The notes under the pieces: generated by a model
Seen by the model: the letters and a program-made list of their open reading frames with translations, nothing else
Told to the model about the DNA's origin: nothing
The model's database searches: none
Shown: piece by piece, positions 1-64,000 of the stretch
How positions within the stretch are numbered: position 1 is the first letter of the stretch
How the letters are laid out: each line of letters opens with the position of its first letter
Made by a program: the position numbers and the translations under genes
NCBI RefSeq assembly: GCF_037392515.1
Contig: NC_090283.1
Coordinates: 38,084,249 to 38,148,248, forward strand
From: Haliotis asinina
Taxonomy: Eukaryota; Mollusca; Gastropoda; Lepetellida; Haliotidae
Length of the DNA stretch: 64,000 nucleotides
Direction of reading: 5' to 3'

Positions 1-1895
1 GTTTCATATCAGTTTCTTTTTTTTGACATTCTGAGATACTTTGTTCCTACTTCAACAGATATATCATGAACATCATTTGGAAATGAAGTCCGGGACTGTT
101 TTCAGAATATGTCTCCTTCCATTATGACACAGGTGGTGTGTCCATTAACTTCAATGACAGATGTTCAGAAAGATCATCATCAGCAGTATGGAAGCAAGTG
201 TTTCTCCCTGGCAACTATTGCTCTTTGATTGCCCTCTTGATTTATCATATCTGCCCAACATCAATCCAAAGTGTAAATCATGAGAAAATAAACATTCCAT
301 ATATGGAGAGTCCTGTTGTGTTCAGCTGCAGCCAATCTGCAGGATGAGGGACAGCCTCACAGTGCTCTCAGTGTACTACTTCAAAGCAACAGGAATATCA
401 TGGATGACCTCTCACTCACCTCATCTTTCTCATTGTTTTCAGTCATATCAGTTGTTGGTAAATAATCAAGTCTGGTACAGACAATCAGATGATCCACATC
501 AGTGGCATAATGACATTTATCTGATAATGTTGGTCACCAAATGTGACAATTATTTACTGACAGCCAGTTCTGAACCAGAGCATAGAAACCAAGTCAACAA
601 CCCAACAGTGAGAATCACTGATGAAAAAACATTCCATGAACATCATTTTCAAACAGAATAGATCACATTTATCAAATTGTACCAGGAATTTGGAAATCCC
701 AATAAAAAACACCAACAGCTCTATTTTACAGAAGGTAATTTTTTCCTAAATAGTCATACAGTTTTTTGCAATAGTGTTCAATATAGGTTACAAAGGAACA
801 GTTTTGGTTACTATATAGTATTTCACGTATATGTTGCAATATATCTCCAGCTGATAATACAATTAAAATTAATAAAGAGGAGTATTTGAGATTTTAGGGA
901 CAAGAAGTTCAATATCTGCTTTCTTAAACACTCCATTTGCACCATTTAGGGTTCATACTAACACCCCTTGGTCAGAAGAAAGTACACTTCCATCAGCTGA
1001 TAAAGTCCTCTTGGACAACAATCAGCCCTTACTGTTCTTCACCCTGAAGTATGTTCATCAACCAACACAGCATATCTTGATCTTCTTGACTCGTAAGCAT
1101 GTTTATCAACCATCTCAGTATTATAATCCTCTTGATACTGAAGTATGTTATTTACCATGTGTACGTGCACAACGCAGTAGCCCCAAACACGTCTATGGGG
1201 TCTCATTCTGGATTTTGACGTTTTTTCAAGGTCGAGAAATCACTTAGAACATTAATTTTGACACTCATCTTGCATCACACATTTGTTAGAGATTGTTTCT
1301 AGTCATTTGTTTTAAGATGAAAATCATATACATGCAAATTACATGCCATACACCAGTCATCTTGCAAAAGCAACTACATTACAAATAACTATGGTTGTAA
1401 GGAAGAGCAAATGGTGATGCACTCTCAAAACATTCAATAACATCATATCAACATTGGTTGACTCCAATACATCTCCTAAATAGTTTTAATCATAAATAAA
1501 AAAAAAATCAAGACCTCCCCTACTTTTTTTGAAGAGTATATCTTGATCATCTTGCCTCTGTAACATGTTACTTTTTCCATAAATCACTTTGCCATTGGAG
1601 AGAAAAAGACAAGAAAAACTATTTTCATGCTACAATTTGTCAGATGTTAGTACAAAAGTGCACGTACATCATGAACAAAAATGTGTAAACTTCTCTAATT
1701 TATTTCACTCTTACAGGCAATAATTCTTAACATGCTTCAGGTTAAAAGTTAGAAGTTACCATAATTTTTCATTAACTCTTGAATTCCTTTTCGATTTCAT
1801 GAAACAACTTGTGATCCAACAAATAAGAAATACTGGTACTAAAATTTGTGATTACTGACTACAAACCAATAATATCAGCCTCAAGGTAATCAGTG
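1..1895. other. 3' flank of the ankyrin/SOCS gene
   Basis: I see no convincing gene here. On the minus strand it should hold the 3' UTR of the ankyrin/SOCS gene: an AATAAA signal lies at 1699-1704, about 190 bases past the stop. A degenerate repeat of roughly 50 bp in about three units lies near 1040-1160. A stretch near 455-560 faintly resembles the reverse strand of the abalone-type SINE seen elsewhere in the window, but it is too decayed to call firmly. Short open frames here look like chance. Confidence 0.5.
1699..1704 (-). terminator. Poly(A) signal, ankyrin/SOCS gene
   Basis: The minus strand reads AATAAA, 192 bases downstream of the stop codon. It is the first canonical hexamer I noticed after the stop. 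The cleavage site is inferred, not seen. Confidence 0.45.
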
Positions 1896-4800
1896 TCAAA
1901 GTACACTCCAAGGATCCTTCACCCAACTTGCATCACTGAAGTATTCCATTGTAATGTAGTCCAGCACTGATGTGGGCAGAAAGTCAAGCCCATTCTCCTC
2001 TGTCATATGTCTGCCTCTTGTTGACTCATGTATACACGCCCTGGCCAGAGCTGACAATCTTCGTGGGTTGGTGATCACTGCCTGTAAACTCTCTGGAGGG
2101 AATCCTGGGATAGTGATTGTCTCAAGGTTAGGCAAGTGAGTGTGATGGACGCAGGAGTCAATGAGCATCAGCTTCACCTTGTCATTGTCAAACATACCGG
2201 GTGTAAATATTACATTCAGACAGGTCTCCCCACATTTGTTAGGAATGTCAGGTCGGGCACCATATTGCAGAAGAATTTGGACAGCATAGGTATCGACTTC
2301 TTTGTCCTTATGTATTCCATGTAAATAGTCTACATCAGTACAATGCAAGCCTTTTATTGCTAGTAAGAGCGGGGTATCCCCTGATTCTGTCTGTGCATTG
2401 ACGTCTGCTCCATGCTGACACAATAGGTACACAAGGTCACTCTTATAGCTCTCAGAGTTGGAAACTGTGGCAATATGAAGTGCAGTCAGTCCTGCTCCCA
2501 AGTTCCAGGTCTGGTGTGGTAAGTGTCTGTTTCTCTTAATATTAGATTTGCATTTGACATTGACATCTGCACCATGATGGAGGAACAGTTCCAGTGTTGG
2601 GAAGGAATCGTCTTCCCATCCTTGTCTCAGACCACTGCAGACATAGAACAATGGAGGACACGGATCACCATCAGATGCTTTGTTAATGCTGTAACCCTGG
2701 GAAACCAGGTCCTTCAACAAAGAGTCTGGTGAATGAAGAAATGGGATGTACTGAACTGGACTCTGAAGGGTGATGTGATGACCTGACTTGATGAGTTTGG
2801 CCAGAGTACGGCAGCAGATCTTGTGTGACAAAAGTTCATCTACCAGAGTTGTTCCTTTCCTGGATCTAGTTGGAAGGGCAACATCATTCTTGTGGAAGAA
2901 GTCAAGAATATCACACCTATGGATCTGGCATCCACCTATCAGTTTGTTGACGGCCAAGTCCCCAATTGTGCCACCTACAATAGAAATCTTGAATCTTGTA
3001 AACATGTTAAGAGATGGTTATGAGAGTGTTAAAGAGAATCATACAAATACGTGTTCTTCCCCATTCCCCTTTCATCCCTTAGACTGAACGAAAGTAATGA
3101 CCCTTGACTAATGCTGGTCCTGAACAGAAAGGTCAAAAACAGTGTATCAGAAGTGCAGAGTCCTTGTGATACATATCTTGAGTTACAACAATGTAAGAAA
3201 TAAGCTCATGTAACAGATAATTAAATTGACATGATATTTTGCTGTTTTCCTCTCAGCTTTATTTGATTCTTTGTCATGTGGGAATGTTTGCTCAGTTTAG
3301 AGATTAATGGTTGGCAGTGCTGGCCACGATATCGTGTATATAATGGTAACCAATGTCTTCAATTTTTGAGAACACACTCACCATTAAACAATGCATCTTG
3401 ATCCCCAATGCTCTTTGACAAAGTCACATTGAAGTCAAAGCCAGAGTCATGCAAGATCCTCACTATGTCAAGAAATCCTCTTTCAACCGCCACCTCCAGC
3501 AGTGAGCAGCCTCGGTTGTCTGTTTTTGGTTTGAAAATAACATCACATATCATTCCAGCAAGTTGTCATCTAAAATGACATGGTTTACTTCTTCATACCC
3601 ACCTCCTTCAAGTGCTGAACATCCACCACACACTCACCTCCTTCATGTGCTGAACATCAACCACTCTCTCACCTCCTTCCTGTGCTGAACATCAACCACT
3701 CTCACCTCCTTCATGTACTGAACATCAACCACACACTCACCTCCTTCATGTGCTGAACATCAACCACTCTCACCTCCTTCCTGTACTGAACATGAACCAC
3801 TCTCTCACCTCCTTCCTGTGCTGAACATCAACCACTCTCTCACCTCCTTCATGTACTGAACATCAACCACACACTCACCTCCTTCATGTGCTGAACATCA
3901 ACCACTCTCACCTCCTTCCTGTACTGAACATCAACCATGCTCTCACCTCCTTCCTGTACTGAACATCCACCACACTCTCACCTCCTTCCTGTACTGAACA
4001 TCCACAACACACTCTCACCTCCTTCCTGTACTGAACATCCACCACACTCTCACCTCCTTCCTGTACTGAACATCCACAACACACTCTCACCTCCTTCCTG
4101 TACTGAACATCCACAACACACTCTCACCTCCTTCCTGTACTGAACATCCACCACACACTCACCTCCTTCCTGTACTGAACATTCATCACACACTCACCTC
4201 CTTCCTGTACTGAACATCAACCACACACCCACCTCCTTCCTGTGCTGAACATCAACAACACACTCACCTCCTTCATGTGCTGAACATCAACCATGCTCTC
4301 ACCTCCTTCCTGTACTGAACATCCACCACACACTCACCTCCTTCCTGTACTGAACATCCACCACACACTCACCTCCTTCCTGTACTGAACATCCATCACA
4401 CACTCACCTCCTTCCTGTACTGAACATCCATCACACACTCACCTCCTTCATGTGCTGAACATGCACAACACACTCACCTCCTTCATGTACTGAACATCAA
4501 CCACACACCCACCTCCTTCCTGTGCTGAACATCAACAACACACTCACCTCCTTCATGTGCTGAACATCAACCATGCTCTCACCTCCTTCCTGTACTGAAC
4601 ATCCACCACACACTCACCTCCTTCCTGTACTGAACATCCACCACACACTCACCTCCTTCCTGTACTGAACATCCATCACACACTCACCTCCTTCCTGTAC
4701 TGAACATCCATCACACACTCACCTCCTTCATGTGCTGAACATGCACAACACACTCACCTCCTTCATGTGCTGAACATCAACCATGCTCTCACCTCCTTCC

Positions 4801-7800
4801 TGTACTGAACATCCACAACACTCTCTCACCTCCTTCATGTGCTGAACATCAACCATGCTCTCACCTCCTTCCTGTACTGAACATCCACCACACACTCACC
4901 TCCTTCATGTACTGAACATCCACCATGCTCTCACCTCCTTCCTGTACTGAACATCCACCACACACTCACCTCCTTCCTGTACTGAACATCCACCATGCTC
5001 TCACCTCCTTCCTGTACTGAACATCCACCACACACTCACCTCCTTCCTGTACTGAACATCCACCATGCTCTCACCTCCTTCCTGTACTGAACATCCACCA
5101 CACACTCACCTCCTTCCTGTACTGAACATCCACCACACACTCACCTCCTTCCTGTACTGAACATCCACCACACACTCACCTCCTTCATGTACTGAACATC
5201 CACCACATACCCACCTCCTTCATGTACTGAACATCCACCATGCTCTCACCTCCTTCCTGTACTGAACATCCACCACTCTCTCACCTCCTTTATGTGCTGA
5301 ACATCAACCATGCTCTCACCTCCTTCCTGTACTGAACATCCACAACACACTCTCACCTCCTTCCTGTACTGAACATCCACCACACACTCACCTCCTTCCT
5401 GTACTGAACATCCACCACACTCTTGCCTCTTTCCGGTCCTGAACATTCACCACACACTCACCTCCTTCATGTGCTGAACATCAACCACTCTCTCACCTTC
5501 TTCCTGTACTGAACATCCACCACACTCTTGCCTCTTTCCGGTCCTGAATATTCACCACACACTCACCTCCTTCATGTGCTGAACATGCACAACACACTCT
5601 CACCTCCTTCCTGTACTGAACATCCACAACACACTCTCACCTCCTTCCTGTACTGAACATCCACCACTCTCTCACCTTCTTCCTGTACTGAACATCCACC
5701 ACACTCTTGCCTCTTTCCGGTCCTGAATATTCACCACACACTCACCTCCTTCATGTGCTGAACATGCACAACACACTCTCACCTCTTTCCTGTACTGAAC
5801 ATCCACAACACACTCTCACCTCCTTCCTGTACTGAACATCCACCACTCTCTCACCTTCTTCCTGTACTGAACATCCACAACACACTCACCGCTTTCCAGT
5901 CCTGAACATCCACCACACTCTTGCCTCTTTCAGGTCCTGAACATTCACCACACAATCACCTCCTTCATGTACTGAACATCCATCACACACTCACCTCTTT
6001 TCAGTCCTGAACGTCAACCACACTCTTGCCTCTTTCCGGTCCTGAATATTCACCACACACTCACCTCCTTCATGTGCTGAACATCAACCATGCTCTCACC
6101 TCCTTCATGTACTGAACATCCCTCACACACTCACCTCCATCCTGTACTGAACATCAACCACGCTCTCACCTTCTTCATGTACTGAACATCCACCACCCAC
6201 TCACCTCCTTCATGTACTGAACATCCACCACTCTCACCTCCTTCATGTACTGAACATCCACCACACACTCACCTCCTTCCTGTACTGAACATCCACCACT
6301 CTCACCTCCTTCCTGTACTGAACATCCACCACACTCTCACCTCCTTCCTGTACTGAACATCCACCACTCTCACCTCCTTCCTGTACTGAACATCCACCAC
6401 ACACTCACCTCCATGTACTGAACATCCATCACACTTTCACCTCCTTCATGTACTGAACATCCATCACACACTCACCTCCTTCCTGTACTGACCATATATC
6501 ACACACTCTCACCTCTTTCATGTACTGAACATCCACCACATTCTCACCTCCTGCCTGTACTGAATATCAACTACACTCAAACCTTCTTCCTGTACTGAAC
6601 ATTCACCACACACTCACCTCCTTCCTGTACTGAACATCCACCACACACTCACCTACTTTCTGTACTGAACATTCACAACACACTCACCTTCTTCCTGTAC
6701 TGAACATCCACCACACACTCACCGCTTTCCAGTCCTGAACATCCACAACACACTCTCACCTCCTTCCTGTACTGAACATCCACCACACACTCACCTCCTT
6801 CCTGTACTGAACATCCACCACACTCTTGCCTCTTTCCGGTCCTGAACATTCACCACACACTCACCTCCTTCATGTGCTGAACATCAACCACTCTCTCACC
6901 TTCTTCCTGTACTGAACATCCACCACACTCTTGCCTCTTTCCGGTCCTGAATATTCACCACACACTCACCTCCTTCATGTGCTGAACATGCACAACACAC
7001 TCTCACCTCCTTCCTGTACTGAACATCCACAACACACTCTCACCTCCTTCCTGTACTGAACATCCACCACTCTCTCACCTTCTTCCTGTACTGAACATCC
7101 ACCACACTCTTGCCTCTTTCCGGTCCTGAATATTCACCACACACTCACCTCCTTCATGTGCTGAACATGCACAACACACTCTCACCTCCTTCCTGTACTG
7201 AACATCCACAACACACTCTCACCTCCTTCCTGTACTGAACATCCACCACTCTCTCACCTTCTTCCTCTACTGAACATCCACAACACACTCACCGCTTTCC
7301 AGTCCTGAACATCCACCACACTCTTGCCTCTTTCAGGTCCTGAACATTCACCACACAATCACCTCCTTCATGTACTGAACATCCATCACACACTCACCTC
7401 TTTTCAGTCCTGAACGTCAACCACACTCTTGCCTCTTTCCGGTCCTGAATATTCACCACACACTCACCTCCTTCATGTGCTGAACATCAACCATGCTCTC
7501 ACCTCCTTCATGTACTGAACATCCCTCACACACTCACCTCCATCCTGTACTGAACATCAACCACGCTCTCACCTTCTTCATGTACTGAACATCCACCACC
7601 CACTCACCTCCTTCATGTACTGAACATGCACCACTCTCACCTCCTTCATGTACTGAACATCCACCACACACTCACCTCCTTCCTGTACTGAACATCCACC
7701 ACTCTCACCTCCTTCCTGTACTGAACATCCACCACACTCTCACCTCCTTCCTGTACTGAACATCCACCACTCTCACCTCCTTCCTGTACTGAACATCCAC

Positions 7801-9793
7801 CACACACTCACCTCCATGTACTGAACATCCATCACACTTTCACCTCCTTCATGTACTGAACATCCATCACACACTCACCTCCTTCCTGTACTGACCATAT
7901 ATCACACACTCTCACCTCTTTCATGTACTGAACATCCACCACATTCTCACCTCCTGCCTGTACTGAATATCAACTACACTCAAACCTTCTTCCTGTACTG
8001 AACATTCACCACACACTCACCTCCTTCCTGTACTGAACATCCACCACACACTCACCTACTTTCTGTACTGAACATTCACCACACACTCACCTTCTTCCTG
8101 TACTGAACATCCACCACACACTCACCGCTTTCCAGTCCTGAACATCCACCACACACTCACCTCTTTCCAGTCCTGAACGTCAACCACACTCTTGCCTCTT
8201 TCCGGTCCTGAATATTCACCACACACTCACCTCCTTCATGTACTGAACATCCACCACACACTCACCTCCTTCATGTACTGAACATCCCTCACACACTCAC
8301 CTCCATCCTGTACTGAACATCCACCACTCTCACCTCCTTCCTGTACTGAACATCCACTACACACTCACCTCCATGTACTGAACATCCATCACACTTTCAC
8401 CTCCTTCATGTACTGAACATCCATCACACACTCACCTCCTTCCTGTACTGACCATATATCACACACTCTCACCTCTTTCATGTACTGAACATCCACCACA
8501 TTCTCACCTCCTGCCTGTACTGAATATCAACTACACTCAAACCTTCTTCCTGTACTGAACATTCACCACACACTCACCTCCTTCCTGTACTGAACATCCA
8601 CCACACACTCACCTCCTTCCTGTACTGAACATTCACCACACACTCACCTCCTTCCTGTACTGAACATCCATCACACACTCACCTCCTTCCTGTACTGAAC
8701 ATCCACCACACACTCACCTCCTTCCTGTACTGAACATTCACCACACACTCACCTCCTTCCTGTACTGAACATCCATCACACACTCACCTCCTTCCTGTAC
8801 TGAACATTCACCACACACTCACCTCCTTCCTGTACTGAACATCCACCACACACTCACCTCCTTCCTGTACTGAACATCCATCACACACTCACCTCCTTCC
8901 TGTAATGAACATCCACCACACACTCACCTCCTTCATGTACTGAACATCCACCACACACTCACCTCCTTCATGTACTGAACATCCACCACTCTCACATCCT
9001 TCCTGTACTGAACATCCACCACACACTCACCTCCTTCATGTACTGAACATCCACCACTCTCACCTCCTTCCTGTACTGAACATCCACCACACACTCACCT
9101 CCATGTACTGAACATCCATCACACTTTCACCTCCTTCATGTACTGAACATCCATCACACACTCACCTCCTTCCTGTACTGACCATATATCACACACTCTC
9201 ACCTCTTTCATGTACTGAACATCCACCACATTCTCACCTCCTGCCTGTACTGAATATCAACTACACTCAAACCTTCTTCCTGTACTGAACATTCACCACA
9301 CACTCACCTCCTTCCTGTACTGAACATCAACCACACACTCACCTCCTTCCTGTACTGAACATCCATCACACACTCACCTCCTTCCTGTAATGAACATCCA
9401 CCACACACTCACCTCCTTCATGTACTGAACATCCACCACACACTCACCTCCTTCCTGTACTGAACATCCACCATACTCTCACCTCCTTCCTGTACTGAAC
9501 ATCCACCACTCTCTCACCTGCTTCCTGTAATGAACATCCATCACACTCTCACCTTCTTCCTGAAGTGAACATCCCGCAGATATGAGGAGGTTGAGAACAC
9601 ATCCTGCATTTGACTGACATGCCAGGACAGTGGCTGACTGGCCTTCACTGTCCCTCCATGATACAACATCCAGACCTTCCTCAATGACTTCCTGCACTCG
9701 AACATGGTCATCCTTGTTGACTGCATCCATGAAGCTACTGAAGGGTGGGCTGCTCGACTCACTGCTGTCTTCTGCTGTAGACTCACATGACAT
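1896..9793 (-). CDS. Ankyrin repeat protein with SOCS-box-like C-terminus (ASB-like)
   Basis: Three coding exons join in frame: 9793-9553, 3519-3382 and 2974-1896 (TGA), giving 485 residues. Both introns are phase 1. The junctions complete ankyrin sequence: exon 1 ends in AGCSLQEE and exon 2 continues DNRGCSLLEVAVERGFLDIV. Ankyrin repeats cover roughly residues 20-400, with typical HHGADVN and QHGADVN ends. Residues about 429-470 (NPRRLSALARACI through FLPTSVLDYI) look like a SOCS box, the Elongin B/C-binding module of ASB proteins. The inferred role is therefore substrate adaptor of a cullin-5 ubiquitin ligase in the cytosol; the substrate is unknown. The start ATG is not certain, because the frame stays open upstream and an ACACAG acceptor could mark a 5' UTR intron. 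Intron 1 is nearly all minisatellite. If the SOCS call is wrong it is still an ankyrin protein. Confidence 0.8.
3597..9575 (-). repeat. 6-kb minisatellite carrying 5' splice sites
   Basis: A tandem array of a unit of about 35 bp fills intron 1 of the ankyrin/SOCS gene, roughly 165 copies by length. On the sense (minus) strand each unit reads approximately TGTTCAGTACAGGAAGGAG then GTGAGTGTGTGGTGGA. The last 20 or so bases of exon 1 and its donor (GAAGAAG/GTGAGAG at 9553/9552) are themselves one diverged unit, so the array grew from the exon-intron junction. Nearly every unit keeps GAG/GTGAGT or GAG/GTGAGA, a near-consensus donor. Variant units form higher-order blocks: motifs at 5512, 5695, 6015 and 6530 recur 1404 bp later. 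The plus strand is very poor in G. Confidence 0.95.
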
Positions 9794-12628
9794 GCCTCTA
9801 GATGTCAGGGATGAGAGTCTGTGTACATAAACATTTACAGGTAAGATGTATATAGATCCAGATAACTAATAAGGTGGCAGGGATGTACGTCCCCCATTCT
9901 GTGACCATATGAGTTACCTGATTATCATGTTAGAACACAATAATTTCACTGTTGATATCTCTCCTCAGTGTTTTGTCTGGCTTGACACCTTGGGATCGCA
10001 AAATATATCCTTCCTTTTCCAAAAAATGCAGTTTGCATATTCTAACTGTTATAAAACTCTAACTTCTACTGTCACCTTGAATGGATGAGCATAACACCCA
10101 AAATTGACATGAAAACTACAAACAATCATGTTTTGAGGAGATTTATCAGAAACATTTGGAGAGCTGATATGGAGAGACAGGCGATCACAGAAAAGTGACA
10201 AGGTGAGAGAAGCACAGATAGGCCATCACAGAAAAGTATCAATGCTAGGAAATTGGAGGTAGGCTATCACAGAATATTCTATCACAGCGACAGTCTATTC
10301 TGTATTTCAGCACAACAAAGACCACCCAACTGACAGACTGTACAGTAATTTACGCTCACTAAACCAGTATCCGCTATTGTGGCACTCCTGTTGATTGACT
10401 GAATGTGTATTAACAACATAGTGGAATACAGGTAAGTATGGAAGGGTATGGATAAGGATAAGTAAGTGAAGTAAATTGGCGAGTGGCACATGGCACTAGT
10501 ATTATAAATTAACTGGCATCTTAAAGTTTGTCAGTCGCTCGTCCTGTCAAGATGGTTTTGAAGATTAGCTGTCATATCTTATGGCACACTGAAGATCATT
10601 CCCAAGTTGAAAAGTTCTCTAAATCGGCACATCCGGTATACTGGCATTTGTAGCTTGTCCCACCTCGTGCCAGTTTAGAGGGCTTCCACTGTACTGCCAA
10701 AACATGGTGATACCTGTTCAGCAGCCAGTACAGCATGGTCACTTAAAGGGGCACTGATGTGCAGCGATTAATGTTTCTCGCCAAGGGTCTAATTGCAAAA
10801 CCAAGCTGGTCAGCACCTGCACACTTGACTGTGACTGACACTGGGACTGGGCTACATCCACAATGGCAGAATTTCTTCACCCTAAACAGTGCGAAGGGTG
10901 GATGCCCATCACAGCAAAAATCATGTGTAAGTCTGAGTCGCTATGCCTCTGGTCTATTATCTATGATAATAAAAACACACATTTGATTTATTTGAATCCT
11001 TGAACTAATAACGACTTTGCCATTGGTAAAAAAATCTGAAAGTTTTCTTAGGTAAAAACCTAATTCAATGTACCTATATACCCTAATACACAGCAAATGT
11101 TTATACATATTTCTTATTTCACAAAGAAGTTCCATTGGTATCCTTAGAACAGTTTCAGCCCATAAGAGCTTTCAGGCTGCATGCAATGCAGTGATTACGT
11201 CTTCCTTGCTGTAACCTGTGTTTGGTGGTATAAACCTACACATGCTATTTGCCATCATTCACTTGATGGTCTGTTAATGAATATATAACAGGTATAATTA
11301 CTGGTAACACCACTCAGATTATTTGGAAAAGTTTCACATTTGGCATTTCTCCTGTCTGGAGTATGCAACAATATAAATCAAGGTCTGATGTGGCAAAGGT
11401 ATTGCATGTTATGTAATATGTGCAAGTTAGTGATGCAAGAGGGTTTATCGGCTCAGTTACAAAAACAAACACTGATCAAAGGATTTAGCAATAAAACACT
11501 GATTGATTAATTACTTTTCCCTTCCACAGTGTTTATGTGTGTAGATGCACTAATCCATACTGACTACACACTTTCGTAAAGGGCTAGTGTAAAAACAATA
11601 TCCTTCCTTCCAAGAATTAACTGACAATACATCGATTGATTGATCGCTCATTACTGGCTAACTAAATTACTTAAGATGGCGGACATCATACATTTAGATG
11701 CCAGGTATGCTATCTTGGGTGACCCATGAGACTACACACCAATGTGAAAAACCTGAAATGCATTCTCAAATGTTGAAAGACATGGCATTGAGCAGGATTA
11801 TTCACCAGCTGCAGATGAATGACATATTCTTCTCTTATGTGGATATTGATATGTTCCTTGACAGGGTAATAGTCTGATATTGTTGCTATAACTTTAGTCT
11901 GTTTTAAGTATAGTACTTGCATTTTGTTTTAATTTACTTTTTGTAGCATTCAACATACACTATGTTGTGCTTAGGGTGTGTGTGAAATGTGATTCACGTT
12001 GTCTATCCATACAATGTGTGGATGTTGCAGTTAAAAATTTACCACAAGCATAAGCAGACTGTATATTGTTTTGTTAACTTTCAAAATACCAACAAATACG
12101 ATAATACACTAATCAGGGTTAGATAAAATATAAAGATGTACATTGACTTCATTACTTTTCAGTGCTAACAGTCTTTTTTAGATGACTACTAATAGTAGAT
12201 GATTAAACATCAAAGTGTCTCATGAAATTGTTTTCATATTAATGAAGTAAAAATGACTTCATTTTTGTTCATCAGTCAATACTTAAACCAGAGAGCCTAT
12301 ATGAAGAGGAAGAAGAAACTCCCCGAAAAGCCGCTGAACGTAGGTCTCGGGTCGTTATGTAACCAGTGTAGCCAATATGGTGGCAGTGTAGTATTTAAGA
12401 TTGAGCCCGGTTTATTTTCAACAGCTGATTAAGTTCGATGACTGTTGTAACAACTGAAATCCTACATGTAGAAGATAGGTTAACCATTTTGTCACTTCAG
12501 TTTAAGTCAAATAATCGGTGTTAGTGTCCGTATTAGGACAGAAGATTTGTTGTCAAGTTTCAAGTTGGTATGCTATAGCTCACTGGCTTCTATTCTCGAT
12601 TCACTGCAAAGATAGACTAAATTGTGCT

Positions 12629-13180
12629 GATAAAAACTTCTTTCACACATTCGTGTAATTTTTAGAAGGCAAACATACCTTTAGTTGAAAGGTATTTGCA
12701 AGTAATACTGACAGTTTTATTACTTGGAAAATGTTAGGGTGTAATTGAGGTGTGTGAAAAATGTGACATTTCTTCGATCTGTTCTGATCCGCCAATGAAA
12801 TGCTACACGCATTCAAAAACATCTTTCACATACACCTTTAATTCATATGAGGGGAATATACTATCAGGTGAAATCTGTTTGCAAGTAATAGTGATAGTTT
12901 CATAATCTAAAAAAGAATGTTAGGGTGTTTTTGAGGTGTGTGCAAAAAGTGACATATTGACGATCTGCTCTAATCCGCCATTGAAATACTACACGCTGTT
13001 GTTTGAGTGTTTCTAGTTATTACTTCAAAAACATCTTTCACATACACCTTTAATTCTTATGAGGGGAATATACTATCAGGTGAAATGTGTTTGCAAGTAA
13101 TAGTGATATAGTTTCATAATCTAAAACAAAATGCTAGGGTGTATTTGAGGTGTGTGAAAAATATGACATCTGATCTGATT
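12629..13180 (+). repeat. Three-copy tandem duplication, about 180-250 bp unit
   Basis: Three diverged copies follow one another, with landmarks at TTAGGGTGT followed by GAGGTGTGTG near 12735, 12920 and 13135, and at TTTGCAAGTAATA near 12700, 12875 and 13090. The second and third copies are the most alike and also share CATCTTTCACATACACC. No coding content was recognised. It ends shortly before the SINE at 13242. Confidence 0.75.
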
Positions 13181-13241
13181 GATGCTTGAGGGTTATAGTT
13201 CCATAACTTCTTTCTTTCTCGTTGATCTTATTATTTGTACA

Positions 13242-13513
13242 GACCCGTGAAGGTTCCGGGGTAGAATAGGCCTTCAGCAACCCATGCTTGCTATTAAAGG
13301 CGACTCAGCTTGTCGTAAGAGGCGACTAACGGGATCGGGTGGTCAGGCTAGCTGACTTGGTTGACACATGTCATCGGTTCCCAAGTACGCAGATCGATGC
13401 TCATGTTGTTGATCACTGGATTGTCTGGTCCAGACTCGATTATTTACAGACCACCGCCATATAGCTGGAATATTGCTGAGTGCGGCGTAAAACTAAAACT
13501 CACTCACTCACTA
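13242..13513 (+). mobile_element. Abalone-type SINE, near full length
   Basis: The element starts at GACCCGTGAAGGTTCCGGGG and ends in the CACTCACTCAC tail. It includes GGCGACTAACGGGATC, a central ACACATGTCATCGGTTCCC block and the tail block ATATAGCTGGAATATTGCTG. Other copies lie at 35268, 38425 (reverse) and 49575. The head differs from the tRNA-headed copy at 16578, while the tail is shared. The family assignment is from memory. Confidence 0.8.
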
Positions 13514-14316
13514 TTATTTGTACAAAACTGGAAAGGTGTTTTAGAACGCTTTGTGACAGTTTTACGCTTTATTTTTGAGGGCAGTGTGACAGTGTCAGTT
13601 AACATTTTGTTAATGTCCATTCCATTCTCCACATGCAATAAGATATCTGAATTAATTATTAATGTAAACAAAAATGTCTCAAAGTAGATATTTTAAAAGG
13701 ACAGCTGATGTTAACACCTGTTCTCGCGATACTTTTGCGTTCTTGAACATGTTTTGGGAGGGAAGGAAGCGGTGTATCATTTATTCTTTCACATGTAATT
13801 CTTTCTTTTATTCTTTTTCTTTATTTATTTCATTCATTCAAATAATTTTTGCTCTTAATTCTTACTATGATTCATTCATTCATTGTAAAATTCCGATGGA
13901 TACGACAACCTGGTTGAAGTTCTGTTAACCACAACTGAAGTTGCACTGGGAATGAGCCAAGTCACTGTGTGCGTTGGGGCATGACGAGGCACACGTTGAT
14001 TAGTACAAATGGTAAAGAAAGCAAGCAAGTGACCTATCCCTGTTGTAGAGTATCCCTGCTTAACTATCAATTCTGCATGCGGGTGGGGCAGCAGAGGTCA
14101 TGAACCAGATATCCTCTGGGTACTCACAGGAAAAAAAAAAACAACGAAAGTAACAACCAGTCCACGGAAATTGCTCATTAATAGTGCCCCTTTAATATGT
14201 TCAAAATATACACAATACAATTGATGTGACATGATAAATGTGCCTATTTGTTTTGTGTGTTGCTTTGTTTTGTTTTTTTCTTTTATTATTTTTTTGTTAT
14301 GTTGGCCGGGTGTTAG

Positions 14317-14367
14317 TGGTTGTTGTTGTTGTTGTTGTTATCGTTGTTGTTGTTGTTGTTGTTGTTT
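14317..14367 (+). repeat. GTT microsatellite
   Basis: An imperfect (GTT)n run interrupted once by ATC. It lies upstream of RHBDD1 and I see no other function. Confidence 0.9.
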
Positions 14368-14929
14368 AACGTGGGTGGGTGTGTGTCGTTTCCACGTACA
14401 TTTGTTGTGTTGAATACAGATTTTTGTGTGAATGTTTCACTATTGGTGACAGCAGTTTCACTTGTTCTCTGACGTTTTATCATCTTGGGATGCCGTTTTC
14501 ACTTAGTCCCATTTAGTGAACAAGCCGTTTTTACATTCTACAGTGGTCAGATAACACTGACACAAAACAAATATTTGGTCAACTGGTTTCTTACCGAGCA
14601 GAATGTATGATGACACTAAGCTGTCATAGAATCGATCGCAAAAAGAAAGACGCAACGGAACATGTCTTCTGGGTCCTTGTTCTCTTGGTAACATACAAAC
14701 CAAACATACCCGGATTCGGAAACCGGATCTGTGAAAGAATTATTTTCAAACTTACAAAGGAAATACTTAAATCATTACTTGTCTGTTAATTTAATAAGAT
14801 ATGTAAACTGTGCCGAAACGAATTTGTAAACAACAATTGTACTGTATATTTGAACGAATGCTGAATATTGTTACAGTGAAATATTTTTCCGGATTATATA
14901 TGTACCGGATGTTATGATTCAGACTGTAC

Positions 14930-15526
14930 CGTGCATTGCGGAGGTAGTTAAATCCACGTGTGCAGAGATGGTTGGCGCGTGAGTGTGTTACTAGCTTTGA
15001 AACAAGTGACGACTATTGCATCTGTAGATTGTTTGTTCTGTAAGCCATTTTGCGTTGTTCGTTGGATACTGACAACTTTGAGAGAGTTCTGTCAACGTAG
15101 TTTCAGAGTGTTCCAGCTGGTGAGAAATATTCATTGAGAAACATTTGATATGATAATTTAGCCAAACGTCAGTGTGTTGTTTCTAATTTCATAGATTCAC
15201 AGTAAAAGTTCCGCCGTACCCCAAAAGCCAAAATTACAAACTGACATACGTAACTCGCCCTAACTATACATTCTATAAAGAAGAACAGGTATAAATAAAC
15301 GGCCCCAAATATCAAAACGTGAATATTACGTGTTGGAATATTACGCCCGGGATGGTTTAAATATTCTATGTAAAAAGAAGGGGGTACGGGCGGAACTCTT
15401 TCCAGATTCCCATTGAAATGTGCTTGATTACTTCTATTTCCAGGTTTTGAAACTGGTGATGCCATTTTGACTAGAAGATACTGGTAGAGAAAAGAATTGA
15501 CCACAAGTTAGAGCAACTTTTCCAGG
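14930..15526 (+). promoter_or_regulatory. Likely RHBDD1 promoter and 5' UTR with intron
   Basis: There is no TATA box. Around 14940-15119 lies a more GC-balanced stretch ending in GTTCCAGCTG followed by GTGAGAAAT, a good donor at 15120. The matching acceptor is CAACTTTTCCAG, directly before GATG at the start codon. This suggests an untranslated first exon ending at 15119 and an intron 15120-15523. The transcription start is inferred and unsupported by a motif. Confidence 0.4.
15169..15465 (-). CDS. Possible small antisense membrane protein (doubtful)
   Basis: An open frame of 98 codons begins MASPVSKPGNRSNQ in a strong start context (AAAATGG). It contains a hydrophobic stretch, HVLIFGAVYLYLFFFIECIV, that would make one membrane segment. 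It lies wholly within the proposed 5' UTR intron of RHBDD1 on the other strand. I recognise no family and see no clear splice sites. It may be chance. An upstream ATG in the same frame lies at 15504. Confidence 0.15.
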   Translation of the reverse strand: MASPVSKPGNRSNQAHFNGNLERVPPVPPSFYIEYLNHPGRNIPTRNIHVLIFGAVYLYLFFFIECIVRASYVCQFVILAFGVRRNFYCESMKLETTH

Positions 15527-18500
15527 ATGTATAACCGCAATCGTCGGGGTGGACTTGGAGTCCTGCTGCTAGCTGGACAGATCATGAATGTTGGGGTTCA
15601 CAGAATCCCCCCTGTCACTCTCGCCCTCATAGCTGCACAGACTGCCATATTCCTCAACTTTGTTCCTCAGTACTTTCCTTCGGCTACAGCAGTGTGCATG
15701 AGCACGTACTTGGTGTATTATCACAAGCAGTGGAAAAGGTTGATTCTGGGGACATTTTTCCATGCTGATGACATGCACCTGTATTTCAATATGTCCTCCC
15801 TGCTGATGAAGGGGTTGACGCTGGAGAAACGGTTTGGTAGTGTCTACTTCGCCTACCTGGTGGCAGTGTTTACAGGGTTAACGAGTCTCACCTATGTAGG
15901 ATTAAATATGTTTCTGGAGAATGCCATGGAGGACCACACCTATTCTACCTCATGTGCGGTTGGATTCTCAGGTAATAAAGTATCAATAAGACAATTCATG
16001 CTCTCACCACCGATGACTGAACATTACTGGAGAGTAGAGTGCACAATATTTTTGGAAGGACCTGTAAACATGTGTTGATTTTATTACAGCTCTTGTGGTA
16101 AAACTAAAAGCATCTTGAAGAGTTTAGTTGTATTCCCAGGGCCCATTAAACTTCTAAGTAATAATCATGTGATTAGTCCACTGTGTACAGTGTGCTGTGT
16201 AGTTGGTACTTGTGTTGCAGGTGTTCTGTTTGCCCTGAAGGTGCTGACTACCCACTACACCCCACCTGGTCTCCACTATGCCCTGGGCTTCATCCCTGTG
16301 CCCTCCCGCTTCATCTACTGGGCAGAGCTGGTGCTCATCCAGATGGTCACACCTAATGCCTCCTTCACTGGTAATACAGCTACATTCATGCTTTATGGGA
16401 TAAAGGGGAGGAGAACCTAGCCAGAACAGATCACTGTAGCAATGGCAGTCGTCAAAGTAATAGAGTCTTTTGTCAGACAGAATTGTAGTCCTGAACTTGA
16501 TGCAAAGAACCTGATACTCAAATAAAAGCATTAGAAAGACATTTCATTACAAGGCAATAACCATTCTCTTTATCTCAGGGGCGGTGGGGTCGTCTAGTGG
16601 TTAAAGCGTTCGCTTGTCATGCCGAAGACCCAGGTTCGATTTCCCACATGGGTACAATGTGTGAGGCCCATTTTCTGTTGTCCCCCACTGTGATATCGCT
16701 GGAATATTGCTAAAAGCGGAGTAAAACCAAACTCACTCACTCACTTTCGATATCTCCAGTGTGCCCTGAGTTGATGCATCTGTGGCTTGGCCAGATTTTA
16801 TTAATTTTTATTACCTATGATGTCACATAACTTGGGCAGGTAACCTGCTGTTACAACTGAGCTTGCCAGTGTAACAAATTATCAGGTTGGACACTTTAAA
16901 AAACATATATGCAAGAACTCTCTTTCAGAGCTCATCTGCTCATCATTGCAAACTTTAATCAGTTAGATAATTTAATTGGCACGTTCAACTTCCCAGCATT
17001 GGGACAAAAAGCTAGCCAAGGGAGGTAATAAAATCATCAGGCTGAACCGTAGCTGCATTCACTAATTCAGGGTATAGTAGAGATTTATCAGAACATAAAC
17101 CCTGGAGATATACCTGGGAGATATCAAGGATGTATTGGGAACTAGATCATCCCATAAATAATCTGGTCACTTTTGGCAGGTTGTGTTTGGGTTTCTGACC
17201 ATGCATGCAAGCAGAATTTTAATTGGATTTCTGAGATGAAAGAAAACTATACAAAAACATAACAGTGATTCAGTTAAAGGTGTTTGATGGTCATTTTTTG
17301 TAGCCTGCAGTCTTCATTCTGTACAATTGTTACCCAGGTGTTCATTCTGTACAAGTGTTACCCTGAAGTGTTCATTATGTACAAGTGTCACCCTGAAGTG
17401 TTCATTATGTACAACTGTCACCCTGAAGTGTTCATTCTGTACAAGTGTCACCCTGAAGTGTTCATTATGTACAAGTGTCACCCTGAAGTGTTCATTATGT
17501 ACAAATGTCACCCTGAAGTGTTCATTATGTACAAGTGTTACTCTGAAGTGTTCATTATGTATAAGTGTACCAAACAGAGACCTCATTCATTTACATGTAG
17601 ACAGATAGGTATTTTTTTGTCAGTCGTTAACTCAGGAAAAGTTGACAGCTCTTCAGACGTCCTTCATAGAATGATCTTACAGTCAGTAAGTACAGATGTT
17701 TTTGTACATGTTGGTTATGTACAGTGTATGCAATTTCTGTTTATTTCTTCCACAGGTCAACTTGCAGGTATCATGGTGGGGCTGCAGTAATTACATATGT
17801 TTTTGTACATGTTGGTTATGTACAGTGTCTGCAATTTCTGTTCATTTCTTCCACAGGTCATCTTGCAGGTATCGTGGTGGGGCTGCTGTACATCAAAGGA
17901 CCCCTCAAGACAATCATGGATGGCTTTGTTCCCCCCGGTAGGAGGTCTTTGACTTCACTGCACCAAGGACTGACTGTCAGTTGTCGCACTCCACAGTAAA
18001 CATTTACAGCTAATACTGCTTTCTGTGATGCCTCAAGTCTGTGCTCAGAGGAAAAAGTGCCTGCCTGTATCACCTTGTTTCCAAACTTCCCTGTGGTTTT
18101 GTATCCTGATCCTCTATTTCAAGATTGTGTATTTATTATGATATGAATATGGCTTCTTATTTCAAATGTTTGTGAGTAGCCTCAACCTGTCACTGCAGGT
18201 CCATCCTATACATACACTGCCAGGAGCAGCGGGTATCGATCAGCAGGATACACAACAGGAAGGTCATGGTCGTCTCCACAGCGACAGTATGGTCAGCCCA
18301 GTTACCCTGACCACTCTGCGTACACAGGGGGGATGAGTGAAGAGGAACAATATGCACGAGCTCGAGAGGAGAGCTTGCGACCACAGCACACAACTGGTCA
18401 GTCCAACAGTAAGGCATCCAACTTTGTATCTTGTCTGAAGCACAAACTGATTCAAGCACAAAATACATGATAAACTAGGCACAAGCTCATACTGTGTTGT

Positions 18501-18838
18501 CCAGTTTTCCTGAGACTTAACCAACACACAGAAGCTGTATATATTACCTTTTAATGGGATAACATGGATGGGATAACTCTTGCCATCTAGTGTCTGAAAC
18601 AGGATTCTTTTAGCTTATAATAAGGCTCATAATTTATCTACTGCGTTTCAAGTTCTATTCATGTCATTGCTTACTTATTATTGTATATATTATAACAGCT
18701 AATAGGGCATCATGTTTCAAGAGACGTATATACATATTCTTCCTAAAATGTTACATTGCCCTCCACATTTCAGGATTGTACCCAGACTTGGATGAACTGA
18801 GAAGCAGACGGAGTGAGCACTACAACCAGTACAGGTGA
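15527..18838 (+). CDS. RHBDD1: Rhomboid domain-containing protein 1 (ER rhomboid protease RHBDL4)
   Basis: Five exons: 15527-15971, 16221-16370, 17857-17937, 18199-18408 and 18774-18838, all phase-1 junctions, 316 residues (the human protein is about 315). RHBDD1 is an intramembrane serine protease of the ER that cuts unstable membrane proteins for VCP-linked degradation. The catalytic pair is Ser148 in AVGFSG, split by the exon 1/2 junction, and His200 in TGHLAG at the start of exon 3. Polytopic membrane sequence runs from about residue 10 to 215, and HADDMHLYFNMSS matches the family. Exon 4 has a ubiquitin-interacting-type motif, SEEEQYARAREES, and the C-terminus ELRSRRSEHYNQYR resembles the VCP-binding motif. 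Exon 4 has a second in-phase donor 12 bases earlier (18396). A decoy copy of the exon 3 acceptor lies 101 bases upstream. Confidence 0.93.
16578..16744 (+). mobile_element. tRNA-headed SINE in RHBDD1 intron 2
   Basis: The head has a tRNA-like A box (GTCTAGTGGTTAAAGC) and B box (GGTTCGATTTC), the internal RNA polymerase III promoter. It is followed by TGGAATATTGCTAAAAGCGG and the CACTCACTCAC tail. Copies on the other strand, or fragments, lie near 47265, 57064 and 63545. It is well preserved, suggesting a fairly recent insertion. Confidence 0.9.
17307..17575 (+). repeat. 30-bp minisatellite in RHBDD1 intron 2
   Basis: About eight and a half units of TGTTCATTATGTACAAGTGT then CACCCTGAAG. Because 30 is a multiple of three, all frames repeat and several stay open on both strands, so the open frames here are artefacts. 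It lies about 280 bases before exon 3. Confidence 0.95.
17698..17890 (+). repeat. 101-bp duplication of the RHBDD1 exon 3 acceptor
   Basis: Two copies of a 101-bp unit hold the end of intron 2, the acceptor TTTCTTCCACAG and the first 32-34 bases of exon 3. The downstream copy (acceptor at 17856) leads into the real exon. The upstream copy (acceptor at 17755) would give GQLAGIMVGLQ and then a stop, and has Gln in place of the catalytic His. The copies differ at only a few positions, so the duplication is young. Confidence 0.9.
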
Positions 18839-19379
18839 CCCAGTCATCAGCACGTGCTTGTCATGCGTGTTCCACTCTCAGGGTTGGTGCAGTGGTGTTG
18901 CCTAGCTACAGTGTACACATCAACATCACTGGTGATCTAGGACACATGTAATCTGGAGTTAATGTCTGTGATACTCTTCCTCTGGGTTTAGAGTCCAAAT
19001 CTTGATGTGTGTTATAGTCCATTATATTAACGTGATTGGACATTTTATGAAACCATCTCATCATTTGAAACTTCTTCCACCCCATGCTTATTTCATTGTT
19101 ATTCATTTACATGCCTTCTGTCAGTAGCCATTGGCTGCACATTTGTTACTGCTTACGACATGATGTAATCAATGATGCATGTGAAAATGGCAAGTTTAAT
19201 TTTTAATGTTTATATAAAATAATATCAGTGTGAACCATTTACAGTGACCCTTTTCCCAAATCATCCATGGAACATTTGCATAGGATAGATGTTATAGTTT
19301 AATTTATGAGATTTCTGAAAACATGTAAATTTGACATGACACGAAGCTAAAACTGGATGGTATGCTACTGTAGTTTGTA

Positions 19380-19385
19380 AATAAA
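19380..19385 (+). terminator. Poly(A) signal, RHBDD1
   Basis: Canonical AATAAA about 540 bases after the RHBDD1 stop. The actual use is inferred. Confidence 0.45.
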
Positions 19386-19637
19386 ATGTTCTCCCATGTT
19401 TTTTGCTGACATTATTGATAATCATTCTGAAAAGGCTTGTGTTTGGAGTCATATGATGAGAATGGTACTGATTGGTATATTAATGTATCTCCTGGCAGTT
19501 ATATTAGAAGAAAAAAATGAATGTCACCTTCTGAAAGAACCAACAAGGCTTCACATATTATCTCCATCATTTAGATATTACATAACACATACAACCATAC
19601 AAATACAATACAAACAGTACTCTACTTTTTGTTCTGA

Positions 19638-19643
19638 TTTATT
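19638..19643 (-). terminator. Poly(A) signal, COG3
   Basis: The minus strand reads AATAAA about 770 bases past the COG3 stop. Shorter 3' UTRs are possible. Confidence 0.4.
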
Positions 19644-20412
19644 TGTTTTACCCCATATATACATAACAAGTATAAAAATATGATTTAAAATAGCTCTTGA
19701 AAACAAAAATACACAATAACAATAGATAGTGTTGAAACGCTCCACAGACGCCAAGACAGAAGTTTGACATAGTGGAGATGACAGATTATCATGGACCAAG
19801 GTCTCCTGTGCAAGTGGGTCTTGGTAAAGTGATTCAACTGTTGATGTAGGTGAAGGCAGCTTCTCCTGACCAGATATTCCCTACTCCAGTTACCTCTGCT
19901 ACCAGAGGCACCACTGACAGCATGTTGCAATAATGATCTTGCAGAGACCATGGATTCTCACATCCATCAGAAGCACCTCTAAATGGATAAACACATGAGT
20001 CCTAATATTGAAGAAACAAATATGAACCTCCCACACACATGATCACACTAATGTGTAACATATAAAATAAATATATCACTTGTAATACCACATAAACTAA
20101 GCTTCCCAAGGCAACAGTATCTCTGCTGAAACAGTACTGATACAACAATCTGCTGCTGCTGCTGATGCCTCACAAGCAGCAAGCTCTGCCTATTTCGCCA
20201 GCTGTCTGTCAGGGCGGCCTATCCTGACGCCTCTCACAGGTTACATTAATGACTGAACATACTGATGGTTAACATACTTGTGATGTTCACAGTTCTTCTG
20301 TTAGTGGAGAAATCTCCCCATGATCACAGTTTCTTTCATCAAATCTGTCTTGGTGAATCCTCATTTACACACTACCCCTGAATTAGGTCCAATGTTTCTG
20401 ATCCCCTTTGCA

Positions 20413-23400
20413 TCACTTTGCACCTGTTGAAAGCAGCAAATTCACCTGGAAACACAATAACCATCCATGATGTATAAAATACATACTGATGATGAACGTG
20501 ATTAGCATAATAACGTACAAACTGTTTTTGATTTGCAAAAAAAAAAGTCAGGACCCTTGGAGCATGATAAAGTGTGATCTGTACATCCAATTCAGTTGTG
20601 CTTTACTACATTGTCCTCGTCTGTGCTGTACTAGGACAATGATCTGTATGTCAAACTCGCCTGTGCTGCATGAGGACAATGATCTGTATGTCCAGCTCAC
20701 CTGTTGTACACTGGGACGGGCAATGATCTGTTTGTCCAACTCACCTGTTCTGCACTGGGACAGGCAATGATCTGTGTGTCCAACTCACCTGTTCTGCACT
20801 GGGACAGGCAATGATCTGTATGTCCTCCTCAGTATAGTGGTCTGTGAGGAGCTGGGTGAGCTGCTGGAAGTTCTGTTGTACGTTCACCTGAAATATGGAC
20901 AATGAACTTTGTGTCCAAATAACTGCCAGCTACAAATTCTTCATCTTGGTAGTGCACCTATCAAACCAATCCTGAAACGCTTGACAATATTTCGATCAAG
21001 TGAATTGATACAAAAGCTGCCTATATTTCTTCTGAATCTCAAAAGAGAACACCATAATTTTCATTTGAAAGGGATTGAAAGCAAGGAAGTAATAATAGTA
21101 TCTTTGTTGGGCTGCATAACATTAAACAACAGTGCGTTACAGCAAGCTGACATACTTGACCAGCTAGTGTTACCTTAATGGGCCTAAACAAGATGGACTC
21201 CGTGTCCTTGTTGGCCAGATACAGAGACATGCTGCGATGGACAGAGGGTAGTTTGGTCTTCACATTCTTGTACGTCTCTGCCACAACATCATGGACCTTT
21301 TCTGGGGTAGCAAAAGGCTGCTGCCTCAGTTTCACATTCTGTCCGACCTGTTCTTGCTTCATCTGCACAATAACCTCGGCCTGCAACACAGCAAGTTGTA
21401 ATGAAGTATCTGCAGGAGACTGCAGAACACTGCAAGCTGCAATTGATGGTTTTAAACACCTACAGGACATTGCGGACCACTGCAAACTGTAATTGATGGC
21501 TTCAAACACCTACAGGACATTGCAGAATACTACAAGCTGTAATTGATGGCTTCAAACAAATACAGGACATTGCGGACAGCTGCAAGCTGTGATTGACGGC
21601 TTCAAACACCTGCAGGACATTGCCGAACACTGCAAGCTGCAATTGATGTCTTCAAACACCTACAGAACTTTGCAGAACACTGCAAGCTGTGATTGACAGT
21701 TTCAAACACCTACAGCACTTTGCAGAAGACTGCAATCTGTGATTGATGGCTTCAGACAAATACAGGACATTGCAGAAGACTGCAAGCTGAGACTGATGGC
21801 TTGAAACACCCACACGACATTGCAGAAGACTGCAAGCTGTGATTGACAGCTTCAAACACCCACAGGACATATAGGAATAGTGGTAAAATGACACCAAAAC
21901 TCTGTACTTAGTTAAAAAGCCAGTCCGATTTGTGTTCTGTGGTGGCGGGTGTTGTGGTATATGTTACTGAAACTGTTTCTGTTTATGATGTGCAAAATTA
22001 CAGGAAACACAGATATCACAGACTAATATTAGTGCAGTTATCCTGATTACTGAAGGGTCATCATCACAAAATCATAGTAATCGCGACAAGATAAAACATT
22101 GACAGATGGTCTCACCCTAGACAGGAATGTCTGAAGAGGTCCTGTGAATATCTCCGAGACATGATGGATGAAATCTTCGCATGTTTTCTTTAGATGCTGG
22201 TCCACATCACGCTTTGAGTCCACAAAGTACTCCGTAACCTGGGGTGTACCCTAAACCAATAGAAAAGCATCATGAAAATTTGTAATTAATTCACCAAACT
22301 CATCTACAGAAGAACATTCACTGAGAAAAAAAGAATTCAGAGCTGTTGTAGCTGTTTCTGTTGTTGATGAGTGTTTGCTGACAATATCTTTTGGGTGTAT
22401 AAAACAGCTTATCACATGATGCTAACTGCTACTTTCACTAAGACTAAAAATACTGTCTCCACTGAAGAACTATGTGACGTGTGTGTTACACATGACTCTG
22501 ATAAGTCAATGTTTTCTGAATCTGACAAATTCCTATTCCACTCCCATTAAATTCAACATACACTCTCTGTATGAGAACATCCTACATATGCCGTATTAGG
22601 GACATGTCATGGAACTTGGCAGACTTCTGTGAATATGATCTGAAACCTTGATTCTTCTGTAAACAAGGTGTAACACCACTGCCACACAACTTATTACCAG
22701 TGTTTGCAGCCGATGGTAAGGTGATAGGGTCACACTCTTCACAACAGACAGATAAATCTTCCTCCTTGTCATTGTACACAAATCTACTACTGACAGGAAG
22801 GAACCCTTTCCTGTCCCCACAATTTACAATTTTCTCACTTCACAGAAATTATGTCTTTGATTCATTCTTAAGATTGTGCTGAGTGCAACTGTATCAGTGA
22901 TTGTGGGTTCAATATTTTAGCTTCCATGAGCATAAGCATCAACTGCTCTGCATACATTAAGTAATAGCATAAAACACAGTGAGGTAATTCACAGTGTCAG
23001 TCGTTGATCACTGCTTAAAGAAATATGTTTTCACTGTTTAAAGAAACATGTTTTCACTCTTTGTAAGACCTATATATCATGCTTATGTACTAAGGAAAGT
23101 CCCCTTGAAGCTGAAGAACTCACACTGAGAACAAATTGTAGCAAGGCGTTGTTACTGTTGAGAGCAAACAGTTGTCCTTTCTTCTGTATGAGGCTGTAGG
23201 CTGCATCTGTAACACACGCACCAGTTATACAGAGGGGTACTACAACTGGTTCTAGAACCACAACTGCTTGTACTTGAACCACTTGTTCTGAGATCTGCAT
23301 CAGTCTCTTTGAAGGGCAAGTTACATTTGAATTTGTAGGATAATTGCATGATTCAATATTTTAAGTCTGTGACTTGAGCCACTAGTCAGAAGAGTCAAGT

Positions 23401-26400
23401 AAAGTACGTTTGGTCTGGTAACAGCTGATAACAGTATGTATTAACACAAACATTTACTGAAAAAGATATTTTTTTGTTTGTGGATTCAAACATTGTTTTG
23501 CACACACTGCTATAAACACAATACAATACTTGTTTACAGTACAATGACAGGCAACATGGATGCCCCTTTGGAAGGCCCAGCACAGAAAAAGAAACATGCA
23601 TCTTTCACCAAAGGCTTCCACTGACTTAGCCTCACATGGCAAATCAGCTCAATTTTTAAAAGAAGAAAGCACATTCATTGAACAAAAAGGAAAACAAGTG
23701 CTACAAGCCATGCCACCAGTTAGTATGTCTAAGGTACAAACTATGTGGACTCAAGTGAAGCTGGGAGCGTTAGTAAGACCCTGTCGCTGTCTGTGTGAGT
23801 ATTCTGCTATAACATCCACCTACTGCGGTGATATACATAACCAAGCACAACTACATAGGGAAACATGCTTTAGATCAACCATCACACTTTCACTGCTGAA
23901 ACAACCACTATTCCAGGATTATATAATGAGGTGTAATACATTGAGGTATTAACCTAAACTATTAACTGTAAACCTAACCCACAACTATATACTTAGGGGA
24001 AAACATCCAGTCTTTTGATCTTTGAATACAGTCTAATCATTGATTTAGAAATCTTGAAGGTTAATTTGTAACCACGCATCCTGGCACAAAGTTAAACGTA
24101 TAAATTTGAATTATCTGATCTACAGTCTGACTGCACTGAAGTTCACCTTCATATTACAGTAACAAGAAGGATACTTTGCGTACTCTTGGAACTTGTTCTT
24201 ACTCCACGACAAATAGGGCTAATGCTAGATTTGTCATAACATGGGGCATATGAGGGCAGACAGGAAGTGGCAAACTCACAATATTCCTCAGGTTCAGGGC
24301 TAATTACTTACATTCTTTACTACCTTTCTCCCCACACAGAACCGTTCACATACAACAGTCAAATCACACCATTTCTTGGACATGAGCTCATCACACTTTC
24401 ATTGTATACTTGAAAATTTGCTGATTTACTGACCCAAACCAAAACCGAAAAAAAACCAAACAAACTAGCTAGAAACTATGGGCGTCACATATTCTGAAGT
24501 TAGAGTGTTGAACAAGATGATATGAAACAGCTTCTAAATAACAATAATACATATTCAGAATGACCACATGTCTGACCTGAACTTTGACATGGTTGAATTT
24601 GACCTACTTTTTTATTTACTCTTTCACTGCCCATGGTGGATAAAAAAAGTGTTGGCAGAGCCATCTAAAAACTACATAGGCCCAGAGGTCAACCCCAATC
24701 TGTAATCACGTTCCTGACCATTGTGGAAATGAGTCCGTTCAAACAGCCTCTGAGGCAACGGAACCACACTGAAATGTGCTGAATAATAATATTTTTAACT
24801 AAGACGAGTTAGCATTATATGACAAAGAGGTGTTCATCTTTCTGATCGATGATTGATTCTCATTTTAAGGAAAATGAAATGAAACATTTTCCCTACGTGT
24901 ATTTCTTTGGAGGTTGCCCCTAGGATAAACAGCATGTAAGCAGGCATTCAAATGAAAGTTCCCTGTCGCAAAATTATGTGATGTCATTGTCCTTGGCCCT
25001 GATTCAAATAATTCTGCAGTTTTCTGACAATTCAAATTTGTTTTTGTACCTAGGTCATCTACAAATACTGTCACCATTGGTACTACTTGTGACACTGGAA
25101 TGTTAGTAATTGCCAAATGATCAAATGCCAAACCACTCTGTTTTTTTCTGTTTTTGTTTTTGAAGACAGCTTTTATATTACATACATCCCACACACCTTA
25201 GACCAAAATCTTAAATCCAAAGCAATTGTACCAGATGGTTCAACCCCCAATGACTTTTACAGTAAAATTGAACAGTTCAAATTTAACCCTCCAATTTTGA
25301 TACAGTTGTGTTAATAAAGGATAGTTTTATGTCTAAATCAGATGAAATTAATAAAATTGCAATTAGTTGTCCTCATATTTGACTACAGTGTACTACATGT
25401 GGCAGAATGTGGCAGAATTCAGAGAGGTCAGCGACCTTGAATCAAGTCGAGTATTTTGGCAGTCTTTAAAACAATGCGCTGTGAAGTTTGGTCTTGATAT
25501 GACAGCAACTGAGGGACAGAAGGGTTGCATGCAAGCAATCTCGTCACCACAGCTATGGAACACAAGGATCCAATGCTGGGTATTTTCACAAGTCATTACT
25601 CTACACATTATACAGCTGTCTCTTAAAAAATTCCCTGTAGTTTGAACACTGACAAGTGCTGTCACATTAACCATGTATATTTCCTGGTGTGGAGAGAGCA
25701 GCATTCAGAACATGCACAAGCAGAGATTCCCTGGCAGAAGAGAACTGCAGTCAGTCAGTCAGTCAGTGAGCAGTGCTTGTCTTAATTCAGACTATTGTCA
25801 TTATGCCAAATGCCATGTATGTGTCTCTGACTTTGTAAGAACATACAGAGAGAAAGCCAAGACATAACAAAGAAATACCTTGCTATGTGAAATAATTCCA
25901 CACCTTAAGGTCTGATATGAAACATCCTCAAAACCAAAACACACTAGCAGCTCCAAAATGCCAAACCCATTTATTGTAATTTCTAGCTGCTAAAGAGCAT
26001 TTCATGCACTGTATCATTTGGTTGTAAGGTCAATGCATTGAGACATCATTACGTGTTTGGAAAACAAATGACAACATTTGATTTAAGACAAAGAATACTA
26101 CAGACATGAAGGTATACTTTAACATGATAAGCTTACATCAGAGGATATTCCATGGCATACCTCTGATGTTGTACTGCTACATCACAACAAACGCACAGGC
26201 ACAACAAAGGGAGGTAGCTGACCAACCCTGTGGACATACCTACAAACACCCCCAGTCCTAGGCTCCCATCTTTACTGGCCATGTCTGCAGGGAATACAAT
26301 GAAGTGTTAGAAATTACATAAGGTCCCATCTTCCTTGGGACATTCGGCCAAAGCTGCCCGGTCTAAGACCCCTTACATGTTCACGTCTTAACATTACTGT

Positions 26401-29400
26401 TAGGAAATGGGGCAACAGATCATATTTCATAATTGACACTTTAAGCCCTATTATTTGTCTCTGACTTTAATCCTTAATTTTCGATGGACTTTCTCCCTAG
26501 TTGCTGACATTGATATTTATTGTTGACTCTACACATATCTGCAACAGCAACACTACCAGATCACCTATCTACAACAGTTGGGTGATGTGGTCTACAGTTG
26601 GGTTCTTGTAACCAGTGCAGAGTTGCAGCCATTTCAAGCTGGCCTTTCAGGGTGACTGGCCTTTCTGTCTTGTTCACCTGAGCAATTTCTGTTAATGGCA
26701 GGTCACTCTGTCTCCTAACAGTATCAGCAAATCCTTACTACTGTATTACAATTCACTACCAGGCTGGACATAAGTATAAGTCATTAAAATGCATACAAAA
26801 TGCTAGGTAACTATTTGAGGAACACCATTTGAGAAGCAAATAGATTAAGATAAAAGATATAGATATTAATACTTGAAACTGTTGCTTTATCTTCCATTCT
26901 CATTAAGGCTGGCCCATTTGTTGACAGGGAGACCTTTGAAATAGGGCATATTACCAGGGACATTCCTTTCTTGAGTGAAAGAAGGCACTATACATAGAGG
27001 TTGATGTTTTATCTGACTTAAGTATTTAGGTTGTTTTAAGACTGATAGACTCCAGGGAACTGGGTATTACCTAATGGCGACTCTCGCAGTGCAACTAACA
27101 CAATCTACAGACAAGACCACAACTGAAGAATCTTCACTATGTCAATGATAAACAGCTACAATATAATTGCAAAATGAATAAAAACCAATGTATCGAGTAG
27201 TCTTAACTTGAAATGTAATAAACTGACAGTGACCTAGGTTCAGATCCAAGCTTCACATAGAAGTAAGTGTTGTAGCAAAGCAAACAGCTCTTGTACTTCA
27301 TGCAAAGGGGCATCAATGTATTTACCTATACATACATTTTTTACCCCCATATACCCTTCCAGGGCTTTCATTTAACTTGCATCTACCTTTAAACTTGCTG
27401 AAGTCCAAATGGGTTTCCCTTATGGCAAAGTCAGCATGAAATGGTGCTATCTGTTCCCGTAGAATCAGTAAGTGCTTGATGAGAAACAACTCTCCATCCA
27501 TGACTGTCTTTCTCTTGATGATTCCGTCCTTGGCTGCAGAGAGGGAGTGTATGCAGGCCGACAGCGCCTCCTGAGACAAGCCCTGGAAGGTCGTCTTCTG
27601 TGGATTGGAAGAGAGGCATAAACAAAGTGGCCATGCTGTTCCAGTACAAGCAGACTGATACACGTACATCTTGGTCTACTCACATCAATGCATCTGTAAA
27701 GCTTGGACAGCGTGACTAAAGTACGACGGACAGTCGGGTACCACATTCCATGCAAATCAGCTGGAGACATGGGCATGTTGCTGGTTGGGTTGTCTGAAAT
27801 AGATAGACAATGTTTTCAGTTTATCAGTTTACAAAAGGTATGTCTTTAATAAGACTTTGGATATGACATCTACGTCTTGTCTACATATAACTTAATATTC
27901 TACAATCGGAACCCCACAAATGTGGGCCATCCAGGTAATCTGAATTCACAGGATTTTCATCCAGTAGTCTTGGCCAGGGGTAAAGTTCAAACACCTCCAG
28001 TCAGAGTGCATGTTTCAGGGTAATTTTCGGACAAGCAAGCATGAAATATATCAGCTAGGATTTCTTCTGCATTATCTGTTTACTTATTTCTTTGAAAAGA
28101 AGGAAAACATCCTGACAGCCGTTTGAACGATGACAGCTCAGCCATGACAGTGTCTTGAAATACGACTGGCTAGCACTAGTGACATGAACCAATCACCAAG
28201 TACAGTACACAAAGTACAGTATTCTTGTACAATTACCAGACAGCTGTAATGTCATCACAATGTGTATAATTACAATGATAAGCTCCCTACAAAGTCACAT
28301 AGGGAACAATGTGTGCCATGTGCATACTGAATGCAGCAATGATGGAATGGCTAGTCCTGGAATGAAGTCTTTGTTCTTACCTCTACTGGGCTCATTAAGA
28401 GGCACTGTCTGCATCTCTGCATCGGAGGCTGTGAGCTGTGCTACCTCCTGGCTAGTGCTTGAGGCGTTAGACGGGGTGCGGGAATGAGTTTTATCACCCT
28501 TCTGACCCTTCTTGATGCTCTCAGCAATACTCTGCATAACGATGATAGTAAAAAATACTCATCTCATACCAAAACATTTTTTTCTCAAAAGTTTGGGCTA
28601 GTGCCAGCAAGCAATCTGCATGCCATCCTGCTGTGTAAACAACACCATGTAAACTAGTATATGCAGGAAAAATTTTGATAAGGCCAGACCAGTTTTATTT
28701 CTGGTTCCATGGATCTGCCAGTCATATTCTTTCAAGAATCAGAAAAAAAATCCTATATTTTTTTGGCCAAAAATGTAAGCTTACAAGAACATTTAGTTTT
28801 TAAGAATGTAATTTTCTAAATGAAATTGATATTTTCATACCATCCTGACATGCTTATTATGCTTGTCTCCTTCTTCTATGCAAAGATAGCGGATCACTTG
28901 AAATCCACTGTAATTGAAGCAGACATACAATACACTCACCCATCGGGAGCCTCCCTTTCCCATCATTATGGTCACACAACCAGCCACTCTCTCTGAGTCT
29001 CATAAGCCCAACACTAAAATTACTGGGAATTCAGTGTGCCTGAGAGGAGCAGTTGGAAGGGCTTGAGACCTTGAGCCAGGATAAGTGTAAAAGATTAATT
29101 TTATTCAGAAAATTACACGTTTTCCCTTATCCTGACCCATGCTTATTATGTTTACAGAATCCGATGGAAATGGCAGTACGTCAGACCACATTGGATTCTG
29201 TTGACTGACATAAAAGTGAATCTAGTACTTACCCTTCTTTCAATAGTTCGGTCCTGTTCTTCCGGTATTCATCTGTGTGATGGGGGGGGGGGGATCACAT
29301 CCAGTCGAATTTGTCTTTTCTTGAAGCATTCATTGACAGGGACGTGATGATATATAGATAAACTGGCATCCTGCTATTGTCTAATGCAGCTGTATGTCAA

Positions 29401-32400
29401 GATTTCCAATCAAGACCAGTTGCGACCCTCCTTCAAATATCTTCATTACAGGGCCATAATCACTCATCACTCTCAATTCTCATGATAAAAGGGTGAGCGA
29501 AACTCAGTGCCTTTGTGGAACCATTAGTAGTTGTGCAACAACAAGTGGCTCAAAATGGTGAATGCCAGCAACATCCTCTGTGGCGATGTCCTGTAGGTAG
29601 TGAATATCAAACTCTGTATTCGATTTCCAAAAGCAGTCCTCCATTATAGTTGATAATGAGCAGTTTCCGTGTAGAGCGAGTGTTGAGACCAGTGGTCTCA
29701 CTTTGCGTAGATTGGAGGCTCGAGTCTTGGTGCTTTGTAGGCCCTCAGTATAACGACTCTCATCCATACTGAGATAGTGTGGTGGGATAACACTTCAGAA
29801 GGTTTTTCAGTAGATATTGGGTTGAGTAGGCACTTGAAATGTTGTCTCCTTGTCTCAGTACCTTGGCGATAAATTTTCAATGCTCTGACTGGGCATAGTG
29901 ATAAATCTTGCGTATCATGTGGTCCAAGGACTGTAGATAATGCTGAGATGTGTCATTCTCTGTACTGCTGTCCAGTCAGTTGATTTTGTGTGATAAAATC
30001 CCATCTTGATGTACAATCTCACAATGATTGGAGTAGAATCCTGTGCGATTGAAGTCCAGAGCATGTATTTCTGACAATATAGCTAGGGTGATTAGAAACA
30101 CTGTTTTCTGTATCAATAATTCAAGCAATGTCCAGTCTAGTGGTTCATAGACATCACCCATGAGGTGTTATAGTATGACATTTAAGTCCCAAGCTTGTGC
30201 CTTGGCTGGAGCCAGTATGTTGAGACTGTGGAACCTTTCAGTCCTCTGGTATGTTGTAGATGACATAAGTAGCCTGCTATTGGAGGATGTGAGGCCTTCA
30301 TGGCAGTAAAGCCTTTCTTTCTGGCGTATGTTTCAAACCTCATCCATTTATCATCGTATAATGTGTGGGTAGATATACATAGAGCTAGGGTGATTGCCTT
30401 TGCTGCTCTTTAGAATATCATTGATGTTTCAAGCAGACTTTCATACGATCCATATGAATGATGTAGGATTGCAGTGAGCTTGTTTGGTGTGCAGACGGAC
30501 GAGTATGTTCTTGCACTCTGGTAGTTGTAGTATTGGTTGTCCTAGTTATTGATGAGTACTGGGAACCAATCCAATCTCTCACTGTCCAGTAAACCGCGAC
30601 CAAATATCTGTTGTATCAGCATCATCGGTTTTATATTCCCGATGACCTTTGGTCGAAGTACTGGAGGGGGGAAACACATAGGTATTCAGTCCTTCCCACG
30701 AGATGCTGAGAGCGTCTGTTGTCCATGCCAACGGATCCGGTACTGGAGATATGAATGTTGGTATCTGCTTGCTGAACCTACTGGCAAACAGGATCCAAAT
30801 GTCTGATTGATAAGTTGAAACGACTCTTGATGTAGCTTCCATTCTGTGAAGGCGTGAAGGGCGTGAAGTTGCGTCCACCTCACCTGGGATGTGACAAGCC
30901 TTTATGTGGAGGTTCAAGTTGAGGTTCAAGGCATCAGCAATGTCGAAGAGTTGAAAGGTCAGCTGTAGTAGTGTGTGAGAACATGTTGATCCGTGCTTGT
31001 TTATGTAGAATGCTACTGTGGAGCTGTCTGTTTCAACAATGCTGTCGACCAATGTGGTACTGCATTGACTACTGCTTTCATCATCTACATCTAATCTCCA
31101 GGTGGTTAATATGATGAATGCATTCGTTGCTCATCCAGATTCCTGCTGCCACCTTGTTTAAGTGAGCATCCCAACCTTGTAGTGACACATCTACGTAGAG
31201 ATGGTTGTTGTAGGCCAGCTGTAGTAAATTGGTCTCTAAGAAGACATTCGATCGGTGAGTTCACCACAGTAGACATGGTCTCAAGTTGTCTGGCAGAGTA
31301 ATCCGATCTAACGTGTTGAGATGCTGAATCAGGAATCGTTGTAATGGGCATAATTGTAGCCGTCCTCATCTGGTCAAAGCCTAGTGGTAATGGAGAGAGT
31401 AGAGCTTGTTCTATCTTGGTTTGAAGTTTGACCCACCGATCTTCTGGGACGACGATGTGGTTCAACGGAGAGATGAATTGAATCCTGAGGAATTGAAGAT
31501 CTAGCAGTGGCCCAAATTCCAATTTCAGTAGATTCACAAGCAATCTGAGTTGAGTTAGCCACCTGATGGTGAAGTCTAACTGCAGTCTGAGTTGACACGT
31601 CCTCTGATGCGCTTGAATGGTAAAAGGCACGGCAAAGTCCCTGCCGATGTAGACAGGTGACTATTGGCTTGTGACCCTAGCAAATAGCCATGGGGCTCAA
31701 GATATTCAGACAGCAGAACCATCCACTGGTAGTGCTGACCGGTGAATAGGAAAAGCAGATATTTCCTGGAGTCCAGATGTATCAGAAAGTGCATGTGGGC
31801 ATCTTGTAGATCGATGCTGGCTGGATAATCCACGGGAATGAGATGCCGCAGTTGTGGTAAATGGATCATTCTGAACCGATCTGGTTTCAGTAGATAATCC
31901 CTGTCGAACTCCTTCATGTTGTATATATGTCAAAAAAGTTTCTTTGGAGTTTTTCTTGGGTACCAGAAAAATTTTAATAATTGGGGAGTAGAATCCTGGT
32001 GTTAGTTGATAAGGTGTAGTTTTCTCCAAAAGAGATTATATGGTATTGGCTAGTTTGTCTCATTGATCCCTGGCGTACATGAAGAGTGCTGGGTCTCTTG
32101 TGAGTGGTAGTGTTGCCTGTTGTTGCATCTTGTAGCTGTGTTGTAGGATGCTCATATGTAACTGTCGATGAGGAGTCCCCAATCCTTCCAGTAGTACTGT
32201 AGACGTCCACCCACTCATGAAGGTTGTACGGGAGGGGTGGTGGGGGAAGGCTCCAGTCGTTCCAAACCTGATATTCAGCACTTTCCTCCTTTAGTTCTCC
32301 TGGCAGGGTATCCTATTCCATGAGCGCCTGTTTCCTCTGGCTGAGTGACAAAAAGAGCCCTTGACGTCACAAGGATTGTACTTCTTGTCTCTCGCTCTCT

Positions 32401-35400
32401 GAACCCAGGAGAACTTTGACTTGTTGGAGTAACGCTGAGAAATATGCTTGAGGACAGTAGTCAAAGTGTCAATGGACTTTATCATCATTACTTCTTGAGT
32501 AATGGATTTAGCCTCAATTCTGTCGTCAAATAGCATCAAGGCTGACTAAGTAAGGGAGCTCTATATTTAGTAAAGCCGTTGCCCCAAGAATACACTGATA
32601 ATAGACCTTGCTGGCGTAGTAAATTCTATCCTGCTGACGTGGAAACTAGATGCACAGAAATGAATTGTTGATCCTTTTTCTTCGTGAAAAGTACAGAGAA
32701 GATCATCCTTTCTTCCTCTTTATCCAGGATGTTGAACTTTAGAGATTATAGGACCGAAATTAACTTATCACTGTATGGGGACCCAAGTGTGCCCCCAACT
32801 GTCCTCATTGGGCAATGAATGAAAGAATCACAAGCATGGCTGGTCATGTGACCATAATAGTGGGAAATGGAGGCTCCTGATGGGTGAGTGTATTTTACGT
32901 CCACTTCATTTAGAAGGCAGCTATTTTAGGAAATTTGTATTTTGCCCAATATACACTTCATAAATTGCCAAAAGTAACATTCTTTTAGCATTTAGAAGGA
33001 ATATTACTTTGACAAGTGATTTTTTTTCTTTTGCCCTCTTGCCTTTAGGTTTCTAAGGACAAAGTTCTGTTAAACTAGAAATAAAACTGGTCTGGCCTGA
33101 AGAAAGAAAAACAAAATTTTATAATTGATGCTTGCAATATTCTTGTTTACTTAGGGTACAGACATCAATGGCATTAATACAAACGTTTGAATTGGAAAAA
33201 ATCATGGTAGTACTAATGATTTTTTTAACTTGCAACACTCACCATTAGAACAACTACAATGATAGATAATGAAGAAAGAAAACGAAATCTTTCCCTTCTG
33301 TACATTGCTCTGTGTAGGGATGTAAATAGATCAACAAATACTGTTTACATTGACAGGGCTGACCAACCTCCATCATCTCCAGCTTCTCTGGGTATGCCAG
33401 GTCTCCTGAAGCAGCAGAGTACTGAAAGATGTCAGCCTTTATGTAGATGTAGGACCGGTACACCAGTCTCTCTTGCACATCCATCAACATCTGCTTACAT
33501 ATGCACTCAAACGCCCCCAGCTCCTGGGCTGAAATACACCAGAATAAGTCTGTGTCTGAACAATCTTTCACACAGTATTTTAGGTAACATTACTAGTACA
33601 AAGCATGTTAATTTAAGAATTTGGTTAAAAGAACACAGATCATGTCTATTTACGACTTTGGTGAATCCACAATAGCATGGTCTTCACATTTACAACTGTC
33701 CATACTGGGACAAAATATCATTATTTTCACATGCACTACCATCCGTACCGAGACACAATAGCATGATCTTCGCATTCACATCAATCATGAATATCATGAT
33801 CTTTACATGCACAACAAAGACACAACAACAGCATGAATATGAGACAAGTCCAAACTTAGAGGCCCAATTACCACACATTCAAAGCTGCAATTGAGTCCAC
33901 CTAATTTATTAACATGAAATTATGGCTAGTTCTAACACCAAGCATGGGGGTAATATGAATTTTTAACATCTAAATATCTTAGACATGTATATACTTACCT
34001 TACCATATGCCTTATGCATATTACCTCAAGCTCTGCTTAAAAGATATCAGTCCTTGATTCGCCATTCTCTTGAATGGATACCTCATTTATCGATGATTGT
34101 GCAGGAACGGAAGTGACATGATCTTCACTCCTGTGGACGTGCGGACTATTTAAAAAATTCACTTTTACTGAAAACTGGTCTGAAGAGCCCAGGGAGGGTA
34201 TGAGCATCCAGCTTTGGGATAGAGCTACCACCCCATCGTAAGGTAAGTACTTAGATATCTAAAATATTCAGATTTTTAACTTACCATAGGTCTTATGCAT
34301 ATCGATTTGACAGTAGGACGGCAGTGCTAGGCTCCCTAGGACAGACCCCAATAAACAACCAGACCATATGCTGGTAATCCGAGAAGACTAGCAGAAAGGG
34401 TAACATCTGGTCCAAGAGACAGATAGTAACCCATAGAAAACCAAAGGAAAAACCAGCACACCGAGAGGTGAGTGATCCTTAAGACCAGACGGTAAGGAGA
34501 AGTAGTTACGTAATGGGTGGAAGGTCGGGTGAGCTGCTGAGCAACCACCAGTGGACCAAAGGATTGAAGGCCTTTAACATCCTTGAATGCTAAATTCTGC
34601 CGGTAGTAGTCAGCGAAGACTATCAAAGATTTCCAAAAACACCCCTCCATGATGGCCGGAATGGTGCAGTTCCTGTGGAGACTGATGGTGGAAGCCAAGG
34701 CCCTAATCTTGTGCAGATTACTGGCTCAAGCTTGAGGAAGATCTCGAAAGGCATAAGCAGCCAAGATGGTCATACGTAGCTACAGCGCAATAGTGTTTCT
34801 ATTAACCTCACCCTTTGCTGAGGTGATAACAGGGATGAACAGTCTCTTACTAGACTGGCTCCACAACACTGAGGAACTACTGTTTTGCCCTGTACGGGCT
34901 CTTAGAATGTACATTACCATGTACAACCATATTCTAGTTGCGGATCAACAACACCACTGTGGAATTGTCTATCAGGACTATCAGGAGTCTGGCGTTTTTC
35001 AGCAGAGGCATCCACTGTTGCAGCCCTAGAATGACTGCTTGTAGCTCCATGTTGTTTATATGCCATCCTAGCTTGTGGTATGGCCATTGAGGTGTGCCCT
35101 CTAAACATGGAGAGATGCCCCCTTAAACATGGAGAGATGCATCTACAAAATGTCTGTCAGAGACTGTAATGCAAACATTCGACTTGACCAGCGGAGGCAA
35201 GGATGCAGATGCAGAGGCAGAAGAAATCTGACATGCAGGTCGTCCACTAATAGGTGAGGAACGGGATCGGGCAGTCAGGCTTAGTTGACACATGTCATCA
35301 GTTCCAAATTGCACAGATCGATGTTGATCACTGGATTCTCTGGTCCAGACACAAATATTTACAGACTGCCGCCATATAGCTGGAATAGTGCTGAGTGCGG

Positions 35401-38400
35401 CTTAAAACTAAACTCACTCAGTTCCTGGAATGGTTCCAGATAAGACTTCTTGACACTGATAATCCACGCCAGTTGCTCTAGGGGACAGGTCTTAAAGTCC
35501 AACTATCTGCACATCAACTGAGGGTCAAGGTGGTTCATGAGACAGTTGTCTATGTAAGAGTTGAAGTCGATGCCCCTAAAATGTAAGCTACGGGTAATCA
35601 GCAAAGTAATCAAAGTAAAAAGCCATGGGGCCATTGAAATGCCAATCAGGAGCACCTTCCACAGGTAGTGGGACCCGTTGAACATGAACCTCAGATACTT
35701 CCCGTGATGATGGTAAATGGGCACATGTAGGTAGGCATCCTGAAGGTCAAGGCTGGTCAGACGCTACGAATAGACTCCCTTCAGGGAATGTACTGGCACT
35801 TCCCTCTGCCCTTAGCAGATGACTTGCCACGAAAGGCAGAACCCAAAGCTTTAAATGTAGACAGGGACACCGTGGTGTTAGTAAGTTCCACATGTTCTCT
35901 ATATATCTCCGGGATCTTGTCATGAAACAAGAAGCGAGACATTAAAGGGGTTCTCATCACCTTCCTCTTGAATTCTTCCTGCCACGTACAAGGGTCTAGG
36001 AAACCAGAGCACCGCACATTGGTTGTCACGTCCAAAGCCACTTGCAGGTGTGCCAACAAGTCATGAAGAACTTTCTCCTGGCATTGGAATTAAGTTGTCA
36101 AATGGTCAATCCTCGACGCATTATCTTCAGTTAAATCCCCCAGACGCCAAAGCTAAAATAGTTTTCAGCATCTGCTAAGTTCCCTATCAATCACTTCTTC
36201 GAATCCTGCACACGGAGTGGAGATCACATCACTTCCATTCCTGCACAATCGTCAATACATGAGGTAGCCATTCAAGAATGGTGAATCAACGACTGTCTGA
36301 TCTCTTTTAAGCAGAGCTTGAGGTAATACAAATAAAACTTATGGTAAGGTAAGTTACAAATTCTGTTACTTCCCCAAAGAAAACTCCTGCCTGTATGAGG
36401 TTACACACCGTGGTTCATATAAGTGTTCTGACTCACGATTGTTCAGCACATGTTCCTCCATCATCTCCATCTTGAGGATGCTACACAGCTCAGACAGAGT
36501 CTCCAGATGGTTCACGTGAATAATGAGGGGCCGCAGCACATCATACAGGTTGTTACACAACCGCTCCAACATCTCACTGTCAATACAGTTAATACATCAC
36601 ATGTCTGCCAACATCTCACTGTCAATACAGTCAATACATCACAGCCGCTCCAACATCCCCCTGTCAATAAAACATCACACACGTGCCAATGTCTCACTGT
36701 CAATGAGGTCAATACATCACATGTGTACCAACATCGCACTGTTTGTGCAGTCAGTACATCACAGATGTGCCAACATCAAACTGTCAGTACCATCAATACA
36801 TAACAGATGTGCTACCATGTCACTGTCAGTAGTCAATTCATCAATTGTGTGCCAACATCTCATTGTCAGTATAGTCAATATATCAGAGATGTGCCAATAT
36901 CTCATAGTCAATACATATCATGTCATATGTCTACTAACTCATGAGCATTGGGAATGTTTCAAATGAATATTTAAAATATAATCAATTCAGCATTAAATAA
37001 GCTAAATGTGTTCATCCAAATGTTATGTTCTGGTAATACTGCATGTTAATTAAACAGAGATATTCTTTTTCATTTGAGGATGACAAACAACCAGTCATCA
37101 TCAGGTAGACAAAACACACATGTCAACTCACTCTAACAAGGGCGTTGGTTTGGAGAAGAAGTTGAAAAACAGCTGGTATTCATCCTCACAAACATGCACC
37201 ATGAAGGCACAGCCACTCCTCATCTGCACAACACAAATACAATGTCTTTAGCAGGGAGTTCATCACATGTCCAACACTAGATATCTTCAAGTGCAGGTTA
37301 CAGTTCAGCCCACAGCTACCAGATCTCATCTCTTAAAGTCATGCTGAGAACACAAATCTGTTCAGTCTAAGTAAACGTATCCTCAGTACTTTTCCTTACA
37401 CTCCACTACTGAGTCTAAGAAAACCCTATGGGAGGTAGCGTCAGGTAACCTTTGAGATTGACCAATCAGAACACAGCTTACCAAATCGTGAAAGTGCACA
37501 TTCGCACATACTTTTTGAACTTCTTTATAGTAGCCGTTGTCTGGTTGGTTAAATCCATTTAACCGTCTCGCGTTTGATTGGATGGTCATTGGTCGCTCAA
37601 AGGTTACCTGACTCGACCTTCTTCTAGGTTTTGTTAGACTCAGTGGTGGAGTGTAACGAAATACACTGAGACTAAGTATACTTAGACTGCAAATCTGTTG
37701 GTCTTGCTTTTGCTCAATAAAGTAATCACAAGGTTGACAAAAATAAATCCTTTGATTAGACTGATAATGAATACATTTCAACTTTTTGTGATACAAAATC
37801 AATGGTGATAATGGAAATCATACCAGTGCACAGTGATCCCGCACATGTTTGCTAGCCAGATCTGTGATAGTGGAGGCAATGCTGGGTCCAAGAAGCATTT
37901 CTCTCTGTATGAAGTAGCAGAGGTGGCAGTCAGCCAGGACATCAGCGTATCTACAAACAGCATCAGTGCAGGGAATGGTGTTCAACACATTGTCATCAAT
38001 GTGCCACCTTTATCACAGCAACAGGAAAGTAATCGAGTGTTTAAGATCAGCTCACACTTACCAGTATGTCATCTATATTTCTTGAAGTTTAAAAATGTGA
38101 TGTATGAAAAGCACTTACTCTGGTGACTTATCCACTCTTATCTCTAGCTGTTCTGTGAGGGATTTGATACGAGGAGCATTGGCTCGGAATTTGCCATAAA
38201 ACAAAGTAAATGCATTGTCAGCCATGTTTGGAACATCCTGCTGAAAATAAAGAGTTAATTTTATCATCACGCTGCATGTGTTGTTAGTTTATTTAAATGA
38301 ATATAGTATCAAATTCAAACTCTGTGAGTAACATCTAATTTTCATCCCACTTCATACTAAAACTGCTAACTGGCTTCTCTAGCATGTACCCATAGACTGG

Positions 38401-41400
38401 AGAATTCACTTATGTACTAAAAAGTTTGTTTGCTTTGTTTTGCTGATGTTTAACAATGCACTTAGCAATATTCAACTTGTCTGTAAATAATCAAGTCTTG
38501 ACCAGACAATGCAGGTATTTACTGCATGGTCATCCATCTATGCAGTTTGGATATAATGACATTTGTCAGCCATGTCAGATAGCATGACCACCGTGTTGGT
38601 GTCCTGTTACGACAAACATTGGTTGCTGAAAACCACTTTTAACTCAGATCTTAAATTGTGACTGAAATAATGACCCTCCCCCAATGACTGTCATATGTCT
38701 TGATGACGCTACTTATATCCCTGCACACTTTTTCATGACCCTCCCATCAAGTATGTGCATTAATTCTTCATCATCTTCCTATGACTGCCTCTGACATCCC
38801 TCTCTTTCAGTAATTTGCCTATAACTAAATAGGAACTGATAGTCATAATGCTGTCTACACACTGAGTACCTTTTTAGGTAGCACCTGTTGCGTTGCATTC
38901 TGCAGAAGTGTTGTCACATGTGACTTTATAAGATTAAGTGCTCGGGACAAACTCTGCCGGAACCTGGCTAAATATACTGCTGATTCTTTGTACCTCGGCT
39001 GGAATAAACAACATCTCAGAATGAATTACTATAGCAAGACTCTGCATGAAGGCTGCCTTCTTATGAATACATATATTCCAATTCCAAAACATTACAGGGT
39101 GTCTGTTATACAAAATGTGCATGAAACAGAATGAATGTCTATTACATGATTAATGCGGAACATCAGAGAACAATAATTATGTCCATGGTTTCATTACATT
39201 TCTCAAAGGCTGCCAGCTTGACCATATGCTGACATATATTTTCATGAACATGACTGAAGTGAAGTTTGTTCGTTACAGTATCCAACTCACATTATTTTTA
39301 AGGTAATGAATACATTCATCCATGCGGGACAACATCGGAACAAAAGACTCGTTTGTAACTGTCAGAGCAGGAGATCCAAGTTTCTGAAATGGGTGATGGA
39401 TGATAAGAAGTCATCAACATGTACCATATGAAGAGGAGATGCTGGCTTGGCCATCTACAGGTGACAGAACATCATCAAACCATTGTTACACAATATGGGT
39501 ATAACAGTCATTTTAACTCGACATTTTCATCATGGCTGCCATTTTTAAGGTGGAGCATGATCATTCATTCTAAATTCTTACGTTCTAACACTGTTATCAG
39601 TCACTGCTTATGTAATAAAGATATTGCTCATCCATGTATTATTATCCTCCCATAGGCCTTGTAGCTATCAAAATGAAAATGTTAACCATTGTTAAGATTA
39701 TTGCACTTGTACAGTACTGAGCATGTATGTGTCCAAACTGATGACCCTTTATTAGCGCAACCACACCTTGATGCAGTTTTAACACAAAGAAACAATACAT
39801 GGATTATCAACTGAAGGATCCTCATTCCTTTGATTTTAACTGGGCAGCAAGCATCATGTTCTTTTAATTCTTGTTCTGTACAGAGAAACAATGTGTCACA
39901 ACAGAAGTTCACAGAACAAAAAACATTCAGTCTAAGTAAACTTAGTCTCAGCGTATTTCGTAACACTCCACCACTGAGTCTAACAAAACCTAGTAGAAGG
40001 TCGCGTCAGGTAACCTTTGAGCTACATATAACCGTCCAATCAAACGCGAGACGGTTTAACAGATTTAACCAATCAAACAACGGCTACTATTTAGGGATCG
40101 GAGGGATTTTCAAAATATTCAGGTTACTGACACAGATCTCTCCACAAACAAAAATCTGTATATAACACAGTTATTTGACCAGCTGTATATACGCTTTGGG
40201 GGTTCTGTTGACATGGTTACCATTAGCCAATATTTCCGCAATATGACCTCCTTGAATATTGACAAAAAACACTATTTTCAGGGACTGTTTACTCACCATT
40301 GTCATGGTTGTAACGTGCGCCGTGTGCATCACATGGAAGGGATCGTACACTAAATAGCATGTCGTTCAGGTACAAACCTTTTTGAGATAAAAAGTTCAAA
40401 AGGTATGTGCGAATGTCCACTTTCGCAATTTGGTAAGCTGTCCTGATTGGTCAATCTCAAAGGTTACCTGACGCGACCGCCCATAAGGTTTTGTTAGACT
40501 CAGTGGTGGAGTGTTACGAAAAGTACTGAGGATACGTTTACTTAGACTGAAAAAACATTAGGAGCAAATTTTACATTGGAACAGCCAGACATAGGTCAGT
40601 TATATCAAAACTGGACAATTTCAATATGGCATCCATCGCACCCATGTTTACAAACTTAATCCAGTGATTAACTTTTCGAACGACAACTGATTATGCATTA
40701 TACATTGTGTTGAATACTTACACTGGATATTCTCTCCAACTCATTAAAGTATGACAGCTTGTTTGTCAAACTCTCTGCTGTATTCATCAGCTTGGTCTGA
40801 AAGTGAACAACAATGTATGTACACACTTAATCAGGATATAGGAAGTTAAGTTTGCATTCAGATATTATGGTCTTTTTCAGTATGTCAACATACTATTCAC
40901 AATTTGTCATAACAGACATTCCTCACCCAATCTTCTTTATCTTGCAAATACACAATTCTTTTCCAGAATGTAGTCAAATGTAACCAAGGTTATATCTGAG
41001 ATTATACTTCCTCAAGTATGTTCAGAATACAGTATTTTTTGTTGGCGGAGTGCCATCACAATAGCTGTATTTTCCCCTGAGCTTCCAAAATGGATTGAGG
41101 TGATGTACCTGTTCAGCCAGAAGATGTTCACAGGCTTCATGTAGAGCATTGGTCTTGGTGGAAACATTGACATACTGCTTCTGAAGCTCCCGCAGGTGGT
41201 CCAGGGCCTGAGTTACCTCCCCTAGCACATCGTCACACTGGTCACGGTGACCCATCAAGCCATCCATGTAATCCCTGAGTACAACAAGCATTCAGCACAC
41301 ATAAAACTTGAAAAAGTAGCATTAACTTGATCAATATGGTCAAGCCTTTCCTTAATATGCAACACTGTTCAACACCTATCCAGCATAGTTGATAATTATT

Positions 41401-44400
41401 AGAGTTTATACATACTTTTGTCCCATTTAGAAAACACTACATGACAGCCAGGTTTCCAAAGCAAGACAACAACTATCACACTTGACTTGTACCTGTAATG
41501 ACTTTCATCCTCTTGATCAATACCATCTTCCAGTTCAGAGAACCAGGAAAAGAACTGCAACAGTCAATGCTCCAAATGTATAAAATTCCTCAAAAGTCAA
41601 CTTTCAAATAATAATTGCACAGACCACAGGAAAGGTGTGATCTATCCATGTTGACAGTGAGTATATAATAGTAAATAGGTAACAAAGAATTAGTAAAATA
41701 ACATGATATTCAATAGGTGTGTATATATACAGGACTACGCAGACAGTGTAGGAGATAAGGCCTGTCTGACGGCCTGAGATGGGCTAGATTTCTGACGGAT
41801 GGTTGAAATTTACAGCTAACCCGTCCGATGGTCTGGATAAATCTTAGAAAATATGATCCAGTGATATTCTTGGATTGACTGGTCTGGTTAAATCCATTTG
41901 AGGCTGGTAACATTTTTAAGTTACCTGCCCTGATGTCTGGCTGGGTTAGGGACTTATTTGATACACGGATACAATGGACTTTGCTTCAAAAACTTCCATC
42001 ATACTTGAAATTCAACACAGATAAATACATTTCTACAACATATGCAGATTATACCATCAATCATTTTCACAGAGTAAAAACTCACATGACAGTTGAAAGA
42101 ACCTTCTTATTTCTAAAATATTTTTGAGGCCAACATCTTACTCCTAGGCCAAATGTAGAGATATCATGAAAATCAGGTAATATGATACAACCAGCCTTAT
42201 CACCCATACTGCATATCTTGACCATGTTGAACACCAGTGCTTGTTACCACACATTAGACAATGTGATCAATTCTCAAGCAGTTTGTTTATGAACATGTGG
42301 ACACTGTTTTAACAGTGGACTGAACCCAGCTAGGTTTTAGTAACCTGATACCTCCTGTAGCTAGTTCACATCAACAAGAATTTTTGGAGGGTGGGGGGTG
42401 TCATACTAATTACTGAATAATGCGTTCACTGCTGCAGAGAGATCCTAAAAGACAGGGACTTTTCTAGCATTTGGCCTAGGACTAATCTCTGTAAAACACA
42501 GATAGGGGCATTTTATTACATAAACAGTAACAAAACAAAACGTTGCCTCCTTGCAACAAAGCAAGAAGTAACTTTAGTCTATAGCCTATTTACTATCACT
42601 GACATTTATTGTGAAATGGGTGAGTGTTACACTGTTCACCTGCTGAGCATTCTCTATCTTGCCTCCTTCTGGTGGGTTGGACTGGAGGAACATCTGCAGC
42701 AGACTGTCCTCACTGGTGCTGCTGCTTGATACACTCACAGGAGGGGGAGACACAACCAACACATCATCACACGGCAACTGCAGCACACAAACATGATTAC
42801 CACAAGACAACAATAAAACAACATAAGAGAAGATTGGGCCAGACAAAAGAGTCATTGAAAGTATAGGCATTGATCACTGCTATAATTGTATCATCACATT
42901 CAAATCTAGTTTGAACTTGACTAGCACCTGTGTTTTCCACATGATGGTCATAATAATAGCGTACTAAAGGACAGTATGTTGACAGTTAAATTTTTCAGCA
43001 GGCATTATATAATTACTAAATGTGATGTCACCATAAGTTCATGCATAATTTAATTCTCAAACCAGAAAAGAGAGAGCTGCACTGTATTGCTGATACAATG
43101 AAAACTAAACTGACTTCAGTCATGTTACTTGTCAAAAGCAAAAGGAATATAAAAATTGTTTTCTTGCAGATGAGTACTGATGAAATGCCTAATTGTATTG
43201 ATCTCTTAATACATACTGGCCTTCTCTGTTTCTATTTTGTGGACTATCTCTCAGTAACTATGTGACATAGACTTGTATGTTCTTTAATGTTATATGTAAA
43301 GCTTGATGCTGCGTTTACACTAGGCCATGATTAGGCCATGATCATGCCAACCAATGAGGACCAAATATCATAGCAAATCTTCATGACAGTCCAAAGTTTT
43401 GTTCACTTTTGCCCTTTCTTGACACTCATTTAAGGTTTCATGTGCTCTGATAGGATCTGTAACACATTCTTATAATTCAACATATGATCAGTTATGCTTC
43501 AATGAAGATCTGTTACAAATATCTGATTATGAGTAGCAAATTTTTACGATCATCAAGAGTTTAGTATCCTGTCTGTTTCTTCTGTTTTGAGATGTTCAAA
43601 ACAATCGACTATCTTTCGTTGACTTATATTTGGTCAAAGAATATTGACAAAACATGACTGTGACACAATTCTCGGACAGCATGTGTTACTTTTGAGCTCT
43701 GTTCTTTGCCCTTTATTAAGGTTTAAAACGAAAATGTCGATAAAATAGTGTACACAGCTTGCAGTTGGATCACAATGAATTTCATCTGACATCATTACAC
43801 AATTTATAAGAAATCACATCAAACACTCCAGAACATGTCACAGCACAAGGCAGCGCAATAGATTGTGGACGCTAATCATAATACAGTGTGCTTAGAAGTT
43901 CATAGAAATGCATTGAATTGTATTAGATCGAGATAGTTTGTGTACAATGTGACACAACACGAGATCTTAATATAATTGAAATTGACAGTAAAAGCACTTT
44001 AAAGAATTTCAATATATCTTGGTAGAATAGTGGGATAATGGGACCTAACATTGGATACGCGATATTACGATTATAAAGATGCCTCACAATCATGGAGATC
44101 TCTTGCAGTCACCATGATTTGGATCTAAGCTTTTTCGAGCAATGTCCACATTGCTGCACAACATGCAAATTTAGCTAGTCATTCCTGTGACGTCATGGAA
44201 ATGAACGGAAAGAGTCGAATTGGTGCCTCATGCTTTCATGCTACTGACGGTTGCCGAATGATCCCGATATCATTTGGCACAATTGTCCTATTCCGTAATC
44301 TACAAGATACCATGTTGTGTTGAATGAGTCGATATGGTTCGAACTGAAAACAGTTGTTGACTTCAGGCGTCAGACGTTGATTTCACGGTGCATGCATGAA

Positions 44401-47400
44401 TGATGTGCTTGTATAAAAATCATTGTGTGCTTTATCGTGACAGAAAAGTATTGTAGAGAACCCAGTAAGGATACGGTGGATCACGCTAAGGAATGAGTGA
44501 GACATGGGCATGATGGTGATGGCACAAGGGTGAGTTAGACTTCAAATCATTATTGAAAATATGTTGATCTAGAGGTAAAACTTCCATCAGCCCAAAATTT
44601 CGACACTAAACCATTTCATTGTTTATTTGTTTTTGGTCTCCTGTTTTTCCTTGTGAACAAAATAATAAAAATGGAAAAGTAAAACAATTGGTAGTCATGC
44701 ATTTACCCACTATATTGGATTAGATTACCCTAACCCTAAACCCTAACCCTTGGAATAATTCCAATAAACAGAATACACTCACCGAACCGGCACGAAAATG
44801 GCTGATGTATCCAGTGTAATGAATTCTTATTGCTTCGAAAAATAAATATTTCTTGGAATGGTGCAAATTACTGAATGATAAAGATATATATGTATATTAG
44901 TTTGCAGTTATAACTCATTTGATCCAAATAGTTACGTTTGAAACCGAAATATAGAATATTTGTAGATTATTTTAATTGACCAAAACTGCAAATAATAAAA
45001 CAAGGCACAATGTGACCAATGTAAGTCATTCTTACTAAATTTAAAAATACAAAATATATAAATACACAAAATATAACACCTCAGCACCTCTTAATACAAA
45101 AAAAATATGAGCATATTAGTCAAAAAAGAAGAAATATTTAAAACTGGTAACTGCGAAAAATTGTGCATGTGCTGGGAACTACTACTGGAAACTCGCAACA
45201 TCATTGGGTTTCTGTAATAACAAGGCTGGTAGAGATAAAACATCAGTGAGCGGAGCTTATACGCAGTCGCTGAGCTTGAGGACTTTGTTGCTATGCCAGC
45301 GTCATAGGGCATTGTTTCAAGAACATACTTTTGAAAAAAATCACCTGCAATGACGTAAAATAGTATCATGACGTGTCTTTAAAGTTTGTGGTGCTACATC
45401 CTAAAAGTAGGCCTTTCATGCTTTGATTTTAAAATATATTCCGAAACATGGCCGAGTGTAAATGCAGCATAACTGACTATCAAGAAAATCAACTGTATGT
45501 TCAATATATTCTTGTCTGTGCAAGGTAACTGCAGATGTAAATATCAGTATATATACTAGTCTAAGCAACATACACCCAATACAACTGCTGCATTTTCCAT
45601 ACTAAGTGCCATTTCTATCATGTCTATAAACAACTGTTAACTCTCCATGCAGTTAACAAGTTTTATGTCTACTTCAGGCACGTCAAATACTAATGTATTA
45701 AAGATAATCGGTTAATTTTGTAAGCAACTGTTATTATATGTTTATTCTGTTAATTTTATCCTTGAGCAAATGCTACATTAACTGGAAAATGTTCTGGACT
45801 TAAGCTAGTCCAGCATATAACTAGACAACTTCGCACTATACCAAGGTGTGCTCGACATCCAGCCAGCGAGTGAATTTTCTTTGACGCACTATGCGCTGTA
45901 CAGATATGTACAGCGGTTTAAGGCAAAAATCCAGCCGATCGACTAGAACATGTGCACGGATTGCTAAAACAAATACTCATTTTCAAAACGGCATACTTAC
46001 ATCCACTAACATCCATTCACTTTATTATATATTAGCCCTGATACAGAACCACCCCCGTTTTTCACCACTTGACGGACATTTTGATTGGTTGACCAAACAG
46101 TGGAATCGCACTAAAACGGTTAGCGATAAATTGACTGTGGTTGCGGGGAAACGAACTTAAGGCATTTTTTCAGCGTTTGTAGACATTTCTGGATCCCATA
46201 TATCATCGCACCATTCACTGAACTCTTAAAATTGCATTGATTACTCTAAAACGAAATGAATCACTGTAAGTAGTTATAATTCTACACCATAATCATAATG
46301 GCAGTGTGCATGTAGTATGCATCTTACGAGATGACAGTTTTCACTTTCATGCACTTTGTAAAGCTGATATATTTCCAAATTAGGATTTCTTCACTGATTC
46401 ATTCAAATGTTTCATTTCCTCTACGTTCTACATTTCTACACCAAACATTTCCTATCCTTCAATAATGAAGTGGCGTCATTACGCAAGTTACATGACGCCG
46501 AAAGAAGACATATTCAACAAATCGGTGAATGTATTTCCAAGATAAGAAAAACTGTAAGACACACGCTCTTGGGATTGTATTTCGTCAAGAATAATTTGAT
46601 AGTGTGTCATGTGCACAATCACTTCAAATCCCTCTCCCAAAAGGTTAACAGGGGAGGCCCAACAATTGACTTAACAAAACTAACACAACGAAAAGCGTTT
46701 TTAATTACGCTTCAGTAAATACAAGTCGGAGGTGGTAAAGTGGGGACATGGTACATGCAAGACGTGTCCTAAAGACCACACCTACAGTTTCACGAAACGA
46801 CGTAAACATCATACGTTCACATCCACACATATAACTCTATAAACATAACATCAAGTACCGAGAATCATTTGAGAACTAATTACGCATAACATTCTTAGAT
46901 TCATATCCATACATATAACTATATAAACATAATAACCAACTATACGCATCACTGTTTGATGGAGGAAGGGTCGTATATTTACACATAACTTGGGGCTAGC
47001 TTATCGCTAGAGGGGAGGGACATTCTAGACATTAGGGCAGGACGTCCACCATTTAATAAAGTCAACTGAAATAATACGGCCCTTCCCCATACAAGAGACA
47101 GAAGTCTTCCTAAAATGTCGCATATTATAAAGCTTGGCAGCTGTCGAATAACTTTCCGAAAATATGTGTCAAACATGTGTACATGGCACACATTCTAATA
47201 CGTTACCGATAACAAGCGTGTGTACCGTCACCAATAACACGTGTGTGTACCTTACGTATTAGAAGTGGGTGAGTGAATGAGTGATAGAGTTTAGTTTTAC
47301 TCCCCGGTGTTCAGCGATATTCCAGGACTATCAAGACGGACCAGAAATGGACTTCACAAATTGGAATTCGAACCTTGATTTTCACCACCGACTTAATCCC

Positions 47401-48405
47401 TTGGCTTCAAATGTTATTGGAACTTCAGTCTTTATCAAGGTAGTAGCATAAGACATGTGACATCATGGTAATGTTGTGTCTGAAAAAAAACTTTCCCATT
47501 TGGATAATAAGAACACTATGCCCACCTATCCAACACCAAAAACATCTAGGAATGACACTGTAGGTCTCATGACATCTCGGAACATGAAATATACCGTCCA
47601 CAAACAATGATATACACCACTAAAGGTTCATTTCCCCTCCCGCCTACTGCAGAGCGTCATAGTCCGTTTTCATGGATTCCGTTTTTTAAGCAACCTCTCA
47701 TTTACATATCCACAATGGCCGGCTGTCGAGGGGGTGTATATGTTTCAAGACTTGTCAGAAATAAAATGAGTGTATTATGTTGGAGGTAAGTGTCCCGCTT
47801 TTACGATGAATGTTTGTTTTAGCAAAACCTGCAAAAATATCAGTCGATAGGTTGAGTTTTCAGTCTTGATTTTGCCTTAAACCGTTCCGCTCATATTTCT
47901 TAAGGAAAGGTGCGTCAAAGAAAATGCACTCGCCGTATAAACTCGATGTAGGCCTTGGCTGGAATACGAGTTTATTCATATGAACTAGACTTAAGCTTGC
48001 GTCGATGCTCATTTCAGTTGTCAAAAAGCTCAAAATACCATGCTGGCAGACACCTCCGACGTATACATTAACTGAAAAAATTAAATTTTCTTCATGTGAT
48101 ATTATCTAAACAAAACTGTGAATGACAGGTGGTGTTAACTGCATATCCGTCGCACTTGCACTTAACTGAATGCGCGAAAACGGAAGGTACTTTCAACGAA
48201 TCGCTTTCACCTAAGACATACGATTAGGAAACGTAATGCTTACTCCTTGTGGAAGTGGCCGTTCTGTTACAAACGACGTTAATTCAATAATGGCATCTTT
48301 TTGTTTCGTTGTTAGAGGAGCTTTCGGGTTTGTCTTTGCTTCCCATAGTGACAGTCTCTCCCTGATTAGCTTTTGACGGCTAGCAGACTGCAACGTGTCA
48401 GCCAT
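20413..48405 (-). CDS. COG3: Conserved oligomeric Golgi complex subunit 3
   Basis: Twenty exons in transcript order: 48405-48244, 42777-42640, 41554-41493, 41274-41109, 40796-40722, 39383-39291, 38998-38870, 38237-38119, 37950-37824, 37223-37132, 36576-36437, 33528-33368, 28531-28381, 27793-27684, 27597-27387, 23206-23124, 22250-22116, 21380-21174, 20887-20789 and 20445-20413. They sum to 2493 bases, 830 residues (human about 828), with every phase matching. COG3 is a lobe A subunit of the COG tether that captures vesicles for retrograde transport within the Golgi. Diagnostic stretches are [71 protein letters not shown] and [14 protein letters not shown]. The N-terminal coiled-coil part spans exons 3-6. 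Exon 8 has a CAGCAG tandem acceptor. Three introns carry repeat arrays at their exon borders. The sum is a hand-made model without transcript evidence. Confidence 0.95.
20590..20835 (-). repeat. Donor-bearing 44-bp repeat after COG3 exon 19
   Basis: The last 34 or so bases of exon 19 plus its donor are repeated downstream. On the minus strand the real donor is CAG/GTGAGT at 20789/20788. Copies follow at 20745 (CAG/GTGAGT), 20701 (CAG/GTGAGC) and 20661 (CAG/GCGAGT), and a decayed one lies near 20620. Each unit reads GTGAGTTGGACACACAGATC and then the exon-like ATTGCCTGTCCCAGTGCAG. Divergence grows with distance from the exon. Confidence 0.92.
21385..21875 (-). repeat. 51-bp minisatellite before COG3 exon 18
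   Basis: About nine units on the plus strand of GACATTGCAGAACACTGCAA then GCTGTGATTGATGGCTTCAA and ACACCTACAG. It begins at the acceptor of exon 18 (AG just before 21380): the first stretch, CTGCAACACAGCAAGTTGTA, aligns as a degenerate unit overlapping the acceptor. Unlike the other arrays, the outer units mostly read TGCAAT where the acceptor has TGCAGG. Open frames in it are artefacts. Confidence 0.9.
23207..27386. other. COG3 intron 15, no gene seen
   Basis: This 4.2-kb intron between exons 15 and 16 holds no recognised gene or element. It has AT-rich sequence, a short TCAG run near 25750 and a possible hairpin near 26145-26180 where CATCAGAGG faces CCTCTGATG. The open frames of 60-130 codons show no resemblance to known proteins and are probably chance. 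Confidence 0.6.
28665..33120 (-). mobile_element. Decayed DIRS-type tyrosine-recombinase retroelement, copy 1
   Basis: A fossil of about 4.45 kb in COG3 intron 12, same strand as the gene. The ends are inverted repeats of about 300 bases: GGCCAGACCAGTTTTATTTC near 28692 faces its complement near 33085, and a CACCCATCGGGAGCC block near 28939 faces its complement near 32885. In element order: a gag-like part (about 32.2-32.55 kb), reverse transcriptase (31.58-32.03 kb), RNase H (about 30.85-31.1 kb) and the tyrosine recombinase region (29.5-30.5 kb). Inverted ends and a recombinase in place of LTRs and integrase indicate DIRS. It is clearly broken in many places and looks old. Confidence 0.75.
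33975..36355 (-). mobile_element. Decayed DIRS-type retroelement, copy 2 (shortened)
   Basis: A second fossil of about 2.4 kb in COG3 intron 11, same strand as the gene. About 100 bases at 33990-34085 form an inverted repeat with 36255-36350, sharing TTACCTCAAGCTCTGCTTAA. A further copy of part of this sequence near 34240-34305 may be the internal complementary region typical of DIRS. Parts seen are the recombinase end (about 34.4-34.7 kb), a piece of reverse transcriptase (35.5-35.75 kb) and a gag-like part (35.78-36.06 kb). The middle is missing and a SINE is inserted at 35268. It is broken and differs clearly from copy 1. Confidence 0.7.
35268..35421 (+). mobile_element. SINE inserted in DIRS copy 2
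   Basis: It matches the 13242 SINE from GGAACGGGATCGGGCAGTCA to the ACTCACTCAG tail and lacks the 5' head. It interrupts the DIRS fossil, so it is the younger insertion. Confidence 0.85.
36560..36920 (-). repeat. Acceptor-bearing 42-bp repeat before COG3 exon 11
   Basis: About nine diverged units. On the minus strand each has the pattern TGTATTGACAG then TGAGATGTTGG, that is the acceptor and first exon bases. The innermost unit is the real junction (exon start 36576). Most units keep the ACAG dinucleotide context, while the second-to-last and last have lost it. One unit near 36643 also contains exon bases further in (GGAGCGGC), which confirms the array was seeded by the exon. The spacer reads GATGTATTGACTG and similar. 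Confidence 0.88.
37363..37689. mobile_element. MITE with long inverted repeats, short copy
   Basis: A 327-bp element from CAGTCTAAGTAAACG to its inverted end CTTAGACTG. A perfect 10-bp target duplication, CAAATCTGTT, flanks it (37353-37362 and 37690-37699). The inverted repeats run for about 110 bases. It is an internally shortened relative of the copies at 39928 and 61502 and lies in COG3 intron 9. The 10-bp target size and long ends point to the Mutator (MULE) superfamily. Confidence 0.88.
38425..38650 (-). mobile_element. Decayed SINE, reverse orientation
   Basis: Lies in COG3 intron 7. Read on the minus strand it matches the 13242 SINE through the GGTTGCTG, TCATGCTATCTGACATGGCT and AGTCTTGACC-like blocks, with many changes. 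It is an old copy. Confidence 0.6.
39928..40549. mobile_element. MITE with long inverted repeats, long copy
   Basis: A 622-bp member of the family at 37363, in COG3 intron 5. It begins CAGTCTAAGTAAACTTAG and ends CGTTTACTTAGACTG, with the 10-bp duplication AAAAAACATT on both sides (39918-39927, 40550-40559). Imperfect inverted ends of over 100 bases include CACTGAGTCTAACAAAACC. The unique middle has no coding frame I recognise, so it needs a transposase from elsewhere. Confidence 0.9.
42138..42485. mobile_element. Possible small inverted-repeat element
   Basis: TTACTCCTAGGCCAAATG at 42138 faces its near-perfect complement CATTTGGCCTAGGACTAA ending at 42485, in COG3 intron 2. The spacing of about 350 bp suits a MITE. 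I see no clear target duplication, so this is a weak call. Confidence 0.35.
43303..45470. mobile_element. Possible inverted-repeat element in COG3 intron 1
   Basis: TGCTGCGTTTACACTAGGCC near 43308 faces its complement near 45463 (rc TGCTGCATTTACACTCGGCC), with similarity over about 27 bases. No transposase was recognised inside and no clean target duplication was seen. The interior is AT-rich and holds a short telomere-like run. The borders are approximate. Confidence 0.35.
44725..44751 (+). repeat. Short interstitial telomere-like repeat
   Basis: Four near-copies of CCCTAA (TTAGGG on the other strand), one with an extra A. This is the animal telomere repeat within an intron, far too short to be a telomere. 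Confidence 0.85.
45790..48010. mobile_element. Possible 2.2-kb element with long imperfect inverted ends
   Basis: Sequence at 45800-45930 is inverted at 47870-47990: TTTTCTTTGACGCAC and TTTGCCTTAAACCG pair with their complements, as do the CTTAAG and CCAGCCA(G/A) blocks. The similarity extends over about 130 bases with gaps. The interior has frames at 45891, 46407 and 46979 (minus) with no family I recognise, and a nested SINE at 47265. It lies in COG3 intron 1, just downstream of exon 1. The family is unknown; the element looks decayed. Confidence 0.5.
47265..47405 (-). mobile_element. Decayed SINE, reverse orientation
   Basis: GTGAGTGAATGAGTGATAGA followed by GTTTAGTTTTACTCC is the reverse of the SINE tail. 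It is nested in the inverted-repeat element at 45790-48010. The head is poorly preserved. Confidence 0.7.
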
Positions 48406-48804
48406 TTTGATGCAGAGGGATCGAAAAGTAGGATCTCACAACGAAATAAGATGATTGAAAAGCTAGTGAAAATATAAACGAATAAAGATTCTCGATACTT
48501 TACAAATATTCGAAGGAGGGAGGTTTACAGGACCGTTTTGTCATATAGTTACCATATGAAATGTTTGTTTTGGAATAGTAAAACACGGCGATTATCTAGT
48601 ATCGGACGGCAATATGCCATAATTATGTCGTCATGGAGTCTTTTCCAAGAAATGTTTATATGCAGCTATCTGGTTATCGGGCAATTGCGGTATAGCGGTC
48701 ACTAACAACAGGACATGACGCCCCTAGCATTGCCTCAGATATGAGAGACGGCGATCCTGTTTGTGTCCTGCTCCGTTATGCTTGTAACTTGCCAGGGCTA
48801 GCGG

Positions 48805-49265
48805 TATGGTGGCTGACAAAAACTATGCATTTATGGCTTCACCTTTTGACAAGTTTCATGAACAAAATCTCTTGACTGTTTAGTACCAATATTATACCAT
48901 ATTTCTTGACAAAATTATGCACCATCCCACCATACAGAAAAAAAGTTAAAAACTTAAAACTGAAGGAAAGACATGTGATTTTATAATACCTTCTGTATGA
49001 CGATTATTATTTCCCAGTTGACAAAAACTGTGCTTTTACGGCCAATAAACATGTTACACAAACATTTTATTCTGTTCTCGTAATTCTAAACAAAAACATT
49101 AATAGCATGCAAATAATTGGGATTACAGTGTTATCCATACAGGAATATTACTTTTGCTCTTTTCAGTTTGCTAACAGAACATTTGTCAGAAATGTTAGTG
49201 TATAATATTATATGACGAAGATAGTATCTAAGTTGACAAAAACTGTACATTTATGGCATATATTT
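48805..49265 (+). repeat. Dispersed three-copy repeat, about 210-bp spacing
   Basis: TTGACAAAAACTNTGCATTTATGGC-like blocks recur at about 48815, 49018 and 49233, each followed by AT-rich sequence. Similarity outside the block is weak, so this is an old tandem duplication. Confidence 0.6.
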
Positions 49266-49574
49266 AATCATTTCAAATAAACTGGGGTATTTTGACTATA
49301 CCCTGGAGCAATCTGGGGTAACCTTGGACAATTTGACCAAACATCTGGAGCATTTTGACAAAATTTGTTGGGACATTTTGTTGCTTGGGCGATTTGACTG
49401 TGAAGGGACAAATCAACCAGAGAATCGTTCCTAGGAAGTAGTCAAGAGATGCTGGTACCACAGTCAGAATCCGTGCAAGGTTAAATAACATGTAAATAGA
49501 ATCATCCTTTGAACGTTGTATCAACAAAATCTATAAAAGGTTTTGTTATGTTTTATTAAATGTCACGGAATCAG

Positions 49575-49760
49575 TTCAGATCGGGTTTCAGCAACCCACG
49601 GATGCTTGTCGCGGGGGACTAACGGGACTGATTGGTCAGGCTCCCCGACATCATTAGATAAACGCACGCCTCCGTAGCCCCGTTTGCGGAAATCGGTGAT
49701 GTGAATCACTGCACTGTCTGATCAAAGTCATTCGGAACAAATATTGGCAGTGTAAATGTA
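49575..49760 (+). mobile_element. Decayed SINE
   Basis: TTTCAGCAACCCACGGATGC, GGGGACTAACGGGACTGATT and a GTGAATCACTGCACTGTCTG block match the middle of the 13242 SINE. The CACTCAC tail is missing. Confidence 0.7.
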
Positions 49761-50769
49761 TTGTGGAAAGGTTAACTTAGAAGAAACTGTTTCCCAGGAA
49801 TACCTCCCCCATAGTGAAATCACACAAACGAACAAAATGTCAACACAAACAGATAGACATTAGTTCCCTATCGTCATCACTTTCAATCGACAGGTGACTA
49901 AATGATTTTCCGGGCTAGGATGCTGCTTGTTTATTTGTTTGTTGTATAGAGTCGTCCACTATTCCGAGCTATACAAAGCGATGTACAAGAAGATAATGTG
50001 AATGATCGGTTTGAATAATCAAAACATAATATTAAGATGTTATAACCCCCACCCCCGCCCCGAAAAAAAATATAATAAACACCCCACCCACAACAGCAAC
50101 GAAACAGCATAAACCAACCAACCAAACAAACTAGGAAGCAAGCAAAAGCAAACAAACAAACAAAAAAAGACGTGAACGACTTAAACAAATAACAACAAAT
50201 CAAGTGATTCATTCAGATACCTGTTTGTGTAGCGTGTCAGCGTCTGGTTCACAGTCGAGATTTGTTACAAAACAGATATTCTCACTGTCCTTTTATAGGC
50301 ATTGAAGACTTTCTGAAGATTCCTCCTATTTAGTGAAATATTGCTGACAGGTGATTCCTACATTAACCTAAATTGAATGGATGAACACGATAATTTCTGC
50401 TCTGTACAAATGTCATTATTTCTGCGTGCCTTACAAACTGGTATATACATAGTAACCACTTACTATTGTTCAGGCTAATTTCTGGTTGGCCTGCTTACTG
50501 TTGTAGTAACCAATTACTGCTTGTCAGTTTTGTAACAGTTGGGCTACTTGCTGATATAGAAACCCATTATTTTTTGTATTAATGATGTATGAATGATATG
50601 TGTGTTGTGTTTGTTGTCCTACTTGCTGATGTAGTAATGCATCACTACTATTTATATAATATCCGAGTTGCCTAAATATTGATACGTCCTCTAATAACAC
50701 CAGTGACGAATCATGTCTCACATAGTCATAATCCACAAAGGTGTATGAAAGTTTTTTGGTCGACGGAAA

Positions 50770-52090
50770 TATCTTCCCCTCAACTCACCCTGGTTAAAAG
50801 GAATACGTCCAGATTCCACAGTTACAACATTCATTTTGAAATAAACGAAGACCCGGCTATTCCACAGTTGACAATATATTTACGCTCCAGACTTTCTGTT
50901 CTAAATATCTCTCAAGAGTAAAGGGACGATTTTTTGTGCCTTTGTTGATTTTAGAAAGACTTTCGATTATGTGGATCGTTCAGAACTTCTATTTATGTTG
51001 TTAAAACCAGGTTGTACAAACGTCTGCATAATATGTATTCATCTGTTAGATCTTGTGTAAAAATTGGAAATTGCAAAACTGACATGTTCTTTACTAGTTC
51101 AGGTGTAAGGCAAGGATACATTTTAAGCCCGCTTGTCTTTATTCTTTTCATTACTTGCCACAGAAATACATAATAAATCATGTAAACATGGTATTTTTAT
51201 GTCTCCAGATATTGAGGATATTTTTATGTTATTATTTGCAGATGATGTTAATATGTTCTCTTACACAATCGTTGGTCTTCAACAATAATTTAATGTCCTC
51301 TATGAGGTTGCTTGAGATGGGGTTTAAGTGTGAATTTAGAAGAAAAAACCCACCAAAATGTTATTGTTTTTAAGAAATGGCAGTGTTTAAGAAAGGAATG
51401 AAAACTGGTTGGATGGAAACGTAAAACTTAAATGTGTTTCAGATTATAAATACCTTGGTTTGATATTTTGTTCAAGATTAAATTGGTTGATTAAGAGCTT
51501 GAAAAAGTTTGGCGACACAAACATCTAGGGCAGCCTACTCTTATAATTTATTCAGTTCTTTCCAAGATGCTTTTACCATCCTTGACTGTAAAACAAAGCC
51601 TATGTTTTATATGGATCAGCAATTTGGGGGATGAATTATTTCCACTGGCTAGAAAAGGTGCAACCTACATTTGAAAAACAATGTCTAAATCTAGGTAAAC
51701 TTACTTCTAATAAGGCTATATATGGAGATACTTTTAGATGTAATATATTTGTGTTCAGGAGCATAAGATAAATAATATATAATATTGGCTAAAGTTGATA
51801 AAAATGCACTGTTTAAAGTATCCTAAACAGTATTATCTTTTGTGAAAATCACAAGATAATATCAGCAAAGTTAACTGGGTGTCTAGTGTTAGACTTTTAC
51901 TTTTTTCCACTGGACTTTCCTATGCATGGCTTGCCCAAGGGGTTGGCAATGTTTTCTATGACTTTTCAAACAGCGCCTATGTGCTATTGTTATTCAAGAG
52001 TGCTCTATGTTCATCAGTACTTCTAGATACTTACAACATTATGCTTCTCATAAGTCTTTGTTATGAGATAAAGCTTTGATTAGAACTTTA
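50770..52090 (+). mobile_element. Decayed LINE reverse transcriptase fragment
   Basis: Across the three plus-strand frames I can read pieces typical of a non-LTR reverse transcriptase: FVDFRKTFDYVDRSELL, YKRLHNMYSSVRSCVKIGN, SSGVRQGYILSPLVF and LLFADDVNMFS (catalytic ADD). Later pieces resemble the region after the catalytic domain (SVLSKMLLPSL and SNLGDELFPL). Frame changes and stops separate them, so it is a pseudogene. The 5' part is missing. The clade is not certain; it resembles the jockey/CR1-like LINEs common in molluscs. Confidence 0.75.
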
Positions 52091-52915
52091 TGTAATTTAA
52101 GAATATTTTTATGATTTCTATATAAACAGGGCATGTAAACATGGTATTTCTACAGAATGTAAACATGATTCGATCTGTTCTAATTGTACTTACAGGCGCG
52201 ATAGAGGATGGGCTCCATGCTATGTTTGTATGCAAGTTACGAATACACAGAATCAAGTGTTACATTCCTTTTGTATATTGCTATTAAATTGTTCGTGTGG
52301 GATATGCTGCATCTGCTAACATCAACAGGTATCTAAAGCTTCCAACTACAATCACCAAATCAAGACTTTGAACATTCGACAAATAAGGATGTATTGCCAA
52401 CCAGGACACCTGGCTTCCTCCTGTCATGTGTAAGTAAATGGATTCTCTTGTCTACTACACTCACATGTCAACACATGGCTCAATGAAGAATAATGGGTCA
52501 CAAATATTTTTCCGATAATCAAAAGGGCTGGCTGAAAAGTCCTGTATCCTTCCTACTGATCATTTCCTTTACAGGGTTACAAATGGATAGCAACATGGAA
52601 TCAACTGTTCCATGTATGACAAATATACCCGGTAACAAAAGGCATGCGTTTGTCAGTTTTATTGTCCACTGAAAATATTTATGAACAGCTTTGACTGACA
52701 TTGACATCTGCATTTGGATCGCTAAATATAAAACTAGTCATTTACAGATGTTTACCATATTTAGAAACTATATTTACAAATAAAACAGTACATGTAATCT
52801 ATTCGATGGAAAGTAATTATGTCTTTAGAGTAAATAATGTAACCACAATTATTATTACAGTTCAAACTGGAGCCATAACGTCTGTCCTCGATTTGAGATA
52901 GCTGCATGCATGACT

Positions 52916-53125
52916 GACCATTGGAACATATGTTGATAGAGCAAGTCTCTTTAGGAATCATGAACACATGTTGATAGAACAAGTCTCTTTAGGAATCATG
53001 AACACGTGTTGATAGAGCAAGTCTCTTTAGGAATCATGAACACGTGTTGATAGAACAAGACTCTTTAGGAATCATGAACACATGTTGATAGAACACGTTT
53101 CTTTAGGAATCATGAACACATGAAT
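52916..53125 (+). repeat. 37-bp minisatellite
   Basis: About five and a half units of AACACATGTTGATAGAACAA then GTCTCTTTAGGAATCATG. Variants alternate between GAGCAAG and GAACAAG. It is intergenic. Confidence 0.95.
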
Positions 53126-53904
53126 GGAAACCTGTTTATCATGCAGTCTGAACACATACTTTGATAAACTATCTCGCGAATTATTCCTAATTGTTTCATT
53201 CAGTATAGTTGTTGTCTCTTGTAGCAGATGAGAATAATCAGTAGCCATGAGTTCTAACCCAGCAGCTCTGCCAGTGCACGTCCACCCCACTCTCAAGGCG
53301 TTGAAATCTTCCAAACTGTACAATTATTGCACACTTCCCGGTCATTGATGGGGCCTCTTGCTCCAGTAACCTATTCACGGAAACAAGACTTACGCATTTT
53401 ACACTTTCGCATTAATTCGTAGGGGGCGTATACTATTTTATGAAGTCATTGTCTTCCCCGCGTCAGTGGTCTATATGTTTGAATGTTTTACGTGTTTTCA
53501 AGGTCACTGTGACTTATCGATGACCATTATTCCCTTGTTTGACATATGAGACGGAGGGGATACCTGAAGCATGAAATCGCATAGAAACTTTGTAGTAGAA
53601 GCCCGGGAAGGAGTGTGACTCATCTTTTGTACAAGGATCGTTGTCATGAATGACCACAGTCGTGACGCATGTCAATGGCCATAGTGTTTACATCTGGTTC
53701 ACCTAGTAACAGCTATGTGCACGCAATAACCCAATGAACCATAACATTCAACTAGTATTCACTGAAGCACATGTATGACACAATCTTAATTCAAAGAATG
53801 CCATTGGTCGACCAGAGTTACTGGGTCTCAAATCCTTGGTTTCTCTGTTAGCTAAAGTCATGGATTGGTAATGTATTGTTATCAAATGAACTAGTGCCAA
53901 GAAC

Positions 53905-54965
53905 TAGCAGGTTTCGCAAAAGGCTAGTGACAAGGAGTTGTAGTATTTGCAAATGAGCTAGTGCCAAGGAGTTGTAGCATTAGTAAATGAGCTAGTGTCA
54001 AGGAGTTGTTATTATAGTAAATGAGCTAGTGCCAAGGAGTTGTAGCATTTATTATTATAGTAAATGAGCTAGTGCCAAGGGGTTGTAGCATTAGTAAATG
54101 AGCTAGTGTCAAGGAGTTGTTATTATAGTAAATGAGCTAGTGCCAAGGAGTTGTAGCATTTATTATTATAGTAAATGAGCTAGTGCCAAGGAGTTGTAGC
54201 ATTTATTATTATAGTAAATGAGCTAGTGCCAAGGAGTTGTAGCATTTATCATTATAGTAAATGAGCTAGTGCCAAGGAGTTGTAGCATTTATCATTATAG
54301 TAAATGAGCTAGTGCCAAGGAGTTGTAGCATTTATTATTATAGTAAATGAGCTAGTGCCAAGGAGTTGTAGCATTTATTATTATAGTAAATGAGCTAGTG
54401 CCAAGGAGTTGTAGCATTTATCATTATAGTAAATGAGCTAGTGCCAAGGAGTTGTAGCATTTATCATTATAGTAAATGAGCTAGTGCCAAGGAGTTGTAG
54501 CATTTATTATTATAGTAAATGAGCTAGTGCCAAGGAGTTGTAGCATTAGTAAATGAGCTAGTGCCAAGGAGTTGTAGCATTTATTATTATAGTAAATGAA
54601 CTAGTGCCAAGGAGTTGTAGCATTTATCATTATAGTAAATGAGCTAGTGCCAAGGAGTTGTAGTATTTGCAAATGATCTAGTGCCAAGGGATTGTAGTAT
54701 TAGTAAATGAGCTAGTGCCAAGGAGTTGTAGCATTTATTATTATAGTAAATGAGCTAGTGCCAAGGAGTTGTAGCATTAGTAAATGAGCTAGTGCCAAGG
54801 AGTTGTAGCATTTATTATTATAGTAAATGAGCTAGTGCCAAGGGGTTGTAGTATTAGTAAATGAGCTAGTGCCAAGGAGTTGTAGTATTAGCAAATGAGT
54901 TAGTGCCAAGGAGTTGTGGTATTAGTAAATGAACTAGTGCTAAGGAGTTGTAGTTATTAGCAAAT
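53905..54965 (+). repeat. 1-kb minisatellite with two unit lengths
   Basis: About 28 units share AAATGAGCTAGTGCCAAGGA then GTTGTAG. Short units (about 27 bp) are followed directly by the next TATTAGT or CATTAGT; long units (about 43 bp) add CATTTATTATTATAGT or CATTTATCATTATAGT. Long units dominate the centre and short, more diverged units lie at both ends. No gene borders it. Confidence 0.93.
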
Positions 54966-56270
54966 AAGCTTAATTCTTGGACTTGCATTATTAGCAAATG
55001 AACTACCGCCATGGATTAGTACGATCAATAAGCAATGAGCTTATGTCATTGACTAGTAGGATTAAGTATGCAATCCTAACGACTGAGTGAAAATGTTTGT
55101 GAGAAAGTGTGTGTGTATTTAGTCGTGGGAGATTGTGAAGTTTAGGAAGTGGCTCCATGGAGTAGTGATGAGACAGATCCTAGTGAATCATGTTTGGTGA
55201 CAGCTGTCCACACACGATGAGGATGTGATACAACTGTCTGACGACCTGCCCCTTCTAACCTTCCTATATATGGTTGAAACAGTATGTTCATAACTGGTCC
55301 CGTTATGCTCACAGTCACAGAATCACATGGTTCTCACCCTGATAGATTTTCTGAATCACCGTGAAGTGCAGGTTTCTTTGGAACTGTCATTATGTGAATG
55401 AGGAACGTGCATGCTGACGTGTAGAACGCTCCAGATAAGACTCACAGATATGATAACCAAAATATATGGCCAACAGCACATACAACATACACTATCCGGT
55501 TGTTTCGTCATGCTTTGGGAGGTGTGGGGCGGGGTGTTATATGAAACAGCAGTAGGTCATAACTCCCCTCAATGTATATATCATTTTTCCAGGGCATAGT
55601 ATATATAGGTAAAGGTATATATACTTACCCCCAATTAAACCCAAACCTCCCCATGTTATCTTATTCACATAAAACGCTAACAGATCTAATACAGAGCTCA
55701 TCTTTTAAAATTACCTGTAATGCGTTTCAAGAGAGAGGAGCCGATCCGGGACTTAGCCTCGTGTGGATTCTAAGCACGCGTAACTCCTACACTATATCCC
55801 AATCGTGTATAGACTTTAAGTGTCAAAACATGGAACAAGGGACATGCTTAACGAGGTAGAGAGTTAGTTGTGAAGCGGCCAAAGTGCTGCAAGAGAGGTC
55901 ATATCGCTCACTTCAGTTAATTATATCACACAACTGTGAATTTTTACAGCTAACATGACACATGCATTGTGCATCAGAACACCAGAGCATCTTTAAATAT
56001 AACTGTGGATCACGGGCTGACCACCAGGACAATCAGACATTGTAGGTGATTGTTTCTGACTGGGGTCATCTGAAATGAATGGACGCACATGTTGACCTTT
56101 CAGTTGTGTACTGAGCCGTAGCCCACCAGGCCACTTCATTCATTGATAGAATTAACTTGAGTGACACGAACTGCGACTGTACATGTTCCGGGTCTGTTCT
56201 GGCCAAGATTTCCGGTGTTCTGACTAACAGCCATCACGGCACCGTTGCTCCCATTTCCGTGCTCGGGTAA

Positions 56271-56277
56271 TATAAAA
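56271..56277 (+). promoter_or_regulatory. TATA box of the astacin gene
   Basis: TATAAAA lies 119 bases before the first coding ATG, in GGGTAATATAAAACCTG. A start of transcription near 56300 would fit. The inference rests on position and motif only. Confidence 0.5.
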
Positions 56278-56395
56278 CCTGACTGAACTAGACGTGCCAG
56301 TGAATACTGGACTCCGACAACTGACGACTCTAACCATAGCTAATTATTCATTGTATAGTTTATATTACGTGTAATATTTATTCAGTTATTATCTG

Positions 56396-59300
56396 ATGAC
56401 CATGACGGATTCTGCCATGATCAGAGTTGTTGGTTTTTTGGTAAGTTGATCTATCTCTAGATCTCTCCATATATCTATCTAGCTTTTGATATTTATTCAT
56501 GCATGTGAAAAATATAAGTTATATAGTACCTGTCTAAGAAAGATGCATTAAACTACTGTGTGTACCTACGTATCTACCCATCCAAACTCACTACCTACCT
56601 ACCTACCTACCTACCTACCTACCTACCTACCTACCTACCTACCTACCTACCTACCTACCTACCTACCTACCTACCTACCTACCTACCTACCTACCTACCT
56701 ACCTACCTACCTACCTACCTACCTACCTACCTACCTACCTACCTACCTACCTTTCTTTTCTGGTATGTCTGGTGTTCCCTGTCGTGGCATTGATGAAGTA
56801 CTGCTAAAAGCGGCGTAAAACTTAACTCAGTCAGTTAATAAGGTTGAACTTCGTGACTTAAATTCAACCATAAGGGAATCTTGATGCTATACACGTACTA
56901 AAGGGTTCTATTTATGGTCAGTTAAATTATGTTTTAGTTCCTTGTTTTAACGAGGAAGTCTAACACAGCCCTTTGATTGCAACCCTATATCAAATTTTGG
57001 CCAAGTATTTTCACATTTCAGAACATACGTCAAATATCACTTCTACCATCTAATCAACCAGAATCTGAGTGAGTCAGTGAGTCTAGTTTTGCGCCGCAAT
57101 GTTCTAGAAATATGACGGATAAATAAATATAACAGAAATATAACACCAGATATGGGGTTTACTCATTTTACCCATGTGGGAAATTCACCAGAATGTATCC
57201 ATGTTAGAATTATTTGAAACGTCAACCTTAGCCACACTAAGGTGGGCCGGACCAACCTTACATGGCCACTTTAACTAAGGTAACCTTAGGCAAAAGTAGA
57301 TTCGTGGCAAAGCTCAAGGAGATATCGTAATGTTAGCTCTAAGTTTGTATAGTATAACGGCATCCAGTTCTGGTATGCCCAGTAGAGATGTATCTGGAAC
57401 ATTGCTGGCACATCACAAACTGCCACGTATGTCTGTGTGTAAAATATCCACACAGCAACCGACACCATACATCTGCTGTTTCCCTATATCAAGCGGTCAT
57501 GCCGTATTTAACTGAAATACAGTTCGAAGGGAAGTTTAACCCACCTCACTCAGTGACGTTAATCTGTGATGTCACCCAATGTCCATGTGTGTTTGTCATA
57601 TGTTTGTAAGATGTTGATATGAATGTCTGCTCAGATATGGTTCCTGGCGTTGTCCGTGGCGCGACCTAACCCGAGACCTGGTGGGTTACCCAAGAGGAGG
57701 ATACCCCTTCCTGGAAGCGGGTTTAGATTACGTGAGCCACACACAAACCTGACTATGGACCAGATAATCACACAGCAACTCGGGGGCATTTCAGGTAACC
57801 CGGCCTTGTCCTCAACAATCCCCCCACCAAACTATAGTATGTAGTATGTAGTATGTAGTATGTAGTATGTAGTATGTAGTATGTGTGATTTGTCCTGACC
57901 TGCGGATGCTGAAATAATTATATCTGTTGACACTGAAAGCCCTGGTAGATATAATGCGTGTAGTTGCTGTCGTAGAGTGTATGGCCATCGTCTTCAGTAC
58001 ACTGTTGCCTGGATAAGCAGGGTCATGGAGGCAGCTCGCTAGGCCGTGGCTACTGTCATGTACCAGCAGTGCTGTGTCTATTTCAGGTGTTGGAAACAAA
58101 ATGATGGACGCTGGTGGCCTGATTCTCGCGGAATTAGACATGCGCCTTACTCCAGAGCAGTATGCGGCGTTCTACAACACAAACAGGTACACACACTTTC
58201 ACTATGTATTGCCCCAGCACAAACAGGTACACACACTTTCACTATGTATTGCCCCAGCACAAACAGGTACACACACTTTCACTATGTATTGCCCAAGCAC
58301 AAACAGGTACACACTTTCACTATGTATTGCCCAAGCACAAACAGGTACACACACTTTCACAATGTATTGCCCCAGCACACTTTCACTAAGTATGCCCCGT
58401 GCACACGAATACACTGTAATCACAAGAAAACACAACAAAAAACAAACACAAACTGATGCAACACTGTAATCTCTGAGAGTCGTGTGTACAACTGCAGTGA
58501 ATTGTGAGGAGATATATTTGAGCTCATCCAGAAGATCTCATGTAGTCGCTTTAAGTGATGTTTCCCGCAACTGTTCTCACAGCAATGGTCAAGGACCCGA
58601 TGGCTCCGGAGCACGCTTCAGGCGTAAGGCGACGTCTAACCCCGTGCTCAGGTGGTTCCATGGAGAGATTCCATACACCTTCGCGGATAATACCTTCAGT
58701 AAGTTGCACTTTTGATTTAAGTCACGTTTGTGTTTTATACTGCACATAGTATATAATATTGTACCCAGCTTGGAGCAAAATATATACTTTATTGTTATCG
58801 ATGTGAGTATTAGCTGTGAGTTGTAATCAAATTCAAGAACTAGCACTAGCTTGGGCATCTTCCAGGGTTCAGTATACATGTGAAAACTGAAAGCTGTAGC
58901 AGGCAGATGGACACAGTGAATATATGACCAAGAGGTTTTGAAAAGTGCCGGTTGTTTTCCAGATACTAAAGAGAAGGTGATGATCAAGGAAGCAATGACC
59001 GAATGGGAGAGATACACGTGTGTGAACTTCGTGGAAGCCACACATTCTCACCGCAACGTCCTGGATTTCGTTAATGGAGACTCGTGAGTAGAATGTCACC
59101 ACATCGGTTGCCATCACAGTTAATATCGCCACATTAAGCTACACCTTCAAATCAGTTGGACGCTTCTAAAGCCTATGTACTTGATGTGTACAGTCGGTCT
59201 TTCTGCTAGTTAACGTATCGGTTAATTGTCAGTTTCGGGATTTGATGTTACTTATGTGAATCCTGTGTGCCACAGGTGCAGCTCCCAGTTGGGTATGGTC

Positions 59301-62300
59301 GGGGGGAGGCAGATGCTCATGTTGGATGCACCCGGATGTAGATACGTAAGTATCCCTTTCTACGCATGTTTTTAGACTGACTGAGAACAGCTGAAAATAG
59401 CATTCGACCTTGGGAGTACATTTGATCTACACACACACACATATATATATATACTTCCCATCAAACGTTTAGACTCACTTAACACTCACTATATGGTATA
59501 TATACATGCACAATTACGGGGAACATTGATTTCTCCACTGAGAAACAAGTGAAAATGTTTGTACAGCTGCGTTTTAGTGTAACATTTTCTTATGAATTCG
59601 CCAGTTTTCACTGATTTTTATCATATATTGAACTGCTGACAATAATCTTTTCAACATTACGAATTTGTTTCACAATACAGCAGTTCATTTGTGAACAGTA
59701 CCTTTAAACAGTATGGAATATTTCTACCCCTAACTTTGATCTCTCTCTTGACAGAGAGGATTGTATCTGCACGAGATCGCCCATGCAATCGGTCTGATTC
59801 ACGAGCACCAGCGACCAGACAGGGACAGCTACGTGGACATCTTCCTGCAACACGTACACCCGCAACTCTACTACAGCTTCACCAAGAGGACCAAAAATAC
59901 TAGCGTCTACAACACGACATACGAGTACTCCTCCGTCATGCACTACGGCGTTACGGTGAGCCCACAGCCAATGGCTTTGGGGAAGAAACATGTTTTGAGC
60001 AGTTATAAGGGAGACAACTTTACCTTTCTGACACTGAGCAGACATAGACACTGCGGGCTTAATACTGAAGGGAGTATATTGATAAGGAGGTCTCTTCTCA
60101 GAGTGCCCATTGGAATCTGAAAACGCCTGAAAATGTAGAACACTATCTATTTAAACGACCTGGGTATAATAACATGAAACCTCAACTGGGATGTGCTTGA
60201 AGTTGATGATATATTTTTGGCCCCAGAATCATGTATTCCTCCGCACAAAGAGCACATTTATTTACCATCATTCATTTTCAACGAATACTTGTGTCCACAT
60301 GAATGTTAACCGACTGCCTTCTGTCTACGATTTCATTTATTTGTTTGCTTATACGACGTGTTACTGAGACTAACACAATAGGTTTTAAGGACCTTACCCA
60401 CTAGGAATATCCACAGACAAGTGCCGTTAAACATCTTGGTTGGACATCACGTATCCAGAGGAAGAACCTTCTTATTTGTCAGAAATCTGCATTCTTTTAT
60501 TGGAAACCTTTTTGTGTATTTCGTTGACTGATCTTTGTCAATCCTCAGGCATTCTCAAGGGATGGTAAAAGTAAGACCATCCTTCCCAAGGACCGGAGCC
60601 GCGAAGAAGAGATTGGGAAGGTTTTTCTCAAGGAGCTCTCATTTGGTGATATCCTGGCCGTCAACAACATGTACACTTGTGCAGGTAAAACAGAAACAGA
60701 AAGATAGTATTAACGTCTAGGGCCTTTACGGTAGTGTCCAAATCGGGTTATATTATGCATTTCCCAATTGATTCTGAAGTTGCAGGATTATAATTTTGAA
60801 TGAAGTCTTTTAAAATCCACTGCTTTTATGTTAAAAGTGTAAAATGAAACATTAAAAGAATTCTCAACGGGTAAAGACGATACACAGATTTACTTTAGCG
60901 GTAATAAAATTGATCTTTTGTGCACTGACTATTTCCCAACACGGACTAACGTGATGGTACTATGCTCTTAAGGACGTTGTCCCGACACAGTCAAGTGTAA
61001 AGATGGCGGCTTCGTGGACGAGACCTGCCGCTGCATGTGCCCGGATGGAACACGTGAATGTGAAGAGGGCTACCAGGCACCTGCCACTAATGGTGAGACG
61101 CATGACTAAGCTATGATTAAGTAACAGATCCTCAAGAGTCGTGGTATTCACTAAAGTGAAGCGTTTGGTGTCGTTCTGATAATTTACCAGGTGTATCATC
61201 TTTCGCTGGAAAGAACACATGCCTCGAAAAAGATCACAATAATGGATTGCAGGTGCAGGCTGATTGCATATCTCCCATTCCTGCCCAATAAACATTTTTG
61301 ATCGTATTACGTGATGAAGTTAAGTCAACATAACTTAGGTTTTGATTAAACCAGTCAAAGCTGGTGATTACTATTATTCTCCGTGTTTGAAACTCCCAAC
61401 ATTCCAAGCCACTTTTCAAAATTACCAGTCCGGGCACAAACGTGCTTGTCCGGTTTTCAACAATAACCAACAACAAAGAAATCAGATTTTTTAATACTTT
61501 ACTTTTAAGTAAACGTATCCTCAGTACTTTTCGTTACACTCCACTACTGAGTCTAACAAAACCTTATGGGAGGTCGCGTCAGGTAACCTTTGAGATTGAC
61601 CGATCAGAGAACAGCTCGCGAGAACAGAATCAGGACCAAATCGCGAAAGTGCACATTCGCACATACCTGTGAACTTTTTATTTCGAAAAGGTTCGTACCC
61701 GAACGATTCCGAATGCTATTTAGCGTACGCTCGCTTCCGGGTGATGCACACGTCGTACGTACAGCCATGACAACGGAGAGTAAACAGTTTTTGGCAATAT
61801 TCAGGGATGTTATCTTGCGCAAATATTAACTAATGGTAACCATGTCAACAGAAGCCACAAAACGTATATACTGCAAGTCAAATAACTGTGTTACATGCGG
61901 ATTTTTGCTTGTGGAGAGATCTGTGTCAGTGACGTTTGTATTTTGAACGTCCCTTCGATCCCTAAATAGTAGCCGTTGTCTGATTGGTTAAATCTGTTTA
62001 ACCGCCTCGCGTTTGATTGGACGGTCATTGGTCGCTGAGAGGTTACCTGACTCGACCTTCTACTAGGTTTTGTTAGACTCAGTGGTGGAGTGTAACGAAA
62101 TGTGAAACGAAAATAACGTTTACTTAGACTGGAATACTTTACTGCATATATTGTAACGTCAGGGCTAAACTACATGGCCTGGTTTACAAACTAAAAATCT
62201 GTTGCACTTTTTGCCTCACAATCAAAATCAGAGAAAATGAATTACAGACGAAGTCAGCATGGTCATTGTCATTTTCCTCAGCAGCAGGAACCTGGACATC

Positions 62301-63989
62301 CTCATTTGTAGTTGGCTACTGCTGAAACATAATAACATCCTTCAGAGTTAAAAAATAGGGGTTAAAAAACTAACAGACCACAGGCTACCCTCCAAATTTG
62401 ACCATTCGAGATGAAAACAGACCATTTCGGACTGTCGGGCAGGCGGGAATTTTAAACGGTGTTATTCCAGTTTCACCTAGTGGCAAACCTGCTACTTGAG
62501 ATCACATCGAGGCATCTAGGTGGTTGGTATGGACAGGAACTCTACACAGTGCATGTTGCAGGTGAATGCAGCAACTCGTATGATGACTGGCAATGCGCCG
62601 TATGGGCCAACTCCGGACAGTGCACCAGGAACAGCAAGTTCATGAGCAAGTCCTGCACCAAGGCGTGTCAGCTCTGTAGCTACACTGTGGCGCCCACTGA
62701 AAGTGGTAAGAAGCTCCCCACACTACACAAGATAGATATACATATAGTGAATACTTTTCATCACCGACATAGGTATTCTAAGTACACTTCCTCGCTGACA
62801 TATGCATGATGCATAAACGTCCTCATTGATGTACGGATTGTGAACTTTGTCACTGAATACGCATTGTAAACAAATTTCGTCACCGACACACACAATGCAC
62901 TCACACGTCGTCACTGACATCATAAACATATTTCGTCACTGACATGCGTAATGTATGTACACTTCGTCACGAACATGCTTGTCATTCCAGAGATCTGTGA
63001 GGATGTGCACCCGAAGAAGTGTCCAAAGTGGAAGGAGAATGGTGACTGTGTTGCCAACGAGTGGTGGATGTCGTTGAATTGCCGGAAAACATGCAACGCC
63101 TGTGTTGCGAAAAGCGAGAGAAAAGAGAGTAAGAAAACATTGTGTTATTCTGAACTCACCATTGATCTCTACAAAAATCATCTTAGGTCGTAACATAGTC
63201 TTACATAATTAACTACTCTGACTGCCGCTGGTGCCTGACCGCATTGTTCTAACTCCCACAGCCCAGTGTGAGAACAAGTACAGCGACTCTCTCAAGTGCG
63301 ACACTTGGGCTGCTGACGGCGAGTGTAAGATCAACCCTGCATGGATGCTCATCAACTGCCGCAAGTCTTGTCAGACATGTGACCAAACACCCCCAGTAAC
63401 TGACGGGACTGAAGGTAGGATGCCGCACATTACACATCAATGTCAGGGTGTTTAGAATGGGGTGAGATCCAATGCCACACTATCTACTTAACATGGTAAC
63501 CTCAAATGAGGGACATGTGGGCAACTTGCTCAACAGTGAGTAATTTGGGTTTTACGCGGCTTTTAGGAGCATTCCAGCAATATGACGACAGGGCACATCA
63601 GAAATGAGCTTCACTCACTGTACCCATGTCGCGAATCCAAGCCGGCATTCGCCGTGACGAGAGAATGCTTTAACCACCAGGCTCCTCCACCGCCCTACAT
63701 GTTCTACTGACCCCCAGCATGTTAGATGAAAACGTAATCAACGTGATCGCTGATTCCATCAGTATTAAGAAAGTATTAACGAGGTATTGGTGATGTTCCT
63801 GGCGAGCTTGTATCCAACAGTCCAACACTTTTGTATTGCCAGATAAATGTACAGACACCCACAGTAACAAACAAGAGTGTGTTGACTGGGCTCTGTCCGG
63901 GGAGTGTCAGGCCAACCCATCGTGGATGCTTCTCAACTGCAAGAAGTCGTGCGGCGTCTGCGGAGGGGGATCTGTAGTCACAAAAGCAC
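56396..63989 (+). CDS. Secreted astacin metalloprotease with ShKT domains (3' end beyond window)
   Basis: Thirteen exons: 56396-56440, 57635-57794, 58087-58186, 58583-58698, 58963-59083, 59276-59345, 59755-59955, 60549-60684, 60973-61092, 62562-62705, 62991-63128, 63262-63414 and 63843-63989 (then GTGAGT). They join in frame to 550 residues so far. A signal peptide spans the exon 1/2 junction ([17 protein letters not shown]). The propeptide has [13 protein letters not shown], matching the astacin aspartate switch (Asp86), and RFRR at 113-116 is a furin-like cleavage site. The zinc site is [12 protein letters not shown] (210-221) and the Met-turn SSVMHYG (Met266). Exon 9 is an EGF-like cysteine segment; exons 10-13 each code one six-cysteine ShKT domain. 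Expected role: extracellular proteolysis, as in nematode NAS or cnidarian astacins; the substrate is unknown. All later exons are phase 1, so domains can be shuffled. Confidence 0.93.
56591..56752 (+). repeat. (CTAC)40 microsatellite
   Basis: About forty perfect copies of CTAC in intron 1 of the astacin gene, directly before a SINE tail. Length polymorphism is likely. Frames through it are artefacts. Confidence 0.97.
56772..56840 (+). mobile_element. SINE 3' fragment
   Basis: GGCATTGATGAAGTACTGCT, AAAAGCGGCGTAAAACTTAA and CTCAGTCAG match the SINE tail. The rest was probably replaced or displaced by the CTAC array. Confidence 0.75.
57064..57200 (-). mobile_element. Decayed SINE, reverse orientation
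   Basis: GTGAGTCAGTGAGTCTAGTT, then TTGCGCCGCAATGTTCTAGA, then TTACCCATGTGGGAAATTC. This is the reverse of the tRNA-headed SINE, with an AT-rich insertion of about 25 bases. Confidence 0.7.
57833..57882 (+). repeat. 7-bp microsatellite in astacin intron 2
   Basis: Seven copies of AGTATGT, 40 bases after the exon 2 donor. Confidence 0.95.
58177..58385 (+). repeat. Donor-bearing 40-bp repeat after astacin exon 3
   Basis: The unit is GTACACACACTTTCACTATG then TATTGCCCCAGCACAAACAG. The last eight bases of exon 3 and its donor (ACAAACAG/GTACAC at 58186/58187) are the first junction. Identical CAG/GTACAC junctions recur at 58226, 58266, 58306 and 58342, four extra donors, and a fifth, partial unit follows. 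Copies are almost identical, so the array is young. All three plus-strand frames stay open across it. Confidence 0.93.
61502..62131. mobile_element. MITE with long inverted repeats, copy in opposite orientation
   Basis: A 630-bp member of the family at 39928, reversed relative to it, in astacin intron 9. The left end has changed slightly (CTTTTAAGTAAACG) and the right end is TTTACTTAGACTG. Ten-base flanks, TAATACTTTA and GAATACTTTA, match at nine positions. Confidence 0.88.
62745..62985 (+). repeat. Degenerate repeat filling astacin intron 10
   Basis: About seven diverged units of roughly 30-38 bp built on CACTTCGTCACTGACAT and GCATAATGCATGTA. It ends just before the CTTGTCATTCCAG acceptor of exon 11. 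Confidence 0.75.
63545..63700 (-). mobile_element. tRNA-headed SINE, reverse orientation
   Basis: On the minus strand the head reads GGGCGGTGGAGGAGCCTGGT then GGTTAAAGCATTCTC, and GGATTCGCGACATGGGTACA follows. The tail is the reverse of TTTTACGCGGCTTTTAGGAG. It lies in astacin intron 12. Confidence 0.85.
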
Positions 63990-64000
63990 GTGAGTAACTC

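Follow-up and report, generated by a model that had tools for sequence, protein, structure and literature searches.

Minisatellites that span exon-intron boundaries recur in unrelated genes of the abalone Haliotis asinina

Five of the nine strong minisatellites in a 64-kb window of the Haliotis asinina genome (the window being the whole stretch of DNA analysed, 64,000 nucleotides) lie over a splice junction and contain 9-37 copied exon bases, and arrays over junctions occur again in kinesin regions elsewhere in the same genome. Overall, 11 of the 198 exon ends examined bear a junction array, seven of them donors and four acceptors. Our reading, held with a probability of about 0.7, is that these are minisatellites of the type called 'mirages' in amphioxus, which arise from tandem duplications spanning a junction and drift neutrally while their spare copies are spliced out. 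Arrays of this kind are already known, from the mirages and from human IFI6; what is new, as far as our literature search shows, is their recurrence in unrelated genes of one genome, together with a first rate for them, the 11/198 given above.

Strong minisatellites were defined in the 64-kb window as TRF arrays with a period of at least 20 and a score of at least 200, overlapping rows being merged, and were compared with 56 junctions of four genes whose splice models were built from frame, phase and splice consensus. Each of the four genes has at least one array over a junction, as the preliminary description had claimed, and the five arrays that it reported to carry a splice site plus exon bases were confirmed by this comparison. 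Most of ankyrin intron 1 is a 35-bp minisatellite of approximately 170 copies (3600..9574, minus strand), according to TRF and a unit alignment; written starting at the donor, its unit is GTGAGTGTGTGGTGGATGTTCAGTACAGGAAGGAG. The end of ankyrin exon 1, with 22 exon bases (9553..9574, minus strand), forms the first copy, the exon edge lying at 9553 and the donor next to it at 9552. At the exon-3 acceptor of RHBDD1 there is a 101-bp duplication of two copies (17684..17890, plus strand; edge 17857), which includes 34 exon bases; copy 1 runs to an in-frame stop, and copy 2 was taken as the exon start. COG3 contributes two cases, namely a 44-bp array of 4.4 copies with 37 exon bases at the donor of the next-to-last exon (20637..20825, minus strand; edge 20789), and a 42-bp array of 8.5 copies with 11 exon bases at an acceptor (36566..36915, minus strand; edge 36576). 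The fifth is a 40-bp array of 5.1 copies at an astacin donor, with 9 exon bases (58178..58379, plus strand; edge 58186). At least one exon is missing from our model of COG3, whose exon numbers therefore trail those used previously.

A sixth array had also been placed directly on a junction, but this 50-bp array of nine copies (21413..21870, minus strand) stops 33 bp upstream of position 21380, where a COG3 acceptor lies. Sequence with a weak, gapped likeness to the unit continues over that acceptor, and 2 of 500 base shuffles scored equally high. Other arrays near junctions were noted by eye and left uncounted, at distances of 17 bp (L071), 30 bp (L080), 37 bp (L049) and 105 bp (L030); in three of these, the likeness to the unit that extends as far as the acceptor is weak, with shuffles as good in 42/500 (L049), 40/500 (L071) and 6/500 (L080). 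The remaining three strong minisatellites of the window lie off junctions, as had been stated: a 30-bp array within RHBDD1 intron 2 (17304..17568) and, off the junctions of the present models, a 38-bp array (52924..53122) and an array of approximately 43 bp merged from several TRF rows (53883..54959).

The gene models were checked against Pfam, which matched ankyrin repeats, Rhomboid, COG3_N plus COG3_C, and Astacin. These matches bridge three of the five array-bearing joins, those of ankyrin (Ank_2), RHBDD1 (Rhomboid) and COG3 at 36576 (COG3_C). Across the terminal COG3 join and the astacin join, neither a domain (Pfam) nor a solved relative (structure searches) was found, the solved-structure searches being of no help for the COG3 end or the astacin propeptide; these two joins are supported by frame, phase and splice consensus. 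A search of Rfam gave no match. The stretch flanking the COG3 array matched the assembly a single time, at itself, leaving no second haplotype for comparison.

Because whole exons are not tolerated by arrays, uniform placement ignoring exons, under which 2.5 of the nine arrays would be expected on junctions (P = 0.045 for at least five), was not used as the main null. When arrays were allowed to enter an exon by less than one unit, 0.33 were expected and five or more were reached in 0 of 4000 trials; with a single founder unit per array, at its pre-expansion length, the expectation was 0.44 against the observed 5/9 (P = 3e-5). The window was chosen post hoc, and its statistics are thus by themselves no proof.

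Beyond the window, the same 1.14-Gb genome was sampled using exon coordinates of SNF, myosin and kinesin obtained from Pfam searches. The 15 kinesin regions were selected by exon density, the second seven being picked, though unread, after the first eight had been seen; they gave 62 resolved junctions, exon ends without an assignable intron partner being excluded, and 15 arrays with a score of at least 100. Six of these 15 arrays cover a motor-exon junction, compared with 0.85 expected if founders were placed at random (P = 8e-5), at donors and acceptors alike, in agreement with the recurrence in independent genes proposed in the preliminary description. The acceptors are those of L073 (39-bp unit, in an array filling most of the intron) and L080 (106-bp unit), and the donors those of L076 (35-41-bp unit, from joined rows of 41 bp x 22 and 35 bp x 2.1, the latter on the junction), L077 (105-bp unit), L078 (35-bp unit) and L081 (43-bp unit). 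Region choice favoured L080, whose repeats yielded two HMM hits, and leaving it out gives 5 of 12 arrays on junctions with 0.55 expected. In addition, the L078 donor and the L080 acceptor were entered by hand, prompted by the overlying array; without these two junctions the strict count is 4/15 against 0.76 expected (P = 0.005). Two small extra regions (L084 and L085) added one more array, away from known junctions. In L080 the start of the P-loop exon is repeated approximately 18 times, and in L078, where the array extends beyond the fetched stretch, LKYANR from the end of the motor is repeated 14 times or more; both are kinesin motor motifs. Since these repeats hold conserved motor-exon sequence, the copying went from exon to intron.

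The explanation that competes best with ours is one of pure tolerance, in which duplications may land anywhere, the ones confined to exons are eliminated and the ones at junctions persist just as intronic ones do, without any special cause; we give it an appreciable chance, if short of even. The founder counts argue against it, in the window as in the kinesin regions and also under the strict count, whereas several other observations speak for it. Among the SNF and myosin genes, none of the 80 exon ends is covered by a TRF array and 0 of 16 arrays lie on junctions, in a set from which hits with internal stop codons (30 of the 60 main hits) were excluded and in which 50 of the 80 ends come from contig C5, 46 of those 50 from one myosin cluster. 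The junction rate of 11/118 in the window plus kinesin set differs from this 0/80 (P = 0.003), while kinesin compared with the 30 SNF/myosin ends off C5 gives P = 0.17. When all arrays fetched outside the window are pooled, 6 of 32 are on junctions, with 1.27 expected (P = 0.001), and the strict count, without the hand-resolved junctions, is 4/32 against 1.18 (P = 0.03). A separate sum of founder expectations came to 1.14 outside the window and 1.57 overall; its SNF/myosin share was calculated from a rounded total length and from unit lengths as output by TRF.

Counted by the base, repeats are not clearly denser at junctions than in introns, which also speaks for tolerance. At 10 of 118 junctions, the 24 bases at the exon edge are found again (score of at least 14) in the intron next to it, compared with 2/118 for exon-internal controls, both in long units, and 0/118 for reversed controls. 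This threshold was set after the scores had been seen; at 12 or more, the counts out of 118 are 14 for junctions, 4 for exon-internal and 1 for reversed sequences, and at 10 or more they are 24, 25 and 11, respectively. Without the two hand-resolved junctions the comparison becomes 8/116 against 2/118 (P = 0.06). Intronic 24-mers recur in 29 of 475 cases in the kinesin regions and in 10 of 235 in the window minus the ankyrin intron (57/283 with that intron included), and the junction figure of 10/118 (8.5%) does not differ significantly from the 39/710 (5.5%) for introns leaving out the ankyrin intron (P = 0.21). As the per-base excess is not significant, the excess concerns founders and rests on counting one founder per array. 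A scan of 56 SNF/myosin ends for exon copies gave one clear case, L061 (score 18), in which the acceptor and exon start are found again in the upstream intron, and a weak match in L016 (score 13).

The anatomy of the arrays likewise speaks for tolerance. Divergence and copy number are similar in the 11 junction arrays and the other 29, and a greater age of the junction arrays was looked for in the same comparison and not seen. Their units are slightly longer (median 43 versus 37, P = 0.04), as random capture of a junction would predict. Among the 170 aligned ankyrin units, GT is intact in 159 and GTGAG in 134; the donor columns are conserved no better than the rest of the unit (0.908 versus 0.917), so that neither selection to keep spare donors nor selection to remove them is apparent. 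The AG/GT signals of the remaining arrays were judged by eye.

Taken together, the founder counts exceed random placement by a few- to several-fold, which suggests, with moderate support, that this genome favours either the formation or the persistence of duplications across junctions. Of the two options that the preliminary description had offered, preferred origin and tolerance, the founder counts lean towards the former, and the per-base comparison and the SNF/myosin genes towards the latter. A junction-biased origin of the arrays is possible, and the founder excess may stem from biased formation, from biased retention or from an uneven sample.

In the mirage-type reading that we prefer, the founder would be a short tandem duplication (approximately 35-106 bp) across an exon-intron boundary, so that the unit takes in, as is seen here, the edge of an exon together with its splice site and, in most cases, a piece of intron. 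The spliceosome would keep using the exon-proximal site, the spare copies would leave with the intron and the protein would remain unchanged, and the array could then grow or shrink by unequal exchange or slippage. In RHBDD1 the right choice of acceptor should matter, because copy 1 would meet a stop.

A stronger version, in which junctions are true duplication hotspots, approximately one in 10-20 carries a minisatellite and the splice consensus provides the seeding homology through TGAG pairing, appears doubtful to us. In L078 and in the 44-bp array of COG3 the unit is almost entirely exon, and an exonic TGAG aligns by eye with the TGAG of the donor; in these two cases the alignment could reflect a short homology that seeded the duplication. 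The same two arrays, together with the ankyrin intron 1 and the L073 intron, both of which consist mostly of array, would also suit intron birth according to the Rogers model, where exon-only duplications with AGGT-like sites create introns and the arrays flank young introns. However, in the cases inspected by eye the unit includes just one of the intron's two splice sites, and ankyrin exon 2 is unlike the array unit; we consider this explanation improbable. More improbable still is selection that retains the spare sites because they make splicing robust or allow it to vary, given that, although the sites are mostly intact, the ankyrin donor columns show no extra conservation and use of the first acceptor in RHBDD1 ends in a stop codon.

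If the observed rate held genome-wide, which is an extrapolation, thousands of genes would have spare splice sites and intronic exon fragments, and such spares would be a permanent stock from which alternative exons, longer introns and new introns could arise. Mirages would then no longer be a lancelet curiosity but would belong to other animal genomes too. Furthermore, the arrays would offer a large natural sample for studying both how tandem duplications start and how the spliceosome chooses among near-identical sites, as in the single 6-kb ankyrin intron with its 159 GT-bearing donor copies.

The preliminary description knew of no recurrent class of splice-site minisatellites; that view does not stand, because the amphioxus mirages are such a class and a human case exists as well. 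A literature search, with subscription papers mostly outside it, returned no published genome-wide count of junction-spanning arrays, and the available part of a study of intronic minisatellites in earthworms (PMC12783039) contains no junction case. In AGGT-duplication intron gain, as outlined in PMC4974935, tandem duplication of splice-signal sequence makes a new intron, whereas here the intron seems to have been present already and one of its sides was copied. Human segmental duplications contain tandem repeats at exon-intron boundaries with units of approximately 30 bp on average and 27 intron modifications (PMC2812944); these resemble our arrays in their minisatellite-size units at boundaries but, in that account, concern recently duplicated primate genes, were chosen by variable repeats and are linked to novel introns. 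In human IFI6 (6-16), a minisatellite supplies several splice donors (Turri 1995, as cited in PMC4526556). The repeat units lie at an exon end as they do here, and in IFI6 they serve as donors; it differs in being a single human gene for which alternative donor use is reported. The closest relatives are the mirages, described in amphioxus Adh3, the globins BflGb6 and BflGb9, TnC and PGBD5 as minisatellite-like tandem copies of 5' and 3' exon-intron boundaries, many of the units having AG/GT signals and those of Adh3 and the globins measuring 10-160 bp (PMC3087553, PMC3902484). Haplotypes that differ in array length are reported there, as is evidence on splicing, with normal splicing undisturbed. 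Like mirages, the abalone units span the boundary and include exon bases, both types of splice site are hit and GT is mostly kept; unlike the lancelet cases, which were reported gene by gene, the 11 cases here, known from genomic sequence, come with a rate and a null.

In the kinesin region L080, fetched from outside the window in the same genome, the start of the P-loop exon together with its acceptor is carried by a 106-bp unit that occurs in approximately 18 tandem copies (positions 160-2092 of that region). The kinesin region L078 harbors a 24-bp array of about 15 units of the donor-like GGGTGAGTATATT at its positions 3357-3731, which lies 120 bp past an exon and does not overlap with it. 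Additionally, roughly 13 myosin-head gene copies, as counted by matches to a single profile segment, are clustered at G000:C5:73.57-73.88 Mb.

Within the window, retroelement-like reading frames were observed in COG3 introns, at 35506-35763 (-) and between 29507 and 34725. An RVT_1 match slightly under the cut-off was obtained for one out of five scanned pieces, the remaining four giving no match, and segment 30000-30200 yielded 40 scored matches across the whole genome, including the self-match.

Upstream of the astacin exons, TRF identified perfect (CTAC)40 and (TAGTATG)7 runs (56591-56752 and 57835-57884, respectively). Downstream, at 62456-63190 (+), two ShK-like domains are encoded, which perhaps form one gene with the astacin exons.
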